The position numbers and the translations under genes were made by a program. Positions 1-29,766 of a stretch of 29,766 nt of DNA are shown here, one piece after another. How positions within the stretch are numbered: the first letter of the stretch is position 1; the number at the start of each line of letters is the position of its first letter. Under the pieces are notes generated by a model. It saw only the letters and a program-made list of their open reading frames with translations, ran no database searches and was not told where the DNA came from. The DNA comes from a virus: the IMG/VR virus record IMGVR_UViG_3300037963_002119, positions 1 to 29,766 of that record, one strand, 5' to 3'.

Positions 1-202
1 CCACAAAATTGAAATTGGCATTGTCGAATTCCCAGCCCTCGTCCCTCCAATCATGGTCGGACGCTTCAGCGGCCATGTCCTCTGCCGTCATCTTTACCCA
101 TGCCAAGCCGGTCGGTGGTCGCGTTTGTGAACGCCACGGCGCTTCCACCTCCACCTCAATTGATTGCGTAAGTACGCGGTACACGGTCGTTTTGTATTTC
201 AT
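1..202 (-). CDS. Hypothetical protein, N-terminal part, runs off the left edge
   Basis: A minus-strand frame opens with ATG at 202 and stays open for 67 codons to the window edge. The protein starts MKYKTTVYRVLTQSIEVEVE and contains an acidic, tryptophan-containing stretch (DHDWRDEGWEFD). It is preceded by a good ribosome binding site (GAGGTGAC, 5 nt before the ATG-proximal bases) and by the first copy of the 18-bp palindrome family. The start style matches all other genes of this arm, which supports it as real. I do not recognise the family; small phage proteins with an IEVEVEA-like strand are common and unassigned. The C-terminus lies outside the window. Confidence 0.6.
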   Translation of the reverse strand, partial: MKYKTTVYRVLTQSIEVEVEAPWRSQTRPPTGLAWVKMTAEDMAAEASDHDWRDEGWEFDNANFNFV

Positions 203-222
203 GTCGTCACCTCAAAAGTTTA

Positions 223-240
223 CAGGTTAATTTTAACTTG
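223..240. repeat. Palindrome family copy 1
   Basis: CAGGTTAATTTTAACTTG. Left arm is perfect, right arm has one change (ACTTG for ACCTG). It lies about 20 bp upstream of the minus-strand gene starting at 202 and next to the stem-loop at 242-270. Confidence 0.75.
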
Positions 241-241
241 T

Positions 242-270
242 AGAGATGAGGGGTCGCCCCCTACATCTCT
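242..270 (-). terminator. Stem-loop at end of VWA gene
   Basis: AGAGATG (242-248) pairs with CATCTCT (264-270), and inside it GGGG (250-253) pairs with CCCC (257-260) around a TCG loop. The stop codon of the VWA gene (261-263) sits inside the structure. There is no long T-run on the minus strand, so a factor-dependent or RNA-stability role is possible. It is followed on the minus strand by palindrome copy 1. Confidence 0.5.
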
Positions 271-1514
271 ACTTTCACAAATTCCCCGAAGGGATCGATG
301 TCGCCACGCCTTGGGTCAACGCCGGTCGATGCCCACAAGACAGGGAAGTGCGTCTCGTCCTGCACTTTCTTGGACAAGCTGGCCTCGCCGTCCGTGAAGT
401 AAATAAAGGCGGCAGGGTCAATGCCCTCTTGCTGGCATAACTTGAACGGCGGCTCGAAACGTGTGCCGCCACCCGACTTGTTCTCGACTTCAATGTCGTT
501 GTAGTCGGTGAACTCGTCGTAGAGATCACCACCAGCGGTGCGCTGAATGTGAGTGTCACAATAAATCACCACAACCCGGTCGGGCTTGATGATGTCTCGC
601 AAACTATCAATCTCATCAGCGAAGCGCTGCGCTTCTTTAGACGAGACGCTGCCGCTGGTGTCGATGGCGAACACCAGATCACCGCCACCCACGCCTTCAG
701 TCGAGGGGAAGTAGTCACCGCCCCCAATGAAGCGACGGTTGGGGCGAGCGAGTGTCGGCTCTTCCCCAAACGCCTTAGACAGAAAGTCAGCGAGAGCTTC
801 CTTCCAGTCCACGGTTGCGGCCTTGGCCGCTTCCAGCACACCGTCGCTGATGTTGATGGTGCCAGAGCCGGTCACCTTCTCGACCTCAGAGGCGACGATA
901 ATATCCCGGCGGATTGCCTCGGTGGCCTCCTCCAAGGCGTCACCAGAGAGACGCTCGCCGTCCTCGTCGGTGGCGTCCCATATCTCCCCGGCGTGAGTGG
1001 GGTTCTCCGGTGCGCCAGATGGCTTGTCGTCGCCTTGCGGTGCAGGGGCTTGATCACCCTCGCCGCCCGACTGCTGGTCGCCCGACTGCTGGTCGTCCTC
1101 GTGATCACCCAGCATCTTGGCAATCTGCTTGGCAGACAGCCCCCGATACTTGGGATCGAACAAAGCCTGACTGGGCAATGGTAAGTTAGCATCCCACACG
1201 ATCAAGTTGATCGCGTAGTCACAAGCTTGGTTCCACAGGTCGGGATTGATGTCGCCCCGAAGAAGATGATGCATGAGGACAACGTGCAGCCCTTCATGTA
1301 GCACCACCGCCTCAAGCTCGGCGTCTGGGGTGCTTTGAACAAAGGCGCGGTTCCAGAACATGGAGGAACCATCTGTCGCCATTGTCTCGGTTGCCGTGGT
1401 CTCGACCAGCGGCAAGCCGAAAACGATGCTGGCATAGCCCGGTGCCTTGCTGCCAAGGCGGGAACGGGCGCGAACCAAGCGCCCATATTCCGGGTCAGTG
1501 ATTGACTTGTACAC
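261..1514 (-). CDS. CobT-like protein: HExxH metallopeptidase-like plus VWA domain
   Basis: The 417-aa protein has two recognisable parts. The N-terminal part carries HEGLH (residues 73-77) followed by VVLMHH, a zincin-type HExxH motif. A hydrophilic, Gln/Gly/Asp-rich linker (about 140-190) leads to a C-terminal von Willebrand A domain with a complete MIDAS: DTSGS (285-289), a threonine in GGGTRF (about 351) and an aspartate in YFTDGE (about 375). This is the architecture of VWA-like metallopeptidases related to cobaltochelatase CobT, which work with MoxR/CobS AAA+ ATPases. Such an ATPase is encoded two genes upstream. The longest frame starts at a GTG at 1523, but that GTG is part of the AGGAGGTGAC ribosome binding site, so I prefer the GTG at 1514, nine bases after it. 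The substrate is unknown. Real cobalt chelation is unlikely, since no CobN is seen. Confidence 0.85.
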   Translation of the reverse strand: MYKSITDPEYGRLVRARSRLGSKAPGYASIVFGLPLVETTATETMATDGSSMFWNRAFVQSTPDAELEAVVLHEGLHVVLMHHLLRGDINPDLWNQACDYAINLIVWDANLPLPSQALFDPKYRGLSAKQIAKMLGDHEDDQQSGDQQSGGEGDQAPAPQGDDKPSGAPENPTHAGEIWDATDEDGERLSGDALEEATEAIRRDIIVASEVEKVTGSGTINISDGVLEAAKAATVDWKEALADFLSKAFGEEPTLARPNRRFIGGGDYFPSTEGVGGGDLVFAIDTSGSVSSKEAQRFADEIDSLRDIIKPDRVVVIYCDTHIQRTAGGDLYDEFTDYNDIEVENKSGGGTRFEPPFKLCQQEGIDPAAFIYFTDGEASLSKKVQDETHFPVLWASTGVDPRRGDIDPFGEFVKVEM

Positions 1515-1526
1515 GGTAGTCACCTC

Positions 1527-2435
1527 CTAGTTAAAGATTGTAGTTAAGTTGTCGGCCAGCTTAGTGGCCTGAGCCGCAACATGCTGCCTGTCGGCAGCGT
1601 CCTCACGCAGTGAGGCAGCAGAGCGGTTGCCCAGCACATTGACGATGTCAGTCAATGCGGCGTCCACCCGTGCGTCACCGTCGATATTTAGCGCCCGTGC
1701 TACCGGCACAAGCTCCCGCACCTTGTCCACGGTGCTGTCCCGGAACGCGGTTGCCCGCTTGTTGTCCGGGTCATAAGTGGCAAGGCTATCCGCAAAGTGG
1801 CGGATGGTGTCGATGATTGCGGTGCGGGTGTGCTCCGCGACCTCGTTGAGCCGCTTGTTAGCGCGGCCTTCTACCTCACTTTTGAGAGCGGCGACGAACT
1901 CCGCACTCGCGGTGACGCGAATGTCGTTCGAGTCAGGGATCATGTCCAACTCTCTGCCCATCTCGTAATGGTTCTCGATGATTGCATCCGCGCTGTCGTA
2001 GTCCGCGTCTTTGAAGAGGTCGGGGTTCTCCTGCCGCGCCTGTTCGATAGCACCGGGCAGTATCTTGGCAAGATCATCTACCGCCTTCTCGAATTTAGAT
2101 TGGAACTCGCCAAGGTTGCGAAGAACCTTTTCGTTCAATGCATTCGGAAGAATGTGTCTTCCGTCGTTATCCCAAGCGGGAAGCCCCCCAGTGATGCGTT
2201 CACCGTCCAAGGCACCGTCAGTATTTCCCCGGAGATAGTTCCGGGCCGCGCCAAGAATTTTTGGGGGCAGCTTCAAGATGACTGGATCGACCAGCCGTTT
2301 GGAAAGGCTCACCCACTTGTCAGTGGTGTTGAAGTTTGCCGCCGCTGTCGCAGTGGCTTCCTTGTCCTTGATGATGCCGCGCCAAGTCTTGCCATACACT
2401 TTGATAAGCACGGCCTTTTCTGAAAGCTTAGTCAT
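1527..2435 (-). CDS. Helical protein between AAA+ ATPase and VWA protein
   Basis: A 302-aa protein, mostly charged and predicted helical, with a short PILKLPPKILGAARNYLRG segment near residue 55 and an alanine-rich C-terminal half. ATG at 2435 follows GAGGTGAG. The gene ends 12 nt before the preferred VWA start, and the VWA ribosome binding site overlaps its TAG stop, so the two are probably translationally coupled. Position and length match the unnamed middle protein often found between phage-encoded MoxR/CobS-like and CobT-like genes; that comparison is from memory. It may be an adaptor linking ATPase and VWA protein, but no motif proves this. Confidence 0.7.
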   Translation of the reverse strand: MTKLSEKAVLIKVYGKTWRGIIKDKEATATAAANFNTTDKWVSLSKRLVDPVILKLPPKILGAARNYLRGNTDGALDGERITGGLPAWDNDGRHILPNALNEKVLRNLGEFQSKFEKAVDDLAKILPGAIEQARQENPDLFKDADYDSADAIIENHYEMGRELDMIPDSNDIRVTASAEFVAALKSEVEGRANKRLNEVAEHTRTAIIDTIRHFADSLATYDPDNKRATAFRDSTVDKVRELVPVARALNIDGDARVDAALTDIVNVLGNRSAASLREDAADRQHVAAQATKLADNLTTIFN

Positions 2436-2456
2436 TTCTCACCTCATAAAGATTGT

Positions 2457-2474
2457 CAGGTTAATTTTAACCTG
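2457..2474. repeat. Palindrome family copy 2
   Basis: CAGGTTAATTTTAACCTG: 8-bp perfect arms around a TT centre. It lies 22 bp upstream of the start of the 302-aa gene (minus strand) and directly after the stem-loop at 2481-2494. Confidence 0.85.
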
Positions 2475-2480
2475 AAGAGA

Positions 2481-2494
2481 GGGGCCGAAGCCCC
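2481..2494 (-). terminator. GC-rich stem-loop after the AAA+ ATPase gene
   Basis: GGGGC (2481-2485), CGAA, GCCCC (2490-2494). Read on the minus strand this is GGGGC-TTCG-GCCCC followed by TCTCTT, a UUCG-tetraloop hairpin with a weak T-rich tail. It lies 4 bp after the ATPase stop, so it may terminate or attenuate transcription into the 302-aa/VWA pair. Confidence 0.55.
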
Positions 2495-2498
2495 CCGG

Positions 2499-3611
2499 TT
2501 AGGAACGAATGTCCGCCCAGCGTAGGGCGAAGTCACGATAGGTTGCCGTCTCGGCAACTAACGGCACCCGCCGCTTGATTGCCTCAACAACGAACACCCC
2601 GATCTCCGGGGACGACCACTCGCCACGTTCCATGAACGTGACGATGTTCGCGAAGTTGTCCGCGTTTGCCCTGCGTATTAGCAGAGATGCCGCCGCGAAC
2701 TGATGCCCCACCTCACACGGTATGAGGCAGGTATCAGGGGATACCAGAGCCTCGTCTATGTTGATGCCCCGTGCGGCGTGGCACAAAGCGAGGAAGGCGC
2801 GAGCGCACTCCTCACCAACGATACCGGAGTAGACTGGCGTCTCCAGCGCAGGAGATGGGGCCAGCTTGACCGCTTGGGACAGCTTGGCAAGCGTCCGTGG
2901 CGTTGCACCTGTTGGCGTGTCCGACTTCACAGTCGGGTCCAACTTGTACAGATACTCAGGCATCTGCTTGACAAATGCAGTCACCAACGGGTCCACCTCG
3001 GCACCCGCTGCCCAGTCCAGCCAGTCCCCAACGTCGGGGGCAAGCGTGAAGTGAACGAGGCGGGAGCCTGTCTGCGTCCCCATACCGTGCGAGTTGGCGC
3101 GGTCAGACTGGCGATTGCCAGCCAGCACCACCACCACCAATCCCCGCTTGCAGTCGGGGTCAGCTTTAGGGTGACCGGGCAGGACATAGTCGCCAATGCG
3201 GCCCTCGTCGAGCAACCGCTGCACGGCAGTCTGTTTCTCCCGCGCACCTTGCGGGAACTCGTCCAAGAACAGGACGCCGTACACCGGCTCGTCGGAGCCT
3301 ACACCCGGCCAGATGTCCGGGAGAGCGCGGCGCTGCACGCCATCCACAACTACGGGGAGACCCGCGAAGTCGAGGATGTCATAGTCGTTGATGCGCCGTT
3401 CAAAAAGAATTGGCCTGTCATATTTATCCCGATCAGGCCCCACACCAGCAGGGACGTTGCGATGGTTGGCGGCGGCGGCGAATATCTTGTCGATACCGCT
3501 TTGGATTATCTGAGACTTGCCCACACCGGGCGCACCCCAGATCATTGCGGGAGAATAGGGAACGGTGAGGCAAAGCGCCTCGACCAACTGCGAAGGTTTG
3601 ATGTAAGTCAT
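2499..3611 (-). CDS. MoxR/CobS-like AAA+ ATPase
   Basis: A 370-aa AAA+ protein. Walker A is GAPGVGKS (residues 26-33), Walker B is GVLFLDEF (about 112-119), sensor 1 lies in VVVLAGNRQ (about 160-168), and an arginine in SRLVHF (about 184) is a candidate finger. The LAGNRQSD and SRLVHFTL segments resemble MoxR/CobS-type ATPases, which remodel or insert metal into partner complexes together with VWA proteins. A VWA/HExxH protein is encoded two genes downstream. ATG at 3611 overlaps the stop of the preceding 166-aa gene (TAATG), and its ribosome binding site (GAGGTGAC) lies in that gene's last codons. It is probably cytoplasmic and hexameric. Confidence 0.88.
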   Translation of the reverse strand: MTYIKPSQLVEALCLTVPYSPAMIWGAPGVGKSQIIQSGIDKIFAAAANHRNVPAGVGPDRDKYDRPILFERRINDYDILDFAGLPVVVDGVQRRALPDIWPGVGSDEPVYGVLFLDEFPQGAREKQTAVQRLLDEGRIGDYVLPGHPKADPDCKRGLVVVVLAGNRQSDRANSHGMGTQTGSRLVHFTLAPDVGDWLDWAAGAEVDPLVTAFVKQMPEYLYKLDPTVKSDTPTGATPRTLAKLSQAVKLAPSPALETPVYSGIVGEECARAFLALCHAARGINIDEALVSPDTCLIPCEVGHQFAAASLLIRRANADNFANIVTFMERGEWSSPEIGVFVVEAIKRRVPLVAETATYRDFALRWADIRS

Positions 3612-4111
3612 TAGTCAGTCACCTCATAGCTTGGGTTGATTGCGCCGATAGAACGCTTGTAAGCGTCCAACCAGCATATGTCTGCGGTGTACACAGGAAC
3701 GGCAGAATTGTCTGCCTTAACGAAGCTCCGATGTTTGTAGGGGTTATATTTAACCCCAACATAATTTGATGGGTTTGACAGAAACTCTGCCCGCTCGTCG
3801 CTCATGTCCCAGAAGCGTGGATTTAATGCGAAATTACGACCTACTGGAAACGGTCGCACCACACCAACGATCCCGGCGTGAACGTTCTTCCGTTTCTCAC
3901 GTAGGACGCGGCGGCGTCCTGCTTCGCTGACTTTGAAGATACAGTTTTCCATGTATACCATATCTGCATGAGCGACCACCCGGCCCTTGCTGGGGCCTTC
4001 GAGCGCCTTAACGCTGAAGCATTTCTTGTGCAGGTTGAAATAAACGAAGCACTTCAATCCAAGTGCGTCTCTTAGATCGTCTAAAAAAAACTGCATTCCA
4101 TTTTTAGTCAT
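3611..4111 (-). CDS. Hypothetical 166-aa protein, first gene of the ATPase operon
   Basis: Starts MTKNGMQFFLDDLRDALG. A GTG six bases further upstream belongs to the GAGGTGAC ribosome binding site, so the ATG at 4111 is preferred. The middle holds a basic segment (GRRRVLREKRKNVHAG, near residue 75) and the C-terminal part is aromatic-rich. No catalytic motif is visible. The stop overlaps the ATPase ATG by one base, so it is probably co-translated with the ATPase. I recall similar VHAGIVG-containing phage proteins without a function. A palindrome copy lies just upstream. Confidence 0.7.
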   Translation of the reverse strand: MTKNGMQFFLDDLRDALGLKCFVYFNLHKKCFSVKALEGPSKGRVVAHADMVYMENCIFKVSEAGRRRVLREKRKNVHAGIVGVVRPFPVGRNFALNPRFWDMSDERAEFLSNPSNYVGVKYNPYKHRSFVKADNSAVPVYTADICWLDAYKRSIGAINPSYEVTD

Positions 4112-4121
4112 AGTCACCTCT

Positions 4122-4139
4122 CAGGTTAAGATTAACTCA
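4122..4139. repeat. Palindrome family copy 3
   Basis: CAGGTTAAGATTAACTCA. Left arm intact; right arm diverges after TTAAC. It lies upstream of the 166-aa gene and beside the stem-loop at 4150-4172. Confidence 0.7.
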
Positions 4140-4149
4140 AGCCTCACTT

Positions 4150-4172
4150 GGTGGCACCGCGTGGATGCCACC
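4150..4172 (-). terminator. Stem-loop after the two-helix membrane protein gene
   Basis: GGTGGCA (4150-4156) pairs with TGCCACC (4166-4172) over a 9-nt loop. It lies 9 bp past the stop of the 58-aa gene in the minus direction. The stem resembles the one at 5887-5909 (GGTGCCA...TGGCACC, also a 9-nt loop). There is no T-run. Confidence 0.45.
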
Positions 4173-4181
4173 CTTGAAACC

Positions 4182-4358
4182 TCAGTCGTCGCAGAGAACG
4201 ACCATCGACCCAAGCCCAATCAGTGGGGCGAAGAAGCCGATGGTCATGAGAACGTGGCCCTGCTGGGCCGCTTGCTCAGGCGCGTATGCCACAATGAAGG
4301 GCAGGGAACACACCAACACGGTGCAAAGCACCAGCGTGAGAAAAGCGAAGAACCTCAT
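4182..4358 (-). CDS. 58-aa small membrane protein with two hydrophobic helices
   Basis: A short gene with a strong GAGGTGAC ribosome binding site. Its ATG (4358) overlaps the stop of the preceding 43-aa gene (ATGA). Residues 3-25 (FFAFLTLVLCTVLVCSLPFI) and about 37-55 (LMTIGFFAPLIGLGSMVVL) are two clear transmembrane-length hydrophobic stretches separated by a short polar turn (YAPEQAAQQGH). The protein ends in CDD. The layout suits a hairpin inner-membrane protein. A class II-like holin or a superinfection-exclusion protein are possible roles, but nothing proves either, and no lysis enzyme is seen nearby. Confidence 0.65.
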   Translation of the reverse strand: MRFFAFLTLVLCTVLVCSLPFIVAYAPEQAAQQGHVLMTIGFFAPLIGLGSMVVLCDD

Positions 4359-4486
4359 GTCGTCACCTCATCTTTCTGTTGCAACTGCTGGCGCTCGCGT
4401 TGCAATTGCTGCACGGCGCGAAGCGCTCGCAACAAGTCCGGTTGATCCGCAAGAACTTCTTCGATGGAAATTTCATATTCCTTCAT
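4355..4486 (-). CDS. 43-aa Gln/Arg-rich helical protein
   Basis: A longer frame exists upstream, but the ATG at 4486 overlaps the stop of the preceding 108-aa gene (ATGA), giving a compact protein starting MKEYEISIEEVLADQPDLLR and ending in a Gln-rich amphipathic helix (RAVQQLQRERQQLQQK). It is probably a coiled coil. The last codons provide the ribosome binding site of the next gene. Function unknown. The consistent overlap pattern on both sides is the main support. Confidence 0.55.
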   Translation of the reverse strand: MKEYEISIEEVLADQPDLLRALRAVQQLQRERQQLQQKDEVTT

Positions 4487-4809
4487 GATTCGACTCCCAT
4501 GTCGTAAAGTTTCTGTTCGATGCGAGCGCGAAGTTCCGCACCTGCGATAAGCACTGCGATACTGTTGTAGGTATCGCCTTTGCTGGGGCCGCCGCACTCT
4601 TCAAGAAATGCTTCGCCATTCTCGACGTTGCAATTCTGACAAATGCTATGTGCGTGATGGTAATAGATCACGTACTCGCAATCGTTCGCGTGCTCACGCG
4701 CCATGTCGTAGGCTTCGCCGCCGTGTCTTTTGATTTCGTCAACGATATCGCGAGCCGCTGCGGCGGCGTACTGGTCAAGGTCATAATCGCTCTTGATCGT
4801 GTCGCTCAT
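4483..4809 (-). CDS. Hypothetical 108-aa protein with Cys/His cluster
   Basis: ATG at 4809 follows GAGGTGAG. The central segment (HANDCEYVIYYHHAHSICQNC) holds several cysteines and histidines, with a further Cys at EECGG. The C-terminus is helical (AVLIAGAELRARIEQ). I recall similar phage and alphaproteobacterial plasmid proteins with an EYVIYYHHAH-like motif and no known role. A zinc site is conceivable but the residues do not match a standard knuckle. It heads a short overlapping operon (108 aa, 43 aa, 58 aa) downstream of palindrome copy 4. Confidence 0.7.
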   Translation of the reverse strand: MSDTIKSDYDLDQYAAAAARDIVDEIKRHGGEAYDMAREHANDCEYVIYYHHAHSICQNCNVENGEAFLEECGGPSKGDTYNSIAVLIAGAELRARIEQKLYDMGVES

Positions 4810-4821
4810 GTCTCACCTCTT

Positions 4822-4839
4822 CAGGTTAAAATTAACCCG
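4822..4839. repeat. Palindrome family copy 4
   Basis: CAGGTTAAAATTAACCCG. It lies 13 bp upstream of the 108-aa gene (minus strand). Its outer end is shared with the stem-loop at 4836-4854. Confidence 0.8.
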
Positions 4840-4854
4840 TCAATAATTGACGGG
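4836..4854 (-). terminator. Near-perfect inverted repeat overlapping palindrome copy 4
   Basis: CCCGTCAAT-A-ATTGACGGG: 9-bp arms with a one-base centre (as RNA, a 6-bp stem with a 7-nt loop). Followed on the minus strand by the AT-rich palindrome. Could be a terminator for the upstream genes or a second operator. Confidence 0.45.
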
Positions 4855-4902
4855 CAAACGCACCAGTCTAATGCGCTTGCTGGTCAACTACTATCACGGC
4901 TC

Positions 4903-4924
4903 AGGGCGAGCCGAAGCCCGCCCT
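4903..4924 (-). terminator. Stem-loop after the 72-aa gene
   Basis: AGGGCG-A-GC-CGAA-GC-C-CGCCCT: an 8-bp stem with one A/C mismatch and a tetraloop (UUCG on the minus strand). It lies 7 bp past the stop of the 72-aa gene. No T-run follows. Confidence 0.5.
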
Positions 4925-4931
4925 TGCTGCG

Positions 4932-5150
4932 TTATTTCATTGCGTGGACAATCTCGATCCACGCAGACTGCGCCCGCTTGGCAATTACGATTGCCAGAGA
5001 CCGCCGAAACGGCATCCCGTGCTCTGCCATCGTCTCAATGGCATGGGGTAGTATCTCCCGGACAGACGACCGGGAGTGCAACGATCCAATCTCGAATTCT
5101 TGGATCAAATCGTCAGCGGCGGCGTTCACCGCCTTCTCAGATACGAACAT
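4932..5150 (-). CDS. Hypothetical 72-aa helical protein
   Basis: Starts MFVSEKAVNAAADDLIQEFE and is almost wholly predicted helical, with a mid-protein REILPHAIETMAEHG segment. The ribosome binding site GGGAGG is 7 nt upstream. The start codon overlaps the stop of the 54-aa gene (TGATG). A TAA stop is followed by a stem-loop. No family recognised. Confidence 0.62.
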   Translation of the reverse strand: MFVSEKAVNAAADDLIQEFEIGSLHSRSSVREILPHAIETMAEHGMPFRRSLAIVIAKRAQSAWIEIVHAMK

Positions 5151-5314
5151 CAGATTCCTCCCTTGTGTTTGGGGTGGCGGCGGAAAGACCCGCGTCCCTT
5201 GCGGGGCGCGACTTTCTTTTGCTGGAACTGCCCGCCCTGTAGCGCTGAGGCTACAGGCGAGCGATGCTTAAGCGCATTGAACCGGCGCTCTTCGGCTTTG
5301 CTAACGAACTTCAT
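5150..5314 (-). CDS. 54-aa Arg/Lys-rich basic protein
   Basis: A short gene filling the gap between two others. Its ATG at 5314 overlaps the stop of the cysteine-peptidase-like gene (ATGA), and its TGA overlaps the next ATG. Protein begins MKFVSKAEERRFNALKHRSP; the C-terminal third (RKGRGSFRRHPKHKGG) is strongly basic, consistent with nucleic-acid binding. Perfect packing on both sides and a GGAAGGTGAC site upstream support it. Function unknown. Confidence 0.6.
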   Translation of the reverse strand: MKFVSKAEERRFNALKHRSPVASALQGGQFQQKKVAPRKGRGSFRRHPKHKGGI

Positions 5315-5847
5315 GACAATGTCACCTTCCCGTTTTTGATTACGAGTTGAACCTTGCCGCTCCTCTTGGGCGCGGCCTTGCGAGCCTTGCGGTCCACTGT
5401 GACCACAAGGAATATTTTCTTGCGGCGTCCCCAGTATTCCGCCGGGGTATCGCCCTCTGGCTTAGTGCTTTGATCGAAGACCAGCCCATCGACGTAGGCC
5501 TGTGCGTGGCCCCCGGTGATGAGCATGTAAGCGCCGCCCTTTGGAAGGTCGCGCACTGCATTCCTGAGAGTGCAGCGCTTGACCCGCTCGTTGAGGTCGG
5601 CGTCGATGCGAGGGTTGAGACCGGCATGGTCGAGCGCCTTGAATAGGTCGCCGCTCTCCGGTCTCAACCATGTGCTGCCGAAGCGCGGGTTCTTCGTCCC
5701 GCCCTTCCACTTGGGGCCGTACCCGCACAGCTTGCGGATGTTGTCCATTGACTTGTGCAAGCTGATGCCAGCGAGCACCGCAACGGCGGTCGGGCCGCAT
5801 ATCGGGGCGCCGCTGTCCACGCCCTGTGGTTGCTTATATTCAGTCAT
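5311..5847 (-). CDS. Possible papain/C39-like cysteine peptidase fold protein
   Basis: A 178-aa protein. GAPICGPTAVAVLAG places Cys17 at the start of a helix, as in papain-like/C39 peptidases (C-G-P-T-A pattern). GGHAQAYVDGLVFDQ gives His114 with Asp120 or Asp125 as the third residue, the order Cys-His-Asp of that fold. A basic tail (about 150-178) follows. In C39 and NlpC-like proteins this triad cleaves peptides or amide bonds. The catalytic role here is inferred from residue order only, and the protein could be an inactive homologue. ATG at 5847 follows GAGGTGAC. The gene starts a tight operon with the 54-aa and 72-aa genes. Confidence 0.6.
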   Translation of the reverse strand: MTEYKQPQGVDSGAPICGPTAVAVLAGISLHKSMDNIRKLCGYGPKWKGGTKNPRFGSTWLRPESGDLFKALDHAGLNPRIDADLNERVKRCTLRNAVRDLPKGGAYMLITGGHAQAYVDGLVFDQSTKPEGDTPAEYWGRRKKIFLVVTVDRKARKAAPKRSGKVQLVIKNGKVTLS

Positions 5848-5859
5848 GAGTCACCTCGT

Positions 5860-5877
5860 TAGGTTAATTTTAACTTG
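5860..5877. repeat. Palindrome family copy 5
   Basis: TAGGTTAATTTTAACTTG. It lies 12 bp upstream of the cysteine-peptidase-like gene (minus strand), beside the stem-loop at 5887-5909. Confidence 0.75.
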
Positions 5878-5886
5878 ATCCTACGC

Positions 5887-5909
5887 GGTGCCACCGCTCA
5901 GATGGCACC
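5887..5909 (-). terminator. Stem-loop after the 88-aa gene
   Basis: GGTGCCA (5887-5893) pairs with TGGCACC (5903-5909) over a 9-nt loop, 8 bp past the stop of the 88-aa gene. Stem length and loop length match the hairpin at 4150-4172. Confidence 0.45.
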
Positions 5910-5917
5910 TGACAGGG

Positions 5918-6184
5918 TCAAGGGTTGAAAGGTTCAAAGCCAAAGGGCGCGACCACCCAATACTGGGAGCCGCTGTCTGTTGCCGTTGAGATCACGTCCC
6001 CCACGCTGACGCTGCGGAGGAATTTAGCGGTTGGGCTTTTGTGTACCTTGCCGAGATTGCCAGCCTCGAATACCTCGTTGAGGTTGTCGGCGCGAACCCA
6101 TCCCGCGCTGCGGTATTCGTTCCACTCGATATCTTTCGAGGAAAAGGTGGGATTTGGTGACTGCCAGATGCGGTAGATTGCCAT
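5918..6184 (-). CDS. Hypothetical 88-aa phage/plasmid protein
   Basis: Starts MAIYRIWQSPNPTFSSKDIE with AAGGA 8 nt upstream. Later segments EYRSAGWVRADNLNEVFEAG and RSVSVGDVISTATD look like a compact alpha/beta fold. I recall related small proteins in phages and plasmids of marine bacteria, all without an assigned function. Two stem-loops (6214-6250) separate it from the upstream gene. Confidence 0.68.
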   Translation of the reverse strand: MAIYRIWQSPNPTFSSKDIEWNEYRSAGWVRADNLNEVFEAGNLGKVHKSPTAKFLRSVSVGDVISTATDSGSQYWVVAPFGFEPFNP

Positions 6185-6213
6185 GCTCTTGTTCCTTGTT
6201 TTGGTTTCCCTAG

Positions 6214-6250
6214 ACCGCCTCTCGGCGGTTTCGCCCGGTTACCAGCCGGG
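6214..6250. terminator. Two adjacent stem-loops between minus-strand genes
   Basis: ACCGCC-TCTC-GGCGGT (6214-6229) and CCCGG-TTACCAG-CCGGG (6234-6250). They lie between the stop of the 215-aa gene and the start of the 88-aa gene. The first could form on either strand. No palindrome-family copy is present at this junction, unlike most others of this arm. Confidence 0.45.
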
Positions 6251-6265
6251 TCTCGTCAGTAGGGA

Positions 6266-6913
6266 TTACGCGGCCTTGTCGAGGTCCGCGCTGTTGATGG
6301 CGTCCACCAAGGTCGCGGCGACATCCGCCGCACCCGGCAGGATGAGGGCGACGGCGTCGAGCAGCACTTGCGCTGCGTCGTCGTCGGCAACGGTCCCGGT
6401 GGACACGCGCTTGGCGGTCACCGTGATGTCGCCAGCCTTCGCACCCGCCGCCTTCAGCGCGGCGATTGCCAGCACCTGCGCCGGGGTCCGGTCTTCCTTG
6501 GGGTTGAGCAGGGCCACCAGCTTGGATTGGGTGGTGATTTCGAGGGCAGCAAATGTTGCCCCGATTTCTTGAGCGAAGTCCCCGGTGCTGTTGTGGCGTG
6601 TGGCGGCTTCTACCGCGTTGCCGAATTCACCGTGGCGAGCGAACTTGATGGCGTTCTCCGCCAATAGTTTCGCCTTCGCCTCTTTCACACCGGCGTCCAC
6701 GATCATCTTGCGAAAGCTGCCAGCGATTGCCTTGCGGCCTTTAAAGTTTGCCTCGTCAAGGCGCAGCGACTTGGCAACCACCGCGAGGTGGGCGATTGCG
6801 AAGAGCTTGTTCGGCTCGACGTTCTGCTCATCACGAAAGGCTGAGATAGCCTCTTCCTTGCGCTTCGCGTTTACAATCTCAGTGTGGGCGGCGTCGAAAA
6901 AGATGTTGCTCAT
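6266..6913 (-). CDS. Hypothetical 215-aa alanine-rich helical protein
   Basis: The longest frame begins at 6928, but the second ATG at 6913 (MSNIFFDAAHTEIVNAK) has TGAGG nine bases upstream and is preferred. The protein is rich in Ala and Lys and mostly helical, with an uncharged C-terminal half (TPAQVLAIAALKAAGAKAG). No enzyme motif is visible. It is the first gene of the minus-strand arm next to the control region, so it is probably expressed early; that is inference from position. The coding sequence is very GC-rich (a hand count of 6301-6360 gives 44 of 60 G or C). Confidence 0.7.
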   Translation of the reverse strand: MSNIFFDAAHTEIVNAKRKEEAISAFRDEQNVEPNKLFAIAHLAVVAKSLRLDEANFKGRKAIAGSFRKMIVDAGVKEAKAKLLAENAIKFARHGEFGNAVEAATRHNSTGDFAQEIGATFAALEITTQSKLVALLNPKEDRTPAQVLAIAALKAAGAKAGDITVTAKRVSTGTVADDDAAQVLLDAVALILPGAADVAATLVDAINSADLDKAA

Positions 6914-7343
6914 GATGGTCATCCTCATGTGTGTGTTTCGACCTTGCTAGGTCCAAGGCGCAGGATTGCGCTCATCAGCGGTGCAGCGTCAGCACCGGAC
7001 ACGTTGACCGGGCGGCGGTGAAGTTGGCGACCGTGTGTCGCCCTCACGTTCAATTGCTAGGCTGAATGGTTAATGTGGCAGCGCCACCGTCCCGGTGTTC
7101 CCCGCCTCTGGTTTCCTACGCCAGCGTCGGCGGGTGTTTGTTGTACCAGCCCGGCGATTTACAAAGGATGTCCGGGTCTGCGGGGCGCTCGTCTGGTTGG
7201 CCCTTGCCCCTGATCTGGGGTCTTCCTTCTGGGATGTTTGGGCCTGTTGCGGCCCCGCCCCTCAGCGGCGTTGACCATCTTATCCCACACTGGAAACACA
7301 ATGTAAACCCACTTTGTGCACATTCAGTGCTTTTTCTTACACA

Positions 7344-7372
7344 TTGCCTGAAACCCGCAGAAAACGTACATT
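7344..7372 (+). promoter_or_regulatory. Weak candidate sigma70-like promoter
   Basis: TTGCCT (7344-7349), 17-bp spacer, TACATT (7367-7372): 4 of 6 matches in each box. The predicted start of transcription would fall inside palindrome copy 6 (7376-7393), so the palindrome would act as an operator. Suggestive only. Confidence 0.25.
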
Positions 7373-7375
7373 TGT

Positions 7376-7393
7376 TGGGTTACTTTTAACCTG
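7376..7393. repeat. Palindrome family copy 6
   Basis: TGGGTTACTTTTAACCTG, one arm mismatch (TTAC). It lies 13 bp upstream of the micro-ORF at 7406 and exactly 100 bp from copy 7. Confidence 0.75.
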
Positions 7394-7405
7394 AAAGACG
7401 CGGAC

Positions 7406-7483
7406 ATGAGCGACGGCGACAAAAATAATTCGGATGACGAGACGCCTGAATTAACACTTCCAGCGCTTGATTCGTGGGGTTAA
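7406..7483 (+). CDS. 25-aa micro-ORF resembling the start of the small terminase
   Basis: ATG at 7406, TAA at 7481-7483. The peptide contains DKNNSDDETPELTL, which matches DKNQGDDAPKLTL at the N-terminus of the small terminase 150 bp downstream. It therefore looks like a partial duplication or a remnant of the terminase start, or an unrelated acidic leader peptide. No good ribosome binding site is seen. The stop codon lies within palindrome copy 7 (final codons GGT TAA), the same arrangement as at the ends of the small terminase and portal genes. Confidence 0.35.
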   Translation: MSDGDKNNSDDETPELTLPALDSWG

Positions 7484-7493
7484 GATTAACCTG
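7476..7493. repeat. Palindrome family copy 7
   Basis: GGGGTTAAGATTAACCTG. It includes the stop codon of the micro-ORF. The following 140 bp to the small terminase hold two short hairpins (CCCAT-TTT-ATGGG, 7528-7540; CCCCTC-A-GAGGGG, 7565-7577) and no other gene. Confidence 0.78.
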
Positions 7494-7633
7494 TAAATGA
7501 GAACGTAAGGGGAACAAATCGCCTTAGCCCATTTTATGGGTCAGAGTACCCGAAAAGCCAAAGACCCCTCAGAGGGGCTTAAAATGCGTTTTAGAGGGTA
7601 TCTATTATCCGGGCATATTTTAGAGGTCGAGAC

Positions 7634-8158
7634 ATGGAAGACGACAAGAATCAAGGCGACGATGCGCCAAAGCTTACACTGGTCGAGGGCGGCAAGGACG
7701 CGGACGGTGAGAAGCCGAGACCTGCGAAGCGCAAGTTAACGGCAAAGCAAGAGCGATTCCTTGCGGGACTGATAAGAGGCGAGAGCCAATACGACGCCTA
7801 TTGCAACGCATACAATGCCAAGGGCATGAAGCGCAGCGCAATCGACACTGAGGCGTGGCGACTTGCAGCGCACCCGGAGATCGCTCGGAGACTGCATGCC
7901 CATCAGGCGTCTATTGAGCGCGCTGCGTCCGCCTCTGCGCTCTCCCGGCGGCGGCTCGTTCTGGAGCGACTGGAGCATGAAGCGGTGAACGCGGAGAGTG
8001 ACAGCGCTCGCGTCCGGGCGCTGGAGTTGCTCGGCAAGACCCATGATGTGGGTCTGTTCGTAGAGCGCATCGAAACCGACAGCGGTGACCGCTCGCCTGA
8101 CGAACTGCGTCGCGAATTGCAGGACAAGCTGACATCGTTGCTGGGTCGCTCGGGTTAA
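7634..8158 (+). CDS. terS: Terminase small subunit
   Basis: A 174-aa protein. After an acidic N-terminus comes KLTAKQERFLAGLIRGESQY (from about residue 36), the hallmark DNA-binding start of the Terminase_2 family, followed by a helical region (AIDTEAWRLAAHPEIARRLH) and a long charged C-terminal helix. The small terminase recognises the phage packaging site and loads the large terminase, which is encoded further along the same strand but separated by an accessory block, an unusual split. The ribosome binding site is weak (AGAGGTCGAG). The final codons GGT TAA lie inside palindrome copy 8. Base composition is GC-rich like the minus arm. Confidence 0.85.
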   Translation: MEDDKNQGDDAPKLTLVEGGKDADGEKPRPAKRKLTAKQERFLAGLIRGESQYDAYCNAYNAKGMKRSAIDTEAWRLAAHPEIARRLHAHQASIERAASASALSRRRLVLERLEHEAVNAESDSARVRALELLGKTHDVGLFVERIETDSGDRSPDELRRELQDKLTSLLGRSG

Positions 8159-8168
8159 AAATAACCCG
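8151..8168. repeat. Palindrome family copy 8
   Basis: CGGGTTAAAAATAACCCG; overlaps the small terminase stop codon. The arms are CGGGTTA/TAACCCG around AAAA. Confidence 0.8.
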
Positions 8169-8356
8169 GTGCCGGTGTTGCCGTTCTCTCAGGAAAATCG
8201 GGCCACGGGGTCACCCCTTGTAGCCACACTATCGGCTGGCGCTGGGGGGACGGGGGGGCCACCCCCCTGTAATTGTTAGCGCGAGGGTGCCGGGCATACA
8301 CACTATTCCACACAAATAATCACAGCATTTTCATGGCTAGGGGGGGGTACCCCCAT
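8169..8356. other. Convergent intergenic spacer with G- and C-runs
   Basis: No gene seen. It holds G6 (8244-8249), G7 (8252-8258) followed by CCA and C6 (8262-8267), and near the methyltransferase stop a GGGGGTACCCCC palindrome (8343-8354). These can form very stable hairpins on both strands and could stop converging transcription. They lack T-runs, so a standard intrinsic terminator is not shown. G-quadruplex formation is also possible. Base composition changes from GC-rich to AT-rich in or just after this spacer. Confidence 0.5.
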
Positions 8357-8881
8357 TTAGGTACCATTCTGGCCCACGAATATAGTGTTGCCTGTATAAT
8401 TTTTATCGAATTGGTACCATGCACAATCTTCTTTACCCACATATGGTGAGTTTTCGATCCACTTGATCCTTCCTACGCTAATGATCTTCTTGCATAGGTG
8501 CATGTACGGTGCGCTTTGCTTGGTGTGCGCCCAAGCTGCATCGAACAACAGGTAGGTTGGTGCGATACTGGATAGTCTTTCTATGATTTTATGGAGTGTA
8601 TCTCTAGACCACGGGGGATTTGTGATGAATGCCTCCCCCATACACGATAGCTGGTGTGTTGCATCACCTGTTTTGATTGTGGGTATCTGTGGTTCTATGT
8701 CTGACGCTCTACTACAGACTTTACCATATCCCTTTAGGACACTTATCAGTGCTCCATTACCTGCACATGGCTCTTCGTAACGAGTGATATCCGCTATATG
8801 CGGTACGAGAGGGATGACTGCCTTGGGCGGTGTCGGATAAAAATCTCTTTCGGCCCGGTCAAAATTTGATCTTCTGCCCAT
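8357..8881 (-). CDS. Adenine-specific DNA methyltransferase-like protein
   Basis: A 174-aa protein with DFYPTP (residues 13-18), SAM-binding motif EPCAGNGAL (about 37-45) and catalytic motif TNPPWS (about 87-92), the order and type of N6-adenine or N4-cytosine methyltransferases. It would transfer a methyl group from S-adenosylmethionine to DNA, protecting phage DNA or altering regulation. It is short, and no separate target recognition domain is evident. No restriction enzyme neighbours it, so it is probably an orphan. The start ATG has no Shine-Dalgarno sequence, only T- and A-runs before it. The leader contains a terminator-like hairpin. Confidence 0.82.
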   Translation of the reverse strand: MGRRSNFDRAERDFYPTPPKAVIPLVPHIADITRYEEPCAGNGALISVLKGYGKVCSRASDIEPQIPTIKTGDATHQLSCMGEAFITNPPWSRDTLHKIIERLSSIAPTYLLFDAAWAHTKQSAPYMHLCKKIISVGRIKWIENSPYVGKEDCAWYQFDKNYTGNTIFVGQNGT

Positions 8882-8889
8882 CGTTTTTT

Positions 8890-8937
8890 TAAAAAAGAGC
8901 TAGACCAGATTTACCCGAAATGTACATCTGGCCTAGC
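8890..8937 (-). terminator. Hairpin plus T-run in the leader of the methyltransferase gene
   Basis: CTAGACCAGAT (8900-8910) pairs with ATCTGGCCTAG (8926-8936) with one mismatch; G8899-C8937 extends it. Read on the minus strand it is followed by CTCTTTTTT and then, within about 15 bases, the methyltransferase ATG. This has the look of an intrinsic terminator placed before the gene: an attenuator, or an insulator against upstream transcription. Confidence 0.5.
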
Positions 8938-8995
8938 CAAGTTGTGCAGCTTATGCACAGGGAGGAAACTCTAAATTTTCAACTCAACAACTGAA

Positions 8996-9108
8996 CTAGG
9001 CTAGTTCTAGCATAGATTCTAGTTCTAGTCTAGTCCTAGTCTAGCCTATAATTATATTTTTAGTCTAGACTAAGCACTAGTACTACTAGTATAAGGGGTC
9101 AGTTCTAG
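8996..9108. repeat. CTAG-rich array in a divergent promoter region
   Basis: Twelve CTAG tetramers begin at 8996, 9001, 9007, 9019, 9025, 9030, 9036, 9041, 9065, 9077, 9086 and 9105, with two more at 8900 and 8933. Many are spaced 5, 6 or 12 bp apart. Perfect palindromes include AGTCTAGACT (9062-9071) and two ACTAGT. CTAG is normally one of the rarest tetramers in bacterial and phage DNA. The array lies between the divergent methyltransferase and the small gene at 9111. Confidence 0.85.
9047..9056. promoter_or_regulatory. Overlapping consensus -10 boxes facing both ways
   Basis: TATAAT on the plus strand (9047-9052) and TATAAT on the minus strand (9056-9051) overlap in the one CTAG-free gap of the array. 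No good -35 hexamer is found at 16-18 bp on either side, so an activator, an extended contact or chance in AT-rich DNA are all possible. They would serve the genes at 9111 (plus) and 8881 (minus). Confidence 0.4.
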
Positions 9109-9110
9109 AT

Positions 9111-9263
9111 TTGTTCGGGGTTGATCCGTTGGCTAAGAAAGTTGAGCACAAGGCTAATATCACAAAAAACAAAAAGACCTCCATTGGTCGATCTGCGTTT
9201 AGTCGTCCCATCAACAAGCACAAGCGGAAGAATTGGAAAAAATACAGAGGGCAGGGTAAATGA
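9111..9263 (+). CDS. 50-aa basic protein of a small phage family
   Basis: Open frame ending KYRGQGK with TGA at 9261-9263, overlapping the next ATG (ATGA). The segment KKTSIGRSAFSRPINKHKRK followed by NWKKYRGQGK matches a recurrent small phage protein pattern (from memory, function unknown). The start is probably TTG at 9111, with AAGGGG 12 nt upstream; TTG at 9126 is an alternative. The frame is closed by a TAG at 9087. It is highly basic, so nucleic-acid binding is plausible. Confidence 0.6.
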   Translation: MFGVDPLAKKVEHKANITKNKKTSIGRSAFSRPINKHKRKNWKKYRGQGK

Positions 9264-9487
9264 AGTGGATTATCGTTGTTATCATGACCTCTGTATCTCC
9301 TGATGGCTATGACGCGGTTCAGATAGACAACAGATATGATCAGCCTCTTTTATTTGAGACGAAAGAAGCCTGTATGGATCACGTAAAAGAAAACTATATC
9401 CCCATAACTCTTTTTGCCCACAAAACATTCGACGGTGAATCAGGAGTTCAGGATATTCACTGCGTACCTCAATTGGTGGAACTATGA
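9260..9487 (+). CDS. Hypothetical 75-aa protein
   Basis: Starts MKWIIVVIMTSVSPDGYDAV, overlapping the stop of the 50-aa gene; AGAGGGCAGGG lies just upstream. A pattern of LLFETKEACMDHVKEN then an Ile-His-Cys near the end recalls small phage proteins with two conserved cysteines. The hydrophobic N-terminus is too short for a sure membrane segment. Its TGA overlaps the next ATG. Function unknown. Confidence 0.65.
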   Translation: MKWIIVVIMTSVSPDGYDAVQIDNRYDQPLLFETKEACMDHVKENYIPITLFAHKTFDGESGVQDIHCVPQLVEL

Positions 9488-9984
9488 ACTTCCACAAAAT
9501 TCAACTGAAGAAAGACTTATCTAAAACCACCACGTTTTTTGTGTTTGCTGCCTCATGCAGGGACGCTTTGGTGTATCTGGCATCCCCCTTCAAATCAGAA
9601 AAGCCCTTCCAGCCTCATACGGGCGTCTCTGAGGACGTTTGGAGAGAAAGAGCTAGGCAGGTAACCATTACGACTGAATGGCTACTCAACAAGGGAATAT
9701 GGGCCTTCTCGCCTATAGTCTACGGAATGCAAGTTGATGAAACGTGTGGCAGTCATGATTCAGCTTGGTGGTTGAGAAGGGATTTCGAGTTTTTTAAGAA
9801 GTGCGATGTGTTTGCAATTCTTGCTTTGGATGGTTGGCAGGATAGCCCCGGCGTCGAAAAAGAAACGGAATGGGCGCTCACGATGGGTAAGCCAATATTT
9901 ATTTTGGAATTGGAGGATGACTGGTTTGACGAAGAGACAACGGCAGGTGCTGGATTTCGTAGAGAAATTCTGGGAGATGCATAG
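9484..9984 (+). CDS. DUF1937-type, nucleoside deoxyribosyltransferase-like protein
   Basis: A 166-aa protein with LVYLASPF (about residues 29-36), an Arg-containing helix (WRERARQVTITTEWLLNKG), AFSPIVYG (about 74-81) and DGWQDSPGVEKETEWA (about 116-131). These are the core motifs of DUF1937, whose fold is close to nucleoside 2-deoxyribosyltransferase; the SxGxExE segment supplies the candidate catalytic glutamate. It might modify or salvage nucleotides, or act on NAD-like substrates; the true substrate is unknown. The first 28 residues precede the conserved domain. It is in an overlapping run with the 75-aa and winged-helix genes. Confidence 0.72.
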   Translation: MNFHKIQLKKDLSKTTTFFVFAASCRDALVYLASPFKSEKPFQPHTGVSEDVWRERARQVTITTEWLLNKGIWAFSPIVYGMQVDETCGSHDSAWWLRRDFEFFKKCDVFAILALDGWQDSPGVEKETEWALTMGKPIFILELEDDWFDEETTAGAGFRREILGDA

Positions 9985-10171
9985 GTACTCTCCCTCTTAC
10001 AGAGAGATAGCTGAAAATCAAGAGGTAGCTGTATCCCATGCTTTTTATGTTGTGAAAACTTTATTCGAGAAAGGATTTCTGCATATCGACCAAAACTCTG
10101 CTAGATCAATTTACCCCATCAACGTATGGAAGGGCATGAGGGATGAGACCGACTTACCAAAGACAGCATGA
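9917..10171 (+). CDS. LexA-like winged-helix DNA-binding protein without protease domain
   Basis: LTKRQRQVLDFVEKFWEMHR then YSPSYREIAENQEVAVSHAF and an LFEKGFLHIDQNSARSIYP wing match the N-terminal DNA-binding domain of LexA. The C-terminal autocleavage domain is absent. At 84 aa it could be a stand-alone regulator. It overlaps the DUF1937 gene by 68 bases in another frame. The ATG at 9917 abuts a GGAGG; a TTG at 9926 has better spacing (9 nt) and would give MTKRQ, so the true start is uncertain. It is a candidate binder of the palindrome family or the CTAG array, but nothing ties it to either. Confidence 0.72.
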   Translation: MTGLTKRQRQVLDFVEKFWEMHRYSPSYREIAENQEVAVSHAFYVVKTLFEKGFLHIDQNSARSIYPINVWKGMRDETDLPKTA

Positions 10172-10742
10172 CTTGGACAACGAACTGTCTGTGATGGACA
10201 ACTTTGCTGCCGTTATGGATACTGAGGTTTATTTCTGGCACGGGGCAAATAATCTATACATGCCACCAGAAAACAGGTTTGGATTTAAAAAATCCCCTAA
10301 CTTCTCCTGCTATGATTACATGCTGACATGCGACGACGTAGGTTCTGACTTTGGATCAGGCCCTGCCGTTGCAATCGTTGAGATCAAATGCAGAAACTAC
10401 AATCATGACGATTTTGACAGCTACAAGATATCGAAAAGAAAAATCGATAATTTGATCAATACGTCTTTTAAGCATGAGATTGTGTCCGTTCTAATAGTGA
10501 AGTGGAATGATTTATGTACAGCCATGATGGTGTATAACCCTTTTCACTTCCCCAAGAATTATGAGAACTACCCTATAACAAAAGAAGGTCACGCGATTTT
10601 TGAAGACTGGTACTCTGACATGAACTCTTACATTCAGTCGGGTCAAGTAACCAAAACGACATGGGGAAGAGTAGATAGAAAAGACCCTATGGATGTTGAG
10701 ACAGCTTACGAAATACCGATGTCTTTCTTCCGCGTTGTTTGA
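10143..10742 (+). CDS. PD-(D/E)XK nuclease-like protein
   Basis: A 199-aa protein. SCYDYML (D58) and AVAIVEIKCRNY (E80-x-K82) have the spacing of the PD-(D/E)XK nuclease core, and a conserved-looking YKISKRKIDNL helix follows. Enzymes of this fold cut DNA at diverse sites and include phage Holliday resolvases and restriction-like enzymes. The motif is short, so activity is inferred. The ATG at 10143 overlaps the winged-helix gene; an internal ATG at 10194 is an alternative. It is the last gene of the accessory run before the late promoter. Confidence 0.65.
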   Translation: MRPTYQRQHDLDNELSVMDNFAAVMDTEVYFWHGANNLYMPPENRFGFKKSPNFSCYDYMLTCDDVGSDFGSGPAVAIVEIKCRNYNHDDFDSYKISKRKIDNLINTSFKHEIVSVLIVKWNDLCTAMMVYNPFHFPKNYENYPITKEGHAIFEDWYSDMNSYIQSGQVTKTTWGRVDRKDPMDVETAYEIPMSFFRVV

Positions 10743-10757
10743 TTAGAATACAGGTTA

Positions 10758-10786
10758 TTGATTTTGTGGGTATTATTTATTATAAA
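10758..10786 (+). promoter_or_regulatory. Sigma70-like promoter for the morphogenesis operon
   Basis: TTGATT (10758-10763), 17-bp spacer, TATAAA (10781-10786): TTGA plus a 5 of 6 match in the -10 box. It lies in the 162-bp gap before the large terminase, with a predicted transcript start near 10793. It is the best promoter-like sequence in the window. Confidence 0.55.
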
Positions 10787-10859
10787 CACTGTGTACTCAT
10801 TATTTGAGTCCGGTGCCGGGACTACCGATACCCGCGCAAGTTCCCCTTTACGCACCGGG

Positions 10860-10883
10860 AAGAGAGCGCTTCGGCGCTCTTTT
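10860..10883 (+). terminator. TTCG tetraloop hairpin before the large terminase
   Basis: AGAGCGC-TTCG-GCGCTCT (10863-10880), extended to 10 bp by A-T and G-T pairs and ending in TTTTCC. This is an intrinsic-terminator-like structure. It would end transcripts from the accessory genes, but it also lies downstream of the candidate promoter, so partial read-through or attenuation is implied. It is 22 bp before the terminase ATG. Confidence 0.6.
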
Positions 10884-10904
10884 CCTAATTTGAAACGGGG
10901 TTGA

Positions 10905-12404
10905 ATGGACGCACAGCTTCAAAGCTATCTGGATAAGGTTTCTACTCTTCCTGTAGAGGAACAGGAGGAGATACTAAAGTTGCTACAAGACTTGGATGTA
11001 GCGACAAAAAGAGAGGCTTCCCAAACCAGCTTTCTCAAGTTTGTGCAGGAAATGTGGCCCGCTTTCATTCATGGCTCTCATCATGAGATCATGTCAGATG
11101 CTTTTGAAAAGGTGTGTGATGGCAGGTTGAAAAGACTGATCATCAACATGCCGCCACGGCATACAAAATCTGAGTTTGCATCGTATCTTCTACCTGCTTG
11201 GTTTCTCGGTAGGTTCCCCGAAAAGAAAGTCATACAAACCGCTCACACTGCGGAACTGGCCGTTGGCTTTGGTCGTAAAGTGCGAAACCTTGTCGGGGAC
11301 GATGACTTTAAGGCTGTGTTCAAGGATGTATCTCTAAGGTCAGATTCAAAAGCTGCTGGACGTTGGAATACGAACAAGGGCGGGGAATATTTTGCTATCG
11401 GTGTAGGTGGTGCCGTCACTGGTAAAGGTGCTGATCTCCTGATCATTGACGATCCGCACAGTGAACAGGAAGCACGATCTCCCGACGCATCAGTCTTTGA
11501 TCCTGTATACGAGTGGTATACGTCAGGTCCGCGTCAGAGGCTGCAACCGGGCGGTGCTATTGTTATCGTTATGACGCGGTGGCATCAACGTGATTTGGCT
11601 GGTCAAATATTAAAAGCTTCCCAACAGAGAGATGGCAGTGATGAATGGGAGGTAATTCAACTCCCCGCAATACTGCCGTCTGGCAATTCTTTGTGGCCTG
11701 AGTTCTGGCCGCAACCAGAGTTGGAAAAGCTAAAAGCAGAACTGCCAGCGTCAAAATGGTCTGCACAATATCAACAAGACCCGACCGCTGAAGAAAATGC
11801 GATCATCAAAAGAGAGTGGTGGCGCAAATGGGAAGAGAAGCAACCACCTGCATGTGAGTTTATAATTCAGTCTTGGGATACGGCTTTTCTCAAAACTGAA
11901 CGCGCCGACTATTCAGCGTGTACGACTTGGGGTGTTTTTTACCCTGATGAAGATGAGGCTGGTAACGCGAACATAATTCTTCTGGATGCATTCAAGGACA
12001 GGATGGAGTTTCCAGAACTGAAGAGTGTCGCAATGAAAACATATAACGAGTGGGAGCCAGATGCCTGTATCGTGGAAGCCAAAGCAGCAGGAATGCCGCT
12101 TATATTTGAGTTGCGTCAGATGGGTATGCCTATCGGGGAATTCACACCATCTAGAGGCAATGACAAGATAGCCCGTGTAAATGCCGTTAGTGATCTCTTT
12201 GCTTCTGGGGTTGTGTGGACGCCCCAAACCTCTTGGGCGGAAGAGGTCATGGAAGAGTTTGCATCGTTCCCTGTTGGGGAACACGATGACTTAGTAGACA
12301 GTAGCACTCAGGCATTACTTCGCTTTAGGCAGGGTGGCTTCATAAGGATGTCGTCAGATGATGACGAGGACTTTATTCCCCGTGCAAAAGCGGAGTATTA
12401 CTAA
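10905..12404 (+). CDS. terL: Terminase large subunit
   Basis: A 499-aa packaging motor. The ATPase part has NMPPRHTKSE (about residues 81-90) as the Walker A-like loop, LLIIDDPH (about 178-185) as Walker B, and TRWHQRDL as coupling region. The nuclease part has QSWDTAF (D324), CIVEAKAAG (E390) and GEHDDLVDS (D460-D464), the acidic triad of the RNase H-like fold. It drives ATP-powered DNA packaging into the prohead and cuts concatemers. Length is usual for the family. The stop overlaps the ATG of the metallophosphoesterase gene (TAATG). It is separated from the small terminase by about 2.7 kb of accessory DNA. Confidence 0.95.
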   Translation: MDAQLQSYLDKVSTLPVEEQEEILKLLQDLDVATKREASQTSFLKFVQEMWPAFIHGSHHEIMSDAFEKVCDGRLKRLIINMPPRHTKSEFASYLLPAWFLGRFPEKKVIQTAHTAELAVGFGRKVRNLVGDDDFKAVFKDVSLRSDSKAAGRWNTNKGGEYFAIGVGGAVTGKGADLLIIDDPHSEQEARSPDASVFDPVYEWYTSGPRQRLQPGGAIVIVMTRWHQRDLAGQILKASQQRDGSDEWEVIQLPAILPSGNSLWPEFWPQPELEKLKAELPASKWSAQYQQDPTAEENAIIKREWWRKWEEKQPPACEFIIQSWDTAFLKTERADYSACTTWGVFYPDEDEAGNANIILLDAFKDRMEFPELKSVAMKTYNEWEPDACIVEAKAAGMPLIFELRQMGMPIGEFTPSRGNDKIARVNAVSDLFASGVVWTPQTSWAEEVMEEFASFPVGEHDDLVDSSTQALLRFRQGGFIRMSSDDDEDFIPRAKAEYY

Positions 12405-13507
12405 TGGCAATCAGCGCCAAGCTTCAAAGAAACAATCGCAGTTCATCTAGAAGTGATCCATACTCACTAGAAGAGTGTGAGGAAGTTTATCAAGCTTTCA
12501 TGGCAAGTGATTCTGATGCGGCCAGCTTTGCCAGAGAGTTGGGTATAAGTGGCGGAAAGTTTCGATACATTCTTAGGCGAAGAAAAGAACTAATGGAGAA
12601 AATGAGTGACGATTTTCCGTTCGCCATAGAAAGAAAAGACATTGGTGAAGATATAGCTGATGTTGATGATATCATAGCTCGCAGAAGAAAAGAATTTAAG
12701 AGGCGAGACAAAGCCTCAAAGACAAATGCTCTAATACCCTGTAAGGTAAAAATTGACGGGCCAATCGGTATTCTTCACATGGGAGACAACCATGTCGATG
12801 ATCCCGGAACTAACATCAGCCTGTTAGAGGAGCACATTGATCTTATCAATTCTACGGAGGGCTTGTTCGGTGCTAATGTTGGCGATATGGCAAACCACTG
12901 GGTTGGACGGCTTGCTCGCTTACACGCCTATCAGTCAACTACTGAGGCAGAAACTTGGCGGTTGGTTGAATGGCTGATGACCAGCGTTGACTGGCTATAT
13001 ATTATTGGTGGAAACCATGACATGTGGGTTGGAAACGGTGATCCAATCCAATGGATGGTTAGGAACCAAATGGGTGTGTACAAATCACACGGCGCTAGAA
13101 TTGAGTTGCAGTTCCCTAATGGCAATTCTGTAATTGTTAATGCGCGTCATGATTGGCCCGGTCATTCTCAATACAATCCAGCGCACGGCCCTGCGAAGGC
13201 AATACAAAGAGGTGTAACAGACCACATTGTTATAGCTGGTCATAAACACATAACGGGATATCAAATTTTAAAGAACCCCTTGAGTGGTGTTATATCTCAC
13301 GCATTGAGAGTGGCGTCATACAAAATACATGATGACTATGCGACAGCATTGGGATTGCCCGATCAAAATATATCACCAGCAGTCTTAACGATTATTGATC
13401 CTGAGAAAAACCAAAATGATCCGGGCATGATCAATGTTTTTCACGATGTCGATAGTGGTGTAGAATTTTTAACATTCTTACGAAAAAAATATGCTAGTTT
13501 AAATTAG
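12404..13507 (+). CDS. Helix-turn-helix plus calcineurin-like metallophosphoesterase
   Basis: A 367-aa protein. Residues about 38-60 (DAASFARELGISGGKFRYIL) look like a helix-turn-helix. From residue 120 there is a full metallophosphoesterase set: MGDNH (126-130), NVGDM (158-162), GGNHD (202-206), ARHDWPG (247-253) and AGHKH (278-282), which bind two metal ions. It would hydrolyse phosphodiester or phosphomonoester bonds, possibly DNA ends during packaging, but the substrate is unknown. It is translationally coupled to the large terminase and sits between it and the portal, where standard phages have no such enzyme. Confidence 0.87.
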   Translation: MAISAKLQRNNRSSSRSDPYSLEECEEVYQAFMASDSDAASFARELGISGGKFRYILRRRKELMEKMSDDFPFAIERKDIGEDIADVDDIIARRRKEFKRRDKASKTNALIPCKVKIDGPIGILHMGDNHVDDPGTNISLLEEHIDLINSTEGLFGANVGDMANHWVGRLARLHAYQSTTEAETWRLVEWLMTSVDWLYIIGGNHDMWVGNGDPIQWMVRNQMGVYKSHGARIELQFPNGNSVIVNARHDWPGHSQYNPAHGPAKAIQRGVTDHIVIAGHKHITGYQILKNPLSGVISHALRVASYKIHDDYATALGLPDQNISPAVLTIIDPEKNQNDPGMINVFHDVDSGVEFLTFLRKKYASLN

Positions 13508-13530
13508 GTATCCTAGTGACAAGGCAGAGG

Positions 13531-13596
13531 ATGGGTACAAATCCTTATAGGGAGTTCTTATACGGGAATGTACCCAACCTCGGAAGGAAATACTGA
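13531..13596 (+). CDS. 21-aa micro-ORF coupled to the portal gene
   Basis: ATG at 13531 preceded by GGCAGAGG. The peptide contains NPYREFLYGNVPNLGRKY, unusually aromatic for chance, and its TGA overlaps the portal ATG (TGATG). A GTG at 13516 would add five residues. The same DNA contains an inverted repeat GGGTACA (13533-13539) / TGTACCC (13569-13575). It could be a tiny structural peptide, a leader that couples translation, or chance. Confidence 0.35.
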   Translation: MGTNPYREFLYGNVPNLGRKY

Positions 13597-16103
13597 TGGC
13601 TGTAGAAAAACGTCTTGAAGAGAGTGAAATAGAGTTGATGGACCCAGACGGTCCAGCGCAAGGGGTTGAGGTGGCTGTTGTAAACCCTGAGGCTGTTGCA
13701 ATCTCAACAGAAGACGGCGGCGTTGTTATTGATTTCAATCCTGAGGATAGCGTTTTGGCTCAAGATAGCCATGACGCAAACTTGGCAGAAATCATGGATG
13801 ACCAAGACCTACATGCTTTGGCATCAGAGCTTAGTTCTGATTTTGAGATGGATCAAAACTCACGTTCTGACTGGGCAGATGCCTATGTAAAGGGTTTGGA
13901 CTTGTTGGGCCTGAAGGCAGAAGACAGGACCACGCCTTGGCCGGGTGCCTGTGGTGTATACCATCCTATTTTGACAGAGGCGGTTGTTCGTTTTCAGTCA
14001 CAGGCCATCATGGAGGTGTTTCCTGCGTCTGGTCCCGTCAAAACCAAGGTTCTTGGTAAAATGTCAGACGACAAACAGGAACAGGCAACTCGCGTTCAAG
14101 ACTATATGAACTATCTTTTGACGGAAAAGATGACTGAATACCGTCCTGAGATGGAACAATTGTTGTTCAGTCTGCCTTTGGCCGGGTCTGCTTTCAAAAA
14201 AGTGTACTTTGATTCAAATATGGACCGAATTTGTACGACTTTTGTACCTGCTGAAGACTTTGTTGTGAGCTATGGAAGCTCTGATTTGCAGTCAGCAGAG
14301 CGATATACGCATATTATGCGTAAATCCTCTAATGAAATTAGAAAATTGCAGGTTGCTGGGCTGTATAAAGACGTAAAATTGGGTAACGCACCCAATTATG
14401 AGACCGATATTCAAGAAAAATACGACGAAATGGAAGGCGAGAGCCGATCTGGGGACAATGACAACCGTCATGTCGTCTTAGAGATGCATGTTGACCTTGA
14501 TTTAGAAGGATTTGAGGATAAAGACGAGAATGGGGAGCCTACAGAGATAGGATTGCCCTATGTTGTCACTATTCTGAAGTCAAATAACAAGGTTTTGTCT
14601 ATACGCCGCAACTGGTACGAGGACGATAAGTCTAAAATGAAGCGTATGCACTTCGTGCATTACCAGTATATGCCGGGTTTAGGGTTCTATGGGTTTGGTT
14701 TAATACATTTGATTGGTGGTATTGCAAAAAGCGCCACTTCAATCCTAAGGCAGCTAGTTGATGCTGGTACCCTGTCCAATCTTCCGGGTGGTCTGAAGTC
14801 TCGCGGTCTTCGCATTAAGGGTGATGACAGCCCGATCATGCCGGGTGAGTTTAGAGACGTTGATGTTCCCGGTGGTGCCATTAGAGACAACATTACGTTC
14901 CTGCCGTACAAAGAACCCAGCAATGTTCTGCATCAAATGCTTGGTGAGCTTGTTGAGGAAGGGCGTAGGTTTGCCTCTTTGACCGACCTCAAGCTTGCTG
15001 ACATGAAGCAAGACGCTCCTGTGGGTACAACTCTGGCTTTGATTGAACGGTCAATGAAGGTTATGACCGCAATACAGGCGCGATTACACGCCTCAATGAA
15101 GCGTGAGTTCGTATTGATCTCTGATCTGGTGCATGACTATGGCGCAGATACAGATTACGAGTATGAGGCAGAGGATGACGCCGTAAAAGCTGAGGACTTT
15201 GACAATCGTATTGATGTTATCCCGGTCAGCGATCCAAACTCATCTACAATGAGCCAGCGTATCATGCAGTATCAAGCTGCATTACAACTCGCTCAACAAG
15301 CTCCGCAAATGTACGACATGCCTGAACTGCACAGGCAGATGTTGGATGTTCTGGGTATTCGAGATGCGGATACAATTATTCCGCTTACCAAAGAGAAGAA
15401 ACCGCGTGATCCTGTGTCGGAAAACATGGATGTTCTGAATGGTAAGCCTCTCAAAGCGTTCTCGTATCAAGATCATGAAGCTCACATACAAGTACACATG
15501 AACGCGATACAAGACCCCAAGATAACCAATCTGGTAAGTCAAAGCCCAATGGCTGGCAACATACAAGCTGCTATGGCAGCACACATACAGGAGCATCTGG
15601 GCTTTTTATATAGACGCGAGATAGAGAAACAGATGGGGGTTGAGCTACCACCTGAGGGTGAACCTCTTCCTGAAGATGTTGAAGTTAAACTGTCTCGCCT
15701 TGTCGCAGAAGCTTCTGACAGGCTGTTCCGTAAGGATGTGATGGAGGAGCAGCAGAAGAAGGCGATGGAGAAAGCGCAAGACCCTGTCATACAAATGCAG
15801 CAGCAAGAGCTTCAGCTTGAAGCAGCAGACCTTGAGCGTAAGGCCCAGACTGATACTGCGCGGATGATCAAGGACTTGAAGGAAGCTCAAATGCGTCAGG
15901 AGACTGAACTTCTTAGGATTAAATCTCAAGAGCGTATGGAAGGCGCTAGGTTGGGTGTCGAGATAGCTAAAGACGCATTAGAGGCTGAACAGAAGAAAGA
16001 AGATGTTCAGCGTAGGGGCGTTATGGACACTGCAAAGATATTATCAGATGTTGGAAAAAGCTTGATGAACCCCAATAATGGTAATAGAAATAATTCAGGT
16101 TAA
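13596..16103 (+). CDS. Portal protein, long P22-like type
   Basis: An 835-aa portal. Typical segments are WADAYVKGLDLLGLK and TPWPGACGVYHPILTEAVVR (about residues 88-130), MEVFPASGPVKT, and LPLAGSAFKKVYFD, as in portals of marine podoviruses and P22 relatives. The portal forms the dodecameric ring at one capsid vertex through which DNA enters and leaves. The first 60 residues are acidic. The last about 130 are Gln/Glu/Lys-rich and helical, fitting a P22-style barrel, and the protein is longer than the 725 residues of P22 portal. GGAAGG lies 9 nt before the ATG. Final codons GGT TAA fall in palindrome copy 9. Confidence 0.92.
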   Translation: MAVEKRLEESEIELMDPDGPAQGVEVAVVNPEAVAISTEDGGVVIDFNPEDSVLAQDSHDANLAEIMDDQDLHALASELSSDFEMDQNSRSDWADAYVKGLDLLGLKAEDRTTPWPGACGVYHPILTEAVVRFQSQAIMEVFPASGPVKTKVLGKMSDDKQEQATRVQDYMNYLLTEKMTEYRPEMEQLLFSLPLAGSAFKKVYFDSNMDRICTTFVPAEDFVVSYGSSDLQSAERYTHIMRKSSNEIRKLQVAGLYKDVKLGNAPNYETDIQEKYDEMEGESRSGDNDNRHVVLEMHVDLDLEGFEDKDENGEPTEIGLPYVVTILKSNNKVLSIRRNWYEDDKSKMKRMHFVHYQYMPGLGFYGFGLIHLIGGIAKSATSILRQLVDAGTLSNLPGGLKSRGLRIKGDDSPIMPGEFRDVDVPGGAIRDNITFLPYKEPSNVLHQMLGELVEEGRRFASLTDLKLADMKQDAPVGTTLALIERSMKVMTAIQARLHASMKREFVLISDLVHDYGADTDYEYEAEDDAVKAEDFDNRIDVIPVSDPNSSTMSQRIMQYQAALQLAQQAPQMYDMPELHRQMLDVLGIRDADTIIPLTKEKKPRDPVSENMDVLNGKPLKAFSYQDHEAHIQVHMNAIQDPKITNLVSQSPMAGNIQAAMAAHIQEHLGFLYRREIEKQMGVELPPEGEPLPEDVEVKLSRLVAEASDRLFRKDVMEEQQKKAMEKAQDPVIQMQQQELQLEAADLERKAQTDTARMIKDLKEAQMRQETELLRIKSQERMEGARLGVEIAKDALEAEQKKEDVQRRGVMDTAKILSDVGKSLMNPNNGNRNNSG

Positions 16104-16113
16104 AAATAACCTG
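16096..16113. repeat. Palindrome family copy 9
   Basis: CAGGTTAAAAATAACCTG; contains the portal stop codon and lies 10 bp upstream of the next start. Confidence 0.82.
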
Positions 16114-16123
16114 AAGGTGATAT

Positions 16124-16330
16124 GTGCCTATAACGGAAAACGTCTATGAGGTATTCCAAAAGAACCTCAGGACGTACATGAATGAGAAGGCTGACTTCTT
16201 GGCTACTGGTGGTGCGAGTAGCTTTGAAGAGTATAACAAGGCTGTTGGAGTAATTCAGGGCCTTGCATTGGCCGAAAGAGAGCTTATCGATCTCTTTGAG
16301 GCTTTGCGTAAAGGAGAAGAGGATGACTGA
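16124..16330 (+). CDS. Hypothetical 68-aa helical protein after portal
   Basis: GTG start with GAAGGTGA upstream. Residues form two amphipathic helices (VYEVFQKNLRTYMNEKADFL and NKAVGVIQGLALAERELIDL) joined by an ATGGASSFEEY turn. Similar small proteins follow the portal gene in other marine phages (from memory), without known function. The end overlaps the GroES-like start by 8 bases. Confidence 0.7.
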   Translation: MPITENVYEVFQKNLRTYMNEKADFLATGGASSFEEYNKAVGVIQGLALAERELIDLFEALRKGEEDD

Positions 16331-16697
16331 AGAAAATGTTATCCCATTGGATGATGCTAGGAAGGCAAAGGCTCTTCCTGATCCAGTGGGCTATAAATTG
16401 CTAATAGCAATTCCCCCAAAAGAAGAGAAAACAGAAGGTGGCATCTTGCTGCCAGAAGATACTCGTCGCAGAGAGGAAGCGGCTAGTATTACGGGAATGA
16501 TTTTAAAAATTGGGCCTGATGCTTACACAGATCAGGAGCGGTTCCCCGGCGGCGCTTGGTGTAAAGAGGGAGACTGGATTGTTATGCGATCTTATACTGG
16601 CACTAGAATAGAGGTGCATGGTCAAGAGTTTCGCATCATCAATGATGATTCCGTAGAGGCAATAGTGGAAGACCCACGGGGGATTAAAAGGGTATGA
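16323..16697 (+). CDS. Phage-encoded GroES-like co-chaperonin
   Basis: A 124-aa Cpn10-family protein starting MTEENVIPLDDARKAKALPD. It has PVGYKLLIAIPP, the mobile-loop-type segment EKTEGGILLPED, then GMILKIGPDAYTD, WCKEGDWIVMRSYTG and EFRIINDDSVEAIV, in the order of the GroES fold. In phage T4, Gp31 replaces host GroES so that the coat protein can fold in GroEL. A matching role for the coat protein encoded 2 kb downstream is a fair inference. The frame extends upstream, but the ATG at 16323 has AAAGGAG at good distance. The stop overlaps the scaffold ATG. Confidence 0.88.
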   Translation: MTEENVIPLDDARKAKALPDPVGYKLLIAIPPKEEKTEGGILLPEDTRRREEAASITGMILKIGPDAYTDQERFPGGAWCKEGDWIVMRSYTGTRIEVHGQEFRIINDDSVEAIVEDPRGIKRV

Positions 16698-17659
16698 TTG
16701 AAGAGGGTGCAGTCCAAGAAGCGGAAGATGCGGTAGAAGAGGAAGATGTTCCTGACCCGGATGCTTTCGAGGTAAGTATTGTAGATGATACGCCAGAAGA
16801 AGATCGTGGTAGAGCTAAACAGGCTGATGACGCTGATGATGCTGAAGGCGAAGATGAAGATTTGGATGAAACGCAATTCAGCAAGCGTATCCAAAAAAGG
16901 ATCAACAAACTTCGGTATGATTACAACGAAGAGCGTAGAGAGAAAGAACGCTTTCAAAGAGAAAACACTGAAGCTGTAAACTATGCTCAGTCAATACAAA
17001 GTCAAAACGAAGATTTGCGTAATCAATCGGCTGAGTTAAGACGTCTTCTGTATGATCAGGTAGCTGCTAAGACTGATACGGAGATTGAGTCTGTAAAACG
17101 CCGCTACAAAGAAGCATATGAAAATGGCGATACAGATTCGGTTGTTAGCGCTCAAGAGGATTTGAGCCGTCTGTATGCAGAAAAGACAAGGTTCTCTGTT
17201 GAAAGCGATAGTTTTGAACAACAAGCTGTCCCCCAGCAGCAAGCGGTACAGCAACAACAACCAAACATACCACCACCCGATCCCATGGCAGTTGATTGGT
17301 TGAAAAGAAACGCTTGGTTTCAGCAGCCGGGTTATGAAGAGATGACTGGGTATGCTGTAGGTCTACACGAAAAACTTGTAAAACAAGGGGTAGACCCAAG
17401 AAACAATCCAAGCTATTATGAGAATATAGATACTGCATTACAAAAGCAGTTTTCTGAATTCTTCGGAGAAGGCCAAGAACAAGCTAGTGAGGCTCCGACT
17501 TCCCGAAGAACCCCGGTGGTAGCACCGTCCAAAAGGGGGACGGGGCGTACACCGCGCAAAGTGGAGTTGACTAGCACTCAGGTTTCTCTCGCCAAGAAAC
17601 TTGGGTTATCGCCTCAACAGTACGCGGCACAGCTTGTGAAGGAGATGAGTAATGGCTGA
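16694..17659 (+). CDS. Scaffold-like capsid assembly protein
   Basis: A 321-aa protein with a very acidic N-terminus (about residues 1-60), a coiled-coil middle (RIQKRINKLRYDYNEERREK and following, about 65-125), a Gln/Pro-rich linker (about 178-200) and a basic C-terminal helix-turn-helix-like end (SRRTPVVAPSKRGTGRTPRK). This acidic/coiled-coil/basic layout and its place between portal and coat fit a P22-type internal scaffold, whose basic C-terminus binds coat protein. Function is assigned by position and composition, not a specific motif. Confidence 0.75.
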   Translation: MIEEGAVQEAEDAVEEEDVPDPDAFEVSIVDDTPEEDRGRAKQADDADDAEGEDEDLDETQFSKRIQKRINKLRYDYNEERREKERFQRENTEAVNYAQSIQSQNEDLRNQSAELRRLLYDQVAAKTDTEIESVKRRYKEAYENGDTDSVVSAQEDLSRLYAEKTRFSVESDSFEQQAVPQQQAVQQQQPNIPPPDPMAVDWLKRNAWFQQPGYEEMTGYAVGLHEKLVKQGVDPRNNPSYYENIDTALQKQFSEFFGEGQEQASEAPTSRRTPVVAPSKRGTGRTPRKVELTSTQVSLAKKLGLSPQQYAAQLVKEMSNG

Positions 17660-18122
17660 CGTAAGAGGATCAGAGCGCAAACCGAGACAGACGGATACCC
17701 GTGAGCAACAGGTGCGTACAAAAGCATGGGAACCGCCGCAAGTTCTTCCTGATCCAACCCCGCAAGATGGTTATGTCTTTCGGTGGATTAGGACTTCTAC
17801 TCTTGGTAACGCAGACAATGTGAATGCATCCAAGCGTTTCCGGGAAGGATGGGAGCCTGTAAGGGCTGAGGATCATCCAGAGTTGATGCTTCAATCTGAC
17901 CACGGTACGAAGTGGGAAGGGAACATCGAAGTTGGAGGTCTTCTTCTTTGTAAGACTACCATCGAAAATGTAGAGGCGCGTAACGAATATTATGCGAACG
18001 CAGCGGCTAGGCAGGTTGAGTCTGTTGATAATAACTTCATGCGGGAGAGTGATCCGCGAATGCCTAAGCTGAATGAATCCACAACTAGGGTTCAATTTGG
18101 TAGTGGTGTGAAGCCGGGTTAA
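17652..18122 (+). CDS. Hypothetical 156-aa head-region protein
   Basis: Starts MADVRGSERKPRQTDTREQQ, overlapping the scaffold end by 8 bases. Contains GYVFRWIRTSTLGNADNVNA and a WEGNIEVGGLLLCKTTIENV segment, a pattern recurring in marine podovirus structural clusters (from memory). No domain assigned. Its stop codon is part of the stem that hides the next gene's ribosome binding site. Confidence 0.72.
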   Translation: MADVRGSERKPRQTDTREQQVRTKAWEPPQVLPDPTPQDGYVFRWIRTSTLGNADNVNASKRFREGWEPVRAEDHPELMLQSDHGTKWEGNIEVGGLLLCKTTIENVEARNEYYANAAARQVESVDNNFMRESDPRMPKLNESTTRVQFGSGVKPG

Positions 18123-18159
18123 TCTCCTTGGTTTAAACTTTGTCCTTGGAAGGAGATTA
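18120..18159 (+). promoter_or_regulatory. Hairpin that buries the ribosome binding site of the next gene
   Basis: TAATCTCCTT (18120-18129) is the exact complement of AAGGAGATTA (18150-18159), a 10-bp stem over a 20-nt loop. The right arm is the Shine-Dalgarno sequence of the gene at 18164 and the left arm includes the stop codon (TAA) of the 156-aa gene. Ribosomes finishing the upstream gene would open it, a classic translational coupling layout. It has no T-run and is not a terminator. Confidence 0.65.
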
Positions 18160-18163
18160 GGCA

Positions 18164-18769
18164 ATGGCAACGACTGCTGCGCCTTATGGTTTCCGTCCTG
18201 TTGGTCTTCTTGGCGGCGGAACTTGGTCTGATGCAATTCGTCACATTAAGATTGCCAACGATTACGGAACAGCCATTTTTTATGGGGATGTCGTAAAAAT
18301 CGTTAACACGGGTACCATTGAAAAAGATACTGGTACCACAACGATGACGCCCTGTGGAATTTTTGTTGGGTGTAAATACACCGATCCAAACACTAACCAG
18401 TTAACCTTTAACCAAACGTATCCCGCTTCTACGGCAGCGGATGATATTATGGCTTATGTTGTGGATGACCCGAATGTGGTTTTCCAAGCTCAGGGCGATG
18501 CCTCTTTGGCTCAAACCGCTCTTGGCAACAACGTGGCTGTGGTTCAAACGGCTGGTTCTACGACAATCGGAACGAGTAAGAATGCTATCGATGCGAGTAC
18601 AATCGCTACCACGAAAACTCTTCCGGTTCGTATCATTGATTTCGTAGATGGTCCGAACTCTTCGGTTGGTGACAGCTTCACTGATGTCATCTGTAAGTTC
18701 AACTCTGGTGGTGACGCGACTGGTGACAGTTGTGCTTCTCACCAATATCAAGATACCACTGGTATCTAG
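18164..18769 (+). CDS. Structural protein, probable head decoration or minor capsid
   Basis: A 201-aa protein starting MATTAAPYGFRPVGLLGGGT, rich in Thr, Ala, Asp and Gly and mostly beta, with no membrane segment. Proteins beginning APYGFRPVG and located just before the coat gene are frequent in marine phages. Position and composition suggest a decoration or capsid-stabilising protein. Expression is probably controlled by the hairpin before it. Confidence 0.68.
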   Translation: MATTAAPYGFRPVGLLGGGTWSDAIRHIKIANDYGTAIFYGDVVKIVNTGTIEKDTGTTTMTPCGIFVGCKYTDPNTNQLTFNQTYPASTAADDIMAYVVDDPNVVFQAQGDASLAQTALGNNVAVVQTAGSTTIGTSKNAIDASTIATTKTLPVRIIDFVDGPNSSVGDSFTDVICKFNSGGDATGDSCASHQYQDTTGI

Positions 18770-18781
18770 GAGGTCTGAGCA

Positions 18782-19690
18782 ATGGCTATCTCAAGAGCAC
18801 AAATGCTTAAAGAACTCCTGCCGGGGTTGAATGCCCTCTTCGGTCTGGAGTACGAAAAGTACGAAGACGAACATACCATGATTTATGAGTCAGAATCTTC
18901 GGAGCGTAGCTTTGAAGAGGAAGTGGCTCTTTCAGGGTTCGACGCCGCGCCTGTCAAGAACGAAGGTGCGTCGATTTCGTATGATGTCGCGCAGGAATCT
19001 TTCACTGCTCGTTATAACCATGAAACGGTTGCGATGGGTTTCGCGATCACAGAAGAAGCTATGGAGGATAACCTCTATGACTCTCTCAGTGCTCGTTATA
19101 CGAAAGCTCTCGCCCGTGCGATGGCTTATACGAAGCAGGTGAAAGCTGCCACGCCTTTGAACAACGGCTTTGACACTTTCCAATCTGGTGATGGTGTTAC
19201 GTTGTTTAGCACTGCCCACCCGTTGGTCAGTGGCGGCACTAACTCAAACCGTCCTGCCACGGCGTCTGATTTGAATGAAACCTCTCTTGAGGCTTCTGTT
19301 ATTCAAATCTCAAAGTGGACGGATCAACGTGGCCTTCTGATTGCGGCTCGTCCCCGCAAATTGATTGTCCCACCGGACTTGATGTTCGTTGCAACTCGAA
19401 TTCTCGAATCCGAGCTTCGGGTTGGAACCGCTGACAATGATGTCAACGCCATCATGACCAATGGTACGATCCCTGAAGGTTACGCGGTCAATCATTATTT
19501 CACGGACACAAATGCTTGGTTCATTTGCACTGATGTGCCGAATGGCATGAAGCATTTTGAACGTGCTCCGATGACGACTGCGATGGACGGTGACTTCCAA
19601 ACGGGTAACGTGCGCTACAAAGCGCGTGAGCGTTATTCATTCGGTGTTTCTGATCCCCTTGGAATCTTCGGTTCCCCCGGAGCTTCCTAA
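18782..19690 (+). CDS. Major capsid protein, Mu gpT-like / HK97 fold
   Basis: A 302-aa coat protein starting MAISRAQMLKELLPGLNALF. Typical pieces are ESSERSFEEEVALSGF (E-loop region), ATPLNNGFDTF, PRKLIVPPDLMFVATRILES (about residues 196-215) and GYAVNHYFTDTNAWFICTDV, as in Mu-type gpT major head subunits. It forms the icosahedral shell. AGGAGG precedes the ATG. A strong intrinsic terminator follows the stop. Confidence 0.88.
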   Translation: MAISRAQMLKELLPGLNALFGLEYEKYEDEHTMIYESESSERSFEEEVALSGFDAAPVKNEGASISYDVAQESFTARYNHETVAMGFAITEEAMEDNLYDSLSARYTKALARAMAYTKQVKAATPLNNGFDTFQSGDGVTLFSTAHPLVSGGTNSNRPATASDLNETSLEASVIQISKWTDQRGLLIAARPRKLIVPPDLMFVATRILESELRVGTADNDVNAIMTNGTIPEGYAVNHYFTDTNAWFICTDVPNGMKHFERAPMTTAMDGDFQTGNVRYKARERYSFGVSDPLGIFGSPGAS

Positions 19691-19697
19691 TCCCAAT

Positions 19698-19734
19698 GAG
19701 GGGGAGACCTTGCGGGGTTTCCCCCTCTTTTCTT
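19698..19734 (+). terminator. Strong intrinsic terminator after the coat gene
   Basis: GAGGGGGAGACC (19698-19709), 6-nt loop, GGTTTCCCCCTC (19716-19727): a 12-bp stem with one G-T pair, followed by TTTTCTT. It should cut most transcripts just after the coat gene, leaving less message for the tail genes. Confidence 0.88.
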
Positions 19735-19748
19735 TAATTGTCGTAATG

Positions 19749-19760
19749 GCGCATATGCGC
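19749..19760. promoter_or_regulatory. Perfect 12-bp palindrome GCGCATATGCGC
   Basis: Lies between the coat terminator and the next gene, 21 bp before its ATG. It might be an operator or an RNA hairpin. No clear promoter was found beside it, although a restart of transcription here would be expected. Confidence 0.35.
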
Positions 19761-19781
19761 TGGTTCTAAGGAGGAACTGTT

Positions 19782-20492
19782 ATGGCAACCACGCACTTTA
19801 CAAACGGTGTTTCCAACCAAACTGTTGGCAATCCGCTTTACGATTATCCCTATCTTGATCCGTTCAAATACTATTCGTATGTGAACGATTTTTTCACTTA
19901 TCACGCTGATGAGTGGACGATCACGACCACCGAGGGTGGCTCTGGTAATGCATCTGAGGCCCTAACGTCTGTTGCTGGTGGCGCTCTGCTTGTCACCAAC
20001 GATGATGCTGATAATGACGCAGACTTCTTCAACCTTAAAGGTGAGAGCTTTAAATACGTCTCCACAAAAAGGATGTTCTTTAAGGCTCGTTTTAAGGTTA
20101 GCGATGCAACGCAGTCTGACGTTGTGATTGGTCTTCAGATCACTGATACCACACCGCTTGATGTCACTGATGGAATTTTCTTCCAGAAAGATGACGGCGA
20201 TACCAACATCGATTTCCATATCGAAAAGAATAATTCGGCAACTTCAAATTCTGCTGTGGGTACGCTTGCGGACGACACCTTTATCACGGTTGCGTTTGCC
20301 TATGATCCCAATGGCAACAGTGGTTCTGGGTCTTTCAGTGTATTCATTGACGACTCAAAGGTAGCCGAGCAGTCAACGCTTACCAATGTGCCTGATGACG
20401 AAGAGCTTACGGTTTCTTTCGGCATTCAAAATGGCGCTGCGGCAGCTAAAACGATGACGCTTGATTACATCATTGCTGCGGTTGAACGGTAA
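19782..20492 (+). CDS. Lectin-like / jelly-roll structural protein
   Basis: A 236-aa protein, Asp- and Thr-rich, with segments FKYVSTKRMFFKARFKVSDA, ITVAFAYDPNGNSGSGSFSV and KTMTLDYIIAAVER. This is the strand pattern of concanavalin-like beta sandwiches, seen in capsid decoration and adhesion proteins of marine phages. It may sit on the outer capsid and bind sugars; no binding site is identified. AGGAGG lies 8 nt before ATG. Confidence 0.65.
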   Translation: MATTHFTNGVSNQTVGNPLYDYPYLDPFKYYSYVNDFFTYHADEWTITTTEGGSGNASEALTSVAGGALLVTNDDADNDADFFNLKGESFKYVSTKRMFFKARFKVSDATQSDVVIGLQITDTTPLDVTDGIFFQKDDGDTNIDFHIEKNNSATSNSAVGTLADDTFITVAFAYDPNGNSGSGSFSVFIDDSKVAEQSTLTNVPDDEELTVSFGIQNGAAAAKTMTLDYIIAAVER

Positions 20493-20502
20493 TTTAAGGT
20501 TT

Positions 20503-20522
20503 GAGAGGGGTTCGCCCCTCTC
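20503..20522 (+). terminator. TTCG tetraloop hairpin
   Basis: GAGAGGGG-TTCG-CCCCTCTC (20503-20522), with outer arms AAGGT/ACCTT giving a longer imperfect stem. The tail is only CTTTA, so termination is probably partial. It lies just before the ribosome binding site of the next gene (AGGAGA). Confidence 0.6.
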
Positions 20523-20540
20523 CACCTTTAGGAGATTGAT

Positions 20541-20948
20541 ATGGCGGATGCAGTAAATGTGACCACCATAGAGGATGGAGAGCGTCAACTAGTTGTTCAG
20601 TTAACAAACCTTTCTGACTCTACTGGTGAATCTAAGGTAACCAAGATTGATGTTTCTGGGTTGAACACCAGCGCTACCGGAAAATCATGCAATGAAGTCC
20701 GTATTCAAGAAATATGGGCGCAGGTTCATGGTTTTGATGGGGTCCAGCTTTGGTATGATGCAGATACTGATGTAGTTGCTTTCAATGCTGGCGTTGGTTG
20801 GACTTACCAAGATTTTTCTAATGTAGGCGGGTTAAAAATGTATGGCACCAATGCGACTGGTGACATTCTTCTTTCTACCTTAGGAACAGAAGCATCCGGT
20901 GATGCTTATCAAATCGTTATTCGTGCGGTGAAATACTACGCATCTTAA
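20541..20948 (+). CDS. Structural protein of marine phage type
   Basis: A 135-aa protein starting MADAVNVTTIEDGERQLVVQ and continuing LTNLSDSTGESKVTKIDVSG. Two cysteine-free beta-rich halves, with VQLWYDADTDVVAFNAG in the middle. This LTNLSDSTGES type recurs next to coat genes of marine phages and is probably a virion component. Exact role unknown. Confidence 0.65.
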   Translation: MADAVNVTTIEDGERQLVVQLTNLSDSTGESKVTKIDVSGLNTSATGKSCNEVRIQEIWAQVHGFDGVQLWYDADTDVVAFNAGVGWTYQDFSNVGGLKMYGTNATGDILLSTLGTEASGDAYQIVIRAVKYYAS

Positions 20949-20975
20949 CGGGTCAATGTAAAATGTAGGGTTGTC

Positions 20976-21275
20976 ATGGCGGCACGAAAAAAACGCGGAA
21001 CTGGCATGAAAGGTATGACCATCAAGGGTGGTCATAAGCGTCCTACTAAATCTGGCGCTGGCATGACAGCCAAGGGAGTTGCTAAGTACCGTCGCCAGAA
21101 TCCGGGCAGTAAACTTAAAACTGCTGTCACAGAAAAGAAGCCCAAATCAAAAGCTAGGGCTGCTCGTCGTAAATCTTTCTGCGCTCGTAGTAAGGGCCAG
21201 ATGAAAAAGTTTCCCAAAGCTGCAAAAAACCCAAATAGTAGATTGCGCCAAGCACGGCGCAGGTGGAGATGTTGA
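20976..21275 (+). CDS. Lys/Arg-rich 99-aa protein
   Basis: Starts MAARKKRGTGMKGMTIKGGH. The segments KSGAGMTAKGVAKYRRQNPG and RRKSFCARSKGQMKKF and the ending SRLRQARRRWRC match a small basic family common in marine phages and some algal viruses (from memory, unknown function). Two cysteines (near residues 70 and 99) may bind metal or each other. It opens a cluster of small basic proteins. Confidence 0.72.
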   Translation: MAARKKRGTGMKGMTIKGGHKRPTKSGAGMTAKGVAKYRRQNPGSKLKTAVTEKKPKSKARAARRKSFCARSKGQMKKFPKAAKNPNSRLRQARRRWRC

Positions 21276-21499
21276 TGGCTGCTAGAAAGAAAACGACTGC
21301 AAAAAAGAAGTCTCCTGCTAGAAAATCCAAAAGCAGGGTTAACGAGGCGGGTAACTATACAAAACCGGCAATGCGTAAGCGTTTATTCAGCAGAATAAAG
21401 GCTGGCGGAAAAGGCGGAAAACCCGGTCAGTGGAGTGCTCGAAAGGCTCAAATGTTAGCGAGCGCTTATAAAAAGGCTGGTGGTGGGTACAGAGACTAA
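21275..21499 (+). CDS. Lys-rich 74-aa protein
   Basis: The longer frame starts at 21263, but ATG at 21275 overlaps the previous stop (TGATG) and has GGAG 8 nt upstream. The protein has a Lys-rich tail at the N-terminus, then AMRKRLFSRIKAGGKGGKPG and QWSARKAQMLASAYKKAGGG, a compact motif (GGKPGQWSARKAQ) found in marine phages and large algal viruses. It probably binds nucleic acid. Confidence 0.7.
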   Translation: MAARKKTTAKKKSPARKSKSRVNEAGNYTKPAMRKRLFSRIKAGGKGGKPGQWSARKAQMLASAYKKAGGGYRD

Positions 21500-21741
21500 T
21501 GCCTAAACGTAAACCTCAAAAAAGTCTGACGAAGTGGACAAAGCAAAAATGGAGAACAAAGTCCGGGAAACCTTCTGGGAAAACGGGGGAAAGATACTTA
21601 CCGGAGAAGGCCATCAAATCTCTATCCCCTCAGGAGTATGCAGCGACCACGCGAGCAAAGCGCCGGGGGACTGCTGCCGGAAAACAACACGTAAAGCAGC
21701 CCAAGAAAATAGCCAAAAAGACGGCAAGGCATCGTAAGTGA
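21499..21741 (+). CDS. Lys-rich 80-aa protein with KWTKQKWRTKSG motif
   Basis: ATG overlaps the previous stop (TAATG). SLTKWTKQKWRTKSGKPSGK, RYLPEKAIKSLSPQEYAATT and a basic C-terminus. From memory this motif recurs in phages and giant viruses, often beside the GGKPGQWSARKAQ protein, suggesting a linked role. Function unknown. Confidence 0.7.
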   Translation: MPKRKPQKSLTKWTKQKWRTKSGKPSGKTGERYLPEKAIKSLSPQEYAATTRAKRRGTAAGKQHVKQPKKIAKKTARHRK

Positions 21742-21923
21742 TGTCTATATCCAGAAGTCAAATGGGCAGTCAATTGAAGGGCGGTAAAAAAATGCCAGCA
21801 AAGAAACTTAGCTCAAGGCAAAAAAAGCTCGCTAGAGTTGCTCCCCCAAGGAATAAAATTACCGGGGCAGACTTTAAAAAGTTAAAAAAGTCTAAACCAT
21901 CTAGTAGGCGTAAAAAGAAGTGA
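21741..21923 (+). CDS. Lys-rich 60-aa protein
   Basis: ATG overlaps the previous stop (TGATG). Starts MSISRSQMGSQLKGGKKMPA, a start seen in many small marine phage proteins, and ends PSSRRKKK. It is extremely basic. Probably a minor virion or DNA-binding protein. Confidence 0.62.
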   Translation: MSISRSQMGSQLKGGKKMPAKKLSSRQKKLARVAPPRNKITGADFKKLKKSKPSSRRKKK

Positions 21924-22456
21924 ATGTGACCAACAACGTCATTAGGGAGGAGTTGAAAGATTGGTCTAGCTCTGTGCTAGAAATACCGAACCCGCACCTC
22001 TCTGGGCTTCCAGCTTGTCCTTACGCAAAAAAATCTTGGTCTGATGGTCGAGTGCAAACCCTTGTGGGAGAAGACGTTTTAGACTTGAAAGAGGCGATAT
22101 CTTGGTATGATCCAGCCACCACAGACATATTGATATGGGTTAATTTTAACCTTGGTCGTCAGGATTTGTGGGAGCGCTGGACTACGTTGTGGAACAGGAG
22201 GAATGTTGAAAAAGATATTCACTTGATGTTGTTTCACCCTAATTATCCGCCGTCAGAGGATAGTGAGGAGTTTTTAACTGACAATAATTGGGAGTCGTCC
22301 CTTGATGATTACATGATGGTTTTTATTCAGTCTCTGTCTGCACTAAATAAAGCAAGTGTAGCGCTGGAAGGGATTGGGTACTATAATCATTTTTCAGATC
22401 ATCTTTATCAAACCATGGTTTTGGATAGAAGGAGACCTTGCGATGGCAATGGGTAA
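21920..22456 (+). CDS. Hypothetical 178-aa acidic protein
   Basis: A GTG start (21920 or 21926) and a segment IPNPHLSGLPACPYAKKSW near residue 22 that I recall from other marine phage proteins. The rest is acidic and aromatic (WERWTTLWNRRNVEKDIHLM). It is the only acidic member of this cluster. Palindrome copy 10 lies inside the coding region. Function unknown. Confidence 0.68.
   Translation: MNVTNNVIREELKDWSSSVLEIPNPHLSGLPACPYAKKSWSDGRVQTLVGEDVLDLKEAISWYDPATTDILIWVNFNLGRQDLWERWTTLWNRRNVEKDIHLMLFHPNYPPSEDSEEFLTDNNWESSLDDYMMVFIQSLSALNKASVALEGIGYYNHFSDHLYQTMVLDRRRPCDGNG
22136..22153. repeat. Palindrome family copy 10, inside a gene
   Basis: TGGGTTAATTTTAACCTT, encoding WVNFNL in the 178-aa protein. 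This is the only copy well inside a coding region. It may be chance or a site kept despite coding needs. Confidence 0.7.
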
Positions 22457-22574
22457 GAAAATGATGGCTAAGAAAAAAGCCAAGAAAAACGGCAACGGCA
22501 AAAAGAAAGTTATGGCTCGCGGCGGCATGAAAAAAACAATGATGCGCGGCGGAAGCAAAATGAAAAAGAAGTAA
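22443..22574 (+). CDS. 43-aa Lys/Met/Gly-rich protein
   Basis: A short gene overlapping the end of the 178-aa gene by 14 bases, with GGAGAC 7 nt before its ATG. Its residues are almost all Lys, Met, Gly, Arg and Ala (ends GGSKMKKK). Repeats of MARGG/MRGG are visible. It closes the basic cluster and is probably a nucleic-acid-binding peptide. Confidence 0.62.
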   Translation: MAMGKKMMAKKKAKKNGNGKKKVMARGGMKKTMMRGGSKMKKK

Positions 22575-22578
22575 TTAG

Positions 22579-23268
22579 ATGGCAACCAGCGGTACATCAG
22601 ATTTTACTTTAGATATCCTAGATATCTGCGAAGAAGCCTACGAGAGGGCTGGAATGGAGATGCGTGGCGGCTACGAGCTAAAAACGGCTCGTCGCAGTCT
22701 TGATCTCATGTCTCTTGAGTGGATCAATCGTGGTGTAAATCTCTGGACTATCGAAGAGGGAACTCTTGCTCTGACCGCTGGAACCGCCACCTATAGCTTC
22801 CCTGCGGGTACGATTGATTTTATTGAGCATCACATTAGGACTAATGCTGGTAGCACAAGTAATCAGTCAGATTCAAATTTAACAAGAATTAGCCCGTCAA
22901 CATTTGCTAACATTCCTAACAAGCTTACTTCTGGGAAACCGTTGCAGATTTATATCCAAAGGACAAATTCACCACAATTCACTTTGTGGCCGGTCCCGGA
23001 TAGCACAGAAACATATACTTTGGCCTTTCTTAGGATTAAGAGAATTCAAGATGTAGGCACAAAGGGGACGAATAACTATGACGCCCCTGAGCGTTGGCTC
23101 CCAGCGTTAACCGCTGGTCTTGCTTATTATGTTTCTATGAAAAATCCTGAAACTCAAGAAAGGACATCAGGTCTTAAACAGATTTATGATGAGCAGTTTG
23201 ACTTTGCTGCTGGTGAAGATCGTGTGAAGGCGGGTATTAGAATTACACCGGGAGGGTATAACATATAA
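22579..23268 (+). CDS. Head-tail adaptor / connector protein
   Basis: A 229-aa protein. ILDICEEAYERAGMEMRGGY, TARRSLDLMSLEWINRGVNL and ALTAGTATYSFPAGTIDFIE are characteristic of podovirus connector proteins found below the portal in marine phages; the RWLPALTAGLAYYVSMKNPE segment near residue 172 also fits. It probably joins the portal ring to the tail. The family is judged from pattern memory, so T7 gp11-like or P22 gp4-like remain open. Confidence 0.72.
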   Translation: MATSGTSDFTLDILDICEEAYERAGMEMRGGYELKTARRSLDLMSLEWINRGVNLWTIEEGTLALTAGTATYSFPAGTIDFIEHHIRTNAGSTSNQSDSNLTRISPSTFANIPNKLTSGKPLQIYIQRTNSPQFTLWPVPDSTETYTLAFLRIKRIQDVGTKGTNNYDAPERWLPALTAGLAYYVSMKNPETQERTSGLKQIYDEQFDFAAGEDRVKAGIRITPGGYNI

Positions 23269-23621
23269 TGTCTTACGCTGCTGGTAAGTATGCTCTGGGT
23301 ATATGTGATCGTAGTGGCTTCACGTACAAGTTGAAAGACTTGGTGTATGAAGTGCAGGACGGTAAGAACACTGGATTGCGTGTGGGCCGTGATATGCTAG
23401 ACCCAGATCATCCCCAAAATTTTTTAGGCAGGTTTCCTGTTGACGACTTTCAGGCATTGAGGGGCGCTCGTCCAGATAATAGACTTGATTCTTCTTCAAA
23501 TGCATCTGCCAATTGGAACCCGGTTGGGGATAGAAACATTCTATCTGAGGCTTATGGATTCTCAACTGAGGATAGTTTACAGGCCACTGGTGCTGTTGGA
23601 ACTGTAACGGTGTCAGTATGA
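23268..23621 (+). CDS. Small conserved phage structural protein
   Basis: A 117-aa protein starting MSYAAGKYALGICDRSGFTY. CDRSGFTYKLKDLVYEVQDG and FLGRFPVDDFQALRGARPD are a pattern common in phage tail or adaptor clusters. The N-terminal CDRSG may bind metal. TAATG overlap with the adaptor gene suggests joint translation. Confidence 0.7.
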   Translation: MSYAAGKYALGICDRSGFTYKLKDLVYEVQDGKNTGLRVGRDMLDPDHPQNFLGRFPVDDFQALRGARPDNRLDSSSNASANWNPVGDRNILSEAYGFSTEDSLQATGAVGTVTVSV

Positions 23622-23842
23622 TGTCTGTGTTTAGTGAAGATATATCTTTGATGCAAAAAGCTGCTGCTGACAAAGATGTTTTTTATTTTGTTAGCGTTGA
23701 CGGCGCTGATCACGAAAATGCAAAGGTTATCGTAGAGTTTGCGGGTATGTCTGATCTTGATCATGCTATGTGGTTTGGAAAGTACATTTCCTTGCTTTTG
23801 CAAATAAACGATTTCAATGGTTATTCTGAATTGCCGAATTGA
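23618..23842 (+). CDS. Hypothetical 74-aa protein
   Basis: Two adjacent ATGs (23618, 23621) overlap the previous stop. The sequence MMSVFSEDISLMQKAAADKD is followed by a FYFVSVDGADHENAKVIVEF strand pair. No family recognised and no strong ribosome binding site. Probably real because it fills the operon without gaps. Confidence 0.6.
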   Translation: MMSVFSEDISLMQKAAADKDVFYFVSVDGADHENAKVIVEFAGMSDLDHAMWFGKYISLLLQINDFNGYSELPN

Positions 23843-23851
23843 GGTTCTGTT

Positions 23852-24484
23852 ATGAATTACACTCAACTTAAAACGGCCATTCAGGATTACACACAAAGCA
23901 GTGAAACCTCTTTTGTCACAAACATAGATACCTTCATTGCACAGGCTGAAAATCGTCTGTTTTTTGATATTGATGTGCCTGACTTTCACAAGAACGTCAC
24001 AGGCACCATGACAACGAGCAATACATATCTACAGAAACCGAGTGATCTGTTTAAAGTGTATTCGTTGGCGGTTATTCAAACTGGAAATGTATACAAATAT
24101 TTACTGCCCAAAGATGTTTCTTTTATACGCGAAGCATTCCCTGATGCTGATGATACGGGTCTTCCTACTCACTACGGTAACTTTGATGAAGAGTTTTTTA
24201 TCGTAGGCCCCGCTCCAGATCAGGACTACTCCGTTGAGCTTCATTACAAGTTTCAGCCAGATACGCTTTCGTCTACAAATGCTAACAGTTGGTTTGGTGA
24301 CAATGCTGAAGCTGCGCTGTTGTACGCTACGTTGGTAGAGGCTTATACATATCTAAAGGGTGAAAATGACATCATGACGATGTATAACAATCGTTATACT
24401 GCTGCACTGCAATCGCTGCAAAGATATGGTGCTGCTGATGTCAATATGGACTCTTATCGCAATACCATGAGGCGAACAGCATGA
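23852..24484 (+). CDS. Second adaptor protein, SU10-adaptor-like
   Basis: A 210-aa protein starting MNYTQLKTAIQDYTQSSETS. FVTNIDTFIAQAENRLFFDI and NSWFGDNAEAALLYATLVEA match phage adaptor proteins of the SU10-adaptor type that form a ring under the portal. It probably forms part of the connector with the 229-aa protein. GAGG lies 9 nt upstream. Confidence 0.75.
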   Translation: MNYTQLKTAIQDYTQSSETSFVTNIDTFIAQAENRLFFDIDVPDFHKNVTGTMTTSNTYLQKPSDLFKVYSLAVIQTGNVYKYLLPKDVSFIREAFPDADDTGLPTHYGNFDEEFFIVGPAPDQDYSVELHYKFQPDTLSSTNANSWFGDNAEAALLYATLVEAYTYLKGENDIMTMYNNRYTAALQSLQRYGAADVNMDSYRNTMRRTA

Positions 24485-24774
24485 TTTCTGACTCATTATC
24501 TACTGGAGAGGTGCCGTCAGTATTCGTTCAAACAAGTTCAAATGGCGGTTTGTCCGCTGAACAAATAGCTGACTTATGTTGTCGCAAGCTGGTGCATGTA
24601 TCTGAGGACGCCCCTCCTGAAATTAGAGATCAGGCAAAGGTCTTTAAAGTTCGTGTAGAAAATTTGATTTTGGGTTATATTAAAGAAGCTATGAGGGCAG
24701 AGCGAGATCGTTGCGTTCATGTCGCTTCTTCTGGTGGTTATGATGATCTCGCGAATCTCTTGAGGAGAGTGTAA
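24481..24774 (+). CDS. Hypothetical 97-aa protein
   Basis: ATGA overlap with the adaptor gene and TAATG overlap with the next. Contains SAEQIADLCCRKLVHVSEDA and an amphipathic helix (VRVENLILGYIKEAMRAERD). Two adjacent cysteines. Family unknown; placement suggests a tail assembly factor. Confidence 0.62.
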   Translation: MISDSLSTGEVPSVFVQTSSNGGLSAEQIADLCCRKLVHVSEDAPPEIRDQAKVFKVRVENLILGYIKEAMRAERDRCVHVASSGGYDDLANLLRRV

Positions 24775-25208
24775 TGGCTTTTAGCGGGAATTTTATGTGT
24801 ACTTCTTTTAAAAAGGAGATTTTAGAAGCTGTACACAATTTTAAAAACAGTGGGGGCAGCACCTTTAAGCTTGCCATGTATACCAATTCTGCAAGTTTTA
24901 CGGCTGCAACGACAGCGTATACGACCAGTAATGAGGTTAGTGGAACTGGTTACAGCGCGGGTGGCGGTACTCTTACGAGGGTAGACCCCACGAGTAGTGG
25001 TACAACGGGCTTCACTGATTTTGCTGATCTCACATTTAGTTCGTCTACTATAACGGCTCGCGGTGCTTTGATATATAATGACTCAGCAAGCGGAGACCCA
25101 AGTATCGTTGTTTTGGATTTTGGCTCTGATAAAAGTAGCTCATCTGGAGATTTTACGGTTCAGTTCCCCGCTGCTGATGCGTCGAATGCTATTATTAGAA
25201 TAGCATAG
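24774..25208 (+). CDS. Tail/virion structural protein, beta-rich
   Basis: A 144-aa Ser/Thr/Gly-rich protein. NFMCTSFKKEILEAVHNFKN and FKLAMYTNSASFTAATTAYT are a pattern very frequent in marine phage tail clusters. GGAGAG precedes the start. Probably a fibre-base or decoration component. Confidence 0.68.
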   Translation: MAFSGNFMCTSFKKEILEAVHNFKNSGGSTFKLAMYTNSASFTAATTAYTTSNEVSGTGYSAGGGTLTRVDPTSSGTTGFTDFADLTFSSSTITARGALIYNDSASGDPSIVVLDFGSDKSSSSGDFTVQFPAADASNAIIRIA

Positions 25209-25217
25209 GTGTAAGGT

Positions 25218-25520
25218 ATGTCTTTAGCGGGATGGGGTCGAGGAAGTTGGGGAAGTGGTGCTTGGAATGCCCCCGCCCCCGTTGAAGCTACAGGTGTTGC
25301 CGGTACGGGCGGTGTTGGCAGCGTTACTATTGGTGAAGGCGTAGGCGTTGCTGTCACTGGTTTGTCGGGTACTGGTCAAGTCGATGGCGGCACAATAATC
25401 GCGCTGCCAATTACTGTTCCAGTGACGGGTGTGTCTGCCACCGGACAAACGTCACAGGCTAATGTTTGGAGCGAGGTTGGGCCAAATCAGAATGCTAATT
25501 ACCAAAGGATAGCTGCTTAG
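25218..25520 (+). CDS. Glycine-rich 100-aa protein
   Basis: MSLAGWGRGSWGSGAWNAPA followed by repeats of the form V-T-G-x-S-x-T-G-Q (VAVTGLSGTGQ, VPVTGVSATGQ). Such W/G-rich starts with short tandem repeats recur in marine phage tail genes. Probably a structural, extended protein. TAAGG lies before the ATG. Confidence 0.62.
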   Translation: MSLAGWGRGSWGSGAWNAPAPVEATGVAGTGGVGSVTIGEGVGVAVTGLSGTGQVDGGTIIALPITVPVTGVSATGQTSQANVWSEVGPNQNANYQRIAA

Positions 25521-25542
25521 TTGAGGTTAAATTTAACCTCAA
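25521..25542. repeat. Palindrome family copy 11, longest and perfect
   Basis: The core GAGGTTAAATTTAACCTC (25523-25540) is fully self-complementary, and TT/AA extends it to 22 bp. Outer AGCTG (25511-25515) and CAGCT flank it. It lies right after a stop codon and 18 bp before the next start. Confidence 0.85.
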
Positions 25543-25560
25543 ACAGCTTAGGAGAGTTAA

Positions 25561-26943
25561 ATGACTAGTACATATGTAAATGACCTTCGCCTAGAAGAGA
25601 TGGCAACAGGGGCCAACTCTGGAACTTGGGGAACTAAAACCAATACCAATCTTGAGTTGATCGGTGAAGCTTTTAGCATGGGAACCGAAAACCTTGGTTC
25701 TGATGCTAATACAACGATTACTATAGCTGATGGTTCTACGGATGAAGCGCGGTCATTCTACTTAAAAATAACCTCCACAACCCTGTCGGCAACGAGAGAA
25801 GTAACTTTAGCTCCTAACACCGTATCAAAAATATGGGTTATTGAGAATGCAACCACCGGCAGTCAGTCAATAACAATTAAACAGGGTTCAGGCGCTACTG
25901 TTACTATTCCAAATGGCGGGGTTAAGGCTGTTGTTACGGACGGCGCTGGTTCTGGTGCAGCGGTTTTTGATGTATTCACCGATTTGTCAGTAGCGGGTAG
26001 CTTTACGACTGGAGCCAGTGTCACCGTGGGTAGCGGTGCGGCGGAAGACACAAAAATCGTATTCGATGGAAATGCTCAAGATTTTTATATCGGATTGGAC
26101 GATAGCGCTGATGACTTGGTTATCGGTAAGGGCTCTGCTGTTGGAACAACGCCAGCGGTGGAGATTGATGAAAACTTAGATATCAAGTTTGCTGAGAGTA
26201 TCGGGGTAGGCCAAGCTGCATCCAGTACGACTGGAGACATCGTAGCACAAACGATGAGCTTGAAGGGCACCACGCCTAGCCTAACCATTGGAGATGGTGG
26301 CGAAGAAGACACAAAGCTTGTTTACGATGGTAATGCCAAAGACTTTTACATGGGTCTAGATGACAGCGCTGATAAGCTTGTGGTGGGTGTGGGATCGACT
26401 GTTGGCACCAACTCTATCTTAACGCTTGATGATGATTCTGTTACCGTTGGCGATGGGGCAGAAGTGGATACAAAGGTTGTATTCGATGGTAATGCTCAGG
26501 ATTATTACATTGGCCTAGACGATAGCGCAGACAGCTTGCTAGTTGGTTCTGGTTCTACAGTTGGCACTACCCCAGCAATAACCATCGATCAAAACCAGAC
26601 GGTCACCTTTAGCAAGTCTGCTGTTGGCTCTACCCTTACTGATACGTCTAACTCTGGAAATGTGACGTTGGATTTTCAAGCCAATCAGAATTTTGTTTTG
26701 ACACTCACGGGCAATGTGACGCTTGACAATCCATCAACGGAAGCTGTTGGTCAGTCTGGTATTATGGTTTTTATCCAAGATGGAACTGGTTCTCGCACTC
26801 TCAGCCTTGGAACTGATTATGAGACTCCTGCTGGTGCCGGGATAACTTTGAGTACAGCAGCAAGTGCAGTTGATGTTGTCCCTTACTTTGTAAAGGCTGC
26901 TGGCAGCATTCAGCTTGGCGCTCCACAGAAGGCTTTTGCTTAA
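25561..26943 (+). CDS. Tail fibre-like protein with three tandem repeats
   Basis: A 460-aa protein. The N-terminus TYVNDLRLEEMATGANSGTW is a common start of marine phage tail proteins and probably anchors to the tail. Three repeats of about 45 residues follow, each with DTK-x-V-x-DGNA-x-D-x-Y-x-GLDDSAD (starting near residues 160, 246 and 299). The repeats form beta structure. The C-terminus is hydrophobic and beta-rich. TTAGGAGAG lies upstream. Possibly a fibre shaft or a baseplate protein. Confidence 0.75.
   Translation: MTSTYVNDLRLEEMATGANSGTWGTKTNTNLELIGEAFSMGTENLGSDANTTITIADGSTDEARSFYLKITSTTLSATREVTLAPNTVSKIWVIENATTGSQSITIKQGSGATVTIPNGGVKAVVTDGAGSGAAVFDVFTDLSVAGSFTTGASVTVGSGAAEDTKIVFDGNAQDFYIGLDDSADDLVIGKGSAVGTTPAVEIDENLDIKFAESIGVGQAASSTTGDIVAQTMSLKGTTPSLTIGDGGEEDTKLVYDGNAKDFYMGLDDSADKLVVGVGSTVGTNSILTLDDDSVTVGDGAEVDTKVVFDGNAQDYYIGLDDSADSLLVGSGSTVGTTPAITIDQNQTVTFSKSAVGSTLTDTSNSGNVTLDFQANQNFVLTLTGNVTLDNPSTEAVGQSGIMVFIQDGTGSRTLSLGTDYETPAGAGITLSTAASAVDVVPYFVKAAGSIQLGAPQKAFA
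26040..26590 (+). repeat. Three coding tandem repeats in the fibre-like gene
   Basis: Imperfect units begin near 26040, 26300 and 26458. Third-base changes outnumber residue changes, so the copies are old or conserved at protein level. The first spacing is longer because of an inserted stretch rich in Ser/Thr. Confidence 0.75.
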
Positions 26944-29766
26944 ATGGTAACATCTCCCGCATCATTTTTTATGGCGTCTAGTGGCGTAGCGCCATTTGAC
27001 ACAACTGTAATTGAAAAATCAGTTTGGCTAGACGGATCAGCCGATGGTTTTACAAGGGCAGCAAGTGACTTTGATGATGAAGATGGAAAAGAGTTCACAT
27101 TAGGTACTTGGTTTCAATTAACTGAATTTGGTGTTACTGGTGCATTATTCTGCGCTGGAAATGGTAGTGGTACGTACACTTCATTGCGGCACAGCAACGA
27201 CGACAAAATTTATTTTCAAACCGAAGCTGGTTCAGCAATTTTAAGTACGCCTAATCTGTACAGAGACATTGGGTGGTATCATCTTCTGCTCAGTGTTGAT
27301 ACCACACAGGCTGTATCAAGCAACAGGGTACGACTATTTATAAACGGTGAAGAGGTAATATTTTCTGGTACGCAACCTTCTGTAAATCATGCTTACGAAT
27401 TTAACACCGCTCAAATCCATGAGGTTGGTGACAGTTACGAAAACGGCGCTTTTGAAGGCTATCTTGCACAAAGTTTTATGATTGGTAGCAAGTCAATTCA
27501 ACAGGGTGACTTTGCTATAACAGATTTTTTAGACACATATACATTCGGAACTAATGGTTCTCAGTTTATACCTAAAAAGCATAGTGAAATTAAAACGCTT
27601 GTAGACGCAGGTAGTGACAATTCTTTTCTCTTAGATTACGACCCGGCTGATCCGACTGCATCAAATGCGCTGGGGTTGGATACCAGCAGCTACGGTAACA
27701 ATTTTACCTCGACCAGTATGGGTAGTGCTAATCAATCAGTACATACGCCTAGTAAGGTTTATTCAGTGTTTAACCCACTAGCACACGCTGACAACAGCTA
27801 TCCCGGTACGTTCACATTATCAGAAGGCAACACTAAAAATGTTCTGAATAGTTCTAATACGTCGGTAAAAACTACAGTGCCATTTGTGATGAGTGGCAGT
27901 AATATTATCAGAGCGCAATTTACCTTTAGCACAATTGGAGATGGCGGTTGCGGTATTACAGGCAGTAGCCATACCGCTGGCTCTTATCATACCAGTGCTG
28001 ATTCTATTGCTGGCAGAGGTGATGTAGGATTGCTCGGAAGTGGTGCGCTGGTTATTGATGGCAATTTTAACAACAGCTATACTAGCGCACTAAGCAATGG
28101 CGATGTTGTTGATGTAATTGTAAATTGCGATGTAGGTGCAGTTTACTTTGCTGTAAATGGCACTCTGCTTGGAGGGGCAACTCAATCTGAAATTCAAGCA
28201 GGAACAACCACCAACGCTGCACTGGTTAGTAGTTTTGTAAGGCGTACTGCTGGTGAGGTGTTTAATTTTTACGCTTTTCAACACAACCCAACTTCTTCAA
28301 CGGTAGAATATAACAGCGGACAATCATCTTTCACGAACAGTTACTCAACTATTACAAGTTTAAAAAGTCTAAATACTGCTGATCTGCCAGCACCAGACTA
28401 TCAAGGAATAGACTATTTTGATGCTACTATCTACGAAGGTAATGGCACTGGTCAGAGAGTAGGAGACTTTGTTCCGTTTACTGATGTAGGAACAATTTCT
28501 CAGTCATTAGTTTTGAACAAAGATGACCAAGATCGTCTTACTATTGCATCTTCTGTTTCTACAACTCCTACTAATGTACAGAAAAAAACAATTTCCGTTT
28601 GGTTAAAGCCATGGTCAGTAAGAGAAAATTTTATCATGGTTGGAAAAGGTTCTAGCTCAGATACTAGTGAGAGAATATACAGCAATGCATCAGGCCAAAT
28701 TCAATATTTAACAAGAGATGGTAGTAATTCAAATGCCCATGTAATGACTACTGGTGCATTTTTAGCTGATCCTTCTCAGTGGGTACATGTAGTAGTTGCG
28801 CTTGACTACACTGATGGAAGCACAGAAGCAGATAGAGTAAAAATCTATGTTAATGGTGTAAGACAAACAGACCTTGCTGCGACCACTTATCCAGTAAATA
28901 ATATGACTAATGAGGCTTTTATCAACAAAGCATCAACAGAACAAATTATTGGTTGTCATCCAGATAATACTAGAGCTATAGATCATTCTGATATGTACTA
29001 TGCTGAATATTATATGGTAGATGGTGAGCAATTAGATGCTTCTGTCTTTGGACAACTTGACACAAGCACAAACCGTTGGGTTGCAAAATCCTCCTCAACA
29101 GTTACTACAGCAATTAATGCATTGACTGATGGTTTTGGCAACTGTGGCTTTTACCTTGATTTCTCTAACAACAGTGACTATGGAGAAGATGACTCTGGAA
29201 AAAACAGAGATTGGACTGAAAATGGCGTACTAGATGCTACAAATCAGTTTATAGATACACCTTCTTCAAACTTTGCAACAATTGATCCTGTAATATCTAA
29301 TGGTGCTACACCTGTAACATTGTCTAAAGGTAACTTAACTGGAGTTAGGTCTGCTTCTGGTTTTCAACAGGCATATAGTAACTTTAGTGGATTTAGGATG
29401 CAGGAAAATACAGGTATTTATTTTGCAGAAGTATTAATGGGCGCAGACTCTTCAAACTTCAGTGTCGGTGTTTTAAGTGGTGATCCACCATCCTCTACTA
29501 ATAGATATCTAGGGCAAGATAGTAACACCTACGGATATGCCTATGATAGCGGCAATAAAGTAAATAATGGCACTGGTGCTTCTTATGGTGCTACCTATAC
29601 CTCTGGAGATGTAATTGGTATTGAAATAGACACTGACACAGGTTCAATTAATTTTCATAAGAATGGTGCAGATCAAGGACAAGCATTTACCGCTGTTCCC
29701 GGTCCATATAGTTTTGCCTTTGATACAGAATCTGGTGGTGGTCCTAACACATTTAACTTTGGGCAG
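26944..29766 (+). CDS. Large tail adhesin, two LamG-like plus SPRY-like modules, runs off the right edge
   Basis: ATG at 26944 directly follows the previous stop, and the frame stays open for 941 codons with no stop before the window end. Module 1 (residues 1-about 500) has a LamG-like domain (FTLGTWFQLTEFGVTGALFC, VRLFINGEEVIFSG) then a SPRY-like domain (VDVIVNCDVGAVYFAVNGTL). Module 2 (about 515-941) repeats the plan: KTISVWLKPWSVRENFIMVG, VKIYVNGVRQTDL, then DVIGIEIDTDTGSINFHKNG. These beta sandwiches bind sugars or proteins, which suggests a host-recognition adhesin. The second module is AT-richer (29101-29160: 23 of 60 are G or C). Confidence 0.85.
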   Translation, partial: MVTSPASFFMASSGVAPFDTTVIEKSVWLDGSADGFTRAASDFDDEDGKEFTLGTWFQLTEFGVTGALFCAGNGSGTYTSLRHSNDDKIYFQTEAGSAILSTPNLYRDIGWYHLLLSVDTTQAVSSNRVRLFINGEEVIFSGTQPSVNHAYEFNTAQIHEVGDSYENGAFEGYLAQSFMIGSKSIQQGDFAITDFLDTYTFGTNGSQFIPKKHSEIKTLVDAGSDNSFLLDYDPADPTASNALGLDTSSYGNNFTSTSMGSANQSVHTPSKVYSVFNPLAHADNSYPGTFTLSEGNTKNVLNSSNTSVKTTVPFVMSGSNIIRAQFTFSTIGDGGCGITGSSHTAGSYHTSADSIAGRGDVGLLGSGALVIDGNFNNSYTSALSNGDVVDVIVNCDVGAVYFAVNGTLLGGATQSEIQAGTTTNAALVSSFVRRTAGEVFNFYAFQHNPTSSTVEYNSGQSSFTNSYSTITSLKSLNTADLPAPDYQGIDYFDATIYEGNGTGQRVGDFVPFTDVGTISQSLVLNKDDQDRLTIASSVSTTPTNVQKKTISVWLKPWSVRENFIMVGKGSSSDTSERIYSNASGQIQYLTRDGSNSNAHVMTTGAFLADPSQWVHVVVALDYTDGSTEADRVKIYVNGVRQTDLAATTYPVNNMTNEAFINKASTEQIIGCHPDNTRAIDHSDMYYAEYYMVDGEQLDASVFGQLDTSTNRWVAKSSSTVTTAINALTDGFGNCGFYLDFSNNSDYGEDDSGKNRDWTENGVLDATNQFIDTPSSNFATIDPVISNGATPVTLSKGNLTGVRSASGFQQAYSNFSGFRMQENTGIYFAEVLMGADSSNFSVGVLSGDPPSSTNRYLGQDSNTYGYAYDSGNKVNNGTGASYGATYTSGDVIGIEIDTDTGSINFHKNGADQGQAFTAVPGPYSFAFDTESGGGPNTFNFGQ

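Follow-up and report, generated by a model that had tools for sequence, protein, structure and literature searches.

A short palindrome dispersed over both arms of a phage genome, and a related gene that stands at one fixed place in each lineage carrying such words, resemble an off-switch for the whole virus and the controller of that switch. The palindromes are supported as the sites of a dimeric DNA-binding protein that are kept by selection, with an apparent role as operators or silencers. We consider it moderately probable that they act as operators and stoperator-like roadblocks for a dimeric regulator encoded by the phage, probably the product of the gene p220, and that they silence the genome arm by arm.

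The window, meaning the whole stretch of DNA analysed here, is a complete IMG/VR record of 29,766 bases. It is a fragment of a tailed, podovirus-like phage that is distant kin of HTVC023P, 023Pt_psg01 and the Planktothrix phage Pag-Yong1. Its rightward genes include those for the terminase, the portal, GroES and a tail-fibre-like protein, and its leftward arm encodes a DUF2201 metallopeptidase/VWA protein, an ATPase and an L5 gp82-like protein. Terminase identity is 54-58% with 023Pt_psg01, DSL-LC04 and the Pelagibacter phages HTVC023P and HTVC027P, and about 48% with Pag-Yong1. The relatives used for comparison are metagenomic contigs, except for the cultured Pag-Yong1 and its near-identical kin, and the gene calls are our own.

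The palindromes of the window and their conservation

Twelve sites in the window fit GGTTAANNTTAACC with at most one mismatch (five perfect and seven imperfect; Table 1), where 0.08 are expected. Dinucleotide-preserving shuffles of the window, the control proposed in a preliminary description of this DNA, gave a mean of 0.08 matches and never more than one, and the reversed pattern gave none in the window. The eleven palindromes which that description listed all exist, its coordinates being the starts of 18-bp extents that lie 2 bp ahead of the 14-bp cores, but the list was incomplete, the site at 3742 having been missed. It was right to call their placement mostly intergenic: ten of the twelve are not wholly within a called gene, compared with 13.5% of random positions (binomial P 1e-7), the exceptions being 3742 and 22138. 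A start codon follows 12-23 bp downstream of seven of the twelve.

Table 1. Palindromes and associated features of the window; core mismatches are counted against the consensus, and G and L numbers denote related genomes.
Feature	Position	Strand	Core mismatches	Context
Palindrome	225..238	-	1	Upstream of leftward gene 2-202; AGTTAAAATTAACC on minus strand
Palindrome	2459..2472	-	0	Precedes leftward gene 1527-2435 by about 23 bp; orthologues in G001, G014, G007, G008
Palindrome	3742..3755	.	1	GGTTATATTTAACC; within gene 3611-4117 (L5 gp82-like); kept in G014
Palindrome	4124..4137	-	1	Directly upstream of leftward gene 3611-4117; kept in G014
Palindrome	4824..4837	-	0	Upstream of leftward gene 4483-4809; adjoins terminator-like hairpin 4855-4835
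Palindrome	5862..5875	-	1	Precedes leftward gene 5311-5847; nearest site downstream of p220; kept in G014
p220 gene	6266..6928	-		Candidate regulator that would bind the palindromes; heads leftward arm, divergent from terS; ATG by alignment at 6913
Proposed rightward promoter	7344..7372	+		Sigma-70-like, TTGCCT-N17-TACATT; conserved in G014, G007, G008, G010, L009, G001
Palindrome	7378..7391	+	1	5 bp past -10 element; orthologues in G014, G007, G008, G010, L009
Palindrome	7478..7491	+	0	Second site; overlaps stop of micro-ORF 7406-7483; kept in G001, G009
terS	7634..8158	+		First full gene of rightward arm; PHROG terminase small subunit
Palindrome	8153..8166	.	1	Over terS end; kept there in G014, G001, G009, G010, G012, G013
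Palindrome	16098..16111	+	1	On portal stop codon; GTG 16124 begins 12 bp downstream
Palindrome	22138..22151	+	0	Within gene 21920-22456; VNFN codons
Palindrome	25525..25538	+	0	22 bp upstream of tail-fibre-like gene 25561-26943; kept in G014, G009, G002, G004

Among 80 relatives found by terL, short fragments aside, the motif is present in nearly all of those with at least 86% identity and absent from those with 82% or less. The form of the palindrome carried by the window and these relatives is here called dialect D1, and twelve D1 genomes pooled hold 82 sites in 380 kb, against three for the reversed pattern. The preliminary description would have given way had relatives lacked palindromes at equivalent places; D1 sites hold their positions, at the portal stop, ahead of the gene for the fibre, at either end of terS and within the gene at 21920-22456. 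The 16098 site is palindromic in every member of the clade, with differing inner bases, and its portal-end spacer is absent from palindrome-free relatives. Throughout D1 the dyad is kept while inner and outer bases change. Copying of one insert, already disfavoured in the preliminary description, is rejected, since the flanks are unrelated and the inner bases vary while the symmetry stays.

The sites within genes bear on the level at which selection acts. At four intragenic sites all 14 of 14 core codons are identical across lineages, compared with 10-18% of other conserved codons in the same genes, so that selection acts on the DNA word and not on the protein alone; the codons of the 22138 site (GTT AAT TTT AAC) are the same in ten lineages. 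Positions, synonymous-site conservation, the lack of RNA-type covariation and the dyads of relatives thus favour the earlier reading of a dimeric operator or silencer under selection, whereas one binder then suggested, a winged-helix protein (gene 9806/9917-10171), falls away: no homologue was found in the palindrome carriers G010-G013, and the gene is present in the palindrome-free G015, G016 and G025. A LexA-type operator of this gene (9806-10171) is rejected for the same failure of gene and site to co-occur.

Dialects in related phages and the candidate regulator

Stepping outward from D1 by way of a neighbouring gene and then terL, we reached further dialects. Dialect D2 is AAGTTMNNNNKAACTT (G023, G035, G040, G048 and others, with G024 preferring C/G inside), D2' is AAGTTAANNTTAACTT (G045) and D3 is TTGTACNNNNGTACAA (G036-G039, G042-G044 and G054); all three have the 16-18-bp register of the window's AGGTTAANNTTAACCT. 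Their dyads are as dispersed as those of the window, with 15 sites in G023 (control 1), nine in G024, ten in G038 and six in G039 (control 0 in each) and 13 exact copies in G035, and the left arm of G037/G038 carries sites at steps of about 1.4-2.7 kb. In the cultured Pag-Yong1, GGTTCANNNTGAACC occurs 32 times within the first 50 kb (control 0) and five times in the rest, 37 in 65 kb, and many of these sites lie 21-22 bp ahead of start codons; the dyad there has a 3-bp centre, and the register is off by one base from the other dialects. A literature search found no paper on palindromes in Pag-Yong1, and in the paper on HTVC023P-type phages there is no mention of palindromes or of an integrase. 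Palindromes of other clades (GAATCTAGATTC, CTAGGN4CCTAG and CTATAGGTACCTATAG) were set aside as not being dispersed, since they mostly form local arrays in the space from terS to terL, and among the matches listed in a pattern scan of the whole collection those outside the clade were mostly single sites.

These variants also speak to a role in RNA. Small hairpins upstream of ribosome-binding sites, acting in stability, processing or translational control, would directly precede the Shine-Dalgarno sequence in Pag-Yong1 and at many window sites. We nevertheless hold this very improbable and reject it for want of stem covariation and of any match in an Rfam search: D2 half-sites vary independently (positions 5 and 10 are paired in 15 of 30, with 43% expected), non-wobble A-C mismatches are common and exceed G-U in D1 read in the mRNA sense, and palindromes also occur within genes and at gene ends.

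The gene p220 accompanies the palindromes in every dialect. Its family is in all palindrome genomes that cover the locus and in none of 11 palindrome-free genomes that cover it, the only family found with this distribution, and a hidden Markov model (HMM) search places it there, divergent from terS, in each dialect genome that includes the locus. In an unbiased screen of 75 G035 genes, which is blind to genes absent from fragmentary contigs, p220 alone was spread broadly over all dialects (8, 6, 1 and 5 genomes) and had no hit among 15 records free of palindromes, of which 11 include the p220 locus; three minor families (131, 106 and 171 aa) likewise had no negatives and had fewer positives. 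An HMM built without Pag-Yong1 recovered two members there (E 4.5e-8 and 3.4e-7). The first stands at the equivalent locus (38932-39495), the second is strongly biased in composition, and neither palindrome-free genomes nor shuffled proteins gave a significant hit. The palindrome-free G015, close to the window's clade, retains only a 74-aa p220 remnant. On the terL tree, which has long branches and an unsure placement of Pag-Yong1, the palindrome label changes at least three times (two of them forced) and p220 tracks the changes, so that the match reflects more than one shared ancestry. This co-occurrence and the different letters in sister phages suggest that the regulator is encoded by the phage.

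A host transcription factor, CtrA-like or other, whose variety among hosts the dialects would mirror, is quite improbable as the binder. The preliminary description had observed that the CtrA half-site shares TTAACC with the palindromes. CtrA sites are spaced as TTAA-N7-TTAA, however, and in the window GGTTAA and TTAACC always lie 2 bp apart, a misfit which that description had correctly pointed out; nor is the conserved half-site TTAACCAT matched, the base after TTAACC being mostly T and then G, with variable flanks. Retention of sites within phage structural genes and the joint changes of palindromes and p220 on the terL tree also weigh against a host factor.

We give a small probability to another phage protein as binder, with p220 hitchhiking; it could be the CopG-like RHH1 (beside the integrase), RHH2 (beside the primase) or a missed open reading frame. 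RHH1 and RHH2 are both present in the window's clade and belong to the ribbon-helix-helix class, which binds palindromes, but neither was found in the palindrome carriers G023 and G024, and both are present in palindrome-free relatives; for this lack of co-occurrence the two are rejected. The favoured candidate, p220, gave no match in Pfam, PHROG, PDB sequences, PDB folds or BFVD viral folds and has no recognised DNA-binding domain. Its predicted structure is of fair quality (pLDDT 82, pTM 0.57) and nearly all-helical; fold searches with this model and with a first, poor one from six sequences were empty. Identity across dialects is 14-20%, with some pairwise profile comparisons weak.

Site placement, proposed mechanism and lifestyle

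We infer for p220 and the palindromes roles in binding, silencing and lifestyle, in which the product of the first leftward gene would bind the dyads as a dimer. The sigma-70-like promoter proposed ahead of the rightward arm agrees with the consensus at 8 of 12 positions, too few to pass our promoter scan; in the window and six relatives TTGCNN-N17-TA and four further bases are kept upstream of the 7378 site, with terS after. Its expected transcription start falls at the edge of the 7378 palindrome, which we propose to be an operator over the start in the classic position, where bound p220 would stop initiation. Most leftward sites stand directly ahead of a ribosome-binding site, often past a terminator-like hairpin, and no promoter was recognised at them; there the main effect of a bound protein could be on polymerase moving through. 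More generally, p220 bound 12-23 bp upstream of starts, at gene ends or inside long operons would be a roadblock to elongating RNA polymerase, a role that the stop-codon and intragenic sites would fit. The p220 gene itself contains no site in 14 of 14 genomes, and one site lies downstream of it; it could thus be transcribed while the rest is blocked, although site density makes this a weak pointer.

The dyads might instead serve a DNA-organising, partition or packaging protein, ParB/centromere- or nucleoid-like, to which p220 would correspond and for which transcription would be secondary. Sites spread genome-wide both within and between genes, the steps between sites in the G037/G038 left arm, the conserved sites flanking terS and the chance that several integrase-free carriers persist as plasmids lend this a small probability. 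No ParA-like gene was recognised among annotated or scanned proteins, however, and a structural role needs neither proximity to start codons (gaps of 12-23 bp in the window and, for most sites of Pag-Yong1, of 21-22 bp) nor a site at a promoter start.

Under transcriptional control by p220, a prophage or superinfecting phages would express neither early nor late genes or, where a member has no integrase, early genes would be switched off once p220 accumulates. A tyrosine integrase occurs in G005-like members and in the palindrome-free outgroup, and none was found in the window's nearest subclade or in D2 or D3 genomes. Most palindrome carriers, including the near-complete G035 and the cultured Pag-Yong1, had no integrase that we could find, and integrase-bearing outgroups lack palindromes. 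Given this distribution we do not claim a prophage repressor, and early-gene shut-off in lytic growth is just as plausible. A search by terL found no prophages of these relatives in bacterial genomes, MCP matches in bacterial genomes were mostly to contigs of metagenome-assembled genomes (MAGs), and no tRNA was found as a clue to attachment. Regulator and sites would drift jointly, giving each lineage its dialect.

Significance and relation to known systems

Genome-wide repressor sites have been described in few phage groups, in most detail in actinobacteriophages and SPbeta. We are evenly divided on the wider proposition that p220 represents a previously undescribed DNA-binding family without known fold or relatives, which controls the whole genome through dozens of palindromes (ahead of genes, on stop codons and within coding sequence) and has co-evolved with them, yielding five or more dialects that range from marine phages not yet cultured to a cyanophage in culture. 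If true, such a system would have arisen independently; its sites are symmetric, its protein family would be new, and synonymous codons maintain the sites that lie inside genes. It would also concern aquatic phages, about whose regulation and lifestyle very little is known. The dialects would form a natural series on the joint change of DNA-binding specificity and dozens of sites, and the cultured Pag-Yong1, Pra-JY27 and MinM2 make the system testable.

In phage P1 several c1 operators of one repressor are likewise scattered genome-wide, but they lack symmetry, are 17 bp long and belong to another protein. In cluster A actinobacteriophages the stoperators are 13-bp asymmetric sites, oriented with transcription and bound by a monomeric HTH-type repressor (L5 gp71 and relatives; PMC9283540, PMC6550527). 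Both systems have one short site in many copies genome-wide, at promoters and in short intergenic spaces, and in both the letters of the site differ between related phages along with the repressor (here the candidate p220). Unlike stoperators, however, the window sites are dyad-symmetric palindromes of 14-18 bp, some of them intragenic; p220 has no recognisable HTH family (Pfam, PHROG, PDB) and no homology to L5 gp71; and the present phages are unrelated, podovirus-like and from aquatic samples. In the Bacillus prophage SPbeta, the master repressor MrpR (YopR) is an inactivated tyrosine recombinase whose repeated 15-bp element, SPBRE, is dispersed (PMC10516654). The likeness lies in an element repeated at dispersed places of a phage genome and in a proposed master repressor, whereas p220 has no integrase-family match, its fold search was empty and the letters of its sites differ.

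The micro-ORF before terS and the leftward arm

Immediately 5' of the terminase small subunit gene (terS), a micro-ORF starting MSDGDKNNSDDETPELTL (in window 7406-7633) repeats the N-terminus of terS, and its stop is overlapped by a second palindrome. Among the palindrome-carrying relatives compared, this terS-like micro-ORF is present in G001 and G009 and missing from G014, a distribution that probably reflects the duplication of part of the beginning of terS.

The leftward arm keeps a DUF2201 metallopeptidase/VWA protein and ATPase pair across the phage family. Leftward palindromes are often directly adjoined by terminator-like hairpins, at window 4835-4855 and in other leftward spacers; terminator-like sites are twice as common in window 1-9300 as in shuffled sequences (20 versus 9.8).

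Features of related phages

The second p220-like gene of the cultured Planktothrix phage Pag-Yong1 is possibly a paralogue of p220, the proposed palindrome-binding regulator. A tyrosine integrase is carried by G005-like members and outgroups; the subclade closest to the window (G001, G002, L244, L245, L247) lacks it at the corresponding position.

Features of the window and of related phage genomes or contigs (L handles)
Feature	Genome	Position	Remarks
DUF2201 metallopeptidase/VWA protein with ATPase	window	261-1523 and 2499-3611	leftward arm
Second p220-like gene	Pag-Yong1 (L419)	32003-32842	end alanine-rich
Tight local array of other palindromes	L109	7618-7719	between terS and terL; palindrome-free relative
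Tight local array of other palindromes	L107	11335-11428	between terS and terL; palindrome-free relative
Tight local array of other palindromes	L105	14380-14486	between terS and terL; palindrome-free relative
Tyrosine integrase	L084	2669-3505	

Other palindromes at the terminase genes

The local arrays between terS and the large subunit gene (terL) are perhaps an origin or packaging site. Outgroup terL loci each hold a single conserved GTTTCANNTGAAAC (L027 5673, L028 10412, L045 9500 and others), which has the 6-2-6 geometry of the window motif but occurs only once per locus.

Follow-up and report, generated by a model that had tools for sequence, protein, structure and literature searches.

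Among the closest described systems is the gp24/gp25 pair of the Escherichia coli phage N4, which is part of the 14-gene core of N4-like phages, yields middle transcripts and has no known function (PMC4193335). A MoxR and metallopeptidase-vWA pair has already been recognised in group 2.2 jumbo phages, where it is presented as a chaperone-cochaperone system with an N-terminal metallopeptidase and assigned to virion assembly, with neither DUF3150 nor plasmid copies mentioned in the passages that describe it (PMC7824862). In the NorQ-NorD system of cytochrome c nitric oxide reductase (cNOR), the VWA partner NorD is described as entering the NorQ hexamer, with the motor twisting the NorD linker (PMC13036017). 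Finally, ternary systems composed of MoxR, vWA and a third component (VMAP, iSTAND, FtsH) are recurrent among conflict systems (PMC7159879).

The window, that is, the whole 29,766-nt stretch of viral DNA analysed here (IMG/VR record IMGVR_UViG_3300037963_002119), carries the four ORFs of the cassette intact on the minus strand, three of which (positions 261-3611) form the module considered below. Its ATPase and VWA proteins share the two-protein architecture of the jumbo-phage pair and are homologous to N4 gp24/gp25, an AAA+ ATPase and an HExxH-VWA (DUF2201) protein encoded in the same order and on the same strand. However, sequence identity to the N4 proteins is low, no DUF3150 gene was detected in N4, and nucleotide-metabolism and replication genes follow the N4 pair. 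As in NorQ-NorD, a MoxR-class AAA+ motor is combined with a VWA partner, but the NorQ-NorD client, cNOR, has no counterpart here, and no DUF3150 partner features in the relevant parts of the published descriptions (PMC13036017, PMC9976466). The module resembles the ternary conflict systems in having a third component, which in this case is DUF3150, whereas its VWA protein lacks a C-terminal effector fusion. The two-gene pair is already known; what appears to be new is the recognition of the trio across phages and plasmids.

Proteins of the module and their neighbour

The VWA gene (261-1514, minus strand) lies in an ORF of 420 codons that spans 1523-261 and opens at GTG 1523. Because this first GTG falls inside the ribosome-binding site AGGAGGTG and the relatives align their Met at position 1514, GTG 1514 is the likelier start, giving a protein of 417 aa; residue numbers below refer to the 420-aa frame. 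Both Pfam models that define the DUF2201 family score well above their curated gathering cut-offs, namely, DUF2201_N (1.5e-32, 113.8 bits versus 23.2) and the DUF2201 VWA domain (2.7e-15, 57 bits versus 26.4). The protein comprises an N-terminal HExxHxxxxH metallopeptidase-like domain, an acidic low-complexity linker (approximately residues 141-178) and a C-terminal VWA domain with an intact MIDAS. In an alignment of 61 sequences, H76-E77-x-x-H80-x4-H85, N98, A100 and D102, as well as the MIDAS residues D288, S290, S292, T354 and D378, are invariant or nearly so. Across 92 distinct VWA proteins, HExxHx4H is retained in 90 and DxSxS in 91. The HExxH glutamate is missing from two of them, Littlefix (HLAMH) and L081 (HSVMH), so any peptidase activity would not be universal. 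Loss of this glutamate was rejected as a trait of the Schitoviridae, as HExxH is present in N4 and most others. Sequence similarity of this putative zinc-peptidase domain to M48/BepA around the motif is weak (E 0.014-0.2). The AlphaFold2 model has a mean pLDDT of 84, and a fold search with its VWA part matched VWA/I-domains (Z 12-14). The label HNH endonuclease, suggested by PHROG 1314, was rejected, given that Pfam yields DUF2201_N, DUF2201 and VWA_2 only.

The 370-aa MoxR-like ATPase (2499-3611, minus strand) was identified by PHROG 1297 (9e-53), PDB profile matches and alignment. Midasin is the best PDB profile match; further matches include NorQ and CbbQ. The conserved residues, including Walker A (GAPGVGKS), Walker B (LFLDE), N166, R184 and P238-R239, comprise the elements of an AAA+ core, i.e., Walker A and B, sensor 1, and the arginine and sensor-2 residues. 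By sequence, this core and the linked MIDAS-bearing VWA protein place the pair in the MoxR class with a VWA partner. The first-pass annotation had listed Walker A/B, HExxH and DxSxS as all present and judged the cassette to look functional; the motifs were confirmed and are conserved in the alignments, and the pair does look functional.

Between these two genes lies that of a 302-aa helical protein (1527-2435, minus strand). The match of the window protein to DUF3150 (PF11348) is weak (0.038, 13.7 bits) and falls below the cut-off of 24.9. By contrast, of the 43 relatives in the alignment, 12 reach E<=1e-3 against PF11348 (best 8e-7), one of them scoring 25.2 bits, and the window protein itself matches a 'DUF3150 domain-containing protein' of phage MinM2 (4e-6). 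Its assignment to the DUF3150 family therefore rests on transitive profile evidence through relatives in the same alignment. The AlphaFold2 model has a mean pLDDT of 93; its comparison with PDB folds returned nothing above background, which is not evidence of a new fold. DUF3150 is not mentioned in any paper of the literature searched. The earlier description of this product as a helical linker falls short, as the protein supplies the third component of a module that recurs elsewhere.

The fourth gene (3611-4111, minus strand) encodes a 166-aa protein of the Phage_L5_gp82 family (PF25735, 2e-34). Its stop codon overlaps the ATPase start (TAATG), and the translational coupling claimed in the first-pass annotation is thus real here. 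Its inclusion in a conserved four-gene set was not borne out: the gene has no counterpart in 25 of 26 related records, several of which are fragments, is present in one, and, among the relatives, occurs ahead of the ATPase gene only in L018. We accordingly place it outside the conserved module.

The trio in phages and on plasmids

Sufficient upstream sequence was available for 68 viral VWA loci, a sample that is biased toward relatives of the window because it mostly comprises the best-scoring subset of the viral hits, which number more than 579. In 67 of these loci an ATPase gene lies no more than 6 kb from the VWA gene and shares its strand; DUF3150 is also present in 37, with the order ATPase-DUF3150-VWA in 34. 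Judging from these sequences, linkage of the ATPase and VWA genes is near-obligate and the third gene is frequent, and the conserved core is a three-gene module of ATPase, DUF3150 and VWA. The presence of DUF3150 is lineage-bound, with 8 changes on the VWA tree versus 36.9 in shuffles. Overall, the trio is found in hundreds of phages, and phage N4 carries a two-gene core; in the Schitoviridae, a DUF3150 gene was not detectable.

The full trio is present in the same order on ~40 plasmids, mostly from Burkholderiales, and each of its three proteins aligns with the corresponding phage profile along most of its length. DUF3150 is encoded directly 5' of the VWA gene in all 30 plasmids that could be paired from the matches listed (gap of 21-140 nt), and the ATPase gene lies upstream of both. 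The Burkholderiales VWA proteins differ from the window protein in their plasmid context and are ~28-35% identical to it; in the VWA tree, plasmid copies nest among phage copies. A more divergent trio is encoded by ORF101-103 of pCAR1, in the same order as in the window, and consists of an AAA/CbbQ protein, a DUF3150 protein (8e-92) and a NorD-like HExxH/VWA protein. The latter also has HExxH and MIDAS motifs but no detectable homology to the window profile beyond them, and the ATPase has a CbbQ_C domain. ORF100-103 of pCAR1 have been reported as conserved in R478, Rts1, SXT and R391 (PMC2642839).

Possible functions of the module

Because the trio recurs in phages and on conjugative plasmids, its site of action is probably the interior of the infected cell, and a part in virion building or vitamin B12 synthesis is less likely. 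Tentatively, and a little short of an even bet, we favour the reading that it is an intracellular three-component remodelling or processing machine of phages and plasmids, mechanically similar, by analogy, to NorQ-NorD. Gene position also speaks for this reading, with 13 primase-helicases and 10 small terminases among the neighbours in 25 scanned loci. The MoxR-class ATPase (2499-3611) would assemble into an AAA+ ring and supply ATP-driven force, and the DUF2201 protein (261-1514) would dock on this ring via its MIDAS-bearing VWA domain, presenting its N-terminal HExxH zinc-peptidase-like domain, carried on the flexible acidic linker, to a client that it might cleave. The DUF3150 protein (1527-2435) could serve as an adaptor or scaffold specific to the machine. 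The client may be an intracellular protein complex that mobile elements with autonomous replication encounter, presumably during replication, host takeover or establishment, and might be unfolded, processed or altered at a metal site; phage and plasmid machines could have different clients. A bolder proposition, possible but somewhat more doubtful, is that MoxR ATPase, DUF3150 and HExxH-VWA constitute a single undescribed class, which lytic phages and conjugative plasmids share and pass to one another and which would remodel or cleave a host rather than a virion target that both must overcome or exploit on entry.

Two narrower readings are more specific forms of this remodelling machine, and each is unlikely in its own right. 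In the first, an anti-defence or host-takeover role of the kind listed in the first-pass annotation, the machine would dismantle or inactivate a host complex threatening incoming phage or plasmid DNA, such as a defence complex. In favour of this possibility, its carriers, phages and conjugative plasmids, both arrive in the cell as foreign DNA, the ATPase-VWA pair of L148, a member of a separate clade, adjoins the SspA, SspB and NERD-UvrD defence genes, and MoxR-vWA ternary systems recur in biological conflicts (PMC7159879). However, the ATPase and VWA proteins match no PADLOC defence model, DUF3150 gives only a weak match to the candidate PDC-M07B (E 0.0014), and strong conservation in the N4-like core (PMC4193335) is unlike that of fast-changing anti-defence genes. 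Similarly improbable is an accessory role in replication or recombination, in which the machine would remodel the replisome or the recombinase complex of its phage or plasmid. A primase-helicase is the commonest identifiable neighbour (13 proteins in 25 scanned loci), the Schitoviridae pair lies near helicase, polymerase, dCTP deaminase or thymidylate synthase genes, a toprim/DUF3991 gene adjoins the trio in a Rhodovastum plasmid, and ssb/recT are located in the same region of pCAR1 as the trio. Such neighbourhood evidence is no more than suggestive, and in two plasmids examined in which PRTRC genes lie upstream of the trio, no replication gene adjoins it within the stretch shown.

Virion maturation, left open in the first-pass annotation, is weakened by the plasmid-borne copies and by gene position. 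Under this alternative, the MoxR-VWA pair would fold or assemble virion proteins and the metallopeptidase domain would process structural ones, as proposed in the published discussion of the jumbo-phage architecture (PMC7824862), in which, as in a second report, the MoxR/VWA pair of Acidianus two-tailed virus is cited as acting in tail development (PMC7824862, PMC7911831). In line with such a role, terminase genes are close neighbours of the module, roseophage RPP1 encodes its gp24/gp25 homologues near virion-protein genes of a second structural module (PMC4193335), and the ATPase record of jumbo phage PA5oct notes 'ESI-MS/MS', which may mean that the protein was found in virions. Nevertheless, the alternative fits poorly because ~40 plasmids carry the same trio yet make no virions; furthermore, terminase and portal are encoded on the other strand, so that the module lies outside the head-tail operon, and the N4 gp24/25 transcripts are middle rather than late (PMC4193335). 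We regard it as having little chance of being correct.

Least of all, and very improbably, the proteins could be CobST-type cobaltochelatase subunits that borrow a host CobN to raise cobalamin supply, as inferred in print for viral cobST clusters with the same AAA+ and VWA/MIDAS domain pair (PMC8651126, PMC11288001), an identity we rejected given that the NCBIfam CobS/CobT models give no match even at E<=10, Pfam CobS/CobT none, the B12-dependent reductase NrdJ exceeds the cut-off in 1 of 34 records, and CobN in none of 51 in a search confined to the genes of the records themselves. That search, which the first-pass annotation had proposed when doubting cobalt chelation, included 19 named phage records in full and the window's own record as a fragment, and its controls matched; the doubt was well founded. 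In annotations of the ATPase-VWA pair of the N4-like core, the DUF2201 protein is commonly labelled 'HNH endonuclease', and similar pairs are labelled cobS/cobT. The third component, DUF3150, and the plasmid trio draw attention away from roles in virion assembly or cobalamin supply, and N4 with laboratory E. coli makes the function open to experiment.

Palindromes and assembly soundness

A GC step occurs at ~8 kb within the window. An assembly chimera at this position was rejected, as the order portal-terL-terS-ATPase recurs in independent contigs (L018-L023).

The module genes are associated with a repeated palindrome family, with 12 matches in the window versus 1.07 expected. One member, GGTTAATTTTAACC (2459-2472), lies 24 nt ahead of the start of the DUF3150 gene; a second copy, GGTTAAGATTAACT (4124-4137), is upstream of the 166-aa gene and the ATPase, and another, GGTTAATTTTAACT (225-238), is found downstream of the VWA gene and upstream of the next minus-strand ORF. 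Close relatives carry the same palindromic element upstream of their module genes.

Organization of the cassette and its conserved residues

The window is a linear virus fragment of 29.8 kb in which the small and large terminases, the portal, a GroES-like protein and the major head protein are encoded on the plus strand from 7.6 kb, and the cassette resides within the leftward minus-strand gene block. The cassette comprises, all on the minus strand, a MoxR-like ATPase (3611-2499), a helical protein assigned through its relatives to DUF3150 (2435-1527) and an HExxH-VWA protein (1523-261, or 1514-261). The stop of a 166-aa gene (4111-3611, minus strand) preceding the ATPase gene overlaps the ATPase start (TAATG), and the helical gene stop and the VWA start are 12 nt apart, taking GTG 1514 as the start. 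The GC content is ~57% to the left of about 8 kb and 43-49% to the right, with a step from about 57% to 45% at about 8.2 kb, between the terS gene and the remaining structural module. Because the same gene order across the step recurs in contigs from other samples, an assembly artefact was ruled out and the step represents a real mosaic boundary.

The ATPase retains the Walker A and B motifs, N166, R184 and P238-R239 in the alignment. In a comparison of its profile with PDB sequences, Midasin was the top match, followed by Clp/VCP-type ATPases, and the MoxR proteins NorQ and CbbQ were among the matches. The model of the helical protein is confident (pLDDT 93) and mostly helical, and yielded no informative match in a PDB fold search. 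Taken alone, this protein is only weakly DUF3150; PF11348 is matched by 12 of its 43 aligned relatives, and the homologue from the sequenced phage MinM2 is annotated as DUF3150.

The VWA protein passes the Pfam cut-offs for DUF2201_N and DUF2201. Across 61 aligned sequences, H76, H80, H85, N98, A100, D102 (420-aa frame) and the MIDAS residues are invariant, and E77 nearly so; of 92 distinct VWA proteins, 90 retain HExxHx4H and 91 retain DxSxS. The HExxH glutamate is replaced in two homologues, Littlefix (L031, HLAMH) and L081 (HSVMH), which retain the histidines. In the AlphaFold2 model, the VWA domain is confident (Z 12-14 against VWA/I-domains) and the acidic linker is at low confidence. PHROG 1314, to which this protein belongs, bears the name 'HNH endonuclease', as do DUF2201 HExxH-VWA proteins in many RefSeq phage records, including N4 gp25 (NC_008720), PA5oct and phage G. 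Given that a Pfam search found no HNH domain in the window member, this label looks like a propagated error.

Linkage in phages and plasmids

Linkage was counted in 68 viral VWA loci that have 4.5 kb or more of upstream sequence. These are drawn mostly from the best-scoring of 579 confirmed matches, so that the fractions hold for relatives of the window. The ATPase is on the strand of the VWA gene in 67 of them and DUF3150 is additionally present in 37, with the order ATPase-DUF3150-VWA in 34. The window is one further instance of this module, with the full set intact. The first-pass annotation had counted the 166-aa gene as the fourth member of the set; it occurs in just 1 of 26 related records and is not part of the conserved module. 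On the VWA tree (116 proteins), DUF3150 presence requires 8 changes versus 36.9 with shuffled labels; its inheritance thus follows the lineage. It is absent from the Schitoviridae examined. A separate ATPase-VWA clade lacking DUF3150 is found on bacterial contigs (L147-L151; Marinobacter, a Rhodopirellula MAG and Vreelandella), and in one of these loci, L148, SspA, SspB and a NERD-UvrD protein with matches to defence models are encoded close to the pair.

The neighbourhoods of 25 loci contain 135 proteins, in which primase-helicase, with 13 members, and small terminase, with 10, are the known families seen most often. In close relatives and the L007-L014 clade, the trio and the terminase and portal genes are encoded on opposite strands. 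In Schitoviridae, the pair adjoins genes for helicase, polymerase, dCTP deaminase or thymidylate synthase. N4 gp24 and gp25 are members of the pair, with HExxH and MIDAS retained in gp25; in a published comparison both are counted among the core genes without known function and among the middle transcripts (PMC4193335).

Plasmid records matched the VWA protein (51), the DUF3150 protein (42) and the ATPase (70). DUF3150 is directly 5' of VWA in all 30 plasmids paired among the matches listed, and in annotated examples an ATP-binding protein is followed by a hypothetical protein (DUF3150) and a VWA-like protein. The trio is preceded by PRTRC genes in a C. taiwanensis plasmid and in pBMC401, where a type IV secretion cluster comes after it; Rhodovastum and Variovorax plasmids carry the trio without PRTRC within the stretch shown. 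A divergent version in pCAR1 consists of an AAA protein (CbbQ_C), DUF3150 (8e-92) and a 604-aa protein which has HECSH and DKSGS but fails to align with the DUF2201 profile used here. ORF100-103 of pCAR1 are conserved in R478, Rts1, SXT and R391 (PMC2642839). In SXT, transfer falls by no more than 10-fold on deletion of bet, exo, s067, s068 and s070 (PMC2791158). In the VWA tree, plasmid copies are nested among phage copies. The ATPase-VWA pair is already known from N4 gp24/25, jumbo phages and cobST reports; the three-part module, and that phages and plasmids have it in common, seem to be unreported in the open-access literature searched, where DUF3150 is not mentioned.

Possible function of the module

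It is established for MoxR-VWA pairs, and for NorQD in particular (PMC13036017), that the AAA+ hexamer receives its VWA partner and puts strain on a linker, thereby acting on a client. The window proteins have the matching parts, namely, a motor, a MIDAS domain, a flexible linker and a metal-site domain. By analogy, the VWA protein would dock into the hexamer and the motor would strain its linker to act on a client, with DUF3150 as the inferred adaptor. The presence of this machine on plasmids makes a virion protein an improbable client. Counter-defence and replisome remodelling are possible, more specific forms of this intracellular model. The rival view, suggested by jumbo-phage authors (PMC7824862), is that the pair acts in virion assembly with proteolytic processing; an 'ESI-MS/MS' note on PA5oct speaks for it, whereas the plasmid copies speak against it. 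Cobalt chelation, which the first-pass annotation already doubted, is disfavoured because CobN was over the cut-off in 0 of 51 records, CobS/CobT models did not match the cassette proteins and NrdJ was over the cut-off in 1 of 34 records.

A repeated palindrome and other genes of the window

The palindrome GGTTAANNTTAACC occurs in 12 copies with at most 2 mismatches versus 1.07 expected, including those at 225-238, 2459-2472, 4124-4137, 4824-4837, 5862-5875, 7378-7391 and 7478-7491, and further ones at 8153, 16098, 22138 and 25525. Five copies lie 13-24 nt upstream of minus-strand gene starts. The palindrome, which may serve as an operator or as a promoter element of the phage, is enriched in close relatives (L001, L003, L018, L021 and L023), whereas the L010 clade shows no such enrichment.

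A nucleoside 2-deoxyribosyltransferase-like protein (9484-9984, plus strand; PHROG 355, 4.5e-14) is a possible nucleotide-metabolism gene product, and the phage-encoded GroES-like co-chaperonin (16263-16694, plus strand; PHROG 3188, 1e-16) is downstream of the portal gene. A 178-aa protein (5311-5847, minus strand), for which the family search gave no strong match, contains a stretch, GAPICGPTAVAVLAG, resembling cysteine-peptidase motifs and is kept in the relatives L001, L018 and L021.
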